Assembly (NCBI RefSeq): GCF_036699995.1
Contig: NZ_CP144906.1
Location: 2,495,001-2,559,000 of the forward strand
DNA from: Clostridium beijerinckii
GTDB taxonomy: Bacteria; Bacillota; Clostridia; Clostridiales; Clostridiaceae
Direction of reading: 5' to 3'
Length of the DNA: 64,000 nucleotides
Each line of letters starts with the position of its first letter. Positions within the stretch are counted from its first letter, which is position 1. Both the position numbers and the translations under genes were made by a program. Of this stretch, positions 1-64,000 are shown piece by piece. The notes below the pieces were generated by a model. It did not search any database and had not been told where the DNA came from. It was given only the letters and a program-made list of their open reading frames with translations.

Positions 1-281
1 TTGGAACTATCGGCTTGTGGAGAAGTGATTTAATGAGTAGACAAGACCTTTTTCCTTGGTTGTCAGCATTGTTTGTTAAAAAAAATTTCAGAGGAAAAAG
101 GATTGGGCAAGAATTACAGAATTTTTTGGTTGAGTATTGCAGAGAAGTAGGTTTTACAGAACTATTTCTTTATACCGATATTTGTGACTATTATGAAAAG
201 ACTGGATGGGAATATATTGAAGATGGTGTTGAATATTCAGGAGAATATATAAAAATATATAAGAAAGAAATGAGCAAGTAA
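1..281 (+). CDS. GNAT-family N-acetyltransferase, C-terminal part
   Basis: This is the 3' end of a gene that begins before the window; the frame is open from base 3. The visible 92 residues carry the acetyl-CoA-binding part of a GNAT fold: a beta-strand (LSALFV) followed by the pyrophosphate-binding loop R-G-K-R-I-G-Q-E-L, and then a later strand (ELFLYTD) leading into a YYEKTGWE motif. Such enzymes acetylate amines of small molecules or proteins; the substrate cannot be inferred. A perfect terminator hairpin follows about 90 bases downstream. An internal TTG at 15 could be mistaken for a start, but homologous sequence continues upstream of it. Confidence 0.85.
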   Translation, partial: GTIGLWRSDLMSRQDLFPWLSALFVKKNFRGKRIGQELQNFLVEYCREVGFTELFLYTDICDYYEKTGWEYIEDGVEYSGEYIKIYKKEMSK

Positions 282-371
282 TACATAATATTCTTAATTT
301 GTGTATCATTTTATAATTTAAATTCAAATTAAACTACTTAGTTTCGGTGTTCTAATACAAATAAATTTAAA

Positions 372-409
372 GGCGATAAACACTAATAATCAATGTTTAT
401 CGCCTTTTT
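372..409. terminator. Perfect hairpin terminator between GNAT and yvrJ
   Basis: GGCGATAAACA and TGTTTATCGCC form an 11-bp perfect stem around an 11-base loop, followed by TTTTT on the plus strand. It lies between two convergent genes. On the minus strand the T-run is weaker. In module copy 2 the same hairpin is split by an IS element. Confidence 0.85.
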
Positions 410-411
410 AC

Positions 412-612
412 TCATGCCACTTTATGAGAATCATCAGTAGAACTCTCTGTATCGATAGCCACTCCAAGTTTAGCTGATATTATGGTATTTAACTTATTAA
501 TTGAACTTGATAAACTAACAATTTGTTTCTCTAAGCGAATTAGCAAATATGCAGACACTGCCACGGGAAAGCCATTATTAACAATAAGATCCATTAATTG
601 ATTTACTTCCAT
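412..612 (-). CDS. YvrJ-family small membrane protein (module copy 1)
   Basis: A 66-residue protein that fits the YvrJ family (recalled as PF12841): MEVNQLMDLIVNNGFPVAVSAYLLIRLEK is a single N-terminal hydrophobic helix with the family's GFP motif, followed by a short coiled region. YvrJ proteins are uncharacterised small membrane proteins; size and topology are compatible with a holin-like or scaffold role, which is inference. An AGGAGGTGATGAG ribosome site precedes the ATG. It lies 95 bases downstream of the ribbon-helix-helix gene on the same strand and is probably co-transcribed with it. The copy at 45114-45314 differs at two residues, and a decayed third copy is at 9819-10007. Confidence 0.8.
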   Translation of the reverse strand: MEVNQLMDLIVNNGFPVAVSAYLLIRLEKQIVSLSSSINKLNTIISAKLGVAIDTESSTDDSHKVA

Positions 613-707
613 AAACTCATCACCTCCATAAGGGATATATGAAATAAAATATATTATTTCATATTAAGGAACAAATAATTATCTGAAAATAAAATAGATA
701 GATTAAA

Positions 708-1232
708 TTATTGAGTGCCACCTTCATTTACAATATGGTTATGATAATGTTCTATAGCAATATCAACTATGGTACTGACACATACATTGATATCTGGATG
801 TATGCTCTTTAATTCATTTATTTTTCTTATAGTAGAACTTCTAAGGGTGTAGCTTCTTTTAATATTTGGAGTCTCACCATCAATGGCAGGAGTGGCACCA
901 TTAGGTAGCGGAGTTCTTCTATTATCAAATAAGTATTTTGTAGAGTTTAAAGTATTTTTTATTTCTATGGAGTTAGTTATATTATTTTTAAAATTGCTGT
1001 TACTAGTTGAAGCTGTATTAGTTTGAGTATTGTTTTTAGGATCTTCTTGAATAGAATTATTATTAGATTTACTATCAGAACTAGTTTGAATAATATTAGT
1101 ATCAGAATCATCAAAAGAGAAGGAAGATATGCAGTCACCAGCTATAGGAGTTTCGCTAGTAAATCCATATACTTCACCTTCATCGTATTCAAAATCATTT
1201 TTAGGAATCTTTGATGTTTTTCTTCTAGCCAT
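708..1232 (-). CDS. Ribbon-helix-helix DNA-binding protein with Asn/Ser-rich N-terminus
   Basis: 174 residues. Roughly residues 1-120 are low-complexity and rich in Asn, Ser and Thr, probably disordered. The C-terminal 50 residues (KRSYTLRSSTIRKINELKS followed by VCVSTIVDIAIEHY) match the beta-alpha-alpha pattern of a ribbon-helix-helix domain, so it is likely a dimeric DNA-binding regulator. AAGGAGGG precedes the start. An array of TTTAGAATT-like repeats lies directly upstream, between this gene and the divergent 80-aa gene, and is the obvious candidate operator for autoregulation. The paralogue at 45417-45941 differs mostly in its last 60 residues. The fold call rests on the sequence pattern only. 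Confidence 0.6.
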   Translation of the reverse strand: MARRKTSKIPKNDFEYDEGEVYGFTSETPIAGDCISSFSFDDSDTNIIQTSSDSKSNNNSIQEDPKNNTQTNTASTSNSNFKNNITNSIEIKNTLNSTKYLFDNRRTPLPNGATPAIDGETPNIKRSYTLRSSTIRKINELKSIHPDINVCVSTIVDIAIEHYHNHIVNEGGTQ

Positions 1233-1307
1233 AAATTATATACCCTCCTTAGCAGTATTTTTATGTATCCTCGTAAAAGATATATGGTTATTTATTAGAG
1301 ATTCTAA

Positions 1308-1402
1308 AGTTCTAAAGAATTTGAGAATATAAATTTTTTAGAATTAAGGAATTTTAGAATGTAAGATTTTAAGAATATATATTCTTTAGAATTTAAGAAT
1401 TT
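1308..1402. repeat. Degenerate TTTAGAATTTAAGAAT repeats upstream of the RHH gene
   Basis: Several imperfect, closely spaced copies of a TTTAGAATT / TTAAGAAT unit fill the divergent intergenic region. The equivalent region of module copy 2 (about 46008-46122) contains more and better-conserved units such as GAACTTAAGAAT, so the array has changed length between copies. Iterated AT-rich half-sites next to a ribbon-helix-helix gene are consistent with an operator, which is inference. Confidence 0.6.
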
Positions 1403-1543
1403 GCTTATAAAATGGGGATTAGGAGATTAGACATACAAATTTAATCATGATTTTAATGTTATGTTACAGTATAAAACATATATCCGTAATAGCAGCTGCT
1501 AAATTTTAAAGCTGTAAATAAATTATTGGAGTGTGTTGTAAAA

Positions 1544-1786
1544 ATGATTAGAGATGAAATTAAACTTAATTCAGAAGAAGCAGAGATTTTTGATAAAAAG
1601 CAGATTGCTCTTGCTATTAGAAATTCTACTTTTAATGATGAACTTCAATGCTCTTTAATTACTGAAGGAATACTTAATAAATGTGAAGGATGTTCTCTTA
1701 AGTATATTTGTGATAGCATTGATCAAGTAGCTCAAAATTATATTGATAAGACTACAGATGTTATTAATAATTTTAATTTTGAATAA
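1544..1786 (+). CDS. Conserved 80-aa protein of the sigma/amidase module
   Basis: I do not recognise this family. The protein begins MIRDEIKLNSEEAEIFDKK and carries a compact Cys cluster (CSLITEGILNKCEGCSLKYICD) with C-x2-C spacing that could bind zinc or an iron-sulfur cluster. The start chosen is the ATG at 1544; an upstream in-frame TTG would place GGAG inside the coding region. It is transcribed toward the sigma-factor gene and ends at a bidirectional terminator. The copy at 46261-46503 differs at one residue (A to G), so it appears to be under selection. Confidence 0.7.
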   Translation: MIRDEIKLNSEEAEIFDKKQIALAIRNSTFNDELQCSLITEGILNKCEGCSLKYICDSIDQVAQNYIDKTTDVINNFNFE

Positions 1787-1817
1787 GTGGATATAGATTA
1801 ATATAGTTATATAAAAT

Positions 1818-1846
1818 AAAAACTCCTAGGTTAGCCTTGGAGTTTT
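1818..1846. terminator. Bidirectional terminator between the 80-aa gene and sigma gene
   Basis: AAAACTCCTAGG and CCTTGGAGTTTT form a 12-bp stem with one mismatch and a TTAG loop. It has A and T tracts on both sides and sits between convergent genes. The same hairpin occurs in module copy 2. Confidence 0.8.
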
Positions 1847-2432
1847 ACGCTTTGATGCCTTCATAATAATGAGATATATTGTTTAATATTTTCTTTAGAA
1901 TAGTGTTCTTTTTTAGGATAGCAGTAGAGTAGCACATATTTTTAAAATAAGCATATTCTTTTACAGTGTAATTTTTATAGAATACAAAATCTATAAGTTC
2001 AAGTTCATCTTCATTTAAATTCTTAAGGGCTAATTTTAAATCTTCATAATCACACATTTCACATAATGATACTTCAGTGGAGATTTCTTCTGAAGGAAGA
2101 TTACTTTCAAAATTATCATGTAAACTTAATGCATCACTACCTTCTGTGGATCTTCTAGTTTTAATTCTTTTGATTAAATCACTCATATTATTTTTTATGG
2201 CATTAGTAGCATAGGCAACGAATCTATGCTTTTCTAAATTGTACATGTAAACAGATTTAAAAAGTGATTGGTAACATTCCTGCATAATATCATGTGCGTT
2301 ATATCCATCAATGAAAGTTCTTTTAGAAATATTATAAATTAAAGTCCTAAATTCTTCAGCTAATTTTTCTTTTGCTTCTTCATCATTATTCTTGCACTTG
2401 GTAACTAAAACTTCAATATAATTAAAATCCAT
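1845..2432 (-). CDS. UviA/TcdR-like RNA polymerase sigma factor (copy 1)
   Basis: 195 residues. Region 2-like sequence (YNAHDIMQECYQSLFKSVYMYNLEKHRFVAYATNAIKNNMSDLIKR) and a C-terminal region-4 helix-turn-helix (LALKNLNEDELELIDFVFYKNYTVKEYAYFKNMCYSTAILKKNTILKKIL) identify a small sigma-70 family protein. Its size and layout recall the clostridial UviA/TcdR/BotR group, which directs bacteriocin or toxin genes. The ATG at 2432 follows AGAAGGAGG; an upstream TTG in frame lies within the ribosome site and is rejected. It is divergent from the amidase gene with 156 bases between them, so it may activate the amidase and itself. That target is inference. The copy at 46563-47150 is about 98% identical. 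Confidence 0.8.
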   Translation of the reverse strand: MDFNYIEVLVTKCKNNDEEAKEKLAEEFRTLIYNISKRTFIDGYNAHDIMQECYQSLFKSVYMYNLEKHRFVAYATNAIKNNMSDLIKRIKTRRSTEGSDALSLHDNFESNLPSEEISTEVSLCEMCDYEDLKLALKNLNEDELELIDFVFYKNYTVKEYAYFKNMCYSTAILKKNTILKKILNNISHYYEGIKA

Positions 2433-2532
2433 ATAAGCCTCCTTCTGCAACTAAGAGTTATGAATTAAATAATTTACATATATTGTGTCTAGTGTTAAAT
2501 TTACCTCTACATATAGTATATATGGTTAAAAT

Positions 2533-2549
2533 TCATATAACGTATATGA
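2533..2549. promoter_or_regulatory. Palindrome TCATATA-N3-TATATGA upstream of the amidase
   Basis: TCATATAACGTATATGA lies 40 bases upstream of the amidase start, between the divergent sigma-factor and amidase genes. It is conserved without change at 47251-47267 in module copy 2, while nearby bases differ slightly. It may be an operator or part of the sigma-dependent promoter. Confidence 0.5.
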
Positions 2550-2588
2550 GTAATTAAAAAAATTGAGAATTATAGGGAGAGATGTAAA

Positions 2589-3485
2589 ATGAACAATTTT
2601 ATAATAGCTGTAGGTCATACTGCAAGTGGTAATATTGGATGTGGAGTTGTTGATAGGCTTGATGAGAGTAAGTGCACTAGAGAGATTGGAGCTTTAGTTG
2701 CACAGTATTTACAGGAGAAAGGCCACGGTGTTAACTTACTTAGGATTGATAAGAGCAATAGCTATAACTGTGAAGATTGTTATGAAAGAGCAAATCAAGC
2801 TAATGAAATAGCAAAGACAAAAGATATAAAACTTTATGTTGAGATTCATATTAATGCAGGAGGAGGTAGTGGCCCTGAAGTATTAGTATTTGGAAAATCA
2901 GAAGCAGCTAATCAATATGCTGCTAAAGTATGCAATGAATTATCAAGTGCTCTGAATTTACCTAATAGGGGAGTAAAAACAAGAAACTTAATTGTTCTTA
3001 ATGAAACTATTATGCCTGCAATTTTAATAGAATGTCTATTTGCTGATAGTGATGATGCAGATAAATATGACCCTGAAGTTATTGCAAGAGCTATTATTAA
3101 TGGGTTAGTTAGCGCTAATAATCCTAGTGATGGTGAGTGGAAGGCAGGATGGAACAAAAATGATGTGGGATGGTGGTATTGCACAGATATAGAAAATAAA
3201 TACTATTATACATCTCAAAATGGCTGGCAAGAGATTGAGGGGGAGTGGTATATATTTGATGATAGGGGCTATGCTTTGCAGAATTGCTGGTATCATGATA
3301 AAAACAATAATATCTGGTATTACTTAGATGAAAATTGCAAGATGGTTATGGGAAGTAAAGAAAAGCCTTTGTGGAAGTGGATTAATGGGAAATGTTATGC
3401 TTTTGATCAAGAGGGAAGGATGTATTGTAATTGCGTTACTACTGATGGATATAAAGTTGATGAAAATGGAGTGTGTATAAATTAG
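2589..3485 (+). CDS. N-acetylmuramoyl-L-alanine amidase with cell-wall-binding repeats (copy 1)
   Basis: 298 residues. Residues 1-175 form an Amidase_3-type zinc amidase: IIAVGHTASGN gives the first metal histidine, YVEIHIN the HxN motif, and MPAILIECLF the catalytic glutamate. It cleaves the bond between N-acetylmuramic acid and the stem peptide. From about residue 182, aromatic repeats of the GW/YYYT/GWQEIEGEWYIF type match choline-binding-like cell-wall repeats. There is no signal peptide, so release would need a holin or lysis, which fits a lysis cassette with YvrJ. The ATG follows AGGGAGAG. The copy at 47306-48205 is close in the enzyme domain but diverges in the binding repeats. Confidence 0.9.
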   Translation: MNNFIIAVGHTASGNIGCGVVDRLDESKCTREIGALVAQYLQEKGHGVNLLRIDKSNSYNCEDCYERANQANEIAKTKDIKLYVEIHINAGGGSGPEVLVFGKSEAANQYAAKVCNELSSALNLPNRGVKTRNLIVLNETIMPAILIECLFADSDDADKYDPEVIARAIINGLVSANNPSDGEWKAGWNKNDVGWWYCTDIENKYYYTSQNGWQEIEGEWYIFDDRGYALQNCWYHDKNNNIWYYLDENCKMVMGSKEKPLWKWINGKCYAFDQEGRMYCNCVTTDGYKVDENGVCIN

Positions 3486-3497
3486 TTATTTAGATTT

Positions 3498-3542
3498 AGA
3501 GGCTGATAGACATAGTGATTTTTATGTTTGTCAGCTCTTTTT
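3498..3542 (+). terminator. Terminator after amidase copy 1
   Basis: A stem pairing GGCTGATAGACAT with ATGTTTGTCAGCT (one bulge) is followed by TTTTT, 15 bases after the amidase stop. Confidence 0.75.
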
Positions 3543-3659
3543 AATTTAGTTTTGGTAGAATGTTAGCTTATTAAGAGATAAAAAAAGGTTAGTTTATTGT
3601 AATAATTATATGTAGTATCAAAGTATTATAGTAATGGATTTATTAAAAAGGAGCTAATA

Positions 3660-4421
3660 ATGAGATTTAAAAATTTCATTTTTAAAAGTAAGACAGTTAA
3701 AGAGATAGAAAGAGGATCTAAAGACGTACCAAAATTATCTGCAAAAGATAACTTTGATAATATCATTAATTTTGCAAAAGAAATATTAGAGTCTAACGTC
3801 AGTAAAGATGCAAAACAACATCCAGTATTTGATGTAATAAGGATTTTGGGTAGAGGATTACAAACGGACTATATGAAATATTTATTATATATAGATGGAG
3901 ATGAGGATAATAGTGTCCCTAATTTAAGCTGGAGTAGTGTAGGTTTTGAGGAAAGGGCATGTATATATAATAACCAGGGCAAATATCTTAAGATGTATGA
4001 TTTAAAAAAAGAGGTAAAATGCAAAAAGAAAATAAATCTAAGCACTGATTTAATACTACCATGGCCATGGCATAAGAGAAGATTGATAAGAAATCTTATT
4101 GATATAGGCGAAGGTAGAAAGAAAAATAAATGGAAACAAGATTTCAGTAATCACTTTGTTGAAGTATGGCTTCCAATGGGAATAGCTTGGGTTAATGGAG
4201 GAAATCACTCTATTACTATGGGGATAGTACAAGGTGGCGAATTGGAACCAAAATATTATTATGATATCAGTGAGGTATATAAATATGTATACTGTGATGG
4301 AGAAAATTTTATTAGGACTGAAGGCAATAAAGTTATAGCTAAAGTTACTAATGTCGAGTTTGCTGCTATTTTTGAAATAGGAAGGCTGCTAGTAGAAAAA
4401 GGATTGTCTTTTATTGATTAG
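3660..4421 (+). CDS. Uncharacterised 253-aa protein (resembles DUF6710)
   Basis: Soluble protein with no signal peptide or membrane segment. Conserved-looking blocks are HPVFDVIRILGRGLQTDYMKYLLYIDG, the aromatic/basic segment LPWPWHKRRLIRNLIDIGEG, and VWLPMGIAWVNGGNHSI near residue 180. From memory these resemble the DUF6710 family, unverified. No catalytic motif can be assigned with confidence, though the histidines in WPWHKRR and GGNHSI are candidates. It is monocistronic, with AAGGAG upstream of the ATG, in accessory DNA between the module and the TetR locus. Confidence 0.7.
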   Translation: MRFKNFIFKSKTVKEIERGSKDVPKLSAKDNFDNIINFAKEILESNVSKDAKQHPVFDVIRILGRGLQTDYMKYLLYIDGDEDNSVPNLSWSSVGFEERACIYNNQGKYLKMYDLKKEVKCKKKINLSTDLILPWPWHKRRLIRNLIDIGEGRKKNKWKQDFSNHFVEVWLPMGIAWVNGGNHSITMGIVQGGELEPKYYYDISEVYKYVYCDGENFIRTEGNKVIAKVTNVEFAAIFEIGRLLVEKGLSFID

Positions 4422-4576
4422 GATGTAACGACGATATGTCATTCTCTTACTTAGAAAGCTAAGGCTTAATGAAATGAATTACTTGCTATCATATGTAATT
4501 TGTTAATTTATAGATATTAATAGAAACGTATTGGATAAATATAGGTAAAATTATAAATTTTTGTAGTATAATAAGG

Positions 4577-4609
4577 ATAGATTATCTTTTTCTAAATTAG
4601 GTAATCTAT
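4577..4609 (+). terminator. Possible weak terminator in a 414-base gap
   Basis: ATAGATTATC and GTAATCTAT form a short stem, with a T-rich tract about 10 bases further on. Bases 4422-4835 otherwise hold no gene that I can support. Confidence 0.4.
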
Positions 4610-4835
4610 ACTTATTATTTTTTTTAGTGAAAAATAAATTATGGATTTGAGGTTCACATAATGTCTATAATGGGAAGTTGATGCGATTTGGTGAAAAACA
4701 TTTAAGAATTAAATAAAGCTTAGGTTAATAGATGGTGAACCGTATCATAAGTAACGTAGAATAGTTTATTAATAAGAAGCTCTAAAAACAAGTAAAACTC
4801 TCACTGTAAAAAGTGGGGGGGATAAATTACAATTA

Positions 4836-5474
4836 CTATTTTTTTTCATGAAATATATCGCATAATAAATTCATGCTAAAGTTTATAAAATCATCTTCAT
4901 TAAGTAAAAAATGCTCTGTAAATGTTTTGCCTGATATAGAAAACATATGAAAGAATCCTGTTATTAAAAATTCGGCAGAATGAGTTAATCTCATTGTGTC
5001 AAAATCTGACCGTATACTTCCATCTGCTTTTCCTTCATCAATTATTTTTGCAATTTCATGAGCCAATTGCTCGCTAACTTTATTAAACTCAATACGTTTA
5101 GCAGTATTTTCCGCTGTAGGCTTAATGTATCCAATATAATTCATTAAATTCAATGTATTAGGAGCTTCCTTATAAAATTGACAATAAGCATTTATTAAGT
5201 GCTTAAGCTTATCATATCCATTATTCCCATTTACAACTGCGTTTTTAAGGGTACATAAAAGTCTCTCAAATCCTCTAATTATAACTGTAAACAATAAATC
5301 TTCTTTATCTGTAAAATATTGATAAAGAGTCTTTCTGGTAAATTGAGCTTCCTTAGCTATCGCTTCCATTGAGGCATCATTATATCCCATTACAGTAAAG
5401 ACTTTTTCAGCAGCATTTATGATATCTTTTTCTCTTGCTAGTTTTTCTTTTTCTTTTCTAGAAATTGTGCTCAT
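4836..5474 (-). CDS. TetR/AcrR-family transcriptional repressor
   Basis: 212 residues. Residues 9-55 form the classic TetR helix-turn-helix: KDIINAAEKVFTVMGYNDASMEAIAKEAQFTRKTLYQYFTDKEDLLF. The rest is an all-helical ligand-binding and dimerisation domain with no recognisable ligand motif. The ATG at 5474 follows AGGAGG; an in-frame upstream start would include the ribosome site. It is transcribed away from the flavoprotein-PEBP operon, and the 150-bp intergenic region holds two copies of a near-identical palindrome. It is therefore likely to repress both itself and that operon, with a small-molecule inducer that is unknown. Confidence 0.9.
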   Translation of the reverse strand: MSTISRKEKEKLAREKDIINAAEKVFTVMGYNDASMEAIAKEAQFTRKTLYQYFTDKEDLLFTVIIRGFERLLCTLKNAVVNGNNGYDKLKHLINAYCQFYKEAPNTLNLMNYIGYIKPTAENTAKRIEFNKVSEQLAHEIAKIIDEGKADGSIRSDFDTMRLTHSAEFLITGFFHMFSISGKTFTEHFLLNEDDFINFSMNLLCDIFHEKK

Positions 5475-5503
5475 AAATTTTTTTCCTCCTATTGACAATT
5501 GCA

Positions 5504-5560
5504 ATACACAAAGTGTATATTGGGGTTACAATATGTAACTTGAATATACAAAGTGTATAT
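5504..5560. promoter_or_regulatory. Paired TetR operators plus a GTTAC palindrome
   Basis: ATACACAAAGTGTAT (5504-5518) and ATATACAAAGTGTATAT (5544-5560) are two copies of the palindrome ATAYAC-AAA-GTGTAT, with centres 41 bp apart. GTTACAATATGTAAC (5525-5539) sits between them. They lie between the divergent tetR and flavoprotein genes, the typical position of TetR-type operators. Confidence 0.75.
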
Positions 5561-5627
5561 TTAAAGTATAGTACATTATTTAAAATCTGTAAATGAAATT
5601 GATATTTTAATGGGAGATGAAGAATAT

Positions 5628-6350
5628 ATGAAAAAAGATATTAAAATTGTTGCAGTGATAAGTAGTCCAAATATTAATGGTAATACTGCCTCACTTGTGA
5701 GAGAAGCACTTAATGGTGCCAAAGAGGAGGGAGCATCTGTAACGGAAGTATTTCTTGAAAATTATAAGCTTGAGTTTTGCAAAGGATGCTTAATATGTAA
5801 TGCCAAAGGTGAATGTCCTATTCCTGATGGCTTTGAAGAAATTAGAAAACTTATTTATGAGGCAGACGGAATTGTATTGGGCTCTCCAACCTATGCTTTA
5901 GAGTATAATGCATTAATGAAATGCTTTTTTGAACGTTTGGGAACTTATACTCTATATGCCTCTATGCTTGGGGGAAAGTATGGTGTTGGAATATCCACAT
6001 CCTACAACAGAAATGGAGCAAAAAAAGTAGCAAAGAAACTTACCAGCATATTTAAATTTGGAATATTTGAGAGAAGTTATGTTTCAGGAATTTTAGGAGT
6101 TCATACTATGGTTAATGGAGTTGAAAAGAAAGTTAGTGAAAGCACTGATGATTTAAGGAAGGCTAATGAACTTGGAAGAAAAATAGCAAAAGATATAAAA
6201 CAAAATAATAGATATCGTTTCCAAAATATAATTATGAGATTAGTGATTGCATTATACTTAAAACCTATTTTTAAAAATTTTATTTCGAAAAATAAAGAAG
6301 GAAAAGAATGTGCGTCATATAATTGTCTTCACCAAAGAGGATTAATTTAA
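5628..6350 (+). CDS. NADPH-dependent FMN reductase / iron-sulfur flavoprotein family
   Basis: 240 residues. Residues 5-20 (IVAVISSPNINGNTASLV) contain the flavodoxin-like phosphate loop S-x-N-x-x-G-N-T that binds FMN. A Cys-rich loop at about 47-61 (FCKGCLICNAKGECPIPD) matches the compact cysteine motif of iron-sulfur flavoproteins. GSPTYALEYNALMKCFFERLG is the second flavin-contact region. The likely role is reduction of flavin, quinones or electrophilic compounds. The ATG at 5628 is preferred to the one at 5610 because GGGAGATGA precedes it. The PEBP gene starts 17 bases after its stop, so both form one operon behind the TetR operators. Confidence 0.8.
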   Translation: MKKDIKIVAVISSPNINGNTASLVREALNGAKEEGASVTEVFLENYKLEFCKGCLICNAKGECPIPDGFEEIRKLIYEADGIVLGSPTYALEYNALMKCFFERLGTYTLYASMLGGKYGVGISTSYNRNGAKKVAKKLTSIFKFGIFERSYVSGILGVHTMVNGVEKKVSESTDDLRKANELGRKIAKDIKQNNRYRFQNIIMRLVIALYLKPIFKNFISKNKEGKECASYNCLHQRGLI

Positions 6351-6367
6351 TTGTGGGAGAAGATAAG

Positions 6368-6949
6368 ATGAAATTATTTATTAAAGGTTTTTGCTCTGTT
6401 GCAGTACTCATAGTTGCTTTTGTTTTCTATAAGAGAATGAATGCTTATGATTATGTTAAGGCTCAATCTAATTTGGATGTAACTAGTAGAGCATTTGAAG
6501 ATGGAGGTATGATTCCCCCAAAATATACTGGTAAGGGTGAAGATATTTCTCCACCTATGAAACTGAAAGCAATTGATGAAAAGGCAAAAACAATTGCTAT
6601 TATAATGGATGATCTAGACCATTCATTAGGCATGTATAATCATTGGGCAATCTGGAATATACCTGCTAGTTTTAGTGATATTCCAGAGGATATATCAAAA
6701 GAAGAGATTGTAAAATCATTAGGAAATGCAGTTCAAGGTAAGAGTGACTATGGCGGTAAACATTATTATAGGGGACCAAACCCTCCTTTTGGTACACACC
6801 AATATATATTTAAAGTATATGTTTTAGACATTACTCTCAACTTAAACGAAAGTTCCGGCAAAGCAGAGTTACAGATGGCAATGGAAGGACATATTTTGCA
6901 GTATGGAACATTGACTGGTTATTTTGGAGGAAAGTATAAAAAATCCTAG
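6368..6949 (+). CDS. PEBP / YbhB-YbcL (Raf kinase inhibitor-like) family protein
   Basis: 193 residues. An N-terminal hydrophobic segment (residues 4-20) is a signal or membrane anchor. The rest carries PEBP motifs: FEDGGMIPPKYTGKGEDISPP, AIIMDDLDHSLGMYNHWAIWNIP with the conserved D and H of the ligand pocket, and YRGPNPPFGTHQYIFKVYVLD. Bacterial members bind small anionic or phospholipid-like ligands, and their physiological role is poorly known. It is the second gene of the TetR-controlled operon, and a hairpin with a T-run follows at 7036-7064. Confidence 0.85.
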   Translation: MKLFIKGFCSVAVLIVAFVFYKRMNAYDYVKAQSNLDVTSRAFEDGGMIPPKYTGKGEDISPPMKLKAIDEKAKTIAIIMDDLDHSLGMYNHWAIWNIPASFSDIPEDISKEEIVKSLGNAVQGKSDYGGKHYYRGPNPPFGTHQYIFKVYVLDITLNLNESSGKAELQMAMEGHILQYGTLTGYFGGKYKKS

Positions 6950-7035
6950 GTAAAAAAGTATTCGTTATATCTGTTACAATGAACCAGATAATAAATAAAA
7001 TACAACTTCCAATTATTCATATAATTAGAAGTAAA

Positions 7036-7064
7036 ACATCTATAGAAATATAGGTGTTTTTTAA
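7036..7064 (+). terminator. Terminator of the flavoprotein-PEBP operon
   Basis: AACATCTATA-GAAA-TATAGGTGTT is a 10-bp stem with one mismatch followed by TTTT. Confidence 0.7.
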
Positions 7065-7196
7065 TTTTAGCTAGAATAAAATTGCGCAACAGGACTTAAA
7101 AATAAAAATTAAAAATATGAATTTATTAATAAAAAACTATGGTGTAAAAATGGTGTAAAACAATAAAAACATCAAGATTTTAAATACTTAAAACCT

Positions 7197-7241
7197 TGAT
7201 GTTTTCTAACTTGGTGACCCATAGGAGAATCGAACTCCTGA
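7197..7241. repeat. attL: 45-bp copy of the tRNA-Glu 3' end
   Basis: These 45 bases are identical, in the same orientation, to 60635-60679. They contain the last 26 bases of the tRNA-Glu gene plus its encoded CCA, here without the rest of the gene. This is the usual footprint of integration into a tRNA 3' end. Each copy is followed on the tRNA's downstream side by its own, different terminator hairpin. Confidence 0.9.
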
Positions 7242-7359
7242 GTCTAGAAATTACCAATTACATATCATTATATTTAATTATAAATATCTGTAGAATAGCT
7301 TAAATACTAGGTTGTAGCAATATGGATAATTATAACATATCATATTGATTTAGAACTCA

Positions 7360-7387
7360 GTCGGGAAAAAGTCGGGAATAATCGGGA
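7360..7387. repeat. Three TCGGGAA direct repeats inside attL
   Basis: GTCGGGAAAAAGTCGGGAA followed by ATAATCGGGAA gives three copies of TCGGGAA at 10-11 bp spacing. Two copies with the same spacing occur at 60580-60597, inside attR. They are candidate integrase arm-binding sites. Confidence 0.6.
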
Positions 7388-7444
7388 AAGTTTTATGGCG
7401 TAAATCGTTGATTATTGAAGGCATCCTACATAATAACTTGAAAA

Positions 7445-7472
7445 CTCTATTCTATTTTAAAATAGAATAGAG
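7445..7472. repeat. Perfect 28-bp palindrome
   Basis: The sequence reads identically on both strands, beginning CTCTATTCTATTTT and ending with its exact complement. The surrounding 7388-8110 holds no gene I can support, apart from a terminator-like hairpin at 7668-7703 (AATGAGGAG and CTCCTCATT, followed by TGATTTTT). Confidence 0.7.
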
Positions 7473-8110
7473 ATGAAAGGAATATGAACAAATATGATTT
7501 TTAACATATTAACATTAGCAATTATATGTTTTTTGCTAAATAATCATGAGTAATTTATTTTGATATCTCTAGAAAGGAGGAAATCCTCATCTCTTAAATT
7601 AATAAATAAATTATGAAATAAAAAGTAAAAGTAGATAATTATATTTATATACTTATCAATGGATTATAATGAGGAGTTAATATAGTGTATTGAGCTCCTC
7701 ATTTGATTTTTAACATGCCAATATATAGAGTTAGGAATTATTGAAATAAATAATGATAACAATTTATTAAAGTGGCAATAATTAAATCTATATAATAGAT
7801 ATAGCTAAATAAGTATTATCAATTAGGCAGTATAAAGAAACAAAATATAAAAATATATTTAGAATTGTTTAATGTTAGAGATATGAGTGCTTTGACGTTT
7901 ATATAATAAAGGATAGACTTTTGTATAAGGCATATGTCGATTATAATATCGATAGAAGATTGAATAAAAATATAGCATAGTGCTGTTATGATATTTAGAA
8001 ATTTGCTTATATATGTTAAAATTAACTTAATAAATTTAAATTATATAAGTAAAATTTTATTAGAGGAATAGATTACTATAAAAAATATTTTTACATGAGG
8101 GGGTGCATTA

Positions 8111-8944
8111 GTGAAGCAAATAAATTATGAAGATATGATAATGAAAAGAGCAATGGATATATTTGCAGAAGAAGGTTTGAAATTTTTTGGTATAGATAAA
8201 AAAGTAAAAGATACTGGATCTACTGAAATTGTTGTTCTTGAGATAAAGAATATGCTAATGGATTATACTTTCCTAATGGAAGATGATAGTTACATTCATT
8301 TTGAATTTCAAACTACTAACAAGGGAATTGAAGACTTAAGAAGGTTTAGAACCTATGAATCTCTCCTTAATTTTCAAACTGGTAAAGATGTTGTAACATA
8401 CGTTGTTTATTCAGGAGATATAAAAGATCCTATAAGTGAATACTATAGTGGAATAAATTCTTATAAAGTCAATGCAATATCGATGGCTAATAAGGACGGA
8501 GATGCAATTTTTAATGATATAATAAATAAAATAAATGATAAAGAAGAACTAAGCAAGCAGGATATTATATCATTAACATTTACACCAATAATGGGTGGTA
8601 AGCTTAGTAAAAGTGATAAGATAATAAATGCAATTAGAGTGGTTAAAGACATAGATAAAGATTACAGATATGACGTGGAGTCAATCCTATATGCTTTTGC
8701 AAGTAAATTTTTAGAAGGTAAAGATTTAGAAAAAGTAAGGGAGGAGATAAAAATGACTGAATTAGGTAGAAGCTTGATAAAAGAAGGAAAATTAGAAGGA
8801 AAATTAGAAGGAAAGCAAGAAAATTCAATAGAAATTGCTAAAAGAGCTATTAAAAAGGGAATGAGTGACGAATTAATCAGTGAATTAACAGAACTATCTA
8901 TTGAGCAAATACAGATAATAAGAAAAACAATTGAAACTAATTAG
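8111..8944 (+). CDS. Rpn-family recombination-promoting nuclease / PD-(D/E)XK protein
   Basis: 277 residues. The N-terminal half matches Rpn/PDDEXK-type proteins: a strand TEIVVLEIKN, then HFEFQTTNKG (E-x-Q core) and the stretch LRRFRTYESLLN, followed by YVVYSGD. The C-terminus has a short repeated LEGKLEGK segment and a helical tail (ELISELTELSIEQIQIIRKT) typical of these proteins. Family members nick or cleave DNA and are often scattered in accessory regions. The start is a GTG preceded by GAGGGGGTG. A duplicated, frameshifted C-terminus follows directly. Confidence 0.75.
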   Translation: MKQINYEDMIMKRAMDIFAEEGLKFFGIDKKVKDTGSTEIVVLEIKNMLMDYTFLMEDDSYIHFEFQTTNKGIEDLRRFRTYESLLNFQTGKDVVTYVVYSGDIKDPISEYYSGINSYKVNAISMANKDGDAIFNDIINKINDKEELSKQDIISLTFTPIMGGKLSKSDKIINAIRVVKDIDKDYRYDVESILYAFASKFLEGKDLEKVREEIKMTELGRSLIKEGKLEGKLEGKQENSIEIAKRAIKKGMSDELISELTELSIEQIQIIRKTIETN

Positions 8945-8962
8945 TATTATTGAGGAAAGTAT

Positions 8963-9165
8963 ATGACTGAATTAAGTACTATGTTAATTGAAGATGGTTA
9001 TAAACAAGGATTTGAGCAAGGTGAATTAAAAAAAAATCAATAGAGGTTTCTAAGATAGCCATAAATCAAGGTATGAGTGACGAATTGATTAGTGAATTGA
9101 TTGGGCTATCTATAAGAGAAATTAAAATAATAAGAATAGCTATTGAAACTAATAAAACAAAATAA
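8963..9165 (+). pseudogene. Frameshifted duplicate of the Rpn C-terminus
   Basis: It begins MTELSTMLIEDGYKQG, then after a run of nine A residues the homology moves to another frame. That frame continues IEVSKIAINQGMSDELISELIGLSIREIKIIR, parallel to the C-terminus of the preceding gene (GMSDELISELTELSIEQIQIIR). It is a relic of a second Rpn gene or an internal duplication. Slippage in the poly-A tract is the likely lesion. Confidence 0.75.
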
Positions 9166-9182
9166 ATAGAATTATAAAAAGG

Positions 9183-9291
9183 AAGATATTAATATACTTT
9201 AAGCAATAGATAATGTACGAGATATAGAACTTCTTAACTAAGGTTTTTAGGGTCTCATATATTGTATTCAGCTTAAAGTAATTAATATCTT
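9183..9291. repeat. Long imperfect inverted repeat (21-22 bp arms)
   Basis: The left arm 9183-9204 and right arm 9271-9291 are complementary with a single-base bulge, around a 66-base loop that itself can partly pair. TTTTATTTT follows on the plus strand. It could be a structured RNA, a large terminator or a small non-autonomous element. Confidence 0.6.
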
Positions 9292-9491
9292 TTTATTTTA
9301 ACTGGGTAAGGCTCGGACAAATGGTGAAAAGTACAACAAGTGGAAAAACGTATTCTGATCTGATTTACTTTAGATGAACCAGAAGCAGCATTGTTACCTT
9401 AAAACTAATGGTTATGCTTAGATATTATTAATGATGAGGTTATTTTCTATAAAGGAATAGCATAAATATTAAGAAAAAAGGAGGATTAGCA

Positions 9492-9608
9492 ATGAAAAAA
9501 ATCATTCAGATAATTATGAGTTTCATTACAAAAAATATTGGTGGAGGTAAAAAAGCAAATAAAGATATAGATATTCGTTTTATATTTCATTTAAGAATAA
9601 AATCTTAA
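9492..9608 (+). CDS. Possible 38-aa peptide, doubtful
   Basis: MKKIIQIIMSFITKNIGGGKKANKDIDIRFIFHLRIKS has an amphipathic or hydrophobic N-terminal helix and a basic tail. AAAAAAGGAGG provides a good ribosome site. Sequence downstream looks like decayed coding DNA, so this may be the 5' remnant of a longer gene. I recognise no family. The gap 9292-9491 holds nothing else that I can support. Confidence 0.3.
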   Translation: MKKIIQIIMSFITKNIGGGKKANKDIDIRFIFHLRIKS

Positions 9609-9778
9609 TGGAAAAAACAAAATTAGTATTGAAGAGGAATTTCGTATTAGAAATGGACTCTTCACTTACTTAGCAATATGATATAGATAAAATATATTGC
9701 AATAGATTTGTTTTTTGCTAAAGATTTTATTAGAAGAAAGATAAAATAAATTAATAAAAATAGTATGAGTAAAGAAAG

Positions 9779-9817
9779 ACGATAAACACTTAAAAATCAA
9801 ATGTTTATTGTCTTTCT
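9779..9817. terminator. Decayed copy of the module terminator hairpin
   Basis: AAGACGATAAACA and TGTTTATTGTCTTT form a 13-bp stem with G-T pairs. It is clearly related to the GGCGATAAACA hairpin at 372-409 and precedes a decayed yvrJ copy in the same arrangement. Confidence 0.65.
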
Positions 9818-9818
9818 T

Positions 9819-10007
9819 TATGATAGGCCTCATTAGATTGATTTGTATCTATAATAATTCTAAACTTAATTGATATTCTTGTAATTTATTTATCAATTAA
9901 AAAAGATACACTATTAATTTATTTCTCTAAGTGAATAAGCAAGTATAATGCTACTTGGCAAAATACTCGTTATTGATTATAAGATTAATTAAATATGCCG
10001 CTTTCAT
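9819..10007 (-). pseudogene. Decayed third copy of yvrJ
   Basis: Base-by-base, this stretch follows yvrJ of the module. Shared blocks include the ATTTATTTCTCTAAGYGAAT segment, followed by TAAGCAAGTATAATG against TTAGCAAATATGCAG and by ACTTGGCAAAATAC against GCCACGGGAAAGCC. Many substitutions and indels destroy the frame. Together with the terminator relic it shows that a third module once lay here; no sigma or amidase remnant is recognisable in 10008-10406. Confidence 0.7.
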
Positions 10008-10406
10008 AATAAATTAATATACTCATAATAGATATACGTTTATATAAATATTAAGATAAAGATACTAAGTTTTCATAGAAAAGTATGACATAGATAATAC
10101 ATTGCCTATAGAGGATGCAATAGAAGAATATGGCCAATGCTCCAAGGAGTAATGCTGATACCTAATTTGATAGTTAATAAAATAAATTATAAAGAACTAA
10201 TCAGGTTTAAAGTTATACAAGCCTAATTAATATGCAGTAAGATAAAATATAACTAGGAATCCTGTATAAAATGAATAGGATAGACAAGAAATAGGATTAG
10301 CTATAGTTCTAATTATATTGGATATTAGAGAAGATAAGTTGTAAATAAATTATAAATAATTAGAAAGAATAAATTATAAAACAAATTTGAATTTTACCTA
10401 TAATCT

Positions 10407-10618
10407 ATGAGTAGCGTAGAACAAATAAAAGAAAGTTTATTCAAGTAAAATAGCAGGAAGTCTAAAAATCATACCCAGATAAATTCGTTAAATTTCAAAT
10501 TGTAGAATCCCATAAAGATAATAAGTTCAAATATTTTGATGAAGTTGGGAAAACAACGGTAATAAGATATATAAGAGAAGCTATGCTAGAATTTACAAAA
10601 TATAAAAATGATCAGTAA
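10407..10618 (+). pseudogene. Decayed coding fragment of unknown family
   Basis: Starting at MSSVEQIKESLFK, a stop and then a frameshift near 10470 interrupt a frame that resumes as PDKFVKFQIVESHKDNKFKY and continues DEVGKTTVIRYIREAMLEF to a TAA at 10616. Composition is protein-like only when the frames are joined. I do not recognise the family. The rest of 10619-10917 holds only a hairpin (10738-10770, GCTGTATTATTC with GAATTATACAGC). Confidence 0.5.
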
Positions 10619-10917
10619 GTTGAAGTAATGAAAATAAAAGTATGGAAATAGAAAAAGTCTAATATATTGGTATTAGCAGGAGTATGTAATTAAAAATAAC
10701 TTGAAATTAAAATATAGATTGAAGCAAGAAATGAAAGTGCTGTATTATTCTAGAGTGAATTATACAGCATTATTAATTATACATGAAAATTAATAATTAA
10801 AAGCTTATATACCAGTGATAGAGCTATTTGTACAATTAATTAGAAGTGCTGTAATTTAATTTCGGTATTTAATTTTAATTTGTTTTTATTAAATAACTTC
10901 CCATTATAGACAAGAAA

Positions 10918-11277
10918 TTAAAAGCTTTTATCCTGATTATTAAGTTGTGAACAACGATTAAATTCCATTTCTAATACTGTGTTTACCGTATGTTTACCTA
11001 GATGATCTAAAGAATTATATTTTTTTAATAAACATTCTAATTCTTCTGATAGTTGTAAATGTGTTTTTATTTTGTTTTCATCCCATCCCATTAAAATAGA
11101 TGGAGTTGTTTCTAATATTGCTGCAAGTTTTTCGATTTTGTCAGAAGGTATATTAGAGATTACGCCACTTTCATATCTTTGAAGTGTTGGCTTACTAATA
11201 GATAATCTTTTAGAAACATCTTCTAATGTGAGATTCAATTCTAATCGTCTATTTTTGATATTTTCTTTCAAACCCAT
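10918..11277 (-). CDS. XRE-family (CI-like) phage repressor
   Basis: 119 residues. Residues 6-60 form an HTH_3 domain: IKNRRLELNLTLEDVSKRLSISKPTLQRYESGVISNIP. The C-terminal half is short and helical, without an autocleavage (LexA/Peptidase S24) domain, so derepression would need an antirepressor rather than RecA. It is divergent from the phage early genes, with about 460 bp of repeat-containing DNA between. AAGGAGG precedes the start. It is likely the lysogeny regulator of the island's phage-type module, and the BRO/ANT protein at 15413 is a candidate antagonist. Confidence 0.85.
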   Translation of the reverse strand: MGLKENIKNRRLELNLTLEDVSKRLSISKPTLQRYESGVISNIPSDKIEKLAAILETTPSILMGWDENKIKTHLQLSEELECLLKKYNSLDHLGKHTVNTVLEMEFNRCSQLNNQDKSF

Positions 11278-11351
11278 TTTATGTTTCCTCCTTATAGCAT
11301 ATTAAAAGTAAGTAAATTATCCAATATTTATTAATTTAATTTATTGAATTG

Positions 11352-11589
11352 CAGTAAATTAATTAAAATTATTCTGATAAAGTATAATATCTGCCTATAT
11401 AATTTACAGATTAAAAACAGTAAACTAAATAAATGATAGTGTACTTTGACATTAATTGTAATTAACTAATCTTAGATTTTAATAGATTATATTGATTATG
11501 TATATATTTTATCTGCTATTGTTAATAAATAAAATATATAATAATATTCATTTACCATTTAATTTGTTCAGTATAGTAAATAAATTAAA
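11352..11589. promoter_or_regulatory. Three AGTAAAYWAA-type repeats in the divergent control region
   Basis: CAGTAAATTAATTAAA (11352-11367), CAGTAAACTAAATAAA (11418-11433) and TAGTAAATAAATTAAA (11574-11589) are direct repeats between the repressor and the early genes. The last is part of an AT-rich palindrome. They are candidate operators for the XRE repressor. AT richness makes chance matches possible. Confidence 0.45.
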
Positions 11590-11674
11590 TTATCATTTTT
11601 AATTTATTATAACATCTGTTTCTGGATATGCAACAATTATTTTCCATTATATAGAAAAAATTACGTGAGAGGTA

Positions 11675-11719
11675 TTGACAATAATAGCCATAATATATAA
11701 AATATTACTTAACAAGTAA
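11675..11719 (+). promoter_or_regulatory. Early promoter with an overlapping TTACTT-N3-AAGTAA operator
   Basis: TTGACA (11675-11680), a 17-bp spacer and TAAAAT (11698-11703) form a near-consensus sigma-A promoter. TTACTTAACAAGTAA (11705-11719) covers the expected transcription start. The same palindrome recurs at 11935-11949 and 58872-58886. It is a strong candidate operator for the adjacent 65-aa regulator. Confidence 0.75.
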
Positions 11720-11735
11720 CGAAAGGGGAGCATTT

Positions 11736-11933
11736 ATGATATTAATTAATGAGTTAAAAGGAAAGATGAGAGCAAAGGGATATACTCAGGAAAAGCTGGC
11801 AAGGGAATTAGGAATGTCTCCAAAAACTTTAGGTAATAAACTTAATAAAGGCATATTTGGTTCTAATGAAATCGATAAGATGATAAAACTATTAGATATA
11901 AAGAATCCAATAGAGATATTTTTTTATGAATAA
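11736..11933 (+). CDS. Cro-like helix-turn-helix regulator
   Basis: 65 residues, almost entirely one HTH domain: LKGKMRAKGYTQEKLARELGMSPKTLGNKLNKGIFGSNEIDKMIKLLDI. It is the size of a Cro-type repressor. AAAGGGGAG precedes the ATG. The gene is bracketed by two TTACTT-N3-AAGTAA palindromes, one at the transcription start and one directly at its stop codon, which suggests autoregulation and control of the next gene. A third copy of the site upstream of the integrase suggests it also coordinates recombination. The regulator-site pairing is inference. Confidence 0.8.
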   Translation: MILINELKGKMRAKGYTQEKLARELGMSPKTLGNKLNKGIFGSNEIDKMIKLLDIKNPIEIFFYE

Positions 11934-11934
11934 A

Positions 11935-11949
11935 TTACTTAAAAAGTAA
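11935..11949. promoter_or_regulatory. TTACTT-N3-AAGTAA operator, second copy
   Basis: TTACTTAAAAAGTAA begins two bases after the stop codon of the 65-aa regulator and lies upstream of the excisionase-like gene. Only the three central bases differ from the site at 11705-11719. Confidence 0.65.
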
Positions 11950-12051
11950 ATTGTAATAACTTTATATATATTGTTTAGAAATCTAAAATTAATTATTCCA
12001 ATTTAAAAGTATTATGTTACGCTAATAGTTATTGTTACGGGAGGACAAGCT

Positions 12052-12312
12052 ATGGAGGAATTATTAAAAGAAATTTTAGTTGAATTAAGAAAAAATAGTG
12101 AAAAAGAGAATGCTGGAGATAAACTTACTTATACCCTTAAAGAGTGTTCTTATATATCAGGTATTGGTCTCAATACGTTACAAGAAGAGATTTCAAAGCA
12201 GAATTCAGATTTTCCATTCTTTAAAATAGGAAAGAAGGTGATGGTAGATAAAAAACTATTTCATCAATGGCTTGAAAATATTTCTATGGTTCACCAAGAA
12301 TTAAGAAAATAG
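12052..12312 (+). CDS. Excisionase-like small DNA-binding protein
   Basis: 86 residues with a MerR/excisionase-type winged HTH: YTLKECSYISGIGLNTLQEEISKQNSDFPFFKIGKKVMVDKKLFHQWLE. The pattern 'hypothetical helix, turn, then F-K-I-G-x-x-x-x-V' is typical of Xis/HTH_17 proteins that bend DNA at att sites. GGGAGGACAAGCT precedes the ATG. It lies at the opposite end of the island from the integrase, unusual for int-xis pairs but consistent with circularised element order. The role in excision is inference. Confidence 0.65.
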   Translation: MEELLKEILVELRKNSEKENAGDKLTYTLKECSYISGIGLNTLQEEISKQNSDFPFFKIGKKVMVDKKLFHQWLENISMVHQELRK

Positions 12313-12539
12313 TAATCTTAAATTAAAAACATAAATGTAAAATTATTTTCATACACCTTGATTTAGAATGTATGGGGATTCAACTTTTAATAAAAATGTA
12401 TAAAAAGAAAGTGAGGACTTACAAATGAATTTTAGGATTTTTAAATGTTATATAGATGTTTGTAAGTTAATTGAGTTAAACCCATCATGGAATGGTCTTG
12501 AAAGGTTTAGGCAATTTTATTTATGGGAGCGTGAAAATA

Positions 12540-13907
12540 ATGGCAGATATCAAATGGATTAAATTAGCTACTAATATGCATGATGATGAAAAGATGAAGT
12601 TAATAGATGCAATGCCTAACAGGGATACAATTCATTATGTTTGGATAAGAATACTTTTACTTGGTGGAAAACTTAATGCTAATGGAAAGGTTTTCTTATC
12701 AGAAGGGAAACCTCTCACTGCCAAAATGTTGGCTGTATTATTTTCTAGGCCTTTAGAGGATATTAAGATTGCATTAAAAGTATTATCTAACTTTGGCATG
12801 ATTGAAATAGCTTCTGATAAAGTAATTAGAATTGTGAACTGGGATAAGCATCAGAACATAGAGGGAATGGAAAGGGTTCGTGAACAAAACAGAAAAAGAG
12901 TTGAAAATCATAGAGAAAAGAAGAAAGAAGAGAAGAATGCAGCTAAAAATAATAAGGAAGAAACTCAGGAAGATAAAGTCTTAGAAGAATTTATAGATTT
13001 AGAAGAAAATCAAGATATGGATGAAAGTGTAGAATTAGAAAAAACTAATGAATTAGAACGAAAGAAAGATTACTCTAAGAATTCTACTATAGAAGAAAAC
13101 AAAGCTCTAGGTAAAAATGATATATTAGAAAATTTGGAAACTAATGAAGAGGCTTGTGGAAATACGTATATTAATGATAAAACTAATATTACTACTAGCG
13201 AAGCAGGTAATAATAGTACTGTAGAAATTATTGATAATAATGAAGATATCAGTAATAACATTTTAGAAACTGATGATAATAATTGTATTGTTACTAAAAA
13301 TAATAGTAACGTTACTCAAAATAAATGTAACGTTACAGTAACGCAGCAGAATAAGAAAGAGATGGAGAATAAGAAGAAGAATAAGAAAGAGAAAAAAGAG
13401 ATAGATAAAGATAAAAACATAGAGGGTAAAAAGAATACTGGTTTTGATATAAAGAATAAAGGCTCAGCTTGTGATGAGGACGTTAGTCAGCCGAATCTAT
13501 TTAAGAAACACAATAATACTAAAAGTGAATCAGGGGAAGAGGAGGACATAAATCTTAAAGTTTTAGAGCTTATGCATTATCATGAAAAAATAACAGGGAA
13601 GCCAGGAGGATGCGACTATGTTGCTCTTAGATCAGCTATTGATATCCATGGAGAAAAAATGGTTAAGATGGCCATGGATGTTGGGTTTGAAAAGAATTGT
13701 CCTGACATAAAGTATGCAATTGGGGTATTAAAAAACTGGAGGAGAGATGGGTATCCAGAAGATCATATGGAGGTAAAGAAAAATGGGGTTAGAAGCAATG
13801 GAAAGAGTAACACAGCAGATAAAAATGAATTTGCAGGATTCAAGCCAAAGGAACCACGAAAGCTTACAGAAGCTGAAAGAAAGAGGATTGAAGCAAACCT
13901 CATATAG
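12540..13907 (+). CDS. DnaD-like phage replisome organizer
   Basis: 455 residues. Residues 1-115 match the phage replisome organizer N-terminal domain (ADIKWIKLATNMHDDEKMKLIDAMP, then HYVWIRILLLGGKLNANG). Residues about 130-335 are a highly charged, Asn/Lys/Glu-rich linker. Residues about 338-405 form a DnaD/DnaB_2-like domain (LELMHYHEKITGKPGGCDYVALRSAI). Such proteins bind the phage origin and recruit the helicase loader. The ATG at 12540 after GGGAGCG is preferred to the upstream in-frame ATG at 12492. The linker-coding DNA contains GTAACGTTAC iterons, a candidate origin. The DnaC-like gene overlaps its 3' end by 125 bases. Confidence 0.85.
   Translation: MADIKWIKLATNMHDDEKMKLIDAMPNRDTIHYVWIRILLLGGKLNANGKVFLSEGKPLTAKMLAVLFSRPLEDIKIALKVLSNFGMIEIASDKVIRIVNWDKHQNIEGMERVREQNRKRVENHREKKKEEKNAAKNNKEETQEDKVLEEFIDLEENQDMDESVELEKTNELERKKDYSKNSTIEENKALGKNDILENLETNEEACGNTYINDKTNITTSEAGNNSTVEIIDNNEDISNNILETDDNNCIVTKNNSNVTQNKCNVTVTQQNKKEMENKKKNKKEKKEIDKDKNIEGKKNTGFDIKNKGSACDEDVSQPNLFKKHNNTKSESGEEEDINLKVLELMHYHEKITGKPGGCDYVALRSAIDIHGEKMVKMAMDVGFEKNCPDIKYAIGVLKNWRRDGYPEDHMEVKKNGVRSNGKSNTADKNEFAGFKPKEPRKLTEAERKRIEANLI
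13290..13343. repeat. GTAACGTTAC iterons within the replisome-organizer gene
   Basis: GTAACGTTAC occurs at 13306-13315 and 13327-13336, with half-sites GTTAC at 13290 and GTAACG at 13338, all within 54 bases of the linker-coding region. Phages of this type often carry the replication origin inside the initiator gene. The encoded residues (NSNVTQNKCNVTVTQQ) are low-complexity, so the DNA may be selected as sites. Confidence 0.55.
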
Positions 13908-14583
13908 GTGTGACAAATGCTGCGACACCGGATGGATACTTATTAAGCAGGAGCATATGCAACCTCTTGCTGTAGCTTGTGAATGCAGGAAAATAGAAAA
14001 GCTAAAAAGTGAATGGAAGTATTCAGGAATCAATGTTGAGCAAAGTAAACTTACTTTCTCTAGTTTTGAAATTTGGAATGAAGCGTCAAGCAAAATTAAG
14101 GATACTGCTGCAGCTTATTGTACTGAGTTTGATGAAATTAGAAACAATAGGCGCAATAGCATTTTATTATGCGGACAGGTTGGCAGCGGTAAAACGCACT
14201 GCAGCATTGCTGTTGCATTAAACTTTTTAAAACAAAGAATTAAAGTAGTGTACATGCCTTATCGTGATGTGATCACAAAGATAAAACAAAACATGATTGA
14301 TGAAGAATATTATACTAGGACAATTTCAAAGTATCAATTATGCGAGGTCCTTTTGATTGATGACCTCTTTAAAGGAAAGGTCAATGAAACCGACGTGAAT
14401 ATTATGTTTGAAATCATTAATTATAGGTACCTTAATTTTCTGCCTATAATAGTCAGCAGCGAATTTTCTATTGATAGATTATTAGCATTTGATGAAGGGG
14501 TAGCTTCAAGAATATATGAAATGTCAAAAGATTATGTAGTAGAAATTGAGAAGGATATTAGGAATAATTATAGGCTTAAGTAA
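13783..14583 (+). CDS. DnaC-like helicase loader ATPase
   Basis: 266 residues. An N-terminal helical region is followed by a zinc-type cluster (YRCDKCCDTGWI and CECRK, about residues 42-70), then an AAA+ core: Walker A CGQVGSGKTH and Walker B VLLIDDLF. This is the DnaC/DnaI loader family that places replicative helicase at the origin. The ATG at 13783 has GGAGGT seven bases upstream, so a 125-base overlap with the organizer gene in another frame is likely real. A TTG at about 13892 is a poorer alternative. Phage replication pair with the preceding gene. Confidence 0.85.
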   Translation: MGLEAMERVTQQIKMNLQDSSQRNHESLQKLKERGLKQTSYRCDKCCDTGWILIKQEHMQPLAVACECRKIEKLKSEWKYSGINVEQSKLTFSSFEIWNEASSKIKDTAAAYCTEFDEIRNNRRNSILLCGQVGSGKTHCSIAVALNFLKQRIKVVYMPYRDVITKIKQNMIDEEYYTRTISKYQLCEVLLIDDLFKGKVNETDVNIMFEIINYRYLNFLPIIVSSEFSIDRLLAFDEGVASRIYEMSKDYVVEIEKDIRNNYRLK

Positions 14584-14697
14584 ATTTACAATGCACACAG
14601 CACAATTCACAATAAACAATTACAGAGTGAAAATTCGCATTAAAATGAATTTTTTTGAGAATTAATCAAAATTAAGTTATGAAGGGAAGTTATTTAA

Positions 14698-14940
14698 ATG
14701 AAAGCATCAGGGATAGTAAGAAATCTTGATAATTTAGGGAGAGTTGTAATACCAAAGGAAATAAGAAAGGTATTAGGAATTAATGAAGGGGATTCAATCG
14801 AAATAACTAAGGTTAATAATGATATAGTTTTGAGGAAATACAGTAAAGGATGCATCTTTTGTGGAAGTGATAAAGATATAAGTGAATTTAATAATGTGCT
14901 TGTTTGTAGTGGCTGCAGAAAGATTTTAGGACAGAATTAG
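14698..14940 (+). CDS. AbrB/SpoVT-family regulator with C-terminal zinc ribbon
   Basis: 80 residues. Residues 1-48 form a swapped-hairpin AbrB domain (SGIVRNLDNLGRVVIPKEIRKVLGI), the DNA-binding fold of AbrB, SpoVT and MazE. The C-terminal CIFCGSDKDISEFNNVLVCSGC is a two-CxxC zinc ribbon. Short AbrB-like proteins with this ribbon are common in clostridial prophages. GAAGGGAAG precedes the ATG. The next gene begins one base after the stop, so they are co-translated. Confidence 0.85.
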   Translation: MKASGIVRNLDNLGRVVIPKEIRKVLGINEGDSIEITKVNNDIVLRKYSKGCIFCGSDKDISEFNNVLVCSGCRKILGQN

Positions 14941-14941
14941 A

Positions 14942-15334
14942 ATGAACAGGCCGAAAGATTTACCTAACCGCCTGGAATGCGCATACTGCAAGAGGAATTA
15001 TAAACATGGTGGAGAATGTCAGGGAAAAAGCACAAATAGAAATGAAGATGGCTGTCTTTATTTTAGCATGGATGAAAAAGGATGTATAAGAAATATAGAT
15101 CAAAGTATACCTTTTAATCTATATAGTGATATTCCACCAGTTGGTATGTGGAGAGATGGATGGACAATATATAATCAAGATACAAAAATCAGAATAAATA
15201 AGATATATGCTTTAAGCTGGAATGAAAGAAAAGGTTTGTTGTATGTTAAATGTAACTTTGATTATTTTATTAATGAGTTTAGTGAGAATTATAAAAAAGA
15301 AACTAATAAACCAAATCTAAAGGTTATTAAATGA
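14942..15334 (+). CDS. Hypothetical Cys-rich phage-type protein
   Basis: 130 residues of unrecognised family. The N-terminus CAYCKRNYKHGGECQGKSTNRNEDGCLYF has five cysteines in a zinc- or metal-binding-like spacing. The remainder is mixed alpha/beta with no signal or membrane segment. It starts directly after the AbrB-like gene (one base between), with AGGA inside that gene's 3' end as the ribosome site. Its position between the replication genes and the antirepressor suggests a phage accessory function. Nothing more specific can be supported. Confidence 0.65.
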   Translation: MNRPKDLPNRLECAYCKRNYKHGGECQGKSTNRNEDGCLYFSMDEKGCIRNIDQSIPFNLYSDIPPVGMWRDGWTIYNQDTKIRINKIYALSWNERKGLLYVKCNFDYFINEFSENYKKETNKPNLKVIK

Positions 15335-15412
15335 GTCACATGAAGAAATGAATATTTTGAATTATTGATTAAGGATTAAAAGGATAAAATTTTAAAAAAG
15401 GGGATAATCAAA

Positions 15413-16168
15413 ATGGGAGGTTTACTAATTTTCAAGAATGAAAGATTTGGAGAAATAAGATGGGTAAAAATTAATAATAAAGATTATGCTGTTGGGATTG
15501 ATATAGCAAAAGCTTTAGGATATAAAAAGCCTAATGATGCAATTTCAAGACACTGTAGAGGGTCCGTGAAACACGGAGTAGGGGTAGTAACGGGGAAAAG
15601 AAAAGATGGAACTGATGCTATCCAAAATGTAGAAATGAGTGTAATTCCTGAAGGAGATATATATCGCTTAGTCGCTAAATCTGAATTACCAGGTGCAGAG
15701 AAATTTGAAGCCTGGATTTTTGATGAGGTGTTACCTTGCATAAGGAAAACAGGGATGTATGCTACAGATGAATTATTAGATAATCCAGATTTACTTATTG
15801 CTGCAGCTACTAAGTTAAAAGAAGAGAGAAAAGCAAGGTTGGAAGCCGAAAATAAAGTAAAATTACTAGAACCTAAAGGGGAATTTTATGATGATGTTGC
15901 AGGCTCTAAAGATTCTATTGAAATGGGCCATGTTGCAAAGGTTCTTGGCATTAAAAGAATGGGAAGAAATAGACTATTTTCATTATTAAGAGAAAAGAAA
16001 GTCTTGGATAAAAATAATATTCCTTATCAGCAGTTTGTAGACATGAGGTATTTTCGAGTATTAGAGCAAAAATATACAGTACCAAATGGAGAGACTAAAA
16101 TCAATATAAAAACAATGGTATTTCAAAAAGGAATAGAATTTATAAGGAAAAAGATTAATGAGCCATGA
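15413..16168 (+). CDS. Phage antirepressor (BRO-N plus ANT/KilA-C)
   Basis: 251 residues. Residues 4-110 match BRO-N (IRWVKINNKDYAVGIDIAKALGYKKPNDAISRHC, then EMSVIPEGDIYRLVAKSELPGAEKFEAWIFDEVLP). Residues 135-245 match the ANT/KilA-C domain (MGHVAKVLGI, GRNRLFSLLREKKVLDKNNIPYQQFVDMRYF). Antirepressors bind phage repressors lacking autocleavage, which suits the XRE repressor at 10918. AAAAAGGGGATAATCAAA precedes the ATG. It is the last gene of the recognisable phage-type early region. Confidence 0.9.
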   Translation: MGGLLIFKNERFGEIRWVKINNKDYAVGIDIAKALGYKKPNDAISRHCRGSVKHGVGVVTGKRKDGTDAIQNVEMSVIPEGDIYRLVAKSELPGAEKFEAWIFDEVLPCIRKTGMYATDELLDNPDLLIAAATKLKEERKARLEAENKVKLLEPKGEFYDDVAGSKDSIEMGHVAKVLGIKRMGRNRLFSLLREKKVLDKNNIPYQQFVDMRYFRVLEQKYTVPNGETKINIKTMVFQKGIEFIRKKINEP

Positions 16169-16200
16169 GTCAAGTTACTTAATGAAGAAAGTACAAAAAA

Positions 16201-16231
16201 TAGAAGCTTATCATATAAAGACAAGCTTCTA
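16201..16231. terminator. Hairpin between antirepressor and DUF2922 genes
   Basis: TAGAAGCTT and AAGCTTCTA pair around a 13-base loop, between convergent genes. T-runs are weak. Confidence 0.5.
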
Positions 16232-16246
16232 TAATGTTACTCAAAA

Positions 16247-16465
16247 CTAAGCTACATCAAATTTAGTAACTTGTCGTTGAGTAACTTGAGCACCAGATTT
16301 CTTAACTAAATCACCAGAATTAGTTTTGAAAACATTCTTAGCAATTACAGTATCCATAAGTGCGTTAACCTCATCTTTTGTAAGAGTAGGTTTAACACCA
16401 GAAACACTTAAAGTACTTTTTTCACCAGCTACAGTTAAAAAAGTCATAGATAAAGAATATTCCAT
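16247..16465 (-). CDS. DUF2922-family protein
   Basis: 72 residues: MEYSLSMTFLTVAGEKSTLSVSGVKPTLTKDEVNALMDTVIAKNVFKTNSGDLVKKSGAQVTQRQVTKFDVA. The beta-rich layout and the LTKDEVNALMDTIIxxNVF block match DUF2922 as I recall it. The family is uncharacterised but regularly accompanies DUF1659, YvrJ and small sigma factors in clostridia. No signal or membrane segment. GGGGGGAAATTAA precedes the ATG. It lies downstream of the DUF1659 gene on the same strand, with a palindrome between. Confidence 0.8.
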   Translation of the reverse strand: MEYSLSMTFLTVAGEKSTLSVSGVKPTLTKDEVNALMDTVIAKNVFKTNSGDLVKKSGAQVTQRQVTKFDVA

Positions 16466-16492
16466 TTAATTTCCCCCCAATCTTAAGTAGAG

Positions 16493-16551
16493 AACTCGAA
16501 TCTATGATTCGGTGTGAATCACTTACTCAGCGAACGAATGTGAGTCGAGTT
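16493..16551. repeat. Imperfect palindrome between DUF1659 and DUF2922
   Basis: AACTCGA (16493-16499) and TCGAGTT (16545-16551) bracket further short complementary segments (GATTCG, CGAATG). It could form an intercistronic RNA hairpin that sets the expression ratio of the two genes. Confidence 0.45.
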
Positions 16552-16580
16552 TCCTACAATATTTTTTTTAGAATAAGATC

Positions 16581-16805
16581 CTAAGCATTTGCTAAGCTAG
16601 AAGATTCATTAATAAAATAATCTCTAGTATTAGCTTCCATAACACCTTTAATTGCATCTGCGACAGCATAGACATTCTCAGGTGTAGCATCTGTTTTTAT
16701 ACCTGAGAAAGTTTTCTTGGTATAAATTGGGTCCCCAGCTTTATCTAAAGCTTTTTGAACCTCGATACTAAGAGAAACTGAGTCGATAGTTTTAGTTACA
16801 GCCAT
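16581..16805 (-). CDS. DUF1659-family protein
   Basis: 74 residues: starts MAVTKTIDSVSLSIEVQKAL and contains TKKTFSGIKTDATPENVYAVADAI, which matches DUF1659 as recalled. The protein is small, soluble and of unknown function. The ATG at 16805 follows AAGGAGG; longer in-frame starts would include this site. With the downstream DUF2922 gene it forms a two-gene operon. These families often occur with YvrJ and a UviA-like sigma factor; here that partner module is elsewhere in the window (0.3 and 45 kb). Confidence 0.8.
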   Translation of the reverse strand: MAVTKTIDSVSLSIEVQKALDKAGDPIYTKKTFSGIKTDATPENVYAVADAIKGVMEANTRDYFINESSSLANA

Positions 16806-16939
16806 AGTTTTAACCTCCTTCATTTTGTTTTCATAAATGATATATGGATAAATGCTTAACATTACATAAATAGATAAAATTTATTTGTTTTTTATGAACA
16901 AAAGAACTAAAACAGATTAAAGATATTGAAAGGATGAAT

Positions 16940-17656
16940 ATGAAAAGTGAATGTTTCATCGAAGGACAAATTAGTATATTTGATTTACCTGCTATAGAAG
17001 TTATAAAACCCAAGAAAATTATTATTAAAGAAGAAACTAAAGAAGTGGATAAGTTTTATGCAATCACTAGATTATATTCACAAAGTTGTAGCAGAATAGT
17101 TAAGACACTGAGTGGCGCAGTGTTAGTTGAATTAGACGATAAAACTTTGTATTTTAATGCAAGTGGCATAAATGAGTTTAGTCTACCTAAAGATGTGGGA
17201 ATCATGCCTGGAGAAGAAATACTTATTGCGAATAGTGATAAGAAAATAAATGAAACACAAAAACAAAAGTTAGAGGCTCTTAAGCCTAAACAATATATCA
17301 AAAGAAAAGGTGATGCTAATTTAATAATACCTGGAGAAAAAACTATAGTGATAAATCCAAAAGGATGGATATTAGAATATAATCAAAAGCCAAGTTATCA
17401 TTCAAATGAACTAATTAATACGGAATTTAATCTTGAAATTAATGAGGTGGATGATAAAAAGAATAAAATAGATCTTGAAACGAATGATATAGAATTTAAG
17501 ATTGACGATGAGGTTAATATTGAATATCAAGGCATAAAGACCGTTGGGAAGGTTGTTAGGGTATATAATAATGGAGAAACCGTGAATGTGAAATGGGATG
17601 GAAAACAAACAGCTTTTTATTATAAGAATGTAAGTAAGATAAATAATCCTAAATAA
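16940..17656 (+). CDS. Hypothetical protein, possibly phage-derived
   Basis: 238 residues. The N-terminus MKSECFIEGQISIFDLPAI resembles the short conserved opening of several phage or mobile-element proteins. The C-terminal 55 residues (KIDDEVNIEYQGIKTVGKVVRVYNNGETVNVKWDGKQTAFYYKNV) look like a Tudor/SH3-like beta-barrel. No enzymatic motif is seen. The ATG at 16940 has GAAAGG at good spacing; the ATG at 16934 is too close. It is monocistronic or leads to the 45-aa membrane protein 70 bases downstream. Confidence 0.65.
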   Translation: MKSECFIEGQISIFDLPAIEVIKPKKIIIKEETKEVDKFYAITRLYSQSCSRIVKTLSGAVLVELDDKTLYFNASGINEFSLPKDVGIMPGEEILIANSDKKINETQKQKLEALKPKQYIKRKGDANLIIPGEKTIVINPKGWILEYNQKPSYHSNELINTEFNLEINEVDDKKNKIDLETNDIEFKIDDEVNIEYQGIKTVGKVVRVYNNGETVNVKWDGKQTAFYYKNVSKINNPK

Positions 17657-17726
17657 ATGATTTCAGTTGATTAAGCTTGTATAAATTAGGCAATTATTAA
17701 GATAGAAAGAATTTAGGAGGATCTTT

Positions 17727-17864
17727 ATGGTTGATATAATAAATTATTTATATAATATGGTTCTATTTCTATTATGGGGATGTTTATTTATTTCAGTAGC
17801 AGTAGTTGGTTACATAATAGGGATAATAAAATATGCTAAAAAATTTATAGTTCTTAATCAATAA
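17727..17864 (+). CDS. 45-aa single-span membrane protein
   Basis: MVDIINYLYNMVLFLLWGCL begins a protein with one long hydrophobic helix (about residues 10-35) and a short basic tail ending KKFIVLNQ. TAGGAGGATCTTT is a strong ribosome site. A hairpin follows at 17926-17949. No family is recognised. Small single-span proteins in such islands can be holin-like or toxin-like; there is no direct evidence for either. Confidence 0.55.
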   Translation: MVDIINYLYNMVLFLLWGCLFISVAVVGYIIGIIKYAKKFIVLNQ

Positions 17865-17925
17865 TTAGAGAAAATAAAAATTAATAATATGGTCAATAAA
17901 GAAAATATTTAGGTGATTTATAGTG

Positions 17926-17949
17926 TAGCAACATAAACAAATGTTGCTA
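17926..17949 (+). terminator. Hairpin terminator after the 45-aa gene
   Basis: TAGCAACAT and ATGTTGCTA form a perfect 9-bp stem with a 6-base loop, followed by TATTTATTTTT. Confidence 0.7.
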
Positions 17950-18126
17950 TATTTATTTTTCTCTAGATGTAGATAATTATTCCTAGATGAAAAGTATGGA
18001 TTATATAGTATAATAAGTTATTCTCATAATGTTTAATTGTAGAAGAATGTATAGGTCAGATGACAAATTTAAAACAGAAGTTAAAATAATAACTTCCTAG
18101 AATCTTAATTAGTAGTTACGCTAAAG

Positions 18127-18318
18127 ATGATAGGAGAAGCTAATGGCTCAGTTATAGAAGCAAGGGGGAGAAATCCGGAAGTGACATTAAACGAGATTAT
18201 AGAATCCAAACTTAAAATCAAGAGATATAAATATGAATCAAGATCTATGGAAGCAATACTCGAAATGAGTATGCTGACTAATGCGAAAAAAGTGGGAGCA
18301 ATCATATCTTCCATCTAA
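18127..18318 (+). CDS. Doubtful 63-aa ORF, possible gene remnant
   Basis: MIGEANGSVIEARGRNPEVT begins a 63-aa frame that is open for some distance upstream, but no ribosome site precedes the ATG. The composition is protein-like and the ORF ends at TAA. It may be the 3' remnant of a larger gene whose 5' part is lost. I recognise no family. The surrounding 17950-18488 holds nothing else that I can support. Confidence 0.3.
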   Translation: MIGEANGSVIEARGRNPEVTLNEIIESKLKIKRYKYESRSMEAILEMSMLTNAKKVGAIISSI

Positions 18319-18488
18319 GAAACAATTAAAATTGCATGTAGATGAAGAACAATTTTTACGCTAATGACAAAAAAATAAGATATATATAATCGTTAAGGTT
18401 TGGCCAGAAATATTAGCTAAATCAAATTTTGAAATAGAACGATTGAAATTTATGTGTTATTGCGAAACTAAGCTTTAACTTTGATGAA

Positions 18489-18536
18489 AAAGATATTTGA
18501 TTCAGAATACTAGAAATCAAGTATCTTTTTTATTTT
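18489..18536 (+). terminator. Terminator-like hairpin upstream of hcp1
   Basis: AAAGATATTTGATT pairs with AATCAAGTATCTTT (one mismatch), followed by TTTTATTTTTT. It insulates hcp1 from upstream transcription. Confidence 0.7.
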
Positions 18537-18578
18537 TTCACGTATAGAAATAAAAAGAAATTTATTAATTTTAGAATA

Positions 18579-18592
18579 GTAACGTGTGTTAC
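18579..18592. promoter_or_regulatory. GTAAC-N4-GTTAC palindrome in the hcp1 promoter
   Basis: GTAACGTGTGTTAC lies 110 bp upstream of hcp1, 17 bp before a TATAGT (18610-18615), and so overlaps the expected -35. Its position suits a repressor or a class II activator with shifted spacing. It differs from the TTGAT boxes of the neighbouring genes. Confidence 0.5.
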
Positions 18593-18702
18593 AGAAATGA
18601 TGAAAAGAATATAGTAAACTTTAAATTGCCGAAGTTAAGAAATAATAAAAAGGAATTATTTAATTTTATACAAAAATAAAAGGTAAAATAGGAGGACATA
18701 AT

Positions 18703-20406
18703 ATGTCAATGTTTTGTTATCAATGTCAAGAAACAGCTGGATGTAAGGGCTGTACTAAAGTAGGGGTATGCGGTAAGGATGAGTATGTAGCAAAGGCTCA
18801 AGACTTATTAATATATGTAACTAAAGGACTAGCTATAGTAAGTAATGAAGGAAGAAAAGTTGGAGTTAAGGATAGTAAAGTTGATAAATATATAACAGAA
18901 AACTTATTTACAACAATTACAAACGCTAATTTTGATAGAGATTCTATTTTAGATAGAGTTAAAGAAACTTTAAAATTAAGAGAAGAATTAAAAGCTAAAG
19001 TAATTAGCTCTGGTGGTAAAGTTGGAGAAGTAAAAGTAACTGGTGGTTTCTTCAAGAAAATATTCGGAATGCAAACTACAGAAATGATTATGCCAGAAGC
19101 AGCTACTTGGACAGCTGACAATACAATAGAATTTGATGAAAAAGCAGAAAAGGTTGGAGTTCTTGCAACTGAAAATGAAGATATAAGAAGTTTAAGAGAA
19201 CTTATCACTTATGGATTAAAAGGATTATCTGCTTACATGAAGCATGCTATGAACTTAAAATATAATAATGAAGAAGTTCATGCATTTATGGCAAAAGCAT
19301 TAGCTGCTACAATAGATGATACATTAACAGTTGATGATTATGTTGGACTTGCATTAGAAGCAGGTAAATTTGGTGTAGATGGTATGGCATTACTTGATAA
19401 AGCTAATACTGAAAGCTACGGACATCCAGAAATAACAACAGTAGATATTGGAGTTAGAACTAATCCAGGAATATTAATTTCAGGACATGACTTAAGAGAC
19501 TTAGAAATGTTACTTGAGCAAACAGAAGGTACTGGAGTAGATGTTTATACTCACGGAGAAATGCTTGCTGGGCAATACTATCCAAAATTTAAAAAATATA
19601 GTCATTTTGCAGGAAACTATGGTAATGCATGGTGGAAACAAAAAGAAGAATTTGAAAAATTCAATGGACCAATCCTTATGACTACAAACTGTATAGTTAT
19701 ACCAAAGGATTCTTATAAGAAAAGATTATTTACAACAGGTGCTACAGGAATGCCAGGATGTCCTCATATTGAACCTAAAGCTGATGGAACAAAGGACTTC
19801 TCAAAAGTTATAGCAATGGCTAAAAAATGTAAAGCACCTACTGAAATAGAAAAAGGACAAATAGTTGGAGGTTTTGCTCATAACCAAGTTTTAGCTTTAG
19901 CAGATAAGGTTGTAGATGCAGTTAAATCTGGTGCTATAAAGAGATTCTTTGTAATGGCAGGATGCGATGGTAGAGCTAAATCAAGAGATTACTATGCAGA
20001 ATTCGCACAAAAGTTACCAATGGATACAGTTATATTAACAGCAGGTTGCGCTAAATATAAATATAACAAATTAAACTTAGGTGATATTGGAGGAATTCCA
20101 AGAGTATTAGATGCAGGACAATGTAATGATTCATATTCATTAGTTGTTATAGCACTTAAACTTCAAGAAGTATTTGGATTAAAGAGTGTAAATGAATTAC
20201 CTATATCATACAACATAGCTTGGTATGAACAAAAAGCTGTAATAGTATTATTATCATTATTACACTTAGGAGTTAAAAACATTCACTTAGGACCAACACT
20301 TCCAGCATTCCTTTCACCAAATGTTGCTAAAGTATTAGTAGATAACTTTGGTATTGGTGGAATCACTAATGTAGAAGACGATATGAAGATGTTTATGGAA
20401 GCTTAA
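18703..20406 (+). CDS. hcp: Hybrid-cluster protein (hydroxylamine / NO reductase), first copy
   Basis: 567 residues, full length for the family. The N-terminal cysteine motif [21 protein letters not shown] binds the cubane [4Fe-4S] cluster. Later conserved segments carry the hybrid-cluster ligands: [71 protein letters not shown] and WYEQKA. Hcp reduces nitric oxide and hydroxylamine and detoxifies reactive nitrogen in the cytoplasm. This copy is clearly more divergent than the other two, with an insert near residue 110 and an extra Cys in the first motif. AGGAGG precedes the ATG, and a terminator lies at 20483. Confidence 0.95.
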
Positions 20407-20482
20407 AATAAGTAGTTCTCATTAAAAATGATCAGCGAATGAGCACAATAAAAATGCACCCTATTTATAATCTACAATATAG

Positions 20483-20519
20483 AATCCTAGCTGCGAAATT
20501 GTAGCTAGGATTTATTTTT
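20483..20519 (+). terminator. Terminator after hcp1
   Basis: AATCCTAGCT and AGCTAGGATT form a perfect 10-bp stem with a 10-base loop, then TATTTTTA. Confidence 0.9.
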
Positions 20520-20567
20520 AGGCTTTAGTATCAACGCTTAGTAAATTAAAACAAGGAGGATGATGGA

Positions 20568-21281
20568 ATGAATAATAATTGCGGTAACTGTTGTAATAAT
20601 TGTAGAGGAAATCTTTGTGCAAGCAAGGTTCCAATGTTTGAAAACTTAAATGATGAAGAATTATTAGATATTGTAAATATGATAAATCATAAAGAATATA
20701 TTAAAGGCGATATAATTTTTAGTGAAGGTAATATAGCAAATACACTTTATTTCGTGAATGAAGGAAAAATAAAATTATATAGGTATACTAAAGATGGTAA
20801 AGAACAGATATTACATATACTTTCAGAAGGAGACTTTTTTGGAGAATTAGATCTAATAAAGCCTTCTACGTATAGATTTAACGCTAAAGCAATAGTAGAT
20901 GCTAAGGTATGCACACTTACTAAGGATGAGCTGAAGGATGCAATGATGAGAAAGCCTGAGATTGGAATAAAATTATTAGAAACTGTGAGAGAAAGATTGT
21001 CAAAGGTTGAAGATCTTGTACAGAATCTAGCAACCAAGGATGTGGATTCTAGAATGGCTTATTTAATAACAGATTTAATGACCAGTTATGGAGAAAACAT
21101 TGAAGATAGTATATCTATTAAATTACCAATCTCAAGAGGAGATATGGCGAATTATATTGGAGTAACTCCGGAAACTATAAGTAGAAAACTTAAAAAATTT
21201 GAAGATGAAAAAATAATAAAGATAGTAGGAACTAAGAACATTATAATTTTAGATGAAAAGAAATTAAAGGATTATATATAA
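20568..21281 (+). CDS. FNR/HcpR-type Crp-family regulator with N-terminal Cys cluster
   Basis: 237 residues. Cysteines 5, 8, 9, 12 and 17 form an N-terminal cluster, and Cys115 sits where the fourth [4Fe-4S] ligand of FNR lies. Residues 25-130 form the cyclic-nucleotide-binding-like beta-roll, followed by the long dimer helix. A winged HTH occupies 187-235. Its recognition helix has E202-x-x-S205-R206, as in E. coli FNR, predicting TTGAT half-sites. Three such sites occur in promoters of this cluster. It probably senses NO or redox state through an Fe-S cluster and activates those genes. AAGGAGGATG precedes the ATG. Confidence 0.85.
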   Translation: MNNNCGNCCNNCRGNLCASKVPMFENLNDEELLDIVNMINHKEYIKGDIIFSEGNIANTLYFVNEGKIKLYRYTKDGKEQILHILSEGDFFGELDLIKPSTYRFNAKAIVDAKVCTLTKDELKDAMMRKPEIGIKLLETVRERLSKVEDLVQNLATKDVDSRMAYLITDLMTSYGENIEDSISIKLPISRGDMANYIGVTPETISRKLKKFEDEKIIKIVGTKNIIILDEKKLKDYI

Positions 21282-21301
21282 AAATAAATTTTTATTGATA
21301 T

Positions 21302-21343
21302 TTGATTTCAATCATATTTTATTAAAAGAAATGAGGTTATAAT
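21302..21343 (+). promoter_or_regulatory. FNR-type box and -10 of the DUF2249 promoter
   Basis: TTGATTTCAATCA (21302-21314) lies with its centre 30 bp before TATAAT (21338-21343), putting it near -41.5 relative to the start. This is the class II activation position. No good -35 is present. The same geometry occurs at 24165 and 26593. Confidence 0.8.
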
Positions 21344-21406
21344 GAAGTCAGAAATTAAGTAAAATAAATTTTATAAATAAATAACAGAATTTAGGAGGAA
21401 TTAAAT

Positions 21407-21640
21407 ATGTCAAATTTTGCTGCAACTGTGGATGCTAGAAAATATGAACCAAGAGATAAGCATCCTGTTATTTTTAAAACTTTTGAAAGTTTAGGATCTG
21501 GTGAAAAAATGGAGCTTATAAATGATCATGATCCACGTCCACTACATTATCAATTTATAATGGAACTTCCAGAACAATTTGAATGGGAATACCTCGAAGA
21601 AGGTCCTGAGGTATGGCGAGTTGCAATTACAAAGAAATAA
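21407..21640 (+). CDS. DUF2249-domain protein
   Basis: 77 residues, a single DUF2249 domain: VDARKYEPRDKHPVIFKTFESL followed by DHDPRPLHYQF and FEWEYLEEGPEVWRVAI. The family is small, TusA-like in fold as recalled, and commonly linked to nitric-oxide and nitrite stress genes or hemerythrins. Its role here is probably in redox or metal handling alongside Hcp; the activity is unknown. AGGAGGAATTAAAT precedes the ATG. An FNR-type box drives it, and a hairpin follows at 21653. Confidence 0.9.
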   Translation: MSNFAATVDARKYEPRDKHPVIFKTFESLGSGEKMELINDHDPRPLHYQFIMELPEQFEWEYLEEGPEVWRVAITKK

Positions 21641-21652
21641 ATATTTTAAAGA

Positions 21653-21686
21653 AGATGTTTCAGATATTAATCTAAGGCATCTTTTT
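21653..21686 (+). terminator. Terminator after the DUF2249 gene
   Basis: AGATGTTTCAGA and TCTAAGGCATCT form an imperfect 12-bp stem followed by TTTTT. Confidence 0.65.
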
Positions 21687-21904
21687 GCGTAACAGTAAGG
21701 CGTATTTTACTAAAAAAGTACCTTATAAGATTAGCTAAATCCCATAAGGAAAAAATAACTATATCCTTTGTTATTTTTTTGTTTTACTTAAAAAGTTATA
21801 TTTTATCAGATTATCATACAAAGTTTGCATACGGTGAATTAAAGTAAACTAAAGTGCAAATGATATATACGCACACAAAGTCATAAAAAGATAGGAGGTT
21901 TATT

Positions 21905-22066
21905 ATGGATAGTTATGTTTGTACAGTATGTGGTTATATTTATGATCCAGCGGTAGGGGATTCTGATAATGGTGTTAATCCTGGAACAAAATTTGAAGAT
22001 ATTCCTGATGATTGGGTATGCCCTTTATGTGGAGTACCAAAATCGGATTTTGAAAAAGTAGAATAA
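21905..22066 (+). CDS. Rubredoxin
   Basis: 53 residues: two iron-binding C-x2-C motifs ([15 protein letters not shown] and [13 protein letters not shown]) separated by the usual 30 residues, with the conserved aromatic residues. It is a one-electron carrier used in anaerobes to feed superoxide reductase, flavodiiron NO/O2 reductases or rubrerythrin. Here it lies between DUF2249 and hcp2 and is a plausible donor for stress detoxification. ATAGGAGGTTTATT precedes the ATG, and a strong terminator follows. Confidence 0.97.
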
Positions 22067-22132
22067 TATGATTATAGGGCATAAATTAGTTTTGAACTAA
22101 AATAGTAGAGAAGCAATGAGCTTGCAAGGGAT

Positions 22133-22165
22133 CGCTATAAAACTAACAGAGTTTGTTTTATAGCG
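22133..22165 (+). terminator. Terminator after rubredoxin
   Basis: CGCTATAAAAC and GTTTTATAGCG form a perfect 11-bp stem, with a T-rich CTCTTTATTT tail. Confidence 0.8.
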
Positions 22166-22360
22166 GCTCTTTATTTCAACAATAAAATAATGTGAATTTC
22201 GAAGAGCTCACATTGAATGTATAATTAAATTATGCGACTAACTAAATCATCATTAAAAATTATAATGAGTTTAATAATGATTTTCAACGTTTGACCAATA
22301 AGGAATAATAATTTAATTTATACAAATAATAATATAGATTAATTTTAAGGAGTGATTTCT

Positions 22361-24019
22361 ATGGATGAAAATCCTATGTTTTGCTATCAGTGTGAGCAAA
22401 CAGCAGGGGGAAAAGGATGCACCAAAATGGGTGTGTGCGGAAAAACACCTGAAATAGCTAATCTTCAAGATTTACTTTTATACCAATGCAAAGGTATAAG
22501 TTGTTATGTCATGGATCTTATAGAAAAAGGCGAGGAAATAGATAAAAGTATAGTTAGTTTTGTAGAAAATTCGTTATTCACTACACTTACAAATGTTAAT
22601 TTTGATGCAGAAGTTCATGTAGAAATGCTTAAGGAATCTCAAAAAATAAAAGAGAGTTTAAGAGATAAAGTGAGTTCTGATAAAGAATATCCAGAACAAG
22701 CAACTTATAACTTAAGTGAAACTAAGGAAGAAATGCTTAAAGATGCAAAAAGAGCTGGAATTATGTTTGACCAAGATTTAGATGCTGATGTAAGATCACT
22801 TAGACAAACAATAGTTTATGGCTTAAAGGGAATAAGTGCATATGGGCATCAAGCAAGGTGTTTAGGTTATTATGATGATCAAGTTGATAATTTCTATTTT
22901 AGAGGATTAGAATGTACAACAAATGATAATTTAAGCGTTGAAGAGTTAATTAGAATGACTATGAGAACCGGTGATATGAGTGTTGCTGTTATGAGTAAAT
23001 TAGATGAAGCTAATACAGGGACTTATAAGAATCCAAGTCCTCATAAAGTTAATGTAAATATTAAAAAGGGACCATTTATCATTGTTTCAGGGCATGATTT
23101 AAGAGACTTAGATATGTTATTAGAACAAACTGAAGGCAAAGGAATTAACATATATACTCATGGTGAAATGATACCTAGTCATGGTTATCCTGAACTTAAA
23201 AAATATGAACACCTTGTAGGAAATTATGGGGGTGCTTGGCAAGATCAACAAAAAGAATTTGATGGTATACCAGGCTGTATTTTAATGACTACAAATTGCT
23301 TGATGAGACCTAGGGAAACATATAAAGATAGAATTTTTACAACAAGTGTAGTTGGATGGGATGGAGTTAAATATATTCCTGCCGACAAAGATGGTCATAA
23401 AGACTTTACACCAATAATAGAAAAAGCATTAGAACTTGGTGGGTTTACAAAAACAGAAGAACCAAAAGAAATTCTTGTTGGGTTTGGTCACCACGCTACA
23501 TTAAGTCATGCAGAAACAATTGTTAATGCAGTTAAGGACGGAAGCATTAGACATTTCTTCTTAATTGGAGGGTGTGATGGCGCTAGGCCAGGAAGAAATT
23601 ACTATACTGAATTTGCAAAGAAGGTTCCAGAAGATTGTGTTATCCTAACCTTAGCATGCGGGAAATATAGATTTAATAAATTAGATTTTGGAGAAGTTGC
23701 TGGACTTCCAAGATTATTAGATGTTGGCCAATGCAATGATGCTTATTCAGCAGTTAGAATTGCAACAGCACTTGCAGATGCATTTGATACCAGTGTAAAT
23801 GGATTACCATTATCAATAGTTCTTTCGTGGTATGAACAAAAAGCGGTTGCTGATCTTTTAGCATTACTTTCATTAGGTATAAAAGGAATGTTCCTTGGGC
23901 CATCACTTCCAGCGTTTATAAGTCCTAATGTATTGCAATATTTAGTTGATACATTTAACTTACAAACAATAAGTGAGCCTGACGAAGATTTAAAAACTTG
24001 CTTAAAACAAAGTGTATAA
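22361..24019 (+). CDS. hcp: Hybrid-cluster protein, second copy
   Basis: 552 residues. CYQCEQTAGGKGCTKMGVCGK binds the cubane cluster. The hybrid-cluster segments [60 protein letters not shown] and SWYEQKAV are all intact. Function as for hcp1: reduction of NO or hydroxylamine. It is much closer to the third copy than to the first. The ATG at 22361 follows TTAAGGAGTG; a GTG nine bases upstream would overlap the ribosome site. A possible promoter, TTGACC-17-TAATTT, lies near 22293. No FNR box is evident. Confidence 0.95.
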   Translation: MDENPMFCYQCEQTAGGKGCTKMGVCGKTPEIANLQDLLLYQCKGISCYVMDLIEKGEEIDKSIVSFVENSLFTTLTNVNFDAEVHVEMLKESQKIKESLRDKVSSDKEYPEQATYNLSETKEEMLKDAKRAGIMFDQDLDADVRSLRQTIVYGLKGISAYGHQARCLGYYDDQVDNFYFRGLECTTNDNLSVEELIRMTMRTGDMSVAVMSKLDEANTGTYKNPSPHKVNVNIKKGPFIIVSGHDLRDLDMLLEQTEGKGINIYTHGEMIPSHGYPELKKYEHLVGNYGGAWQDQQKEFDGIPGCILMTTNCLMRPRETYKDRIFTTSVVGWDGVKYIPADKDGHKDFTPIIEKALELGGFTKTEEPKEILVGFGHHATLSHAETIVNAVKDGSIRHFFLIGGCDGARPGRNYYTEFAKKVPEDCVILTLACGKYRFNKLDFGEVAGLPRLLDVGQCNDAYSAVRIATALADAFDTSVNGLPLSIVLSWYEQKAVADLLALLSLGIKGMFLGPSLPAFISPNVLQYLVDTFNLQTISEPDEDLKTCLKQSV

Positions 24020-24044
24020 ATGTAAATAATAATAATTTAAATAG

Positions 24045-24076
24045 AAACTATCTCAATTTTAGAGATAGTTTTTTTG
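24045..24076 (+). terminator. Terminator after hcp2
   Basis: AAACTATCTC and GAGATAGTTT form a perfect 10-bp stem, followed by TTTTT. Confidence 0.9.
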
Positions 24077-24164
24077 TTATATATAATTATAAATTTAGTA
24101 ATGCAGTATAAATTGAGTCAGTGTTTATTTCATTTTAATTTTAGAATTTGAATTTTTTTAAAAC

Positions 24165-24206
24165 TTGATTGAAATCATATTGTTTTTATTTTTGCAAAGA
24201 TATAAT
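24165..24206 (+). promoter_or_regulatory. FNR-type box and -10 of the reductase-gapN operon
   Basis: TTGATTGAAATCA (24165-24177) has its centre 30 bp before TATAAT (24201-24206). The geometry is identical to that at 21302 and 26593. Confidence 0.8.
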
Positions 24207-24286
24207 AGGCTCATGAGCTAAATGAAACAAGCTTAAGAAAAACAAGCATTAAAATAAAGAACTGAAGAAAAATGAGGAGGATTTCA

Positions 24287-25060
24287 ATGATAGATTCTAA
24301 TAAGATAAATTCAAATAACAAATGGAAGGGATTTAAAGACTTCCTTGTATATAAAACAGTTAAAGAAGATGAGGTAGTTACATCATTCTATTTAAAATCA
24401 TTAGATGGAAGTAAGCTTCCTGAATTTATAGCAGGGCAATTTATAACTGTCAGAATAAAAAATGAAGATAATACTTTTACTAAACCTAGACAATATACAT
24501 TGTCCATGAATTCTAATGAAGAATTTTATAGAATAAGTGTAAAGAGAGAAGAGAATGGTTACTTAAGCAAAAAACTATGTGATGAAATAAAGGCAGGAGA
24601 TAATCTTCAAATAACTGCACCTCTTGGAAATTTCATATTAAAGGATAGTGAAAAGCCACTAGTTTTAATAGGAGGGGGAATTGGAATAACACCGATGCTT
24701 ACAATGGCTTATGATGCAGTAAACAGTGATAGAAAAATTCACTTCATTTATAGCATACCTAATTCAACTCATCATAGTTTTAAAGAAGAAACAGTAAAAT
24801 TACATAATAATAATTTCAAAAGTAATGTATTTTATACACGTCCTAAAGAAAATGAAAAATTAGGAAAAGATTTTGATGTACAAGGCAGGATATCAGAGAA
24901 ATGGATGATAGATAACTTGCCAAAGGATGGAGACTTCTATTTTTGTGGACCAGTGCCATTTATGAAAACTGTTTATCATAATTTAATATCAATGGCCATT
25001 GAAAAGGAAAATATAAACTTTGAAATGTTTGAAGCAGGAGTAGATATAACAAAAGAGTAA
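24287..25060 (+). CDS. FAD/NAD(P)H oxidoreductase (flavohemoglobin-reductase / Hcr-like)
   Basis: 257 residues forming an FNR-type reductase. An FAD-binding barrel carries PRQYTLS (about 71-77). The NAD(P) domain carries GGGIGITPML (about 129-138) and FCGPVPFMK near residue 220. It resembles the reductase part of flavohemoglobins and E. coli Hcr but has no 2Fe-2S ferredoxin domain and no globin. It is therefore a candidate electron donor for the neighbouring Hcp proteins, alone or through rubredoxin or flavodoxin (inference). GAGGAGGATTTCA precedes the ATG at 24287. gapN follows after 32 bases, under the same FNR-type promoter. Confidence 0.85.
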   Translation: MIDSNKINSNNKWKGFKDFLVYKTVKEDEVVTSFYLKSLDGSKLPEFIAGQFITVRIKNEDNTFTKPRQYTLSMNSNEEFYRISVKREENGYLSKKLCDEIKAGDNLQITAPLGNFILKDSEKPLVLIGGGIGITPMLTMAYDAVNSDRKIHFIYSIPNSTHHSFKEETVKLHNNNFKSNVFYTRPKENEKLGKDFDVQGRISEKWMIDNLPKDGDFYFCGPVPFMKTVYHNLISMAIEKENINFEMFEAGVDITKE

Positions 25061-25092
25061 CAAAGTATAAACAAATGAGGAGGAAATTGATT

Positions 25093-26559
25093 ATGTTTAA
25101 TCATATAAAAAATAAAAACAATACTTTTAAAAATTTAATAAATGGGGAATGGGTTAGCAGCAGAAGTGAAAACTTTGTAGAGATAAAATCACCACTTGAT
25201 AATTCATTGTTAGGTAGAGTACCGGCTATGACAAAGGAAGAGGTAGATACTGCAGTAGTAACAGCTAAAGAAGCTCAAAGAAAGTGGAATAACACAACTA
25301 TAAATGCAAGAGCAGAAATATTATATAAAGCATCAGACATTTTACTGGAAAATATAGATGAATTATCAGAACTTATGATGATGGAAATTGCAAAAGATAG
25401 AAAAAGCTGCAGATCAGAAGTATCCAGAACAGCAGATTTTATAAGGTTTACAGCAGATACAGCTAAGAATTTATCTGGTGAAAGTATTCCAGGAGATAGC
25501 TTCCCAGGTTTTAAGAATAATAAGATGTCAGTTGTAAAAAGGGAACCATTAGGAGTTGTACTTGCAATATCTCCTTTTAATTATCCAATAAATTTATCAG
25601 CTTCTAAAATAGCACCTGGTTTAATGGCGGGAAATTCCATTGTATTAAAACCAGCAACTCAAGGGAGCTTATGTGGATTATATCTAGCAAGAATATTCGA
25701 AAAAGCAGGGGTTCCAGCCGGAGTACTAAATACAGTTACAGGTAAAGGAAGTGAAATTGGAGATTATATTACTACTCATAAAGGGATAAATTTCATCAAC
25801 TTTACAGGTAGTACAGAAGTAGGAACTAGAATTTCTAAGATGACTAGTATGGTACCTCTTTTAATGGAATTAGGTGGCAAGGATGCAGCTATAGTTTTAG
25901 AAGATGCTGATCTTGAACTAACTGCAAGTAATATAGTTGCAGGTGGATATTCATATTCAGGTCAAAGATGCACAGCGGTAAAGAGAATTTTAGTAGTAGA
26001 TGAAGTAGCAGATGAATTATTAGAAAAAATCAAAGAAAAGATGGAAAAGCTTACTGTAGGGAATCCTTTAGAGAAAGATGTAGATGTTGTACCTCTTATT
26101 AGTTCTAAAGCTGCAGATTTTGTTATTGAATTAATAGAAGATGCAAAGGGTAAAGGAGCTGACTTAATTGTAGGAGGAAACAGAGATGGAAATTTAATTT
26201 ATCCAACACTTTTTGATAATGTTACTTTAGACATGAGAATTGCATGGGAAGAACCATTTGGCCCTGTACTTCCAATTATTAGGGTTAAAGATAAAGATGA
26301 AGCTATAGAAATAGCTAATGAATCAGAATATGGGCTTCAAAGTGCTGTATTTACAAAGAACATAGATAATGCTTTTTATGTGGCTGATAAGTTAGAAGTA
26401 GGAACAGTTCAAGTAAATAATAAAACAGAAAGAGGTCCTGATAATTTCCCATTCCTTGGTGTGAAAGCTTCTGGTATAGGAACTCAGGGGATAAAATATT
26501 CAATTGAATCTATGTCTAGACCTAAGGCTACTATAATAAATCTATCAATACATAATTAA
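25093..26559 (+). CDS. gapN: NADP-dependent non-phosphorylating glyceraldehyde-3-phosphate dehydrogenase
   Basis: 488 residues, a complete aldehyde dehydrogenase. Glu259 (LMELGGKD) and catalytic Cys293 (YSGQRCTAVKR) are present. The blocks AISPFNYPINLSASKIAPGL, GGKDAAIVLEDADLELTA and FGPVLPIIRV are typical of GapN. GapN oxidises glyceraldehyde 3-phosphate to 3-phosphoglycerate and makes NADPH without ATP. In this operon it probably supplies NADPH to the reductase when nitrosative stress blocks the sensitive GAPDH (inference). The ATG at 25093 follows GGAGGAAATTGATT; a longer in-frame start is poorer. Confidence 0.85.
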   Translation: MFNHIKNKNNTFKNLINGEWVSSRSENFVEIKSPLDNSLLGRVPAMTKEEVDTAVVTAKEAQRKWNNTTINARAEILYKASDILLENIDELSELMMMEIAKDRKSCRSEVSRTADFIRFTADTAKNLSGESIPGDSFPGFKNNKMSVVKREPLGVVLAISPFNYPINLSASKIAPGLMAGNSIVLKPATQGSLCGLYLARIFEKAGVPAGVLNTVTGKGSEIGDYITTHKGINFINFTGSTEVGTRISKMTSMVPLLMELGGKDAAIVLEDADLELTASNIVAGGYSYSGQRCTAVKRILVVDEVADELLEKIKEKMEKLTVGNPLEKDVDVVPLISSKAADFVIELIEDAKGKGADLIVGGNRDGNLIYPTLFDNVTLDMRIAWEEPFGPVLPIIRVKDKDEAIEIANESEYGLQSAVFTKNIDNAFYVADKLEVGTVQVNNKTERGPDNFPFLGVKASGIGTQGIKYSIESMSRPKATIINLSIHN

Positions 26560-26592
26560 GAGTGGCAGAAAAATGAAATATTCTATTGAGAT

Positions 26593-26634
26593 TTGATTTC
26601 AATCACATTTTTTAAAAACAAATAAAGTTATAAT
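26593..26634 (+). promoter_or_regulatory. FNR-type box and -10 of the flavodoxin promoter
   Basis: TTGATTTCAATCA (26593-26605) has its centre 30 bp before TATAAT (26629-26634). The sequence around the start (AATGTCAGAAGTTAAATAAAA) also resembles that of the DUF2249 promoter, suggesting that the promoter itself was duplicated. Confidence 0.8.
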
Positions 26635-26698
26635 AATGTCAGAAGTTAAATAAAAAAACAATTTAAGAAGTAGATAGCATAATTTGGGAGGTATTAAT

Positions 26699-27115
26699 AT
26701 GAAAATAATATATTTTAGTCAAACAGGAAATACAGAAAAAATGGCAAACTTAATTCTAGAAGGAATAGAATCAGAGGGGAAGAAAGCCGAATTAGTTGAA
26801 GTATCAAATGCAACACTTGATGATGTTAATAATGAAGAAATACTTATTTTAGGATGCTCAGCTTATGGATCAGAAGAATTAGATGAAAGTGAAATGGAAC
26901 CTTTTGTTAAATCATTAGAAGGAAGTTTGCAAGGAAAGAAAGTTGCTCTTTTTGGTTCATGGGGATGGGGCAATGGTGAATGGATGACAGAATGGGAAAA
27001 GAGAATGGAGTCATATGGTGCTATATTAATAAACGAAGGTTTAACCGTGCAGGAATCTCCTGAAGGTGAAGATGAAGACAAATGCAGAGATTTTGGAAAA
27101 TTAATAGCAAAATAG
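26699..27115 (+). CDS. Flavodoxin
   Basis: 138 residues, a short-chain flavodoxin. The FMN phosphate loop is SQTGNTEKMA (residues 7-16). The isoalloxazine loops are GCSAYGSEELDES and FGSWGWGNGEWM. It is a low-potential electron carrier that can replace ferredoxin. Its FNR-type promoter links it to the reductase-gapN operon, so it may carry electrons to the Hcp proteins. GGGAGGTATTAAT precedes the ATG at 26699. It ends at a strong bidirectional terminator shared with hcp3. Confidence 0.95.
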   Translation: MKIIYFSQTGNTEKMANLILEGIESEGKKAELVEVSNATLDDVNNEEILILGCSAYGSEELDESEMEPFVKSLEGSLQGKKVALFGSWGWGNGEWMTEWEKRMESYGAILINEGLTVQESPEGEDEDKCRDFGKLIAK

Positions 27116-27123
27116 GAATAACA

Positions 27124-27168
27124 AAAACCATGCAATAAGGAGATTTATCTCCCTTATTGCATGGTTTT
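27124..27168. terminator. Bidirectional terminator between flavodoxin and hcp3
   Basis: AAAACCATGCAATAAGG and CCTTATTGCATGGTTTT pair perfectly, with an inner GAGA/TCTC, giving a stem of about 20 bp between convergent genes. Confidence 0.95.
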
Positions 27169-27231
27169 CAATTTTATACAGTGGCTTTATGCATTTTGCA
27201 ATAGTTCAAATACTTGTCCAACTTTAAAAGT

Positions 27232-28878
27232 TTAGCCTAATATTTGTTTTAAATCCTCATCAGGAGTACTGATTGGTTTAAGATCGAAATTATCAACTAA
27301 GAAATTTAATACATTAGGAGTTAAGAAAGCAGGTAAGCTTGGCCCGATATACATTCCTTTTACGCCTAATGAAAGTAATGCTAGTAAATCACATACAGCT
27401 TTTTGTTCATACCAAGACAATACTATTGATAAAGGTAAATCATTAACTGTACAGTTAAATGCATCAGCTAAAGCTAAAGCTATTCTAACTGCTGAGTATG
27501 CATCATTACATTGTCCAACATCAAGCAATCTTGGAAGTCCTGCAACTTCACCAAATTGTAATTTGTTGAAACGATATTTTCCACACGCTAAAGTAAGAAT
27601 AATACAGTCCTTTGGAATTTTTTCAGCAAACTCTGTATAATAATTTCTTCCAGGCTTTGCACCATCACATCCACCAATTAAGAAGAAGTGCTTAACGTTT
27701 CCGTCTTTAACTGCATTAATAATTGTTTCAGCATGACTTAAGGTTGCCTTATGACCAAAGCCTACTAAGATTTCTTTGACTTCTTCGTCTTCTGTGAAAC
27801 CACCAAGTTCAAGTGCTTTATTTATTATTTCAGAGAAATCCTTATATCCATTTTCATCTTTTTCAATATGTTTAATACCATCAAATCCAACAACACTTGT
27901 TGAGAATATTCTATCTATATAAGAATCTTTTGGTCTCATTAAGCAGTTTGTTGTCATTAAAATACAACCAGGTATATTATCAAATTCTTTTTGTTGATTT
28001 TGCCATGCACTTCCGAAATTACCCACTAAATGAGGATATTTGTTTAATTCAGGATATCCATGTGAAGGTAACATTTCGCCATGAGTATAAATATTTATTC
28101 CTTTACCCTCAGTTTGCTCAAGTAACATTTCTAGATCTCTTAAATCATGTCCAGAAACTACTATGAATGGACCTTTTTTAATATTTACATTAACTTTTGT
28201 AGGTGATGGAGAGCTATAAGTAGTATTATTAGCAGTATCTAAAACTTCCATAATCTTAACACTCATAGTACCTGTTTCCATTGCAAGTTTAATCAAATCT
28301 TCAAGAGTTAAACTATCATCAACTAAAGCTGCTAAAGCCTTAAAATAGAAGTCATTTACTTCATCGCTAGTATATTTTATAAATCTAGCTTGATGAGAAT
28401 AAGCAGCGATTCCTTTTAAACCATATTTTATAGTTTCTCTAAGAGAACGAATATCTGGATCTAAGTTCTCATCGTACATTATTCCAGCTTTTTCAGCATC
28501 TTCAAGTATAGATTCTTTAGAATCACTTAGGTTGTACAACGCTTCAGGAGAGGTGATATTTTCAGATTTAACCTTTGCTCTTAAAGACTCTTTAATTTCT
28601 TGAGACTTTTTAAGTTGAATAAGGTGAGCCTTAGGGTCAAAATTAACATTAGTTAATGTCATAAATAAAGAATCTTCAACAAAAGAGGCTACTGATGTGT
28701 CAACCTTTTCATTTTTGTTTAAAAGTTCTTTTGCGTAAACACTGATTCCTTTTAATTGATAAATCAATAAATCTTGCATTGCTGCAATTTCAGGTGTTTT
28801 ACCACACACACCTATTTTAGTACATCCCTTACCCCCAGCAGTTTGTTCACATTGATAACAAAACATTTTTTCTACCAT
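27232..28878 (-). CDS. hcp: Hybrid-cluster protein, third copy
   Basis: 548 residues with all cluster motifs: [81 protein letters not shown] and SWYEQKAV. It is highly similar to hcp2 and lies in the opposite orientation, so the pair is probably a local duplication. The ATG at 28878 (MVEKMFCYQC) follows AGAGGAG; the frame stays open upstream through an AT-rich region, giving a spurious longer ORF. The IS1380 element inserted 200 bp upstream of the start may have displaced distal control sites. Confidence 0.95.
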   Translation of the reverse strand: MVEKMFCYQCEQTAGGKGCTKIGVCGKTPEIAAMQDLLIYQLKGISVYAKELLNKNEKVDTSVASFVEDSLFMTLTNVNFDPKAHLIQLKKSQEIKESLRAKVKSENITSPEALYNLSDSKESILEDAEKAGIMYDENLDPDIRSLRETIKYGLKGIAAYSHQARFIKYTSDEVNDFYFKALAALVDDSLTLEDLIKLAMETGTMSVKIMEVLDTANNTTYSSPSPTKVNVNIKKGPFIVVSGHDLRDLEMLLEQTEGKGINIYTHGEMLPSHGYPELNKYPHLVGNFGSAWQNQQKEFDNIPGCILMTTNCLMRPKDSYIDRIFSTSVVGFDGIKHIEKDENGYKDFSEIINKALELGGFTEDEEVKEILVGFGHKATLSHAETIINAVKDGNVKHFFLIGGCDGAKPGRNYYTEFAEKIPKDCIILTLACGKYRFNKLQFGEVAGLPRLLDVGQCNDAYSAVRIALALADAFNCTVNDLPLSIVLSWYEQKAVCDLLALLSLGVKGMYIGPSLPAFLTPNVLNFLVDNFDLKPISTPDEDLKQILG

Positions 28879-29180
28879 AATAAAAACTCCTCTCATATTT
28901 ACATAATATAATGCTACGGATATATTATACAATAAAACGGAATAATAATACAATATAATTATATAATATTCAATATTATATAAGAAATACCACATTGTGA
29001 GGTGAAATTTTGTCAAAACATTAATTATGATTATAGGATATAATTGACAACTTGATATTATTTAAAAGAATATTTAACCTGAATTATTCATAAAATTATA
29101 TGAAACATGCTTTGCATGGCTCGTTAAGCTGTTCTTAACAAATTCAAAACTTCACTTATTAAGTGAAAAAATATAGAAAA

Positions 29181-29241
29181 ATAGACTCAAATTTGTTATG
29201 GTTAATTTGCGAAAAAAAACAATTAACAAAGGAGAGTCTAT
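29181..29241 (+). promoter_or_regulatory. Hairpin masking the transposase ribosome site
   Basis: ATAGACTC (29181-29188) pairs with GAGTCTAT (29234-29241) right up to the ATG, and TTGTTA..GTTAATT pairs with AATTAACAA (29221-29229). The GGAG of the ribosome site lies within or beside the stem. Such structures limit transposase translation from read-through transcripts in several IS elements. Confidence 0.6.
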
Positions 29242-30564
29242 ATGGGTAGTTTATTAGAAAAATCTTTGAATTTCAAGAGAAATGTAAAAATTAATTTTGA
29301 TGGTGGAAATTTAACATCAGATTCTGGTCTTATTTTATATAGTGAATTTGATGAAAGAATAGGTTTTTCAAGAACTGTAAAAGATGTTTTTTATGTTAAT
29401 GATGGAATTAATCATAGAGAACATACAAACGAAGAGATATTACTACAAAAAGTTTATCAAAGAATAGCTGGCTATACAACCGACGATAATTCAGATGAAT
29501 TAAGATATGATCCAGCGCTTACTACAATTTTAGATAAAAATGCACTAGCTTCACAGCCTACAATTTCACGTTTTAATAACAATCTCGATAAAGAAAACTT
29601 AAGACAATTTAATAAAATAAATGAGTTGGTTTTGGATAAAGTATACTCAATTGATATGCCAAATCAAATAATTTTGGATATTGATTCTACTAATTTTGAA
29701 ACTTATGGTAATCAATATGGTTCAGCATACAATTCACATTATTCAGCAAATGGATATCATCCACTATTAGTTTTTGATGGACTAACAGGTGATTTATTAA
29801 AGGCAGAGTTGCGTTCTGGAAATGTTTATACATCAAGAAAAACAGTGGCTTTTATTGGTCCATTATTAAAAAGGTATTCAAATAAATATATTTGTACAGA
29901 CCTATACATTCGTGGCGATAGCGGTTTTGCTATACCTGGACTTTATGAAATTGCAGAAGAACATGATGCTAAATATGCAATAAGATTAAAAGCAAATGCA
30001 ACATTGTATAAGTATTCTGAAGAATTTACTACAAGAATGGAGATATTATGCAAAAGAAATATCTATGACCATTATACTATATATGGTGAATTTGTATATA
30101 AAGCAAAGAAATGGACTAAAGAACGTAGAGTTGTTGTGAAATTAGAAAAGAAAGAAGGTCAAATGTGTATAGATTATACTTTTGTTGTGACTAACATGAC
30201 CAGCCATCTAGAAGCTGTAATAAAATTTTATTGTAATAGAGGAACAATGGAGAATTTTATTAAAGAAGGCAAAAACGGCTTCGCTTTCGATAAAATGAGT
30301 AGTTCATCTTTTATCGCAAATGCTAATAAGCTTCAAGAGATGGTTTTAGCATACAATTTAAACAATTGGATGAGAAGATTATGTTTTACAAATTCAATGA
30401 AATCTCTAAGAATAGAAACAATACGAATGAAAATAATTAAAGTAGCTGGTAAACTTGTAAAGAGTAGTAGATACTTAAAATTCAAACTCTGTAGTTCATG
30501 TGCTTATCAAAATGAGTTTTGGCATATTTTAAAAAATATCAATTCACTGCCGTTATTAAATTGA
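29242..30564 (+). CDS. IS1380-family transposase
   Basis: 440 residues, full length. The opening NFKRNVKINFDGGNLTSDSGLILYSEFDERIGF is characteristic of IS1380 transposases. Conserved DDE-type segments follow: ILDIDSTNFETYGNQYGSAYN (first Asp), YIRGDSGFAIPGLYE (second Asp) and the C-terminal YCNRGTMENFIKEGKNGF (Glu region, Y-(2)-R-(3)-E signature). It catalyses cut-and-paste movement of the surrounding 1649-bp element. No stop or frameshift is seen. A hairpin covering the ribosome site should keep expression low. Confidence 0.95.
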   Translation: MGSLLEKSLNFKRNVKINFDGGNLTSDSGLILYSEFDERIGFSRTVKDVFYVNDGINHREHTNEEILLQKVYQRIAGYTTDDNSDELRYDPALTTILDKNALASQPTISRFNNNLDKENLRQFNKINELVLDKVYSIDMPNQIILDIDSTNFETYGNQYGSAYNSHYSANGYHPLLVFDGLTGDLLKAELRSGNVYTSRKTVAFIGPLLKRYSNKYICTDLYIRGDSGFAIPGLYEIAEEHDAKYAIRLKANATLYKYSEEFTTRMEILCKRNIYDHYTIYGEFVYKAKKWTKERRVVVKLEKKEGQMCIDYTFVVTNMTSHLEAVIKFYCNRGTMENFIKEGKNGFAFDKMSSSSFIANANKLQEMVLAYNLNNWMRRLCFTNSMKSLRIETIRMKIIKVAGKLVKSSRYLKFKLCSSCAYQNEFWHILKNINSLPLLN

Positions 30565-30893
30565 TTCAGATTACAATTTAATATGTAAGATATGGTTAAA
30601 ACCTAAAGTCCGTAGCGAAGCTGTACGTATATTTAGAAAAATAATTAAAAATTAAGAAAAGAAATAGCTAATAGCATGAAAAACTAACTTTCTTATGTTA
30701 TTAACTATATCTATGAATAATTCAGGTTTAAATATTAATTTAATAATTATCTTAATGATACACGTGATTTGCAATTAAATAGGTACTACGAAGTGTTTTA
30801 AATTACCACAAATAAAGAAGACAAAAAAACAAACAATAAGAAATATAAACTAATTCATCAATGAAAAAAGCAAGCTGGATTGGAGGAACTATT

Positions 30894-31856
30894 ATGAGAC
30901 GTAAATTAAAATATATTTTAATCTTTGCTTTTGGTGTATTGCTTATTGGTTGTAAGTTCGGTAAAACTGTACCTTCTCCTGAAAATCAAATAAATAATGA
31001 ACAATCAGAGGCAAAACCTGATGAATCAGATGAGAAAGAATTAGGTGAAAAATCTAGTAATGAACCAAGTAAAAATTCTGATGGAAATAAAGAAGAAAAG
31101 AGCTAGGCAGAATCTAAAGAAAACAATAATGAAGCATCATCTGAAAAATCCAGCCAAAATGTTACTGAGAAATCTGATGAGAAAGCTACATCTGAATCAC
31201 GCGAAATAGTCGAAGAAGATAAGACTGTTGCAACAAATAAGAAAAAAATTATTTATTTAACATTTGATGATGGACCAAGTTTTACTGTGACAACTAATGT
31301 TTTAGATATATTAAAAGAGAATAAAGTAAAGGCAACATTTTTTTTGATTGGAAATCAGATTAAAGGCAGGGAAGCGGTGGTAAAGAGAATTTATAATGAA
31401 GGAAATAGTTTAGGCCTACATAGTTATACACATGACTATAACATAATTTACAGTGATGAAGATAACTTTATTAAAGAAATGATCGATTGCAGGAATGCAA
31501 TAAACAAGGTTGCTGGAATAACACCTAATATAATTAGGTTTCCAGGCGGCGGTCATAAACGTTTAAGTAATAATTTTCTTAAAAAATTACATGATAAGAA
31601 TTTTAAAGTGTATGATTAGAATTTGGAAAATAGTGATGGATTAAAACCTAAAACATCATCATGTGAATTATATGAAAAAGCTATAAATGGAAGTGAAAAT
31701 AAGAATAAGATTATATTGCTTTTGCATTGCACAAACAATCACCAAAATACGTGTAAAGCTCTTCCTCAAATAATAAAATACTATAAATCAAGAGGTTATG
31801 AATTTAGAACAATAACTGAAGAAACAAAAGAGCTATATTTTCCAATAAAGAAATAA
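30894..31856 (+). pseudogene. Polysaccharide deacetylase lipoprotein with two in-frame TAG stops
   Basis: One continuous 321-codon frame is interrupted only by TAG at 31104-31106 and TAG at 31617-31619. The N-terminus MRRKLKYILIFAFGVLLIGC is a lipoprotein signal with lipobox LIGC, then a Glu/Lys/Ser-rich linker. The NodB domain has YLTFDDGPS (Asp dyad), GLHSYTH (metal histidines) and RFPGGG. Such enzymes deacetylate peptidoglycan or other glycans at the cell surface. The second stop falls where relatives have Trp (VYDWN), so TGG to TAG is likely. GGAGGAACTATT precedes the ATG. Either a young pseudogene or a read-through gene. Confidence 0.85.
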
Positions 31857-31933
31857 ATCGTATACAAAAAGTCTAAAAAGATATCGTAACGTGAAGATAT
31901 TACAAATAGGGTAGATGAAACGGAGTGTAACAA

Positions 31934-32626
31934 ATGAAAAGAAGAAGATTTATTAGGAACACTATTTTATTAATTATATTTGTTTTTATATTAAATTCAT
32001 TGAGGTATGCAGTTAATGCGGAATCAAAAATTCATTCTAATAGTAATATATCTATATTAGTTGATATTAGTGAAGAAAGGCTTTATTTAATAGATACTGA
32101 GAAAAATATAATATTAAAAAAATATACAATAGCTAGTGGTAAACAAGAAACACCTTCTCCGGTAGGTACATGGAAAGTGGTACGTATGGCTAAATGGAGT
32201 GGAGGTTTTGGCACAAGGTGGATTGGATTAAATGTACCTTGGGGAATTTATGGAATTCATGGCACAAATAAACCATACTCTATTGGGAGCGAAGCCTCCC
32301 ATGGATGTATTAGAATGCGAAATAAGGATATAGAGGAATTATATGAGTATGTAAAGCGTGGAATGATAGTATGCATATACGCAGGCCCATATGGCCCTTT
32401 TGAAAAAGGATTTGTAAATTTAAAGCCTGGCGATAGAGGGGCGGATGTTTTAGAAGTGCAAAGAAAAATGAAAGAAAAAGGCTATTATCCTAAAAATTTA
32501 GATGGAATATATGGCGAAGGAATGAAACTGTATGTAATAAAGTTTAGGAAAGAAAATAACCTTAAAGAATGTCATGATATTAATAAAGAGTTTTATGAAA
32601 AACTTGGGATTACTTTGGTAGATTAA
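31934..32626 (+). CDS. L,D-transpeptidase (YkuD) with peptidoglycan-binding domain
   Basis: 230 residues. An N-terminal hydrophobic segment (9-27) serves as signal or anchor. The YkuD domain spans about 38-150, with His109, and His123-Gly-Cys125-Ile-Arg as the catalytic motif in SHGCIRM. Residues about 155-225 form a PG_binding_1 domain (GDRGADVLEVQRKMKEKGYYP, then DGIYGEG). It forms 3-3 cross-links in peptidoglycan or attaches proteins to it, outside the membrane. GGAGTGTAACAA precedes the ATG. It lies 77 bases after the broken deacetylase, both envelope-modifying. Confidence 0.93.
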   Translation: MKRRRFIRNTILLIIFVFILNSLRYAVNAESKIHSNSNISILVDISEERLYLIDTEKNIILKKYTIASGKQETPSPVGTWKVVRMAKWSGGFGTRWIGLNVPWGIYGIHGTNKPYSIGSEASHGCIRMRNKDIEELYEYVKRGMIVCIYAGPYGPFEKGFVNLKPGDRGADVLEVQRKMKEKGYYPKNLDGIYGEGMKLYVIKFRKENNLKECHDINKEFYEKLGITLVD

Positions 32627-32668
32627 ATCTTTATCCAATTATTATATCATCATCAACAGCATTATTAT

Positions 32669-32854
32669 TCATGTTGTTATTATTGCTGTTATTTTGGTTA
32701 CCATTATTGTTATTACTAATAAACAGCCTATGCCCACAATGAAGTTTCCAAGGACGTTTAGCTCTTCAGCATTTTTACCTTTTGCAAGAGAAATAACAAT
32801 TGCATTTGTTAAAATTAGAGAATCTTCAGGAGTTAAGTTTTCAAAACCTGTCAT
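32669..32854 (-). CDS. 61-aa membrane protein, LTPED family
   Basis: MTGFENLTPEDSLILTNAIVISLAKGKNAEELNVLGNFIVGIGCLLVITIMVTKITAIITT has one C-terminal membrane helix (about 35-58). It is paralogous to the 91-aa protein at 34625: both have a '-F-x-L-[ST]-P-E-[DE]-x-x-x-L-x-x-A' opening, then 'SLAKG' or 'GIAKQ', and '[DE]-x-L-x-V-L-x-x-F-x-x-x-I-G'. The family is common as hypothetical proteins in clostridia, as far as I recall. Its function is unknown. The ribosome site (AAGTGGGTG) is only fair. The gene is convergent with the transpeptidase gene. Confidence 0.6.
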   Translation of the reverse strand: MTGFENLTPEDSLILTNAIVISLAKGKNAEELNVLGNFIVGIGCLLVITIMVTKITAIITT

Positions 32855-33141
32855 TATTTACACCCACTTACTATAACATATAATTAATAATTATGACATT
32901 TGATTAAATAATATGAGTATGGGTGTTAAATAAATAGTTGTATATTAATAATATATTATTAGTTTATTAAAAAGCATTATTTAATGTAATTATAAAATTA
33001 TGAGAGGTAATAAAAATGTATGTAATTAAAAAGTTCATAGAAACGATTTTGATATCTTATACTATTCTCTTAAAATATATGTTAACTTTATGCGAAAGTT
33101 CTTTGAAAATTGAATGTGCGATGTTTACAAAGTTCGGTATA

Positions 33142-33157
33142 ACAAGTATATACTTGT
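33142..33157. promoter_or_regulatory. 16-bp palindrome upstream of an exported-protein gene
   Basis: ACAAGTATATACTTGT is a perfect palindrome, enclosed by TATAAC and GTTATA. It lies 65 bases before the ATG at 33223 and is a candidate operator or promoter element. The interval 32855-33141 holds no gene that I can support. Confidence 0.45.
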
Positions 33158-33222
33158 ATAGGTTATAAGCATAAATATTATTAAATTTATTGGACATAAT
33201 AGTACCGAAAGGTGGATATGCG

Positions 33223-33567
33223 ATGAAAAGATTTACTGTTTTATTATTGGTCTTTTTATGTTTAACGCTTACTGTATTCGGAATAAAACCTGCATTTCCA
33301 GTTACAATCAGTAATACATTTAACCAAGGTATTTATAAAATATCTGATTTTAACCCTTCGAAAAACAGTGTTTATTCAGTTCAAAACGTTTCATCAAAGG
33401 ATAATATGTCCATTATTATTACGGATGAAGAACAAAATATACTTCAATCTATACGACTAAAACCTAATTCAGAAAAGCATAACACAATACCTATAGGTCC
33501 TAATGACACAATTATATTACTTGGTAAAGGTGCAGTTTTTGTTAATCCATTGGAACTTACAGAGTGA
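33223..33567 (+). CDS. Small exported protein of unknown function
   Basis: 114 residues. MKRFTVLLLVFLCLTLTVFGIKPAFPV is a Sec signal peptide. The mature part of about 85 residues looks like an all-beta domain (IYKISDFNPSKNSVYSVQNVSSKDNMSIIITDEEQ, then IPIGPNDTIILLG). No catalytic motif or anchor is seen. The ATG at 33223 follows AAAGGTGG; a longer in-frame start adds an unlikely prefix before the signal. A strong terminator follows at 33609, so the gene is monocistronic. Confidence 0.75.
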   Translation: MKRFTVLLLVFLCLTLTVFGIKPAFPVTISNTFNQGIYKISDFNPSKNSVYSVQNVSSKDNMSIIITDEEQNILQSIRLKPNSEKHNTIPIGPNDTIILLGKGAVFVNPLELTE

Positions 33568-33608
33568 TGTCGTTTAATTATTAATTAGCAAAATAAATAA
33601 TAAATTAG

Positions 33609-33657
33609 AATATCGCACTATTCGTAAAACTGAGAATAGATTTGCGATATTTTTTTA
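33609..33657 (+). terminator. Terminator after the exported-protein gene
   Basis: AATATCGCACTATTC pairs with GAATAGATTTGCGATATT (one bulge), followed by TTTTTTATTT. Confidence 0.85.
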
Positions 33658-33706
33658 TTTAAGATACTGTTTCGTAATAATCTAGACAAAGAGATGAGGT
33701 AATGCA

Positions 33707-33820
33707 ATGCAAACATTAAGCAAAACAGCAGAGCAATCTAGAAAATGTCCTAATGTTAAAAATTGCAATAATAAGAGAATTGAAGCATGTGCATTAGCTG
33801 AGTTACCTAAGCAAACATAG
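33707..33820 (+). CDS. Possible 37-aa Cys-containing peptide
   Basis: MQTLSKTAEQSRKCPNVKNCNNKRIEACALAELPKQT has three cysteines, with GAGATGAGGT upstream. Translation ends at a TAG. The following 270 bases look like non-coding or decayed DNA. I recognise no family, and it may be the 5' remnant of a longer gene. Confidence 0.35.
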   Translation: MQTLSKTAEQSRKCPNVKNCNNKRIEACALAELPKQT

Positions 33821-34095
33821 ATTGCAGTACTACTAATGAATAATACAATTACACCAATTACTGGATTTAAGGTGTTGCTAATACAAATAAGAAAATTTAA
33901 AACAAGATCTATTAATGGTTTAAGTTTTGTGTTGGTTTATATTGATACTAGGGTTTATGGGAAATGATTTTTTAAATTGGAGGAATTAAATATAATTAAA
34001 AAATTTTATTATAACTATATCATCTTCATAATTGATCCACAATTAAGATGTAGAATAAACACATAAAGAGAAGACAATTGAGGGAGTGATATACA

Positions 34096-34395
34096 ATGAA
34101 AAAGAAAGTTATGATTCTAGTATTAGCAATCATAGTAACTGTAAGTGGCATGTCACTTGCATATGCAGAAGGTGGCAATAATATAGATTCTAATAAATTT
34201 AATGGACAAGATAGTGGGGTTAAATCATTATCAGATTATAGAGGAAATATGATGAGCCTGATGGGGGATGGAGTTCAATCAGATGATGATATGAATAAAA
34301 TGATTGAATTAATGAAAGAGAATGGTTTTACTGATGAAGCAAATGCTATGAAAAATAGAGATTTTAATACCATGAAAAATTTAATGGCTAACTAA
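34096..34395 (+). CDS. Secreted Met-rich protein, probably truncated by a frameshift
   Basis: 99 residues. MKKKVMILVLAIIVTVSGMSLAYA is a clear signal peptide. The mature part is Met-, Asp- and Asn-rich (YRGNMMSLMGDGVQSDDDMNKMIELMKENGFTDEANAMKNRDFNTMKNLMAN). Just after the stop, another frame continues in the same style to 34523 (DDDYSKIIDIMQNNRYGSMANMMKSVGRENMAEFHKNMVGY). A single indel near 34393 has therefore probably shortened a protein of about 140 residues. Methionine-rich secreted proteins can bind copper; that is speculative here. GAGGGAGTGATATACA precedes the ATG. Confidence 0.7.
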   Translation: MKKKVMILVLAIIVTVSGMSLAYAEGGNNIDSNKFNGQDSGVKSLSDYRGNMMSLMGDGVQSDDDMNKMIELMKENGFTDEANAMKNRDFNTMKNLMAN

Positions 34396-34624
34396 GTGAT
34401 GATGATTATAGCAAGATAATTGATATAATGCAAAATAATAGATATGGATCTATGGCTAATATGATGAAATCTGTAGGCAGAGAAAATATGGCAGAATTTC
34501 ATAAAAATATGGTGGGTTATTAATATTTAAAGTTTAAAAGAATTAAAATAGTTAAGTTCGCCTGGCACTTTTATAATAAGTATTGTATATAAATAAATTA
34601 TAAGCAATTATTTAGGCAATATTT

Positions 34625-34900
34625 ATGGATATTTTCGATTTATCGCCAGAAGAACTCACTGCCTTAACAGCGGTTCTATCTATAGGAATTGCAAAACAAT
34701 ATACTGAAGGTGACCAGTTAGGCGTATTGGCACTCTTTTTCACTAGTATAGGTGATATTCTGGCATTAATTCAACTACAGAGATTAAGTATAGCTGCGAG
34801 AGTTGAGAAGGTACAAAATGAGCAAAGTGCACAAAATACACAAAATGATAAAAGTACTCAGAATACTCAAAAACCTAATTTGAATGAAACAAAGGCTTAA
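34625..34900 (+). CDS. 91-aa membrane protein, LSPEE family
   Basis: MDIFDLSPEELTALTAVLSIGIAKQ begins a protein with one or two moderately hydrophobic helices (about 14-55). It ends in a Gln/Asn-rich tail of short repeats (NEQSAQNTQNDKSTQNTQK). The N-terminal 50 residues are paralogous to the 61-aa protein at 32669, which lacks the tail. Function unknown. The ribosome site is weak (TTAGGC). The tail repeats are probably expanded by slippage. Confidence 0.6.
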   Translation: MDIFDLSPEELTALTAVLSIGIAKQYTEGDQLGVLALFFTSIGDILALIQLQRLSIAARVEKVQNEQSAQNTQNDKSTQNTQKPNLNETKA

Positions 34901-35086
34901 CGTTAAAACATTATGTATCATTAAAATGAATATATTTTTAATATATATGTAAATGTAATAATACACAAGCTAATGTAGAATTAATAGAATAAATTAGTAA
35001 GATGAGTAGGTAGTTTTAGTGATGAGTTTAAATTTAATTGTCAACATTAAAGACATAGACCATTATATATGTTCATAAGTATAGAT

Positions 35087-35123
35087 ACAAAAGACTTTGT
35101 GTAGATTACGCGAAGTCTTTTGT
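35087..35123. repeat. Inverted repeat with 11-bp perfect arms
   Basis: ACAAAAGACTT and AAGTCTTTTGT pair around a 15-base loop. It is the first of the palindromes in the 35-42 kb zone. It lacks a good T-run. Confidence 0.7.
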
Positions 35124-35223
35124 GTATTATATTAGAGGGGAAATATAATGATATAGTAATCTCAAGTTTAAGGGAATGTAATATTTAATTTTTATATGAA
35201 TTTCTTAAGCTGATGACATTAGG

Positions 35224-35343
35224 AGAAAAGAAGGCAAGTACACTTCGCTAAATAAGTCGTTGTCCCGTAAATGATACAAGCCCATAAGGGGCTTGCACAC
35301 TTCGGGAAACGTTATTTAGCTAAATGTACATGCCTTCTTTTCT
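35224..35343. repeat. 120-bp imperfect palindrome A
   Basis: Arms of about 43 bases beginning AGAAAAGAAGGCA are complementary with a few mismatches and one small bulge. They enclose a second hairpin, CAAGCCC-ATAAG-GGGCTTG. No open frame of note lies here. The whole unit would fold as one long cruciform or RNA hairpin. Confidence 0.85.
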
Positions 35344-35528
35344 GTATTATGGTTTATTGCTGCAGATGAAGTAGAAGGTGTTACCATGGTTTTTGGTTTA
35401 TTGTGTTAATGGAGATAATGCTGCACATGCAGATTAATGTTTTTGTGAAATGTGAGAATTGGAAAAGAAAGTTAATGTTTTTATTTTCCTATGACGATTA
35501 TTTAAATTCACTTCTAAGATTCTAAACC

Positions 35529-35590
35529 AGAAAGAGTCAATATGTAATCCCAAGGAGCTTTGCTCAAGTGGAATTACATTGACACTTTCT
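35529..35590. repeat. Imperfect palindrome B
   Basis: AGAAAGAGTCAATATGTAAT pairs with ATTACATTGACACTTTCT (one mismatch and a 2-base bulge). It encloses GGAGC-TTT-GCTC. The segment AATTACATTGAC also occurs at 35981-35992. Confidence 0.8.
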
Positions 35591-35746
35591 TCAGTGGTTA
35601 ATTTAGATGTAGTGATTGGATTAAAGGCTGCGCCTCAAATCTCATGAACAGTAGAAAGCATATGAAATATAGAGTATTCTAGAGATTAAGGATAGATCCT
35701 ATTTGGTGTATTACATGATTTATGGAGAAGTGATGCATGCGCATAA

Positions 35747-35862
35747 AGAAAAGGGCGCCTTGGACTTGCAATCACAGGATAGAGATAAAGTTTATTGGAA
35801 GTTGGCAGGTCCACAATGTACTTGCTTACCTGCTAGTCCTTTTTAGTAATGGCGCTCTTTCC
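35747..35862. repeat. Imperfect palindrome D
   Basis: AGAAAAGGGCGCC pairs with GGCGCTCTTTCC. An inner pair, GCAGGT/ACCTGC, lies within. The unit runs straight into palindrome E. Confidence 0.7.
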
Positions 35863-35866
35863 GCTT

Positions 35867-35937
35867 AAGAAATCCAATCACTAAAAATAATAGAATAGAT
35901 ATTTATAAGGAAATTATTTTTAGTGATTCGGTTTCTT
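35867..35937. repeat. Palindrome E, member of an inverted pair with 41208-41272
   Basis: AAGAAATCCAATCACTAAAAATAAT and its near-complement (two mismatches; only part of it is written out here) form 25-bp arms around a 21-base loop. The reverse complement of this unit closely matches the palindrome at 41208-41272, including the loop-side TTTCC and the outer GGATTT. They are therefore two copies of one small element. Confidence 0.8.
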
Positions 35938-36195
35938 GCGCTTCAATAACACTCATTACTAATAAGGACAGGCAGAAAAGCAATTACATTGACGGCGCCA
36001 TGTGGAATAAAAGTTTTTTTAATAGTAGTTATAATGAGAGTAGAATAGATTAGACAGAGTAAATTAAAATAAGAAATTGTTCTTTGAAAACTAAATAATA
36101 TGTTATTTACAAAATGTGTTATAATATGTTCTGATAGTAGTTTTTGATAAAACAAGACAGATTTTTGTTTATAGTAGATAAAGGGAGTATTTTAA

Positions 36196-36330
36196 ATGGG
36201 ATGTATTAATATTAAGCGAATTTGGTCAGATGAAACCATGATTGAATTTGAATTTTCAGCCAATAATGCAAATATTTATTCACAATTAAATTTCTTTGTA
36301 ACTGAAAATGAATTATTAGAAATTTATTAA
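36196..36330 (+). CDS. Possible 44-aa peptide, probably truncated
   Basis: MGCINIKRIWSDETMIEFEF starts a 44-residue protein after AAAGGGAGTATTTTAA. It looks like the N-terminal strands of a larger alpha/beta protein, such as an immunity-type protein, cut short by a stop. I recognise no family. The region 35938-36195 before it has no gene that I can support. Confidence 0.4.
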   Translation: MGCINIKRIWSDETMIEFEFSANNANIYSQLNFFVTENELLEIY

Positions 36331-36427
36331 CTGAGGATCGTGCAAGTGTTCAAGGAATAGCTTTTAGAAACTAGTGTAATAATATTATAATTTTCAAGTC
36401 GCTGGTAGTGAAAATAAGAGGTGAAAT

Positions 36428-36691
36428 ATGATGGAGTATATAAAAGCACATAAATATTCATCTAATCACAGAAATCAATTGTTAAGAGATAAAAAATGTG
36501 GTTGTTTTTATTGTTTAAAAATTTTTAGTCCAAAAGAAATTGTAGATTGGGTTGAGGATATTGGTGGTACAGGTATTTGTCCGTATTGTGGCACAGATTC
36601 TATAATTAGCGAAAGTTCAGGATATCAAATAACAAAAGAATTCCTAATAGAGATGAAAAACTATTGGTTTAATAAAAACAATAATGAATAA
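36428..36691 (+). CDS. Zinc-ribbon cytoplasmic protein, conserved hypothetical
   Basis: 87 residues. HKYSSNHRNQLLRDKKCGCFYCLKIFSPKEIVDWVED, followed by GICPYCGTDSII, forms a two-knuckle zinc ribbon (C-x2-C and C-x2-C). Proteins with this opening and ribbon occur widely in bacteria as uncharacterised cytoplasmic proteins. The C-terminal helix ends KNYWFNKNN. AAGAGGTGAAAT precedes the ATG. It is isolated between palindromic DNA on the left and the leader-peptide locus on the right. Confidence 0.7.
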   Translation: MMEYIKAHKYSSNHRNQLLRDKKCGCFYCLKIFSPKEIVDWVEDIGGTGICPYCGTDSIISESSGYQITKEFLIEMKNYWFNKNNNE

Positions 36692-36789
36692 TATATTTAA
36701 TATAGTACATTATCTTAAAGAAAATCTGATATTTACATAATAGTTATAATTTAAAAAAGATAAATTTTGATTTATAAGGAAGGTGAATC

Positions 36790-36852
36790 ATGAAAATATT
36801 TTTACGTATGCACCCAAAGAATCGTTTATCCTCTGTACAACCAAAAAATTAA
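36790..36852 (+). CDS. 20-aa leader peptide upstream of the MBL-fold gene
   Basis: MKIFLRMHPKNRLSSVQPKN is encoded behind a good ribosome site (AAGGAAGGTG). Its last codons run through the 5' arm and loop of the hairpin that hides the ribosome site of the next gene. The arrangement of leader ORF, hairpin and masked RBS is that of translational attenuators such as ermC and cat leaders. Ribosome stalling in the leader would open the downstream site. The stalling signal, if any, is unknown. Confidence 0.55.
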   Translation: MKIFLRMHPKNRLSSVQPKN

Positions 36853-36873
36853 TTTTGTACAGAGGAGTGCATA
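36807..36873 (+). promoter_or_regulatory. RBS-masking hairpin before the MBL-fold gene
   Basis: CCTCTGTACAA (36830-36840) pairs perfectly with TTGTACAGAGG (36855-36865). TATGCAC (36807-36813) pairs with GTGCATA (36867-36873). The AGAGGAG ribosome site at 36861-36867 is entirely inside the stem, and the ATG follows at 36878. Confidence 0.7.
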
Positions 36874-36877
36874 TTAA

Positions 36878-37693
36878 ATGAATAGATTAAATAAGCCAAT
36901 TATTACGAAAGAAACAATCAAAGCAATGGAGGACATGTCATTTTTTACCCATGCTATGATTTTTGACGATTTACTAATTGTTGCACAAAAAGAAACGAAT
37001 TGCTTTGTATTAAAGACAAGTGATGGGCTAATAGTAATAGATGCTATTTGGCCAGCAAAGGAAGCTTTTGATGCAATAGTATCTGCTATTAAAGATGTAG
37101 GTTGGGATCCTGATACTATAAAAAAGCTGGTTTTAACTCATGGACATGTTGATCATACAGGCTGTGGAAAATGGTTTGTTGAGAAATACCATGCTTACAC
37201 ATATCTTTCTAAAATAGATGATATTTTTTGGGAGGAACATCCGACTAAGCCTGATAGACCAGAAACGTGGAAAGATTATAAAATTGATGTTTATGTTCAA
37301 GATGGTGATACCATAATATTGGGTGATAAAACAATATATGTTTATGGTACTCCTGGTCATACTCCAGGAGGATTAAGCTATATATTCCCTGTAAAAGATG
37401 ATGGTAAAATCCACATGGCAGCATTATGGGGGGCTACAACTCCACCATGGACAAAAAATGAAGTAAAACAATATCTTAAGTCCTTAGATTATTTTATTAG
37501 TGAAGCAATTAGTAAAAAAGTAGATGTGGCTCTAAGTAATCATACAGCTATAGATAATGGCTTGGAGCGTATTATATATTCAAAAGCAAGAATGGATTAT
37601 ATGCCTAATATTTATATTATTGGACAAGATGGATTTCAAAATTATTGTCAGGTGTTTAGGACATTGAGTTATGATCTGCTGGAAAGATTATAA
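36878..37693 (+). CDS. Metallo-beta-lactamase-fold hydrolase (subclass B3-like ligands)
   Basis: 271 residues. The zinc motif H88-G-H90-V-D92-H93 (LTHGHVDHTG), His161 (GTPGHTPGG) and His222 (LSNHTAIDNG) give the full ligand set in the order seen in B3 enzymes. There is no signal peptide, unlike secreted beta-lactamases, so a cytoplasmic hydrolase such as a lactonase or thioesterase is equally possible. Translation appears to be controlled by the leader peptide and hairpin upstream, which would suit inducible resistance. The substrate is unknown. Genes around it are unrelated. Confidence 0.8.
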   Translation: MNRLNKPIITKETIKAMEDMSFFTHAMIFDDLLIVAQKETNCFVLKTSDGLIVIDAIWPAKEAFDAIVSAIKDVGWDPDTIKKLVLTHGHVDHTGCGKWFVEKYHAYTYLSKIDDIFWEEHPTKPDRPETWKDYKIDVYVQDGDTIILGDKTIYVYGTPGHTPGGLSYIFPVKDDGKIHMAALWGATTPPWTKNEVKQYLKSLDYFISEAISKKVDVALSNHTAIDNGLERIIYSKARMDYMPNIYIIGQDGFQNYCQVFRTLSYDLLERL

Positions 37694-37816
37694 GTATAAT
37701 GCCAGGTCAAGAAAGTTCAATTTTGCCATAGTACTGTCACAAATCTCTTGTAATATATAAAAACAAAGTAGTTAAACATTATTTATCCACTATTAAATAA
37801 ATATTAACCAGTATTC

Positions 37817-37855
37817 AGAATGGTCTATTCACAATAATAGATCATTCTTTTTTTA
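37817..37855 (+). terminator. Terminator after the MBL-fold gene
   Basis: AGAATGGTCTATT and AATAGATCATTCT form a 13-bp stem with one mismatch, followed by TTTTTTATT. Confidence 0.85.
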
Positions 37856-38036
37856 TTATAATAAAGTTAAATCAATGTATAATTTTTATATATGTAAGTA
37901 AAGCAATATGCTAACTGCAAAGTTGCAATTGAAAATATTAAGTTATACAATAAAAAAATAAATATTGAAGAAAAAATTAGAGTAATTGTACAGTTATAAC
38001 ATGTTTTATTATTGGAAGAGTTGGGGGAAGATTATA

Positions 38037-39101
38037 TTGAAAGGTATTTGTACATTAGAACAATTACAAGATGAAGCTAGAGCGGATTTGGGATACAGAA
38101 ATGCAAATAAGGTTCCATTTCTTAAGACTAATGTTTATAAGGTAAGAAAGAGGATGGAAAAGAATAAGTCAGGAGGTTCAAAAGTAAAAGAATATGTATG
38201 GAATCACAATTTGAGGAAAAAAAATTTATCTTCATTAATCAGAGAGATCTATGATTGTGAAGAGCATTGCTTTTTGTATAAAATCTTTGGAATAGAGCAA
38301 ACCAAGTTAAAACTTGAAATTTCATTTGCTGGAGTAAAGTTGCCTAAAGAAGCATACAGTGCTTCTTTTAGTGATTATCTTGAAGTTGAAAATTTGAAAT
38401 TGCTTTCTTCAGTTGAAGATTTTGAAATAGTAATACAACCCGATTCTATTGATGAGCCTGTAAATATTGCAAGAGAATGTAATATGATAGGCGATATTAT
38501 TACAATAGATCATTTTGCACCTGGAATCTTTTTTAAATGTGACTTTGATTATGTACCCAATATAGATGGTTGGACTATTATTGAGTTTTCAGAACGAACA
38601 TTAGAGTGCAATGCATATGGATTACCAATAGACAATGATTATCCCATGTGGGTAGAATATTTGCTTACAAGTTATGTTATGTACAACATTGGAAATGAAA
38701 GATTGGCTTTTTTTTCTGCTTTTGCTGCACTAGACCAATATATAGAAATGCTATATGCAAATCTAGAAACTGCGTATTATAACTTACTGCCAAGAATAGG
38801 AAATGCTGAAGTATTTGATAAATACTGTGATAAAATTGAAAGATATCAAAATATGAATAGGCGAATTATAGATGAGAAATTTAAAGATGTAATACACGAA
38901 TGTGTTGTAGATTTTGAGAAATATGGTTATTTGTATAATAAGCTATATGACTATGAGAAAATGCGGAACAAAGTTGCTCATTGCGAAGAAGGGTATTCAG
39001 ATGGTAATTATTTAGATTTAGTGTTTGTTATTATTGAGATTATTTATTTGACAGGGACAGGAACAGAATTAGTAGATAATATTTTTGAGATATATGAGTA
39101 A
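38037..39101 (+). CDS. HEPN-like domain protein, candidate abortive-infection nuclease
   Basis: 354 residues. The C-terminal helical domain ends with R310-N-K-V-A-H315 (YEKMRNKVAHCEEGY), the R-x4-H motif of HEPN ribonucleases such as ApeA-like and AbiF-type proteins. The N-terminal 250 residues are mixed alpha/beta with no known motif. The TTG at 38037 follows GGGGGAAG and is preferred to a TTG at 37986 that lacks a ribosome site. It is monocistronic with its own terminator, inside palindrome-rich accessory DNA. A toxin or antiviral effector is plausible; no antitoxin gene adjoins. Confidence 0.55.
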   Translation: MKGICTLEQLQDEARADLGYRNANKVPFLKTNVYKVRKRMEKNKSGGSKVKEYVWNHNLRKKNLSSLIREIYDCEEHCFLYKIFGIEQTKLKLEISFAGVKLPKEAYSASFSDYLEVENLKLLSSVEDFEIVIQPDSIDEPVNIARECNMIGDIITIDHFAPGIFFKCDFDYVPNIDGWTIIEFSERTLECNAYGLPIDNDYPMWVEYLLTSYVMYNIGNERLAFFSAFAALDQYIEMLYANLETAYYNLLPRIGNAEVFDKYCDKIERYQNMNRRIIDEKFKDVIHECVVDFEKYGYLYNKLYDYEKMRNKVAHCEEGYSDGNYLDLVFVIIEIIYLTGTGTELVDNIFEIYE

Positions 39102-39102
39102 G

Positions 39103-39123
39103 AGCACCTTCGGGTGTTTTTTT
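39103..39123 (+). terminator. Terminator after the HEPN-like gene
   Basis: AGCACC-TTCG-GGTGT with a UUCG-type tetraloop, followed by TTTTTT, two bases after the stop. Confidence 0.85.
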
Positions 39124-39408
39124 AATATCTAGGGATTTTGTGTCTTTAAAACCAATTATATCAATAGTTAAGAGGCTGTTGGCTTATAAAAATATGATTA
39201 GGAATGAGCATGCGCAGCCACTTTGTTCTCTATAGAGCTAGATAATTTATGGTATATGGAAGTACCAAAAAGGAAATTTTAAACAAACTCCATTAATAAA
39301 AATAATTTCAATAAATGGATATAGCGTTGAATAAAGAAAAGTTGGATTTTAAGATTATAGTAATGGAACTTATCTAAAATAATGTTTTTTGGGAGAGCAA
39401 TTATACCA

Positions 39409-39474
39409 ATAGAAAATAAATATTGTAAAGGGGAAATTCGCTGCGCTCACCCCTGTACAATATTTATTTTCTAT
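39409..39474. repeat. Palindrome N, 20-bp near-perfect arms
   Basis: AATAGAAAATAAATATTGTA pairs with TACAATATTTATTTTCTATG. Inside lies AGGGG/CCCCT around GAAATTCGCTGCGCTCA. The bases 39124-39408 before it hold no gene that I can support. Confidence 0.85.
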
Positions 39475-39563
39475 GGAGCTTAAGTATTTGCTAAAAAAAC
39501 AACATAAGCTTGTCCTATAATTTTAGCAGTTAATTCTGTAGTTTGTGGAATATTAAAAGAAAT

Positions 39564-39600
39564 AAAATAATCCTGGAGAGGACCTCTCCAGGATTATTTT
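39564..39600. terminator. Bidirectional terminator, 37-bp near-perfect palindrome
   Basis: AAAATAATCCTGGAGAGG and its complement meet at a single central base. It serves the 58-aa gene on the minus strand, whose stop it overlaps. Confidence 0.9.
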
Positions 39601-39770
39601 ATTTCAAGTTCAAGCTGTATTGGTCTTGTATCAAGGTAATGTTCATATTCTATTTTATAGTATATGATTAATTTTCTTCTGCCATCATATGGTAGTGTAT
39701 TTACCAATGAATCAAATTGGGCTTTTGATTCAAAGCCTTTTTCTTTTATAAGCCATTTTGTAAATGTCAT
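39594..39770 (-). CDS. 58-aa TFTKWL-family small protein
   Basis: MTFTKWLIKEKGFESKAQFDSLVNTLPYDGRRKLIIYYKIEYEHYLDTRPIQLELEIK. It is paralogous to the 57-aa protein encoded just upstream: both start with (M)TFTKWL and end with YYxxxYxxYx. The layout recalls YozE/SAM-like small proteins, unverified. The ATG at 39770 after AGAAGGA is preferred to an upstream TTG. It is the second gene of a two-gene operon, 55 bases after the first. Function unknown. Confidence 0.6.
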   Translation of the reverse strand: MTFTKWLIKEKGFESKAQFDSLVNTLPYDGRRKLIIYYKIEYEHYLDTRPIQLELEIK

Positions 39771-39825
39771 TAGATCCAATCCTTCTCATATATATTTTTA
39801 ATGAGGGGTAGAGAGGAGTATTTCT

Positions 39826-39999
39826 CTAATCCCATTCAGTCTGTAGGTAATTTATAAAGTATTGATATTTTTCGTGATAATATAAATCAGTTCTTTTAGA
39901 TTCTTCTTTTGATAAGATAGAAAGCCAATCTTTATAGTGTCCGTAAGAATTAAAAGCTTCTTTAGTAGTAAGCCATTTTGTAAATGTGAAATTTCTCAT
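39826..39999 (-). CDS. 57-aa TFTKWL-family small protein, paralogue
   Basis: MRNFTFTKWLTTKEAFNSYG begins a 57-residue protein that ends YYHEKYQYFINYLQTEWD. The opening and the aromatic C-terminal pattern match the next gene in the operon, so the pair arose by tandem duplication and then diverged strongly. AGAGGATTTGAGAAAG precedes the ATG. No homologous function is known to me. Too short for many gene callers. Confidence 0.6.
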   Translation of the reverse strand: MRNFTFTKWLTTKEAFNSYGHYKDWLSILSKEESKRTDLYYHEKYQYFINYLQTEWD

Positions 40000-40161
40000 A
40001 TCTTTCTCAAATCCTCTCTTAACCTTATACTATAATTATTGCCTAAAAGGGGAACGAATATTCGTAGATACTTGTACTTATTTGTATATTTTTTTAGCTA
40101 TTTAAGTATAAGAAATTTAATTGTTGGCTAGAATATTTTAAAGATAAGGAGTGGAATAATA

Positions 40162-40326
40162 ATGGAAAATAGAAATAAAATAAAAAAAGTAAAACTACCA
40201 ACAAAGCAACTTCATGTGGAATGTGAAATTAAGTTATATGAAGACTTTGAAGCATATTGTCACAGGAATGGAAAAGATGTTAGTAAGGCGATAAGAGGAT
40301 ATATGAAACTATGCGTTGGAGAATAA
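40162..40326 (+). CDS. Ribbon-helix-helix-like small protein
   Basis: 54 residues: KVKLPTKQLHVECEIKLYEDFEAYCHRNGKDVSKAIRGYMKLCVGE. A beta-strand (QLHVECEIK), then helix-turn-helix with 'DVSKAIRGYM', matches the RHH/Arc pattern used by plasmid copy-control and antitoxin proteins. ATAAGGAGTGGAATAATA precedes the ATG. A terminator follows at 40340, so it stands alone; no toxin gene is adjacent. Confidence 0.6.
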   Translation: MENRNKIKKVKLPTKQLHVECEIKLYEDFEAYCHRNGKDVSKAIRGYMKLCVGE

Positions 40327-40339
40327 AATATAAATAATT

Positions 40340-40364
40340 AAAGTACCTAAAAGGTGCTTTTTTT
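40340..40364 (+). terminator. Terminator after the RHH-like gene
   Basis: AAAGTACC-TAAAA-GGTGCTTT (one G-T pair) followed by TTTT. Confidence 0.8.
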
Positions 40365-40450
40365 GTACATAAATAATGTCTAAAATTTCTATAAGTGGGC
40401 ATAATAAAATATGGGAGGAGAGGAACTAAAAAGAAAAGGTGGTCATAAAA

Positions 40451-40843
40451 GTGGAAAAGAGAAAATATGAATCAAAAACGCTAATCGCAGAGTACAGATA
40501 TTTAAGTGAACATGAAAAGTTCAGATTTTCTGAAACAGCTTACAGGCTAAAAGATGGATCAATAATTATTGAGTATAATGGTGCTCCTTTAAGTCTTTAT
40601 GGATTGAAATTAAGCTATAACAAGAACATAGGAAGAAAAGGAATATTTAGTGTTACAAATGATGATTATGAATTTTGGAAGTCATTTAGAGGCAGAATTG
40701 AGGAGAGCAGTTTTGTAGATTACGAAACTGAAAGAAATGATATTTTAGAAAAAGTCAGGGAAGAATATAATAATCAAATAAGTTCAGAACCAGAACACGA
40801 AAATATATTAGAAAGCCTGTCATTTGGGGAATTGCCATACTAA
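40451..40843 (+). CDS. Hypothetical 130-aa protein
   Basis: Begins with MEKRKYESKTLIAEYRYLSE if the GTG at 40451 is the start (AAAGGTGG upstream); the GTG at 40439 would overlap that site. The protein appears alpha/beta with an acidic C-terminus (ISSEPEHENILESLSFGELPY). No signal, membrane segment or catalytic motif is seen, and I recognise no family. A small hairpin, TAGGGG-GAGAAA-TCCCCTA, follows at 40849-40867, before palindrome F. Confidence 0.6.
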   Translation: MEKRKYESKTLIAEYRYLSEHEKFRFSETAYRLKDGSIIIEYNGAPLSLYGLKLSYNKNIGRKGIFSVTNDDYEFWKSFRGRIEESSFVDYETERNDILEKVREEYNNQISSEPEHENILESLSFGELPY

Positions 40844-40880
40844 GTACATAGGGGGAGAAATCCCCTACAAATATAACAAT

Positions 40881-40942
40881 AATAAGGACAAGCACTTTAG
40901 CACCAGAAACCTATGATTAAAGAAAATAGTGCAAGCCTTATT
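40881..40942. repeat. Imperfect palindrome F
   Basis: AATAAGGACAAGCACT pairs with AGTGCAAGCCTTATT (two mismatches). AATAAGGACA also appears at 35961-35970, next to palindrome E. Confidence 0.75.
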
Positions 40943-41009
40943 CATAAATATTAGAAATATATTAAAAACAGCATGTCCAACGGAGCACCATAATATCACA
41001 TAGATTTTT

Positions 41010-41104
41010 CATATTAACTTTACTTATTTATTTAAAAGGTCGGTCAAGACCGAAAGCAAAGCGTGTCTTGAGCTACATTTTAAATAAATGTACCATGTTA
41101 TATG
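41010..41104. repeat. Imperfect palindrome G
   Basis: Arms of about 40 bases, CATATTAAC...TTATTTAAAA...GGTCAAGAC against GTCTTGAGC...TTTTAAATAA...GTTATATG, are complementary with several mismatches around a short GC-richer loop. Confidence 0.7.
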
Positions 41105-41207
41105 AAAAAAGCTATATAAAAGATATAATCTAGAGTTTATTAATGGGGGCGGTCTTGGACTGGCTTTTTCCAATACCTCTACATAATTAAAAGTAGATAA
41201 TAGATCT

Positions 41208-41272
41208 GAAAATCGTATCATTAAAAATAATTTCCCAGTAATACAACTTATTATTTTTAGTGATTGGATTTT
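41208..41272. repeat. Palindrome E', inverted copy of 35867-35937
   Basis: GAAAATCGTATCATTAAAAA pairs with the right arm TTTTTAGTGATTGGATTTTT. It aligns with the reverse complement of palindrome E over about 65 bases. Confidence 0.75.
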
Positions 41273-41330
41273 TAGAGCGTAAAAAATATATAGTCAAACA
41301 TTATAGTAATAAACTTAAGCCTGTACAAGA

Positions 41331-41383
41331 TAGGCATGCCGTCACATTACTTACTTTCTCATGCTATTGTGATGGCATGTCTA
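41331..41383. repeat. Imperfect palindrome H
   Basis: TAGGCATGCCGTCACATTA pairs with TATTGTGATGGCATGTCTA (a few mismatches). Confidence 0.7.
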
Positions 41384-41598
41384 AGCCCCAAAAAATTCTT
41401 GTCAGCTTGTCTGACCAACTAAACATTATCTTCACATTTTCATATACCAGAAAAAATAAATTATAATGAACTAAAAAAAGAACTATAAACAAAAGTTCCA
41501 GTCAGAGGGATGGATTAGTATTCTTATACATGCTTTAAAGAATGAATATATATACATGATTATACATTTTAATTTATTCATGAAAATCTCAATCCCGA

Positions 41599-41747
41599 AG
41601 TGCCCCACCGGGAACCCAAACAATGGACTAGTCTAATGCGTACAGATTATTACTTTGTAAAAGGCTCCGAGTAAGGAGGAGACTTTTACAATGTTAGAAG
41701 CCTGTAGCTGTATGACCTGTCCATTTTTGGGTGGTGGTTAAGGCACC
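41599..41747. repeat. 149-bp nested palindrome J
   Basis: Outer arms share GTGCC, ACCCAAA and AATGGAC in complementary order. An inner hairpin pairs TTGTAAAAGGCTCC with GGAGGAGACTTTTACAA. Bases 41384-41598 hold no supported gene. Confidence 0.75.
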
Positions 41748-41928
41748 AAAATGATTATGAGATAAAAGACCTTGTCCTTTAGAAAATGCGTATATAGGAA
41801 TACTAACTACATATATTACATCAGTAATAAGAAAATTTAGTTATATGAATATACAGTTACAAATAATATCTAATAAAGTTTATGTATGTAGATATATAAG
41901 AATAATACTTGGAGTGGCGGTAGCCACA

Positions 41929-41947
41929 AGGAGCACACAGTGCTCCT
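41929..41947. repeat. Short perfect hairpin K
   Basis: AGGAGCACACAGTGCTCCT: 8-bp stem and 3-base loop. It is flanked by GTGGC-GGTA-GCCAC at about 41914-41927. Confidence 0.75.
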
Positions 41948-41988
41948 AATATATTTATTCATTGCTGCCGCAGGCTACAATAAATAAT

Positions 41989-42090
41989 GAGAAGTTCAAG
42001 ATATATAAGATTTTTATAACTGTTCAGGATATACTAACATAACATATAAGTACTAGAAATAGCGTAATCTATAAATAGCTTGAACTTCTC
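41989..42090. repeat. Palindrome L, 12-bp perfect outer arms
   Basis: GAGAAGTTCAAG and CTTGAACTTCTC are exact complements 102 bp apart end to end. Partial pairing (TATA-rich) continues inward. Confidence 0.75.
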
Positions 42091-42096
42091 TTCCTT

Positions 42097-42206
42097 AGGA
42101 GTGAAGCGACGTTATTAGATTACAAAAAATGGACTGAATGAAGCTATAGCTAAATTTAAAATTGTCTAATAACTGTAATAGATTTATTCTGTCCATCTTA
42201 ACTCCT
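42097..42206. repeat. Nested palindrome M
   Basis: AGGAGT/ACTCCT form the outer pair and ATGGACTGAATGA/TTATTCTGTCCAT the inner (two mismatches). GTTATTAGA and TCTAATAAC form another complementary pair that interleaves with these. Confidence 0.7.
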
Positions 42207-42380
42207 TATATTATTTTAATTTGTAACATAATAATATTGATACAATAATATGAAAAGTTGTAAATAAATATACTTGTAATATAATAATAATTATATAAAG
42301 TGATATTAAATAGTTAAAGACTCTAGGCTTATAAAAAATTATATTAAAAGTATACAATTTATGTGGTTAGGAGAAAGCTT

Positions 42381-42557
42381 ATGCAAATTAATTATATGAC
42401 TCTAATTATGAATTGGATCAATTTTGGGGTAATAATTTTAATAATAATAGTAATATATAAAGGGGTAAACGCATTTAAAAGCTTTATAAAAAAGAATAAA
42501 CAAATGAATGAAAAATTGGATATTATTTTAGATACACTTGAAGAAAGCAAGAAATGA
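42381..42557 (+). CDS. 58-aa single-span membrane protein (DUF4083-like)
   Basis: MQINYMTLIMNWINFGVIILIIIVIYKGVNAFKSFIKKNKQMNEKLDIILDTLEESKK. It has one membrane helix (about 13-30), then a basic and heptad-rich cytoplasmic tail. This matches the layout of DUF4083 proteins as recalled. The ATG at 42381 follows TTAGGAGAAAGCTT. No functional partner is evident. The gap 42207-42380 holds nothing else. Confidence 0.65.
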   Translation: MQINYMTLIMNWINFGVIILIIIVIYKGVNAFKSFIKKNKQMNEKLDIILDTLEESKK

Positions 42558-42631
42558 ATTTAAGGTGTTTTTTTTATTTCTTGATAGTAAAGTATGATGA
42601 ATTAAGAACAATATTTTTTAGGAGTATAAAT

Positions 42632-42994
42632 ATGAAACTGGTATGTAAATTATGTAATATAGAAATAACAAATCATTTGGTAGAGCTACAGAATTTGAAT
42701 TTTCTAAATGAGAATGATGGTGAAGATTATATTCCTTCTGGTTTTTATATAGTTGGAGATGGAAGATATGATAGCAGGTCTAAAGGTAGGATAATTATTA
42801 ATTTAAATGATTTAATTAATTCAAAGCATCACTCCGATGCATCTCGATTAAACGGATGTTGTGGACTTGATGGCTTAGATGGCATAAATACTGTTTGCAT
42901 TAATAATCATGAAATTGGTACTGAAAACTCAGACTGTTGGATGGCTCACTATATTACACTTGAACCAGATATGATAGGATGGGTAGAAGATTAA
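42632..42994 (+). CDS. Hypothetical 120-aa Cys-rich protein
   Basis: MKLVCKLCNIEITNHLVELQ opens with a C-x2-C zinc-type knuckle. A later GCCGLDGLDGINTVCINNHEIGTENSDCWMAHYITLEPD block is conserved-looking, with several Cys and His. It may be an immunity or metal-binding protein; I recognise no family. TTAGGAGTATAAAT precedes the ATG at 42632. It ends 23 bases before the start of module copy 2, marking that junction. Confidence 0.6.
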   Translation: MKLVCKLCNIEITNHLVELQNLNFLNENDGEDYIPSGFYIVGDGRYDSRSKGRIIINLNDLINSKHHSDASRLNGCCGLDGLDGINTVCINNHEIGTENSDCWMAHYITLEPDMIGWVED

Positions 42995-43235
42995 GTGGTC
43001 AAGATTGATTCGTAATTTTCTTAATTTGTGTATCATTTTATAATTTAAATTCAAATTAAACTACTTAGTTTCGGTGTTCCAATACAAATAAATTTAAAGG
43101 CGATAAACACTATAAAATGGATCCTATAGAATGGACAGTTAGAAAAAAGGCTTATAAAGCTAAATTTCTTACTGACTCTATTTTACAGGGTCTTTTTTTG
43201 TTACAATTAATTTCAGTATAATTGGAGGGATGTTT

Positions 43236-43694
43236 ATGGGCGTCAATCATTTTACAGAAGAACAACAAGAAGAATTGCGAAATAATCCATATATCGAAAA
43301 AGTTAGTAATAAATCAATAACTTATACAACTGAATTTAAAGAACTGTTTGCAAAAGAATACCGTGCCGGAAAAATACCATCTCAAATATTGACTGAATGT
43401 GGAATTAATCATAAGTTCTTAGGTAAAAAACGTAAGGATGCTCTTGTTGCAATGGTGAAGAGATGTGAATTTCGCTCAGATGGCTTTGAAGATATAAGAA
43501 AATGTAACTTAGGTCGTCCAGTTGCAAAGGATTTAACTGATGCTGAACGAATTGCCAGACTCGAACATCAAATTAAATATTTAAAACAAGAAAATGAATT
43601 TTTAAAAAAAATCGAATTTCTAGACAAACAAGCCGAATGGAAGAACAAACAGAATCAACGCCAGAAGAAAAATTCAAACTCATCCAAGAAATGA
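43236..43694 (+). CDS. IS3-family transposase OrfA (HTH)
   Basis: 152 residues. The N-terminal part is a helix-turn-helix region (KELFAKEYRAGKIPSQILTECGINHKFLG), and a leucine-zipper-like coiled coil (RIARLEHQIKYLKQENEFLKK) follows. It binds the inverted repeats. The ATG at 43236 is set by TTGGAGGGATG. OrfB overlaps in the -1 frame. A run of eight A residues at 43604-43611 (codons L-K-K) is the likely slippery site for making the OrfAB fusion transposase. Confidence 0.88.
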   Translation: MGVNHFTEEQQEELRNNPYIEKVSNKSITYTTEFKELFAKEYRAGKIPSQILTECGINHKFLGKKRKDALVAMVKRCEFRSDGFEDIRKCNLGRPVAKDLTDAERIARLEHQIKYLKQENEFLKKIEFLDKQAEWKNKQNQRQKKNSNSSKK

Positions 43695-44593
43695 CTCAGC
43701 GTGATAATAATGAATTAAATATAAGTTGGCTATGTAAAATGGCTCGCGTGTCGCGAAGCGGATACTATAACTGGCTTCATTCATTTGGGCAACGATGTAA
43801 TAAGGAAGAACAGGATAGAGCTGATTTTACACTAATATTAGAAGCCTATAAGTATCGTGGATATGATAAGGGTAGACGTGGAATATATATGCGGCTGCTA
43901 CATATGGGCGTGCGAATGAATCAGAAAAAGATTAGCCGTCTAATGAAGAAATACAATCTCTTTTGTCCAATTAGGAAGGCCAATCCGTACCGTAGAATGG
44001 CGAAAGCTCTTAAGACAGATGCCATATCTGATAACCTTGTAAAACGTGAATTTGTAGAACATGGTGCAGGGAAAATACTTCTTACAGATATCACATATTT
44101 ATTTTATAACCATGGCTGTAAAGCTTATCTTTCTGTCATTAAAGATGCGTATACAAAACAGGTTCTGTCATATGTAGTAAGCGAGTCTCTTGAAGTTGAT
44201 TTTGTGTTAGAAACTATTAATAACTTAATTGATAAACATGGAGACAGCCTTCAAATGGATGCTATTCTTCATTCAGATCAAGGCTGTCATTATACCAGCA
44301 TTTCTTTCCGTCAGTTGCTGAAAGACAAAGAGCTGAGGCAGTCTATGTCACGAAGGGGAAATTGCTGGGATAACGCACCGCAGGAATCTTTCTTTGGGCA
44401 TATGAAAGATGAAATACATCTAGACAGATGCAGTACTTACGATGAACTTTGCAATGAAATTGATAATTATATGGACTATTATAATAATGAACGTTATCAG
44501 TGGAAACTAGCGAAGCTGGCACCAAATCAATATGCAGAATATATAATAACTGGAAAGCATCCGCTCAACGATGAACAGACAGGTCTTCCATGA
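43637..44593 (+). CDS. IS3-family transposase OrfB (DDE integrase domain)
   Basis: 318 residues as an independent ORF; the -1 frame is open further upstream to the A8 slippery run, so the active protein is probably the frameshift fusion. An HTH_21-type segment (YKYRGYDKGRRGIYMRLLHMGVRMNQKKISRLMKKY) precedes the rve catalytic core. The catalytic residues are Asp in LLTDITYL, Asp in ILHSDQGCHY and Glu in NAPQESFFGHMKDE. The gene is intact. Its 3' end overlaps the antisense 117-aa ORF by 29 bases. Confidence 0.93.
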   Translation: MEEQTESTPEEKFKLIQEMTQRDNNELNISWLCKMARVSRSGYYNWLHSFGQRCNKEEQDRADFTLILEAYKYRGYDKGRRGIYMRLLHMGVRMNQKKISRLMKKYNLFCPIRKANPYRRMAKALKTDAISDNLVKREFVEHGAGKILLTDITYLFYNHGCKAYLSVIKDAYTKQVLSYVVSESLEVDFVLETINNLIDKHGDSLQMDAILHSDQGCHYTSISFRQLLKDKELRQSMSRRGNCWDNAPQESFFGHMKDEIHLDRCSTYDELCNEIDNYMDYYNNERYQWKLAKLAPNQYAEYIITGKHPLNDEQTGLP

Positions 44594-44918
44594 ACTGGGT
44601 ATGGTAACGTTGGCTATACATAGCCCGGTATTCATCCTTAATCAGTGATTCAGAACTACACTCTGGATTGATCATGTCATAGAAATACATTTCATATGCG
44701 AGGTCATGGAAATCGGTTTTTAAAATCCATTTCAGCACATAAAACAGATAGTCAAGTTCTTCTGTAATTATCACAGCTTCCATCATTTGTACATAAAACC
44801 ATATCCACTTCACTTCATTAAGCTGTTCGCAATAACGAATAACATAAGAGGGAATATCATCACTTAACATAGATTCCTTGAAAGTATTTAAGTTTTCTAT
44901 AAATTTTCTATTTATCAT
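44565..44918 (-). CDS. 117-aa ORF inside the IS3 element, possible passenger
   Basis: MINRKFIENLNTFKESMLSD begins a helical, Tyr/Met/Asp-rich protein with no signal peptide and no recognised domain. It occupies the DNA between the transposase and the right inverted repeat, on the opposite strand. No clear ribosome site precedes the ATG, which lowers confidence. A bidirectional-looking hairpin (44945-44993) separates it from the IS end. If real it is a passenger gene, unusual for IS3-family elements. Confidence 0.45.
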   Translation of the reverse strand: MINRKFIENLNTFKESMLSDDIPSYVIRYCEQLNEVKWIWFYVQMMEAVIITEELDYLFYVLKWILKTDFHDLAYEMYFYDMINPECSSESLIKDEYRAMYSQRYHTQFMEDLSVHR

Positions 44919-44944
44919 AATAATACAAGATACAGTTAGCTATT

Positions 44945-44993
44945 AAGATGAACCAACATCAAATCCAAAGGATTCAATGTTGGCTCATCTTTT
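44945..44993. terminator. Hairpin near the right end of the IS3 element
   Basis: AAGATGAACCAACAT pairs with ATGTTGGCTCATCTT (one mismatch), with inner AATCC/GGATT pairing and a TTTT tail. It probably protects the element from outside transcription. Confidence 0.75.
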
Positions 44994-45113
44994 CTGCATC
45001 TCCTCCTTACGGATAAAATACATGATTTAGATTTAAAATCTAATGCCTTTTTTTATAAATGTCCTTGACAATGGGACCACTTTACTAATAATCAATGTTT
45101 ATCGCCTTTTTAC

Positions 45114-45314
45114 TCATGCCACTTTATGAGAATCATCAGTAGGACTCTCTGTATCAATAGCAACACCAAGTTTAGCTGATATTATGGTATTTAACTTATT
45201 AATTGAACTTGCTAAGCTAACAATTTGCTTCTCTAAGCGTATTAGCAAATATGCAGACACTGCCACGGGAAAGCCATTATTAACAATAAGATCCATTAAT
45301 TGATTTACTTCCAT
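45114..45314 (-). CDS. YvrJ-family small membrane protein (module copy 2)
   Basis: 66 residues, differing from the protein at 412-612 at two positions (S to A in SLASS, S to P in ESPTD). A single N-terminal hydrophobic helix is followed by a polar tail. GGAGGTGGTGAG precedes the ATG. Because the IS3 insertion split the downstream terminator hairpin, its transcript now lacks the original terminator and would run into the IS element's right end. Confidence 0.8.
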   Translation of the reverse strand: MEVNQLMDLIVNNGFPVAVSAYLLIRLEKQIVSLASSINKLNTIISAKLGVAIDTESPTDDSHKVA

Positions 45315-45416
45315 AAACTCACCACCTCCTATAAGAGATATATGAAATAAAATATATTAGTTCATATTTAGCTAATAAATAATTATCTAAAATTAAAATA
45401 GATAAGATAAACTAAA

Positions 45417-45941
45417 TTATTGAGTGCCGCCTTCGTTTGCAATGTGATTATAATAATAATTTATAGCAACATCAACTATGGTACTGACACATACATTAAT
45501 ATCTGGATGGATGCTCTTTAATTCATTTATCTTTCTTATGGTAGAATTTCTAAGGGTATAGCTCCTTTTAATATTTGGAGTTTCACCATCAATGGCAGGA
45601 GCAGCACCATTAGGTAGTGGAGTTCTTCTATTATCAAACAGTTCTTTAGTAGAGCTTAAAGTATTTTTTATTTCTATGGAGTTAGTTATATTATTTTTAA
45701 AATTGCTGTTACTAGTTGAAGCTGTATTAGTTTGAGCATTGTTTTTAGGATCTTCTTGAATAGAATTATTATTAGATTTACTATCAGAGCTAGTTTGAAT
45801 AATGTTAGTATCAGAATCATCAAAAGAGAAGGAAGATATGCAGTCACCAGTTATAGGAGTTTCGCTAGTAAATCCATATACTTCACCTTCATCATATTCA
45901 AAATCATTTTTAGGAACGTTTGATGTTTTTCTTCTAGCCAT
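45417..45941 (-). CDS. Ribbon-helix-helix protein (module copy 2)
   Basis: 174 residues, the same length and layout as 708-1232: Asn/Ser-rich disordered N-terminus and a C-terminal RHH domain (KRSYTLRNSTIRKINELKS followed by VCVSTIVDVAINYYYNH). Differences are concentrated in the last helix (AIEHYHNHIVNE against AINYYYNHIANE). The two regulators may therefore recognise slightly different operators or avoid mixed dimers. AAGGAGGG precedes the start, with the repeat array upstream. Confidence 0.6.
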   Translation of the reverse strand: MARRKTSNVPKNDFEYDEGEVYGFTSETPITGDCISSFSFDDSDTNIIQTSSDSKSNNNSIQEDPKNNAQTNTASTSNSNFKNNITNSIEIKNTLSSTKELFDNRRTPLPNGAAPAIDGETPNIKRSYTLRNSTIRKINELKSIHPDINVCVSTIVDVAINYYYNHIANEGGTQ

Positions 45942-46007
45942 AAATTATATACCCTCCTTAGCCTTATTTTTATGTATCCTCGTAAAGGATATATGGTTAT
46001 TTATTAG

Positions 46008-46122
46008 AGATTCTAAAATTCTAAAGAATTTAGGAATATATATTTTTTAGAATTTAAGAATAAAAGAACTTAAGAATGATGGAATTTAAGAATATTAGAA
46101 CTTAAGAATATAAGAATTTGCT
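46008..46122. repeat. Expanded TTTAAGAAT-type repeat array (copy 2)
   Basis: At least six units of the type (G)AAYTTAAGAAT lie between the RHH gene and the divergent 80-aa gene. The corresponding array in copy 1 (1308-1402) is shorter and more degenerate. Confidence 0.65.
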
Positions 46123-46260
46123 TGTAAAATGCGGGTTAGGAGATTAGATATACAAATTTAATCATGATTTTAATGTTATGTTACAGTATAAAACATATAT
46201 CCATAATAGCAGCTCATAAATTTTAAAGCTGTAAATAAATTATTGGAGTGTGTTGTAAAA

Positions 46261-46503
46261 ATGATTAGAGATGAAATTAAACTTAATTCAGAAGAAGGAG
46301 AGATTTTTGATAAAAAGCAGATTGCTTTAGCAATTAGGAATTCTACTTTTAATGATGAACTCCAATGTTCTTTAATTACTGAAGGAATACTTAATAAATG
46401 TGAAGGATGTTCTCTTAAATATATTTGTGATAGCATTGATCAAGTAGCTCAAAACTATATTGATAAGACTACAGATGTTATTAATAATTTTAATTTTGAA
46501 TAA
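46261..46503 (+). CDS. Conserved 80-aa protein (module copy 2)
   Basis: Identical to 1544-1786 except Gly for Ala early in the protein (SEEGEIF). It keeps the Cys cluster LNKCEGCSLKYICD. It runs toward the sigma gene and ends before the same bidirectional hairpin (about 46535-46564). Synonymous differences outnumber replacements between the copies, suggesting that the protein is functional. No family is recognised. Confidence 0.7.
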   Translation: MIRDEIKLNSEEGEIFDKKQIALAIRNSTFNDELQCSLITEGILNKCEGCSLKYICDSIDQVAQNYIDKTTDVINNFNFE

Positions 46504-46562
46504 GTGGATATAGATTAATATAGTTATATAAAATAAAAACTCCTAGGTTAGCCTTGGAGTTT

Positions 46563-47150
46563 TTACGCTTTGATGCTTTCATAATAATGCGATATATTGT
46601 TTAATATTTTCTTTAGAATAGTGTTCTTTTTTAGGATAGCAGTAGAGTAGCACATATTTTTAAAATAAGCATATTCTTTTACAGTATAATTTTTATAGAA
46701 TACATAATCTATGAGTTCAAGCTCATCTTCATTTAAATTCTTAAGGGCTAATTTTAAATCTTCATAATCACACATTTCACATAATGATACTTCAGTGGAG
46801 ATTTCTTCTGAAGGAAGATTACTTTCAAAATTATCATGTAAACTTAATGCATCACTACCTTCAGTAGATCTTCTAGTTTTAATTCTTTTGATTAAATCAC
46901 TCATATTATTTTTAATGGCATTAGTAGCATAGGCAACGAATCTATGCTTTTCTAAATTGTACATGTAAACAGACTTAAAAAGTGATTGGTAACATTCCTG
47001 CATAATATCATGTGCGTTATATCCATCAATGAAAGTTCTTTTAGAAATATTATAAATTAAAGTCCTGAATTCTTCAGCTAATTTTTCTTTTGCTTCTTCA
47101 TCATTATTTTTACACTTGATAACTAAAACTTCAATATAATTAAAATCCAT
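46563..47150 (-). CDS. UviA/TcdR-like RNA polymerase sigma factor (copy 2)
   Basis: 195 residues with three differences from the copy at 1845-2432 (I for T near residue 9, Y for F in region 4, S for G near the C-terminus). Region 2 and region 4 are intact. AGAAGGAGG precedes the ATG at 47150. It is divergent from amidase copy 2 with the same palindrome between them. Two near-identical sigma factors should recognise the same promoters, so each could activate both modules. Confidence 0.8.
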   Translation of the reverse strand: MDFNYIEVLVIKCKNNDEEAKEKLAEEFRTLIYNISKRTFIDGYNAHDIMQECYQSLFKSVYMYNLEKHRFVAYATNAIKNNMSDLIKRIKTRRSTEGSDALSLHDNFESNLPSEEISTEVSLCEMCDYEDLKLALKNLNEDELELIDYVFYKNYTVKEYAYFKNMCYSTAILKKNTILKKILNNISHYYESIKA

Positions 47151-47250
47151 ATAAGCCTCCTTCTGCAACTAAGAGTTATGAATTAAATATTTTACATATA
47201 TTGTGTCTAATGTTAAATTTACCTCTACATATAGTATATATGGTTAAAAT

Positions 47251-47267
47251 TCATATAACGTATATGA
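47251..47267. promoter_or_regulatory. Palindrome TCATATA-N3-TATATGA upstream of amidase copy 2
   Basis: Identical to 2533-2549 and in the same position relative to both genes. Confidence 0.5.
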
Positions 47268-47305
47268 GTAATTAAAAAATTAAGAATTATAGGGAGAGAT
47301 GTAAA

Positions 47306-48205
47306 ATGAGCAATTTTATAATAGCTGCAGGTCATACCGCTAGTGGTAATGTTGGATGTGGAGTTATTGATAAGTTAGATGAGAGCAATTGTACAAGAGA
47401 AATTGGAGCTTTAGTTGCACAGTATTTACAGGAGAAAGGCCACGGTGTTAACTTACTTAGGATTGATAAGAGCAATAGCTATAACTGTGAAGATTGTTAT
47501 GAAAGAGCAAATCAAGCTAATGAAATAGCAAAGACAAAAGATATAAAACTTTATGTTGAGATTCATATTAATGCAGGAGGAGGTAGTGGCCCTGAAGTAT
47601 TAGCATTTGGAAAATCAGAAGTAGCTAATCAATATGCTGCTAAAGTATGCAATGAATTATCAAGTACTCTGAACTTACCTAATAGAGGAGTAAAAACAAG
47701 AAACTTAATTGTTCTTAACGAAACTATTATGCCTGCAATTTTAGTTGAATGTTTATTTGCTGATAGTGATGATGCAAATAAATATAATCCGGAAGTAATT
47801 GCAAGAGCTATTGTTAAGGGATTAGTTAGAGACGATGGTTCTAGCAATGGAGAATGGAAATTTGGTTGGAATAGTAATGATGTTGGCTGGTGGTATTGCA
47901 CGGATATAGAAAATAAATATTACTATACCTCATATAATGGTTGGAAAGAAATTGATGGTGAGTGGTATATATTTGATGGTAAAGGATATGCATTGCAAGA
48001 TACCTGGTATTATGATACTAATAATAAGTCCTGGTACTACTTAGATTCTGATTGCAAAATGCTTAGGGGGAGTAAGGATAAGCCTTTGTGGAAGTGTATA
48101 GATAGTGGATGTTATGCTTTTGATGAACAAGGGAAGATGTATTGTGATTGTGTTACGCCTGATAATTATAGAGTTGGCGGGAGTGGAGCTTGGGTTAATT
48201 TATAA
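47306..48205 (+). CDS. N-acetylmuramoyl-L-alanine amidase with cell-wall-binding repeats (copy 2)
   Basis: 299 residues. The Amidase_3 domain (1-175) retains AGHTASGN, YVEIHIN and MPAILVECLF. The C-terminal repeats (WKFGWNSNDVGWWYCTDIENKYYYTSYNGWKEIDGEWYIF) match copy 1 in design but differ at many positions, and the last 60 residues are clearly divergent. The binding specificity may thus have changed while the enzyme is conserved. No signal peptide. AGGGAGAG precedes the ATG. A terminator hairpin follows at 48276. Confidence 0.9.
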   Translation: MSNFIIAAGHTASGNVGCGVIDKLDESNCTREIGALVAQYLQEKGHGVNLLRIDKSNSYNCEDCYERANQANEIAKTKDIKLYVEIHINAGGGSGPEVLAFGKSEVANQYAAKVCNELSSTLNLPNRGVKTRNLIVLNETIMPAILVECLFADSDDANKYNPEVIARAIVKGLVRDDGSSNGEWKFGWNSNDVGWWYCTDIENKYYYTSYNGWKEIDGEWYIFDGKGYALQDTWYYDTNNKSWYYLDSDCKMLRGSKDKPLWKCIDSGCYAFDEQGKMYCDCVTPDNYRVGGSGAWVNL

Positions 48206-48275
48206 AAATGAATTAGTTAGCTGAAATTCAGAGATATAATAAGTTAATATTTGATTGATGAAATACTGATATAAA

Positions 48276-48320
48276 AGTAGCTATGAATATTAGTGGAATT
48301 TAATAAGATTCATAGCCACT
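48276..48320 (+). terminator. Hairpin after amidase copy 2
   Basis: AGTAGCTATGAAT and ATTCATAGCCACT form a 13-bp stem with one mismatch; the tail is only moderately T-rich. Confidence 0.65.
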
Positions 48321-48446
48321 TTCATATGTAAAATGCTTTTGGTAATTGCTAAAATATTACATGTATAGTAATATTATATTAAGTCGATATACAATGAAAT
48401 ATAGTAATATACTTAATATAAAATCAAAATTGTAACGGAGGATAAA

Positions 48447-49922
48447 ATGATAACTGGAGAAATTAAAAATAAAATAGATAAAATATGGCTTGATATTTAT
48501 GCTGGAGGTATTACACAGCCTCTTACAGTAATTGAACAATTAACATACCTTATGTTCATTCGTTCTCTTGATGAAAAAGAAATGGAAAATGAGAGTTTAG
48601 AATTATTAGGAGAAGAAGGGATTACTAAGATTTTTCCTCAAACTGATGAAGGTCAATCCATGCGATGGAGTAAATTTAAGGATAAGGATTCTAGAGAAAT
48701 TTATGATATTGTAAGCTCAAAGGTATTTCCGTACATAAAAGCAATGAATAATAATGAAGAGTCAGCATTTTCAAGATATATGGAAGATGCTATGTTTCTA
48801 ATACCAACACCTCAAGTTCTTCAAAAGATTATAACTGGATTAGATGAATTATATGAGCATGACATACAAAATCTTGATATGCAGGGTGATTTATATGAAT
48901 ACATGCTTGGAAAACTTGCAACAGCAGGTCAAAATGGACAGTTTAGAACACCAAAGCATATTAGAGATCTTATGGTTAGACTACTTGAACCAACACCTGA
49001 TGATAAAATATGTGATCCTGCTTGTGGTACAGCTGGATTTTTAATATCATCAGCAGAATTTATTCGTGAGAAATATGAAACTAAAATGACTACAGAGCAG
49101 TGGGAAAAATTTAATGGAGAACTGTTTTCAGGCTTCGATACAGACAGAACTATGTTACGTTTATCAGCAATGAACTTAATGCTGCATTCTATATCTAATC
49201 CTAATATTAATTATGCAGATAGTGTATCCAAGAGTAATAATATAGAAGATGAATATAGTATTATTTTAGCTAATCCACCTTTTACTGGAACTGTTGATGA
49301 AGAAGGAATTCATGATAATTTAAAATCAGCATGTAACACTAAAAAAACAGAATTATTATTTTTAGCATTGTTTATTCGTATGCTTAAAGTTGGAGGAAGA
49401 TGTGCTTGCATAGTTCCTGATGGGGTAATGTTTGGTGCAACAAAAGCTCATAAAGCGTTAAGAAAAGAAATAGTAGATAACCAGCAGTTACAAGCAATTA
49501 TTTCTATGCCAAGTGGAGTGTTTAAGCCTTATGCAGGAGTTTCAACAGCAATATTAGTATTTACTAAAACAAATGCAGGAGGAACAGATAAGGTATGGTT
49601 CTATGATATGAAATCAGATGGATTCTCATTAGATGATAAGAGAAATAACCTTGGTGATGGTGGAGATATAAGTGACATTATAGAAAGATTTCATAACCTT
49701 GAAAAAGAATTGGATAGAAAGAAAATAGATCAAAGTTTCTTAGTGAATAAAGCTGAAATTGAAGAAAATGATTATGATCTATCTATCAATCGCTATAAGG
49801 AAATTGAGTATGAAAAAGTGGAGTATGATGCTCCAGAAGAAATAATGACTAGGTTAGACGAACTTGCTTTGGACATTAGCTCTAAGATGGAAGAGTTAAG
49901 GGAGTTGATGGATAATGAGTAA
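48447..49922 (+). CDS. hsdM: Type I restriction-modification methyltransferase subunit
   Basis: 491 residues. The N-terminal HsdM_N helical domain (1-135) is followed by an N6-adenine methyltransferase core. Motif I, D190-PACGTAGF, binds S-adenosylmethionine, and N276-P-P-F is the catalytic motif IV. It methylates adenine within the HsdS recognition site and is part of the restriction complex. AACGGAGGATAAA precedes the ATG. The hsdS start overlaps its end by eight bases, indicating translational coupling. It is the first gene of the hsdMSR operon. Confidence 0.95.
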   Translation: MITGEIKNKIDKIWLDIYAGGITQPLTVIEQLTYLMFIRSLDEKEMENESLELLGEEGITKIFPQTDEGQSMRWSKFKDKDSREIYDIVSSKVFPYIKAMNNNEESAFSRYMEDAMFLIPTPQVLQKIITGLDELYEHDIQNLDMQGDLYEYMLGKLATAGQNGQFRTPKHIRDLMVRLLEPTPDDKICDPACGTAGFLISSAEFIREKYETKMTTEQWEKFNGELFSGFDTDRTMLRLSAMNLMLHSISNPNINYADSVSKSNNIEDEYSIILANPPFTGTVDEEGIHDNLKSACNTKKTELLFLALFIRMLKVGGRCACIVPDGVMFGATKAHKALRKEIVDNQQLQAIISMPSGVFKPYAGVSTAILVFTKTNAGGTDKVWFYDMKSDGFSLDDKRNNLGDGGDISDIIERFHNLEKELDRKKIDQSFLVNKAEIEENDYDLSINRYKEIEYEKVEYDAPEEIMTRLDELALDISSKMEELRELMDNE

Positions 49923-51111
49923 GTGGGAAATGGTTGAGTTAGGTAGGATATGTGAGATTACATCAAGCAAACGTATTTTTGAAAAAGAATATATAGAACA
50001 AGGAATTCCATTTTATAGAACAAAAGAAGTAGTAGAACTGTCAAAAGGTCATAAAATATCAACTGAATTATTTATTTCAGAAGATAGATATAAAGAAATA
50101 AATAAAAAATTCGGAGTTCCAGTTAAAGAAGATATATTGATAACTGCAGTTGGAACTATTGGGGAAACATGGGTAATACCTAATGAAGATAAGTTTTATT
50201 TTAAGGATGGAAATTTAATTTGGATAAAGAAAAACGAAAGAATTGATTCAAATTATTTATCTTATTTTCTAAAATATAATATAAAATATCAAAAAGATAG
50301 TATGACAAATGGTAGTGCATATAAAGCATTAACTATAGTAAAGCTAAAAAAAATATTAATTCCATTGCCAACTATAGAAATACAAAAACATATTACGGAA
50401 ACATTGGATAAAGTATCGGAAATAATTGATTTACATAAGAAGCGCTTAGAAGAATTAGATAATTTAATTAAAACAACGTTCTATGATATGTTTGGTGATC
50501 CTTATATAAATGAAAAGCATTGGAAGGTTTTAAAGCTTGGAGATACATTATCAGTTTTGACTGATTATCATTCAAATGGGAGTTATAAAACTTTACGAGA
50601 TAATGTTAAATTATTAGATACACCAGATTATGCATTGATGATACGCACTACAGATTTAGAAAAAGAAAATTTTTCAGATGACGTTAAATACATTTCCAAG
50701 CATGCATATGAGCATCTTGAAAAATCAAAGGTATTTGGTGGTGAAATTATAATCAATAAAATTGGTAGTGCAGGAAAGGTTTATTTGATGCCATATCTTA
50801 ATAGGCCAGTATCATTGGCAATGAATCAATTTTTATTAAGATTTGATAATGTAAATGAAATTTACGCATATTACTATTTAACAACAGAATATAGTACTAA
50901 AAATATAAATGATAAAGTAAGAGGGGCTGTAACAAAAACAATAACTAAAGATGCTATTAGAGATATAATCTTTGTTTTACCACCAATAGAACTTCAAAAC
51001 AAATTTGCACAAATAGTAACAAAGATAGAAGAACAAAAGAACCTAGAAAAACAAGCGATAAGTGAAAGTGAGAATTTATTTAACAGTTTAATGAGTAAGT
51101 ATTTTGACTAG
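49915..51111 (+). CDS. hsdS: Type I restriction-modification specificity subunit
   Basis: 398 residues with two target-recognition domains (about 1-150 and 195-355). Each is followed by a conserved helix: LPTIEIQKHITETLDKVSEIIDLHKKRLEELDNLIKTTFYDMFGD in the centre and LPPIELQNKFAQIVTKIEEQ at the C-terminus. It dictates the bipartite DNA sequence recognised by HsdM and HsdR. No inverted alternative hsdS fragments or invertase lie nearby, so phase variation by inversion is not evident. The recognition sequence cannot be read from the protein. Confidence 0.93.
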   Translation: MSKWEMVELGRICEITSSKRIFEKEYIEQGIPFYRTKEVVELSKGHKISTELFISEDRYKEINKKFGVPVKEDILITAVGTIGETWVIPNEDKFYFKDGNLIWIKKNERIDSNYLSYFLKYNIKYQKDSMTNGSAYKALTIVKLKKILIPLPTIEIQKHITETLDKVSEIIDLHKKRLEELDNLIKTTFYDMFGDPYINEKHWKVLKLGDTLSVLTDYHSNGSYKTLRDNVKLLDTPDYALMIRTTDLEKENFSDDVKYISKHAYEHLEKSKVFGGEIIINKIGSAGKVYLMPYLNRPVSLAMNQFLLRFDNVNEIYAYYYLTTEYSTKNINDKVRGAVTKTITKDAIRDIIFVLPPIELQNKFAQIVTKIEEQKNLEKQAISESENLFNSLMSKYFD

Positions 51112-51115
51112 TTAA

Positions 51116-51152
51116 TAGGCACATTCCTTTGCTATTTTATTTCATGTGCCTA
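51116..51152 (+). promoter_or_regulatory. Intercistronic hairpin between hsdS and hsdR
   Basis: TAGGCACAT and ATGTGCCTA form a 9-bp perfect stem with a 19-base loop, with no T-run. It ends just before the hsdR ribosome site (GAGGGGG) and could reduce or delay HsdR translation relative to the methylase. Confidence 0.5.
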
Positions 51153-51168
51153 AATGAGGGGGATGTTT

Positions 51169-54100
51169 ATGTCAACTAATTTTGGATTCCTTGAATCAAT
51201 TGAAGAATATAAGCTTTTTGCATCAGCATGTATTGAAGCAGAAAAAGTTCTGAATTATTCTCCTGCTATGTCTGTCGCAGGTAGCAGAAAGGCATTAGAA
51301 TTGGCTGTAAGATGGGTGTATTCAGCTGATAATACTATGAAGATGCCTTATAAAAATAATTTACAATCTCTAGTGCATGAACCAACTTTTCGATTTGCAG
51401 TTAATAGAGAAACTTGGAGTAAAATTCCTTACATAATTAATATAGGTAACCTTGGAATTCATACAAATAAGGCTGTTACAAAAGGAGATGCAATTTTATC
51501 TTTATCTTTTTTATTTGAATTTGTTCAGTGGATAGATTATTGTTATGGATCTGATTATGAAGAAAGAAAATTTAGTGAAACTTTATTAAGTGAATCAGTA
51601 GGCGATTTGAGATTAAAAGATACAAATGAAATGGAGAAGATATTAGAAGAGAAAGATTCTAAGATTAATAAACTTCTTGAACAGATTTCTAAAATTAGCG
51701 GACAATTAACTAAGAATAAAGATATACATAAGGAAGAACGTAATTTTACACCTGAAGATATTTCAGAATATGAAACACGAAAAAAATACATTGATGTAGA
51801 TTTAAGATTATTAGGCTGGAAATTCAAACAAGGCGCGTATAGGGATTGTGTTGAGAGAGAAGTTCCTGTTAAGGGTATGCCTTCAGAGCTGGGATCTGGA
51901 AATGGATTTGTCGATTATGTCTTATATGGAAAAGATGGTACACCACTTGCAATAATTGAAGCTAAGCGGACAACAAAAGATGCAAATAAAGGAAAACATC
52001 AAGCCTGGCTTTATGCAAATTGTATTGAGGAAATGACAGGACATAGGCCAATTATATTTAATACTAATGGTTTTGAAACCTATATTTGGGATGATAGTGT
52101 TTCACCTCAAAGACAGGTTAGTGGAATATTTTCAAAGGACGATTTGCAAAAATTATACAATAGAAGAAATTTAAGAAAAAACTTAGATAAGATTGAAATA
52201 GATGATAAGACTACAGATCGGTATTATCAGAAAGAAGCTATACGTGCAGTTTGTAATAATATAGATGAGGGGCATCAAAAATCACTATTAGTAATGGCAA
52301 CCGGTACAGGAAAAACAAGAACTGCTTCCAGTCTTACTGATGTATTGTCAAGAGGAGGATACGTTACTAATATATTATTTTTAGCTGATAGAAAAGCTTT
52401 AGTAAGACAAGCTAAAAATGATTTTAAAAATTATCTTCCACACATGTCTCTTTGCAATTTAGTAACAAACAAAGATGATAAAAATGCAAGAATTGTATTT
52501 TCAACTTATCCAACTATGTTAAATTCAATAGATACTGTGAAAAATGAAGATGGGAATAGATTATTTACCCCTGCTCATTTTGATTTGATCATAATCGATG
52601 AAGCTCACAGAAGCATATTTAAAAAATATAGAGCAATATTTGAGTATTTTGATGCTTATATTGTTGGATTAACAGCTACTCCTAAAACAGAAGTACATTC
52701 TAATACTTATGATTTCTTTGAAGTAGCTCCAGGAGTTCCGACATATGCTTATGATTATGATACAGCAGTTAACAAAGATAAAGTACTTGTTCCTTATCAT
52801 AATATTGAGGTTGGAACTAAATTTTTAGGAGAAGGCATTAATTATGATGAACTATCAGAAGATGATAAAGATAGGTATGAAGAGGATTTTACTGATGAGG
52901 ATGGAGAAATTCCTGATAAAATACCAGCACCTGAAATAAATAAATTTATTTTTAATCAAAGTACTGTAGATATGGTTATTAATGATTTAATGACCAATGG
53001 AATAAAAGAAGCAAATGGTAATCGTATTGGTAAAACAATAATATTTGCTCAAAATAAAAAACACGCAGATTATATAGTAGAGAGATTTGACAAATTATAT
53101 CCAAAGTTACCAGCAGGATTTTGTCAAAGAGTTATATGTGATGATGACTATGCTCAAGATATAATTGATAGATTTAAAGATCACAAAAAAGAACCTCATA
53201 TTGCAGTATCTGTAGATATGTTAGATACAGGCATTGATGTCCCTGAAATTGTTAATATTATATACTTTAAAAAAATTTATTCTAAAACTAAGTTTTGGCA
53301 AATGCTTGGTAGAGGAACTCGTTTAAGACAGGATTTGTTTGGGCAAGGAGAGCATAAAACAGAATTTTATATATTTGATTACTTAGGAAATTTTGAATTT
53401 TTTAGACAAAATAAAAATGGTATAGAGCCTAGTGTAAGCCAATCACCAGTAGCAAGTATATTTTCTAAGAAAGTAAAATTAATCTTTAATCTGCAAGATA
53501 GTGCTTTTTGTGATGATGATTATCAAAACTTAAGAACTACTTTAATAGATGATGTTGTAAGTCAGATAAATAATCTTAGTATAGAAAGAGTAGATGTAAA
53601 ATTAAGACTGAGATATGTAGAAAAGTATAAGAATAGAGAATCTTTTACTTCTCTATCTGATAGTGATAGGAAAAGCTTAATAGATAATATTTCTAATTTA
53701 GTTGTTACAGATGAGACTGATGATAAGGCAATTAATTTTGATAATTTAATGTATGGCTTAATGGTTTCTCAAATAGAAGGAACAAAAGTCTTTAATAGAA
53801 TAAAGAAGGATGTTATAAAGAAAGCTACGAATCTCTTAACCACAAGAACAACAATTCCACAAGTTAAAGCTAAAATACCATTATTGCAAAGAGTAATAGA
53901 TGATGAATTTTGGAATGGCAGCGACATTCTTAATTTTGAAAAAATTAGAGTTGAACTAAGAGACTTGATGAAATTTGTAGATTATGGAGACGGAAGAAAG
54001 CCAGTCTATACAAATTTAACTGATTTTGAGACAAGCAGAACAGAATGCAAGGAAATGGATGCAGCTTATGAATTTGAAGATTATAAGCTTAAAGTAAATC

Positions 54101-54540
54101 GCTATATAGAAGAAAATAAAAATAATATTGCTATTCATAAATTGCATAATAATATTCCGTTGACTTCTACAGATTATAAGTCTTTAGAGAATATACTTAC
54201 AGGTGAACTTGGTACTAAGGAAGATTATGAAAAACAATTTGGAAATACTCCATTTGGTTTACTAGTTAGAAAAGTTGCAAAATTAGACTATGAAGCTGCA
54301 ACTAAAGCATTTTCTAAGTTTATTAATGAACAAGCTCTTAATCAAAATCAGATAGTATTTGTAAAAAGTATTATTGATTATATAGCTGAAAATGGATATC
54401 TAGAAAATGTAGCAGCTCTAATAAGAGCACCTTTTGATAAACCAGATAAATTTGTTAAATTATTTGATGTTGAAAAACAGAGAGAGATTGCTGAAATTGT
54501 TAATGGGGTTAAGGATAATGCTACTAAGATTGTTGGGTAA
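51169..54540 (+). CDS. hsdR: Type I restriction endonuclease subunit
   Basis: 1123 residues. The N-terminus (about 1-130) resembles DUF4145 (FASACIEAEKVLNYSPAMSVAGSRKALELAVRWVY). A PD-(D/E)XK nuclease follows, with D249 and E264-A-K266 (IIEAK). The SF2 motor has Walker A GTGKT at 379-383, DEAH from 477, then GLTATP and DTGIDVPEIVN. A C-terminal helical domain binds the methylase complex. It translocates and cleaves unmethylated DNA. The ATG at 51169 (MSTNFGF) is set by GAGGGGGATG. Complete and intact. Confidence 0.95.
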   Translation: MSTNFGFLESIEEYKLFASACIEAEKVLNYSPAMSVAGSRKALELAVRWVYSADNTMKMPYKNNLQSLVHEPTFRFAVNRETWSKIPYIINIGNLGIHTNKAVTKGDAILSLSFLFEFVQWIDYCYGSDYEERKFSETLLSESVGDLRLKDTNEMEKILEEKDSKINKLLEQISKISGQLTKNKDIHKEERNFTPEDISEYETRKKYIDVDLRLLGWKFKQGAYRDCVEREVPVKGMPSELGSGNGFVDYVLYGKDGTPLAIIEAKRTTKDANKGKHQAWLYANCIEEMTGHRPIIFNTNGFETYIWDDSVSPQRQVSGIFSKDDLQKLYNRRNLRKNLDKIEIDDKTTDRYYQKEAIRAVCNNIDEGHQKSLLVMATGTGKTRTASSLTDVLSRGGYVTNILFLADRKALVRQAKNDFKNYLPHMSLCNLVTNKDDKNARIVFSTYPTMLNSIDTVKNEDGNRLFTPAHFDLIIIDEAHRSIFKKYRAIFEYFDAYIVGLTATPKTEVHSNTYDFFEVAPGVPTYAYDYDTAVNKDKVLVPYHNIEVGTKFLGEGINYDELSEDDKDRYEEDFTDEDGEIPDKIPAPEINKFIFNQSTVDMVINDLMTNGIKEANGNRIGKTIIFAQNKKHADYIVERFDKLYPKLPAGFCQRVICDDDYAQDIIDRFKDHKKEPHIAVSVDMLDTGIDVPEIVNIIYFKKIYSKTKFWQMLGRGTRLRQDLFGQGEHKTEFYIFDYLGNFEFFRQNKNGIEPSVSQSPVASIFSKKVKLIFNLQDSAFCDDDYQNLRTTLIDDVVSQINNLSIERVDVKLRLRYVEKYKNRESFTSLSDSDRKSLIDNISNLVVTDETDDKAINFDNLMYGLMVSQIEGTKVFNRIKKDVIKKATNLLTTRTTIPQVKAKIPLLQRVIDDEFWNGSDILNFEKIRVELRDLMKFVDYGDGRKPVYTNLTDFETSRTECKEMDAAYEFEDYKLKVNRYIEENKNNIAIHKLHNNIPLTSTDYKSLENILTGELGTKEDYEKQFGNTPFGLLVRKVAKLDYEAATKAFSKFINEQALNQNQIVFVKSIIDYIAENGYLENVAALIRAPFDKPDKFVKLFDVEKQREIAEIVNGVKDNATKIVG

Positions 54541-54672
54541 ATATACGTATAATATTTTAGATAGCTGCTAAATATGATTTGTTTAGAATTATAGACTTAA
54601 TATATTATTAAGCGTAAATTTATTAGTAACATTAAAATAGGAATGAAAAGTAGAAGGGACAGAAGGTAAAAT

Positions 54673-57600
54673 ATGAAAATATTATTTTTACATTTAAGCG
54701 ATATTCACATAACAGATAAAGCTAATATAGAGCCTAAAAAGATTGATGGAATAATTAGTGCGCTTGAGATGATTAAGAATTTTGATGAATGCGTTATTAT
54801 TTGTTCAGGAGATTTAACAAATAGGAGCAAGGTGAATGAATATAAGAATATAAAGAGGTTGTTAGGAAGTATTTTACATAGAATAAAAGAGTCTTATTTA
54901 AAAGATAAATTTATAAAGTTGTTATTAGTACCTGGAAATCATGATGCTGATTTTGAAGGAATTACAAGGACAGGAATAGATATTCAAAAATACTATAAGG
55001 ATAATAAAATTCAGGAAAATATAGAATTAGAAATAAAGATGTTTGAAAATTTTTTTGATTATTCAAAAACTAATAGATGTTTTTTGAGTGATAAGATATT
55101 AGATAAATCAGTACAAAGGTTTGGAAATTATAAAATACAATTTAATTTAATAAATACTGCTTTATTTTCGACACTAAAACCTGATGATAAGCAATTACAC
55201 TATTTTCCGAAAGAAAAATTAAGCTCTCTTTTTAAGGAAGAAAATGTAGATATAGCAATAACAGTTATGCATCATAGTACAGAATGGTTTCAATGGGAAA
55301 GTAAAACGCAATTAGAGAATGTACTACACAATAACTCATCAATTATATTTGTTGGACATGATCATGATTTGAAAACAGATAGGATAAATTCTGGAAATAA
55401 AAGTGAGACATTTATTTGTGCAGGTGGAATATTTAATAATAATGATATTACTGATGCATGCCAATTTAATGCGATGATTCTTGATACGTGCTTAAATGCT
55501 GTTGATATTTATGAATTTTGGTGGGATGAGAAAAATACTTTGTTTGATTGTAATAAATTGTACGAAGAAGAAAAACTTGATATGAAGAATAAGAAGCTAG
55601 TTCCAAATGAGAAGTTTTTAGAAAATTTTAAACAAGATGAGAAAAGAAAGATAATAAGAGAAAATGATTTTACAAAATATTTTGTGTTTCCTAAAATGAT
55701 TGTTGAGCATGAAAGTGAATATGTAACTACAAAGGAAATAAATAATGAGGATGACTTCTTTAAAATACTATATGACAAAAAGAGCATTAATATTGTAGGT
55801 GGAGATATTTATGGAAAAACTACTGTATTAAAGAATATTTACATATCATTAATTAATAAAAAAATACCATTATTCTTTTCGGTTATTGATATGGATGGAA
55901 ATAGAATTGATAAGATTGTTAAAAGAGTTTTTGAAGATCAATATAGTGATAAAAATGTTGAATATGTTAAATATCAGCAAATAAGTAAAACTGAAAAAGT
56001 TGCTATTATAGATGATTTTGATTTAATAAAAAGTGATGGGAGAAAAAAACAATTAATTGATTTGTTTAGAACAGAATTTGAATATATAATAATATCAACG
56101 TCAAAACAAGTAGAAGTTGATGTTTTAAATGCTGTTCGTAATGAGATTAATAATAAAGAAAAGTTTTACATATTAAAAATAGATAATTTTTATTTAAATA
56201 AGAGATCTGAATTAATTAAAAAAGTCTGTGAAGCAACGCAACAAAATAGTACTGAAAATACAATCAATATTGATAGTATTATTAATAAAAGTATAAAAAA
56301 TAATATAGAATTATTCGATTTAAATCCTGATTTTATAATTCAGTATACACAATTTATTTTACAAAATATAAATTATCAAGATCAGAAAGGAGAACAGTTT
56401 TTAAATCAAGTATTTATAGCCAATATTACTACATCTTTAATAGAAAATACAACTAATGAAAAAATTGATGAAATGATTATACTTCTTGAAGAAATTGCAT
56501 ATTATATGCATTTTAATAAAAAAGAATTAATAGGTTTAGATGAAGTAGAAACTATTATAAAAAGATTTCAAAAAGAATTTGGAGGAGAGGTAAAACCAAC
56601 TGAGTTAATTGATGTTGCTTGTAAGGCAAAAATAGTAAAACAACCTAATGGACGTTTTGCAATTAGATTCTGTAACAAAAATCAACTCGCATTTTTTATT
56701 GCACGTTCTTTAAATAGAAGATTTAATGTATTTGGAACAATGGAAGATATTAAAAGTATTTTAAAGAATATTTGTTTTGGTATAAATGATAATGTGATAT
56801 TATTTTTATCTTATATAACTAGTAATCCACAGATTATTATGTTCATTCATAAATATGCAGAAGATTTAATGAGTGTCTGGAATGAAATGGATATAGATGA
56901 TGGAAATATTGAATTTTTATCTAAAGTACCGGATTTAGGGAAAGTAGCTCCTCCTAAAACTGGAGATAAAGAAAAAAGTGATAAAAGAGAAGAAAAACAT
57001 GAAGAAAATATAAAAGGAAATCAAATATTAGAATGTGTAAATATATATGATTATGATGAAAGTAAAATAGATGAACCACAATATAAAATCATACGTGCAG
57101 TAAAGTATACAGAAATGATCTGCAAAGCATTGCCAGCATTGTCTATAATTTTAACAAATAGTAATAAAGAGAAACTAGTACAGAGTATATATGAATATCC
57201 TAACAAAATAATATATAATATGTTAAAACCAATAGACGATAAATATGATGAACTAATAGCAGAATTAAGGGAGTTTGCAAATTTAAATAATTCAACAAAT
57301 GAAAATGATGAGGAATTAACAGAAGAAGATATAAACATTATCCTAAAAAATATTGCACTTATTTTAGTTTTAAGTATATATGATAGGTTTGCATATCTTT
57401 CAACTAGTAAAAAAAGCATTCCATTTCTTGAAAAATATAATTTATCTAATTCAAATTATAAATTATTTAGTCTTTTAGTTAAAGTAAATAGCAATGACAT
57501 AGACGAAGTTATTAGAAAAGCAGAAAAGGTATTTGATAATAGTAAAAACAAAGATGTGAGATGGATGATTAGAACAATTATCAAAAAGGAATTGGTAAAT

Positions 57601-57711
57601 AATATAAAAATTGATCAAGGAAAAAGACAAAAATTACTTAACAAGTATTTTTCAGCTGATGAACAAAAAGAATTTTTAATTGAGCAATATAAAAAAATTA
57701 ATTTAAAATAA
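54673..57711 (+). CDS. Calcineurin-like phosphoesterase fused to a STAND-like P-loop NTPase
   Basis: 1012 residues. Residues 1-280 carry a complete metallophosphoesterase set: D10-x-H12, G46-D47, G88-N89-H90-D91, H200-H201 and G228-H229-D230-H231. Residues about 370-520 form a P-loop domain with Walker A G376-GDIY-G381-K382-T383 and Walker B AIIDDFD (444-450). The remaining 490 residues are helical, Asn/Lys/Glu-rich, and probably sense a target or oligomerise. The pattern of effector, NTPase switch and helical sensor is that of STAND-type immune proteins, directly downstream of hsdMSR. A phosphodiesterase triggered by infection is the favoured guess. AGAAGGTAAAAT precedes the ATG. Confidence 0.75.
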   Translation: MKILFLHLSDIHITDKANIEPKKIDGIISALEMIKNFDECVIICSGDLTNRSKVNEYKNIKRLLGSILHRIKESYLKDKFIKLLLVPGNHDADFEGITRTGIDIQKYYKDNKIQENIELEIKMFENFFDYSKTNRCFLSDKILDKSVQRFGNYKIQFNLINTALFSTLKPDDKQLHYFPKEKLSSLFKEENVDIAITVMHHSTEWFQWESKTQLENVLHNNSSIIFVGHDHDLKTDRINSGNKSETFICAGGIFNNNDITDACQFNAMILDTCLNAVDIYEFWWDEKNTLFDCNKLYEEEKLDMKNKKLVPNEKFLENFKQDEKRKIIRENDFTKYFVFPKMIVEHESEYVTTKEINNEDDFFKILYDKKSINIVGGDIYGKTTVLKNIYISLINKKIPLFFSVIDMDGNRIDKIVKRVFEDQYSDKNVEYVKYQQISKTEKVAIIDDFDLIKSDGRKKQLIDLFRTEFEYIIISTSKQVEVDVLNAVRNEINNKEKFYILKIDNFYLNKRSELIKKVCEATQQNSTENTINIDSIINKSIKNNIELFDLNPDFIIQYTQFILQNINYQDQKGEQFLNQVFIANITTSLIENTTNEKIDEMIILLEEIAYYMHFNKKELIGLDEVETIIKRFQKEFGGEVKPTELIDVACKAKIVKQPNGRFAIRFCNKNQLAFFIARSLNRRFNVFGTMEDIKSILKNICFGINDNVILFLSYITSNPQIIMFIHKYAEDLMSVWNEMDIDDGNIEFLSKVPDLGKVAPPKTGDKEKSDKREEKHEENIKGNQILECVNIYDYDESKIDEPQYKIIRAVKYTEMICKALPALSIILTNSNKEKLVQSIYEYPNKIIYNMLKPIDDKYDELIAELREFANLNNSTNENDEELTEEDINIILKNIALILVLSIYDRFAYLSTSKKSIPFLEKYNLSNSNYKLFSLLVKVNSNDIDEVIRKAEKVFDNSKNKDVRWMIRTIIKKELVNNIKIDQGKRQKLLNKYFSADEQKEFLIEQYKKINLK

Positions 57712-57714
57712 CAA

Positions 57715-57822
57715 CAAGTATCATGTTGGTCCTGCCCCAACTGGTCATTTTTATTTCATAGATTATGACCTAACTATTGAAATAATGAAATGCATGTCAT
57801 ATGGCCACGCTGATGATACTTG
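57715..57822. repeat. Nested palindrome after the phosphoesterase-NTPase gene
   Basis: CAAGTATCAT (57715-57724) and ATGATACTTG (57813-57822) are exact complements. GGTCAT and ATGACC pair inside. Its design is similar to the palindromes at 35-42 kb. Confidence 0.75.
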
Positions 57823-58019
57823 CTATCTATATATTATACACAAAAAAAATACAAATATACATATAAATGGAGTAAGTTGAAGGGCGAATTATAGCTAGTA
57901 TCAAAAAATAAAGTTGATGCATACAAATCAAACACTATTCTAAGGCACAAGCGTTTTGGTTAAAGTATTCTTTATATAATAGTTATAATATAAAGAATTG
58001 ATATTATCTAACTTAAGAA

Positions 58020-58060
58020 ATGGTCGGAAGAACTAAAATTTCTACCCATCTTCCGACCAT
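58020..58060. repeat. Palindrome with 12-bp perfect arms
   Basis: ATGGTCGGAAGA and TCTTCCGACCAT pair around a 17-base loop. It lies in the 1.6-kb gene-free stretch 57712-59356. That stretch also has a hairpin CAACACACTTCTCA/TGAGGCGTGTGTTG at about 58192-58237 and a terminator-like ACTGATAA/TTATCAGT-TTTTTTG at about 58504-58550. No coding region there can be supported. Confidence 0.75.
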
Positions 58061-58871
58061 CACCAAGATATGCTTTATTATTTTAAAATACAATATGTAA
58101 AGATATGATATTTTTAATCTAAGGTTTGATTTGTTTTCAATGACAAATAGATATAGTAGAATATGTTAAGTTATAATTTAATAAAACTATTCAACACACT
58201 TCTCACGTTGAGACTGTGATTCAATATGAGGCGTGTGTTGTAATATTTAGAATTATGTACTTTAATAATATAAATTTAATTTGCACATAAATAAATATAG
58301 TAATATACCTTGTGTAAGTGATAATTCCCTCAACTTTCCCTTAAGGGAAAAAACACAATAAAATACAGTAAATTATGATAAAATATAATAATGCTCTAAA
58401 ATGGCTAAACATTAGTGTGTGAAAGTACAATAAAAATATGATTTAGTACAAGCTGTTTCTAATACAGAACTCGGCTATCACAAGCAGTAAAATTCAACAA
58501 CTATACTGATAAAGATATTAGGTAATTTAATATTATTATCAGTTTTTTTGTGTTGGCAAATAAATTCATAGAATTAATTTTGGGGAACTAATTATTAAGG
58601 GATGTAGTAAAAATGATGTGTTGATGCAAAACAATAAAAGAGTTGTACTATAAAGCATCTTAATCTAATAATACAGCAATTCAGAAAAATAAATGGTGCA
58701 GTTGGTTGGAAAAGAATATGTAGATATGTTGAGATTTACTTATTTTTAATGTTATTTATATGGCAGAAAAGATGTAAAGATACCTAATATATAAAATAAG
58801 TGTGCCAATTAATGAAGGCATCTGATGTTTGGTTTTGCATAATAATAACTTCAATATTTATTAATTATTTA

Positions 58872-58886
58872 TTACTTAGTAAGTAA
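58872..58886. promoter_or_regulatory. TTACTT-N3-AAGTAA operator upstream of the integrase
   Basis: TTACTTAGTAAGTAA is the third copy of the palindrome flanking the 65-aa regulator at 11736. It lies 470 bp before the integrase start in otherwise gene-free DNA, possibly at a distal integrase promoter. Confidence 0.6.
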
Positions 58887-59356
58887 AATATGTTGCATAT
58901 TGAGTAAAATATAAGTATAATATATTTAATTTGTAAATGTTTTACAAATATAAAATTACTGATGATTGGATAAGCATGCAGGGGATATAAGAAGTTTATA
59001 TAGTGGATCTATTGTTGTAGTATGAATAAATTATTTATTTAATTTATATTTGTTTTGAATTATAAAAGTGTAATGATTTAAATTTAATAAAAATTGAAGT
59101 GTTGATGGTGCTTTTGGTAGTTTTTATCATGAGTTTTAGAATATATTACTCAAATATATGAGAAAATATATCTGTAGGATAAATTAAATAATTAATAATG
59201 TACTATAAAAGACAACCGTATTAATAAACATTTTAATATTTCATATTACAAGATTATTCTCTGTGCTGAGTTCAAAAATTTATATCCAGTGAATATGTAG
59301 AATTTATTTTGAGCAATAGTATATTTTTGAGAATATTTAAAAGGGATGTGATTAAT

Positions 59357-60526
59357 ATGGCAGTAAAAACTAACTATAAGAAAAATGGTACTAATTATTT
59401 TAGAGTAAGTGCTGTTTTAGGAACAGATAGCAAGGGAAAAAGAATACTTAAAGAGTTTTATGGTAAAAGCAAATCTGATGCTGAGGAGAAAAAGAGAGAG
59501 TATCTGGAAGGTATAAAAAATGGATTAAATATAGATACGAAGAGAGTTCTTCTAGGAGAGTTAATACATACTTGGCTATTTGAGACTATTAGGGTTTCGG
59601 ATAGAATAAAGCCTACTACGTTTGAAAAGTATGAGGGATTATACAGGAATTATGTAAAAGACAGCCCTTTGTATTCAATTAAATTATCAGAATTAAAAGC
59701 ACTCCAAGTTCAAAGATATTATAACGTTTTATCAGACCTTGGAAAAAGCAGAAATCTTATTGAAAACTTAAATAAACTCTTGAAACAATTTTTTAATTAT
59801 GCAGTAGATGAAGGGTATTTAAGCAAGAATCCTTGTCTTGGTAAAAAGATAGTTATTCCTGGAGAAAAAAAGCCAAGAAAAGAAGTTCAGCATTTTAGTG
59901 ATGAAGAAATAGAGATTTTAGTATCCAACTTAAAAGATAATAGGTATAGGGAGTTAATACTATTATCACTTGGAACAGGATTAAGACGTGGGGAGCTTCT
60001 GGCATTAACTTGGGAAGACATTGATTTGAAGAATAAAATCGTAAAGGTTAATAAATCTTTAGCTAAAGTGTATATAATAGCAGGTGATGGTTCAAAGGAA
60101 AGAAAGCAAATAATTCAAGTACCAAAAACTCGAGGGTCAATAAGAGAAGTATCTTTTCCTGATAATCTAACGTCAATATTTAAAGATATAAGGATAAAAC
60201 AAAGAAGAGATAGATTAAAATGTGGAGAATCATATGAGGTATCTGATCATGTCTTTACAACCTCTTCTGGAAGCTTAATAGATGTAACAAATCTATCTCA
60301 TGCATGGGAACATTTATTAAAGAAATGTAAATTACCACATAAAAAGTTTCATGCATTAAGACATACTTTTGCAACAAAGTTATTTGAAAACGAAGTAGCT
60401 TTAAAAACTGTTTCAGAACTTTTGGGACATAGTTCTATAGATATGACTGCAAATACTTATACTCATGTTATTCCAAAGCAAAAAAGTGATGCAGTTGAAA
60501 AATTAAATTATATATTTAATTTATAA
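59357..60526 (+). CDS. int: Site-specific tyrosine recombinase (phage-type integrase)
   Basis: 389 residues. An N-terminal AP2-like arm-binding domain (KKNGTNYFRVSAVLGTDSKGKRILKEFYGKSKSDAEEKK) is followed by a SAM-like core-binding domain (about 60-165). The catalytic domain has Arg in TGLRRGELLALTWEDID, His-x-x-Arg in FHALRHTFATKLF, then GHSSIDMTANTYTHV with the nucleophilic Tyr. It recombines the att sites at tRNA-Glu. The ATG at 59357 follows AAAGGGATG; an in-frame upstream start lacks a site. It ends 108 bp before attR, which is the classic arrangement. Confidence 0.95.
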   Translation: MAVKTNYKKNGTNYFRVSAVLGTDSKGKRILKEFYGKSKSDAEEKKREYLEGIKNGLNIDTKRVLLGELIHTWLFETIRVSDRIKPTTFEKYEGLYRNYVKDSPLYSIKLSELKALQVQRYYNVLSDLGKSRNLIENLNKLLKQFFNYAVDEGYLSKNPCLGKKIVIPGEKKPRKEVQHFSDEEIEILVSNLKDNRYRELILLSLGTGLRRGELLALTWEDIDLKNKIVKVNKSLAKVYIIAGDGSKERKQIIQVPKTRGSIREVSFPDNLTSIFKDIRIKQRRDRLKCGESYEVSDHVFTTSSGSLIDVTNLSHAWEHLLKKCKLPHKKFHALRHTFATKLFENEVALKTVSELLGHSSIDMTANTYTHVIPKQKSDAVEKLNYIFNL

Positions 60527-60578
60527 AATATTTGCAGGTAATTTAAAAAAATAATAGTAAAACATAATAAAAAACTTA

Positions 60579-60598
60579 GTCGGGAAAAAGTCGGGAAA
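60579..60598. repeat. Two TCGGGAA direct repeats inside attR
   Basis: G-TCGGGAAAAAG-TCGGGAA lies between the integrase stop and the tRNA. It matches the spacing of the three copies at 7360-7387 inside attL, making it a candidate arm-type integrase site. Confidence 0.6.
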
Positions 60599-60634
60599 AT
60601 AGAAAAAACACCAACAATTTAGAACTCTAAATGC

Positions 60635-60679
60635 TGATGTTTTCTAACTTGGTGACCCATAGGAGAATCGAACTCCTGA
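60635..60679. repeat. attR: 45-bp repeat spanning the tRNA-Glu 3' end
   Basis: Identical to 7197-7241. It includes the CCA end and T-arm of tRNA-Glu plus 15 bases downstream. On the island side the sequence continues into a terminator hairpin that serves the tRNA (minus strand, about 60605-60640). Confidence 0.9.
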
Positions 60680-60724
60680 TTTCACCGTGAGAGGGTGGCG
60701 TCTTAACCGCTTGACCAATGGGCC
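60650..60724 (-). tRNA. tRNA-Glu (anticodon CTC)
   Basis: On the minus strand the acceptor stem GGCCCAT pairs with ATGGGTC (one G-T), the anticodon loop CTCTCAC gives CTC, the T-arm contains GTTCGATTC, and CCA is encoded. The anticodon stem has a C-A mismatch at its outer pair. It is the integration target of the island and remains intact because attR restores its 3' end. Confidence 0.93.
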
Positions 60725-61204
60725 TCACAACAAATATTATTCTACACCCATTTATTTATTATGTCAACAACTTTTTTGAATATATCCGTAAAAAAGGAAA
60801 GAGTTAGAGAAGAGTGCTTAAAATGTAAAAATGATTTGTTACATTTTATACAAATCATAATTTTCTAAATATTTAAAAAACATACTTGTTTTTCGGTGAA
60901 AATCTGTTAAACTATTATATAGTTAGTAATTTAAATAGAGGTGTATATTGTAAAATATACTCATCGCTCCTCTTGTATGATTTTTTGATCATACGGAATT
61001 ACGACTCCTTTTTAATATTTTGTGGGATATCCATTGAGATTTTATTGTTTGTGAACAGTTTAATTTTGATGGGTATTATTTTTTATGATAAATTACTATA
61101 TTTTATAATAAATTTATATTTAAAGCTTAAGTAAACCAAATGCTTAATTAATGCTAGAATGCAGAAAATCAATTGAAAGTTATGTTAACTAATAATTTTA
61201 AAGG
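60725..61204. other. Gene-free stretch right of tRNA-Glu
   Basis: No RNA or coding region can be supported. A short hairpin TGTATGAT-TTTTTG-ATCATACG lies at about 60975-60997. A hydrophobic 82-codon frame at 60886-61134 lacks a ribosome site and overlaps this hairpin. Confidence 0.5.
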
Positions 61205-61247
61205 CAAAAAGAGGATTGTCAAAATAAAATTTGATAATCCTCTTTTT
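61205..61247. terminator. Strong hairpin terminator of the His-rich gene
   Basis: AAAAAGAGGATTGTCAAA pairs with TTTGATAATCCTCTTTTT (one mismatch). It is 41 bases past the stop of the minus-strand gene, with T-runs on both strands. Confidence 0.85.
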
Positions 61248-61287
61248 TAATTTATACTACAAGCTTAAGTTATATTACTTGAAACTA

Positions 61288-61656
61288 TTATTTTGAAAGC
61301 CACTCTAATACAGCGGGATTTGCGCATGCTGAAGTTTCAGCATCAATCTTTGTTACAAAGATAATATCCCCTCCATTAGCAACAGCGCTTACTTCATCAA
61401 ATATTTCTTGTGCAGATAATGTATCTGTTTTTACAAAGAATCCTTCAGGCATAAATTGAGCCCATGAACCTAAAGATTTTATTTTTCCTGGTATATTAGT
61501 GCCACTGTGTACATGTTCATGAGAATGATCTTCTCTGCATCCACAGCCATCACCATGTTCATGAGAATGATCTTCTCCACATCCACAATCATCACCGTGT
61601 TCGTGATGATGGCCATGAGTATCGCTTAAAAAATATGTAATCATATATGCTGACAT
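61288..61656 (-). CDS. His/Cys-rich putative metal-binding protein
   Basis: 122 residues. Residues about 12-50 hold about two and a half tandem units of HGDDCGCGEDHSHEH, dense in His, Cys and acidic residues and fit to bind Zn, Ni or Co. The rest (IPGKIKSLGSWAQFMPEGFFVKTDTLSAQEIFDEVSAVANGGDIIFVTKIDAETSACANPAVLEWLSK) is a compact alpha/beta domain that I do not recognise. It may be a metal store or chaperone. The cobalamin operon nearby makes cobalt an attractive but unproven ligand. AGAAGGGATTGATATAAT precedes the ATG. The DNA repeat may vary in unit number. Confidence 0.65.
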   Translation of the reverse strand: MSAYMITYFLSDTHGHHHEHGDDCGCGEDHSHEHGDGCGCREDHSHEHVHSGTNIPGKIKSLGSWAQFMPEGFFVKTDTLSAQEIFDEVSAVANGGDIIFVTKIDAETSACANPAVLEWLSK

Positions 61657-62014
61657 TATTATATCAATCCCTTCTAGCTTTTTTTATTTATATTAGGTTA
61701 ACAAGTTATATTTAAATTATACAGTAATATTGATGGTTGTAAATTATTTCTTTGAAAATGTTAAATGTGGTTAGTATTTCATTAAGTGGAATACTGAACT
61801 TTTATTTAAATATAATTATTAGTGGGGTACTTGCAGAAAACAGATATTAATTCTATTTTTATGGCAACTAGAGAAGTGAAAATTTGATATGAATTTTATT
61901 AATACAGAAACAAAACTTAACATAACGCATATAACATAATAAAGCAGAATATTATATCATATTTAAAATTATTTTAAGTTAGAGAAATCTTTTAGTTAAA
62001 GGAGGGACAAGTAT

Positions 62015-62266
62015 ATGGATTTTGCACAGTATATAACACAAAATGCTCTGATTTTGATTCCTGCTCTATATATTGTTGGCATGGTAATAAAAAATACAGA
62101 AAAAATTAACGATAAATATATTCCCCTGATATTATTATTTCTAGGAATATTAGGAGCTGTTGGAATCATGGGCCCTAGCGTAGAATCAGTAATTCAAGGC
62201 ATACTGGTAACGGGAGCTACAGTCTATACTAATCAACTAATAAAACAAAGTTGTAAGAAAGAATGA
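62015..62266 (+). CDS. Holin-like membrane protein
   Basis: 83 residues with two membrane helices (about 11-28 and 37-58) plus a third weakly hydrophobic helix, and a basic C-terminus (KQSCKKE). The sequence LIPALYIVGMVIKNTEKINDKYIPLILLFLGILGAVGIMG resembles the phage holin family Hol44/superfamily V as recalled. AAAGGAGGGACAAGT precedes the ATG. No endolysin is adjacent, although two unexported amidases are encoded elsewhere in the window. It lies outside the island. The interval 61657-62014 holds nothing else. Confidence 0.75.
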   Translation: MDFAQYITQNALILIPALYIVGMVIKNTEKINDKYIPLILLFLGILGAVGIMGPSVESVIQGILVTGATVYTNQLIKQSCKKE

Positions 62267-62439
62267 GGATTTTAATTTACCAGTAAAGATTTAACGACTA
62301 CAATTTTATGGTTACCTTATTATATTAAAATTATTTTGAGGTTTATTGCTGACAAGTAAATACTGTCAATAATAGACCTCATTTTAGTTGAATAAAATAC
62401 AATAGTCCTATATAATTTAAAATACAATAAGAAATGATT

Positions 62440-62665
62440 TTTAGGTTCATATAAGGTTAAGTGTATATGATTAAAAGGGAAAGTGGTTAAAATCCACTAC
62501 AGCCCCCGCTACTGTGATGGAAGACTAATCTCTAAAGTATATATAAAAGTGCTCATTAATTAAAAAGTAGCTGCTTTTAAATAGTATACTGAAAAATCCA
62601 CTGAGAAATTTTCTTGGGAAGGAAGAGAATTAGGATGAGGCCAAAGTCAGGAGACCTGCCTAGGA
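62440..62665 (+). ncRNA. Cobalamin (B12) riboswitch
   Basis: Conserved elements appear in order: AGGTTCATATAAGG, AAAAGGGAAAGTGG, AATCCACTACAGCCCCCGC, TACTGTGATGG, CCACTG, TTGGGAAGG, AGGATGAGGCCAAAG and the B12 box AGTCAGGAGACCTGCCT (62645-62661). It binds adenosylcobalamin and represses the downstream synthesis genes when B12 is plentiful. An expression platform with hairpins extends to the terminator at 62758. Confidence 0.95.
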
Positions 62666-62757
62666 GTTTATAAAAATGCTATTCTTCGGAGGGAAGAAAA
62701 CTTGCAAATAGCGGGATGTAGTAGAGTAAATTCTACATTCTTAATTTGTTATGTATT

Positions 62758-62788
62758 TCCTCCTTATCTAATGATAAAGAGGATTTTT
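62758..62788 (+). terminator. Terminator in the B12 leader
   Basis: TCCTCCTTATC-TAAT-GATAAAGAGGA (one mismatch) followed by TTTTTAT, between the riboswitch and cbiK. It is probably the regulated terminator. Confidence 0.8.
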
Positions 62789-62873
62789 ATATATTCCAAA
62801 TTATAAATCTTATGAAATATTTATAAATTTATTAAATTAAGGTCTTTTTAAGACAATTTTAGGAGGAAAATAC

Positions 62874-63698
62874 ATGAGAAAAGCTATTTTAGTAGTTAGT
62901 TTCGGAACAAGCCATTTAGATGCGCTTAAGAATTCAATTGAAAAAATTGAAAATAAAATCAAAGAGGAATTCAAAGATTATGAAGTTTTTAGAGCTTTTA
63001 CAGCTCATTTTATAATAAAGAAATTAAAGGCAAAGGATAATTTGGATATATTAACACCAGAAGAAGCCCTAGAAGATTTGAAATCTAGAGGATTTGAAGA
63101 AGTTATAGTGCAGCCGCTTCATATAATTCCAGGAGAAGAATTTGATTACATCAAAGGTGTTGTGGAGCAAAGGAAAAATGATTTTAAAGATCTTAAGCTT
63201 GGAAGACCAATATTTTTTTATCAAGGAATGAATGGATTACCAGAAGATTATTCTTTATTTATTGAAAGTATTAAAGATGTTTTCGAAGGTGAAGAAAGTG
63301 TAATATTATTTGGCCACGGTACAGAACATCCATCTAATGCAGTCTATGGAATGCTGCAAACTGTTTTGGTAGATGAAGATTATGAGAATGTTTTTGTGGC
63401 AACAGTAGAAGGATATCCAACAGTTGAAAATGTAGTAAAGAAGCTAAAGAAAAAGGGAATAAATAAGACAAAACTTGTTCCTTTATTACTTGTGGCAGGT
63501 GATCACGTAAAGAATGATATGGCATCAGATGAAGAGCATTCGTTAAAGACTAGGCTTCAAAAAGAGGGAATTGAAGTGAAGTTACATATGCACGGACTTG
63601 GAGAGGTTGATAAATTTGATGGACTTTATATAAATAGAATTTATGACTCAATTGAGAATAAATATATAAATGCTGGAAGGACTAAAAAACTTAGATAA
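62874..63698 (+). CDS. cbiK: Sirohydrochlorin cobaltochelatase
   Basis: 274 residues, the size of single-domain class II chelatase CbiK. The opening KAILVVSFGTSHLDALKNSI, His148 (LFGHGTEHP) and His211 (VAGDHVKNDM) match the metal-binding histidines, and VATVEGYPT carries the conserved Glu. It inserts cobalt into sirohydrochlorin at the start of anaerobic cobalamin synthesis. No signal peptide, so it acts in the cytoplasm. TTAGGAGGAAAATAC precedes the ATG. The cobalamin riboswitch directly controls it, and cbiA follows after 80 bases. Confidence 0.93.
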   Translation: MRKAILVVSFGTSHLDALKNSIEKIENKIKEEFKDYEVFRAFTAHFIIKKLKAKDNLDILTPEEALEDLKSRGFEEVIVQPLHIIPGEEFDYIKGVVEQRKNDFKDLKLGRPIFFYQGMNGLPEDYSLFIESIKDVFEGEESVILFGHGTEHPSNAVYGMLQTVLVDEDYENVFVATVEGYPTVENVVKKLKKKGINKTKLVPLLLVAGDHVKNDMASDEEHSLKTRLQKEGIEVKLHMHGLGEVDKFDGLYINRIYDSIENKYINAGRTKKLR

Positions 63699-63778
63699 TC
63701 TAGTCTTACAGTTGCAAAATTCTTTGCAGGTAGTTAGGTAGAGTTTAAAAGTCTTTTTAGTACAGAAAGGAAAATAAT

Positions 63779-64000
63779 ATGAGGTCTATAATTATATCTT
63801 CCAATTGCAGCGGAGGAGGAAAAACTACTTTTACTCTTGGGCTTATGAAAGTACTTAAAAGTAGAAATTTTCATGTACAAGGTTATAAGGTAGGACCGGA
63901 TTATATAGATACAGCATTTCATAAAGCAGTCACAGGGATAGCTTCAAGAAATCTTGATACTTTCTTAATGGGCGAAGAAGGTGTGAAAAAAAGTTTTCAA
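63779..64000 (+). CDS. cbiA: Cobyrinate a,c-diamide synthase, N-terminal part
   Basis: The first 74 residues are present; the gene continues past the window. The P-loop SSNCSGGGKTTFTLGLMKVL and the motif GYKVGPDYIDTAFHKAVTG are diagnostic of CobB/CbiA amidotransferases. These use ATP and glutamine to amidate the a and c side chains of cobyrinate. AGAAAGGAAAATAAT precedes the ATG. It is the second gene of the riboswitch-controlled cobalamin operon. Confidence 0.93.
   Translation, partial: MRSIIISSNCSGGGKTTFTLGLMKVLKSRNFHVQGYKVGPDYIDTAFHKAVTGIASRNLDTFLMGEEGVKKSFQ

Follow-up and report, generated by a model that had tools for sequence, protein, structure and literature searches.

Introduction

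Hybrid cluster proteins (Hcp) are usually seen as part of the core housekeeping of anaerobes against nitric oxide. Islands and prophages that target tRNA genes by means of tyrosine integrases combine a core formed by the tRNA 3' end, an adjacent integrase, paired arm-like repeats and a Tn916-Xis-like protein.

In the consulted parts of the paper describing the HcpR2 regulon of anaerobes (Rodionov et al. 2005, PMC1274295), mobile carriage is unmentioned, and gapN is absent from the main text. For Clostridioides difficile, the consulted parts of PMC12915319 describe only frdX-hcp with hcpR, and the words "mobile" and "operon" do not occur in the main text. Here we analysed a stretch of 64,000 nucleotides from Clostridium beijerinckii (hereafter the window), which contains a 53-kb island (7197-60679) with a cassette predicted to act in nitric oxide detoxification.

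Results

The island at tRNA-Glu

The original prediction had delimited the island by a perfect 45-bp repeat of the tRNA-Glu 3' end, an integrase beside this gene and short repeats inside both ends, and all three features were recovered. Exact copies of the core lie at the left island end (attL, 7197-7241) and at 60635-60679 (attR), the latter inside the 3' end of a tRNA-Glu with anticodon CTC (60650-60724, minus strand; ARAGORN, Rfam RF00005). In 120 kb, comprising 40 kb to the left of the window, the window itself and 16 kb to its right, these were the only two core sites even when up to 12 of 45 mismatches were allowed. The same 120 kb contained AGTCGGGAA four times, at 7359, 7370, 60578 and 60589; these form two pairs on the plus strand (7354-7378 and 60573-60597, 96% identical) that we predict to be integrase arm sites. 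The tyrosine integrase (59309-60526, plus strand; PF00589, 101.3 bits; phrog_1, 1e-76) adjoins the right end. Matches to Rfam in the window were limited to a cobalamin riboswitch and the tRNA.

The sequence left of the window, together with window positions 281-3485, corresponds to a second, related element. Position 7197 is therefore a junction within a tandem array: the island with its matched tRNA-Glu ends stands, whereas its left limit is not the edge of an untouched chromosome.

In four relatives, the joined flanks of the island aligned unbroken at tRNA-Glu: 95.6% identity over 665 positions in G059, 83.6% of 642 in G026, 83.5% of 558 in G060 and, over a shorter stretch, 79.8% of 253 in G069. 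To the left of the core, these alignments extended over 199, 181, 97 and 104 bp, respectively; the nine others among the 13 regions aligned reached at most 68 bp. With terminal repeats of the tRNA 3' end, an adjacent integrase and an empty site in relatives, the locus has the features expected of a tRNA-targeted integrative island. The integrase would insert the island at tRNA-Glu and excise it, probably aided by a Tn916-Xis-like candidate excisionase (12052-12312, plus strand; PF09035, 27.1 bits for a cut-off of 22.9).

At least two cores were present in five of the 14 genomes searched: three each in G059 and G033, and two each in G027, G031 and the C. beijerinckii genome itself (G000). The near relative G033 has the core array, yet the cassette reductase described below found no match there (an assembly of about 50 contigs, with part of the array examined), and its three hcp matches were not at a cassette. 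A relative with the hcp cluster at this locus but neither repeats nor integrase had been named beforehand as contrary to the island. Half of this case was seen in G059, where the cluster occupies the same locus and the repeats are present but no PF00589 integrase was found inside the array; the G059 island may thus be stuck.

Gene content outside the cassette

We called 52 open reading frames in the island, and the family scans covered all but nine small or minor ones. The gene at 8111-8944 (plus strand), which presumably encodes a transposase-like protein of the Rpn/PD-(D/E)XK family (weak match to phrog_3300 transposase, 2.3e-6), is conserved in G031 beside the same core, with 91% amino-acid identity. 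It is followed by a putative Xre-type repressor (10918-11277, minus strand; helix-turn-helix assigned by eye), of which the left element carries a near-identical copy, and by a small phage-type regulator (11736-11933, plus strand; phrog_3, 1.3e-8). A phage-type replication and regulation module (12492-16168, plus strand; PF09681, PF01695, PF04014, Bro-N/ANT) then encodes a replisome organiser, a DnaC/IstB-like ATPase, an AbrB/MazE-like protein, the product of an open reading frame at 14942 and an antirepressor. The left shoulder of the cassette (16581-17864; PHROGs and Pfam matches) consists of a DUF1659 gene on the minus strand and two genes on the plus strand, a phrog_15215 gene (16940-17656) and a small membrane frame (17727-17864). 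To the right of the cassette, a module repeated in the left element (45114-48205) encodes YvrJ, a phrog_24840 protein and a sigma factor on the minus strand and an amidase on the plus strand, all assigned by family. The type I restriction locus of the original prediction was confirmed as open frames for hsdM, hsdS and hsdR (48447-54540, plus strand, with family matches). It precedes a metallophosphatase/NTPase-like candidate defence protein (54673-57711, plus strand; PF00149; PADLOC PDC-S60, 7e-16).

Scans of 20 proteins with PHROGs and of 30 with Pfam (overlapping sets) revealed neither capsid, head, tail nor packaging/terminase genes, and relaxase and type IV secretion families were absent among the 30 Pfam-scanned proteins. 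For the proteins scanned, this speaks against both a complete prophage and a conjugative element. A PICI-like phage satellite would combine an integrase and a replication module, a lack of structural genes and induction by a helper phage; the island has the integrase and the module, and structural genes were absent among the proteins scanned.

The island could alternatively be a decayed prophage with hcp passengers, inherited mostly vertically, the cassette being no unit of exchange. The phage-type integrase, repressor, replisome organiser, antirepressor and endolysin-type amidase are all compatible with such an origin, as is the presence of an island at the same locus in G000 and G059. We consider it unlikely: none of the 20 proteins scanned with PHROGs belongs to a head, tail or terminase family, and vertical inheritance fits poorly with the six differences in 12,390 columns reported below, against about 3% or more in other parts of the island and chromosome.

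A predicted nitrosative-stress cassette

The three hcp genes, the CRP/FNR regulator and the GapN-type dehydrogenase that had been proposed as island cargo were all found in place. All three hcp genes match TIGR01703 (cut-off 360.8 bits): hcp1 (18703-20406, plus strand, 772.5 bits), hcp2 (22361-24019, plus strand, 719 bits) and hcp3 (27232-28878, minus strand, 742.6 bits). The HcpR-type regulator (20568-21281, plus strand; PF00027, PF13545) has six cysteines (C5, C8, C9, C12, C17 and C115) that are kept in all 14 aligned sequences, namely the window's own and 13 chosen from 120 listed; the protein cluster to which this HcpR belongs spans 63 contigs. Between this gene and hcp2 lie, on the plus strand, genes for a DUF2249 protein (21407-21640; PF10006) and a rubredoxin (21905-22066; NF045768, 104.6 bits for a cut-off of 90).

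Downstream of hcp2, profile matches identify an NAD(P)H-flavin reductase of the flavohemoglobin (Hmp) reductase-domain type (24287-25060, plus strand). We rejected its assignment as Hcr because it scores 77.5 bits against NF007964, for a cut-off of 383, and resembles the reductase half of flavohemoglobin. The GapN-type NADP glyceraldehyde-3-phosphate dehydrogenase (25093-26559, plus strand) matches PDB 1euh best (594.7 bits); the eleven best PDB matches are all GapN (594.7-578.9 bits), while the best non-GapN match scores 324.4. No NCBIfam cut-off was reached among the 25 of 45 matches listed for it, and NF040869, named for the archaeal type, gave 401.2 bits, below its cut-off of 780. A flavodoxin gene follows (26699-27115, plus strand; TIGR01753, 155.4 bits for a cut-off of 123). 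An insertion sequence (29078-30728, plus strand, delimited by alignment breaks; transposase 29242-30564, PF13701) is missing from the cassette copies of G059 and G080. The right part of the cassette (30894-34900, plus strand) carries lipoprotein and polysaccharide-deacetylase pieces, a YkuD L,D-transpeptidase and small open reading frames.

Upstream of hcp1 we predict an HcpR2-type operator, GTAACGTGTGTTAC (18579-18592, plus strand), on the basis of the consensus given in the consulted part of PMC1274295. This was the only perfect GTAACnnnnGTTAC in the window, for a mean of 0 in 20 block shuffles. The two features of the HcpR2 regulon, an HcpR-type regulator adjoining hcp and GTAACnnnnGTTAC upstream of hcp1, are thus both present. 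The cumulative numbers of sites with at most one and at most two mismatches were 2 and 26, against shuffle means of 2.2 and 29.45. With a single perfect site and mismatched sites at the level of the shuffles, the sites lend no support to an HcpR regulon spanning all cassette genes.

HcpR would sense nitrosative stress and turn on the Hcp enzymes; the flavin reductase, rubredoxin and flavodoxin would feed these enzymes, and GapN would provide NADPH.

A near-identical block in three genomes

The original prediction treated the island as a single unit. The ends and the empty site support an island at tRNA-Glu, but the unit shared between genomes is smaller. It is a cassette (17863-35268; 17.4 kb, or about 15.8 kb without the insertion sequence) that, the insertion sequence excepted, is near-identical in G000, G059 and G080, and that was found once outside tRNA-Glu. 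Excluding hcp1, hcp3 and the insertion sequence, the window differs from G059 at 6 of 12,390 columns and from G080 at 6 of 12,389. Sampled pieces of the chromosomal background were 95-97% identical in G059; for G080, they were 84% and 74% identical near the tRNA and 81% elsewhere. The modules flanking the cassette in G080 showed 81.4-90.4% identity. A cassette reductase identical at 100% was present in only these three of the 68 genomes of the genus searched, the window's own included; in G059 the cassette sits in the same tRNA-Glu array.

Only 4 of 4,663 intergenic cassette columns differ in each of the two comparisons, so that purifying selection is unlikely to have caused the identity. That intergenic DNA is almost as identical as the remainder also speaks against an ancestral cassette that disappeared from G033 and other genomes, with strong selection or frequent conversion maintaining its identity elsewhere. 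In favour of this scenario, G027, G068 and C. frigidicarnis have related hcp/hcr/gapN clusters, but their orthologous proteins are 78-95% identical, and we regard it as highly improbable.

A dispersed palindrome (35224-35343) marks the right limit of the cassette; its 32-nt arms are 91% complementary (fold z-score -7.36), and whole or partial copies were present in five of the six genomes searched. A search of both cassette limits for ends resembling those of transposons gave only an 11-bp AT-rich inverted match. Used as a query, the cassette matched just hcp genes on three plasmid records (76-78% identity) and gave a single 286-bp match in one phage record; no HcpR relatives were found on IMG/VR contigs.

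A second location in another species

G080 is a metagenome bin of a second species, in which the cassette belongs to another element with its own integrase (83539-84699 of contig C85) at the 3' end of rlmD (TIGR00479, 322 bits). The 20-bp repeats of this element lie at C85:37314 and, within the terminal part of rlmD, at C85:84784. A third copy of the 20-mer with two mismatches occurs at C85:22537, so that the element may extend further to the left. In G000 the 20-mer occurs once, with one mismatch; as this match is outside any rlmD frame in the 3 kb examined, we conclude nothing from it.

Since G080 is a metagenome bin with a coverage of 4.45, its contig could be chimeric. The copy would then be an assembly artefact in which a strain resembling G000 or G059 was joined in, and only the exchange between G000 and G059 would be real. 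We give some weight to this explanation while doubting it: low coverage and homologous flanking modules would both favour mis-joining, but a mis-join would have been needed twice on one 206-kb contig. The left shoulder (16715-17862) also speaks against simple chimerism: G000 and G059 are identical there, and 33 of 1147 columns are different in G080. This side of G080 belongs to a 97% tier matching neither of the other two. The right limit, moreover, falls within the palindrome, whose loop differs.

Probable exchange with chromosomal hcp genes

The hcp1 and hcp3 genes depart from the near identity of the cassette. Among 25 SNPs private to the cassette hcp1 of G059, 17 match the chromosomal hcp1 of the same genome, and 8 of 12 private to the cassette hcp3 of G000 match its own chromosomal copy. 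In both clusters most SNPs agree with the genome's own chromosomal copy, a pattern expected of gene conversion. The 18 private SNPs of the G059 cassette hcp3 are best matched by G060 (11), the genome's own partial copy being outside the best five listed; conversion by the own copy does not, then, explain every cluster.

Discussion

We consider it probable that the region 7197-60679 is a tRNA-Glu island whose 17863-35268 block is a recently exchanged cassette, with a predicted role in nitric oxide and hydroxylamine detoxification. Both the transfer and the function we infer from sequence. The near letter-for-letter copy in an element with another integrase makes a recent move of the cassette likely, across species as well as across islands. 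Such islands may carry common modules, of phage-type replication on one side and of YvrJ, sigma factor and amidase on the other. Homologous recombination in these modules, perhaps favoured by the palindrome, could let the cassette pass between elements. After arrival, cassette hcp1 and hcp3 would likely swap sequence with chromosomal hcp genes by gene conversion.

More tentatively, a self-contained nitrosative-stress cassette might circulate among clostridial islands with different integrases and sites, swapping via flanking modules and palindrome, trading with resident hcp genes and renewing the hcp family from a mobile pool. If hcp/HcpR/GapN sets on islands do change hosts, nitrosative-stress tolerance would be a selectable mobile trait, like the neighbouring defence genes, and the locus would be a direct example of sequence passing between the mobile and the chromosomal versions of one metabolic gene.

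The hcp cluster itself is already known, related hcp/hcr/gapN clusters being present elsewhere in other clostridia. What appears new from the genome alignments is the sharply bounded, near-identical sub-block in two elements with different integrases. Searches of the open-licence PMC literature yielded no description of a mobile hcp cassette, a scope that makes this a weak absence.

Compared with tRNA-targeted islands and prophages, structural and conjugation genes were not found here among the scanned proteins, and the cassette is held in common with an element elsewhere. The cluster of C. frigidicarnis (hcp1, hcr, gapN, fld, DUF2249, rubredoxin and crp) has the same gene set, with 78-93% protein identity, but its gene order differs and the 20.8 kb examined contain a single hcp locus. 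As in the consulted description of the C. difficile frdX-hcp-hcpR genes (PMC12915319), the regulator stands beside hcp and the theme is defence against nitrosative stress. The locus likewise resembles the HcpR2 regulon, as far as described in the consulted parts of Rodionov et al. (2005, PMC1274295), in that hcp adjoins a CRP/FNR regulator and a perfect GTAACnnnnGTTAC precedes hcp1; it differs from that regulon in its integrative island, its three hcp genes, its flavohemoglobin-type reductase and its GapN.

Structure of the island and its gene content

The window, bases 2,495,001-2,559,000 of a single 5,552,291-bp contig, contains an exact 45-bp repeat (7197-7241 and 60635-60679), the right copy of which is the 3′ end of a tRNA-Glu(CTC), and a tyrosine integrase gene is located just within this right copy (59309-60526). 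AGTCGGGAA repeats were paired inside each end and were absent elsewhere in the 120 kb examined, so that the perfect tRNA-Glu repeat, the adjacent integrase and the terminal repeats of the original prediction were all recovered. We took the two ends as those of one element of 53,483 bp (7197-60679), because the paired AGTCGGGAA are what the arm-binding sites of a single integrase would look like, these sites being predicted. Just outside the island, a cobalamin riboswitch (62426-62677) is followed by a gene that we take to be cobalt chelatase-like, and a perfect 545-bp tandem duplication is present about 14 kb to the right of the window (L016:13605-14691, genome 2572605-2573691).

The left part of the island is phage-like, with Xre (identified by eye), a Tn916-Xis-like protein, a replisome organiser, a DnaC-like ATPase and an antirepressor. 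The anticipated hcp genes, their regulator and the type I restriction locus were found. The middle encodes hcp1, an HcpR-type regulator, DUF2249, rubredoxin, hcp2, a flavin reductase, GapN, a flavodoxin and hcp3; in the right part, the type I restriction system is complete and is accompanied by a candidate metallophosphatase-NTPase. Neither phage structural genes nor conjugation genes were found among the proteins scanned (all but 9 of the 52 island ORFs). An IS3-like transposase pair with HTH and rve domains (43236-44593) lies between small ORFs and a sigma/amidase module. At the place corresponding to the right part, a block of the related genome G059 encodes thymidylate synthase and kinase along with a TIR protein, and the metagenome bin G080 has a different type I system with AbiEii. 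The general plan is thus similar but the defence genes differ.

Empty sites and probable tandem insertions at the tRNA-Glu gene

The flanks of the island were fused at the 45-bp repeat (the core), and the resulting sequence was aligned to 13 tRNA-Glu regions of relatives. Alignments crossed the joint in G059 (95.6%, 665 columns, 199 bp past the core), G026 (83.6%, 642 columns, 181 bp), G060 (83.5%, 558 columns, 97 bp) and G069 (79.8%, 253 columns, 104 bp); the remaining nine reached 68 bp or less past the core and thus resemble the joined flanks near the tRNA only. The order in the four former genomes is the empty-site arrangement, to be read with caution in G059, which has further cores to its left.

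Searching for the core with up to three mismatches in 14 genomes, we found several copies in five: three each in G059 and G033, and two each in G000 (the genome of the window), G027 (64 kb apart) and G031 (7.7 kb apart). A single core was present in G029, G060 and G067, and none was detected in the other six, for which the pattern is uninformative since they do hold tRNA-Glu-like matches. A second element to the left of 7197 has replication and sigma/amidase modules in common with the island, and tRNA-Glu thus resembles a hot spot at which elements have inserted in tandem. A 3-kb module (YvrJ, an unknown protein, a sigma factor and an amidase) occurs both outside (382-3459) and inside (45084-48176) the island with about 92% identity, and further diverged copies lie to the left of the window.

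A nearly identical hcp cassette in three genomes

When the window was aligned with G059 and G080, insertion sequence excluded, the region 17863-35268 (the cassette) was almost identical across the three genomes. Outside hcp1 and hcp3, G000 differed from G059 at 6 of 12,390 columns and from G080 at 6 of 12,389, and G059 from G080 at 4 of 12,389; the intergenic DNA (4,663 columns) exhibited four differences with each of G059 and G080. Near the tRNA, chromosomal identity was 97% for G059 over 1661 bp, and for G080 it was 84% in one piece and 74% in another; a 4-kb chromosomal stretch was 95-97% identical in G059 and 81% in G080 over its first 1.5 kb. The parts of the G080 island beside the cassette showed 81.4-90.4% identity. 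When only G000 and G059 were compared, near-identity extended further, from 16715 to about 39,425.

A strong palindrome (35224-35343) marks the right limit of the common cassette, and its dispersed relatives keep the arms with loops of variable length. Among the three copies, only that of G000 carries an insertion sequence with a DDE transposase (29078-30728), which lies some 200 bp upstream of the hcp3 gene, perhaps within the promoter region of the latter. Lipoprotein and polysaccharide-deacetylase pieces (30894-31619) are in separate frames in all three copies, so this gene looks broken.

The G080 copy of the cassette belongs to an element of contig C85 that has 20-bp repeats at positions 37314 and 84784. 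The second of these falls within the terminal part of a gene scoring above the cut-off for RlmD, and a tyrosine integrase gene is next to it (C85:83539-84699). Given a third copy of the repeat with two mismatches (C85:22537), the left limit could be further out than 37314. No tRNA was found in C85:40001-100000, and the tRNA-Glu match of G080 is on another contig, C10. G080 being a low-coverage metagenome bin, the argument from a second location is conditional on its assembly; the G000/G059 half of the exchange argument is independent of G080.

Cassette and chromosomal hcp copies

Three of the six hcp loci of G000 belong to the cassette and the other three lie elsewhere; the near relative G033 contains three, and no match to the cassette reductase. 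The differences among cassette copies concentrate in hcp1 and hcp3, both of which have close chromosomal relatives (25 and 30 differing columns between G000 and G059, 1 and 15 between G000 and G080, respectively). Among the changes private to the G059 cassette hcp1, 17 of 25 are also in the G059 chromosomal hcp1, and 8 of the 12 private to the G000 cassette hcp3 are also in the G000 chromosomal copy. The 18 private to the G059 cassette hcp3 best matched G060 (11), the partial copy of G059 itself being outside the best five. Gene conversion would explain the first two sets, but not clearly the third; the private changes of G080 (one in hcp1, three in hcp3) were patternless. The G059 chromosomal hcp3 (C1:3431586-3433231) is split into two frames and its cassette hcp3 is whole.

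In trees, the hcp1 copies of the cassette joined the chromosomal copy of G000 with a support of 0.997; for hcp3, the cassette sequences lay with the G000 and G059 copies, apart from the gene of G080 itself. This placement suggests that the cassette likely moved into the lineage of G080, although conversion could blur the direction.

Predicted regulation and comparison with known clusters

Reduction of nitric oxide or hydroxylamine, as in their family, is the predicted role of the Hcp proteins, and formation of NADPH that of GapN. Six cysteines of the regulator were kept in all 14 aligned sequences (its own and 13 chosen from 120 listed), which fits a putative iron-sulfur sensor. The sole perfect GTAACnnnnGTTAC in the window, at 18579, is 124 bp upstream of hcp1, and none occurred in 20 shuffles; looser sites in the window were not above shuffle counts. 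Rodionov et al. (PMC1274295) give GTAACnnnnGTTAC as the HcpR2 consensus. Judged from position, perfect copies of GTAACnnnnGTTAC also precede the hcp1 genes of G068, G027 and C. frigidicarnis and the hcp1 on the G000 chromosome; none was present in the 20 kb around the chromosomal hcp3 and crp genes of G000.

We found no report in the open-licence literature searched of an hcp cassette common to integrative elements. HcpR-hcp clusters are themselves already known, and the proteins of related clusters in other clostridia are 78-95% identical.
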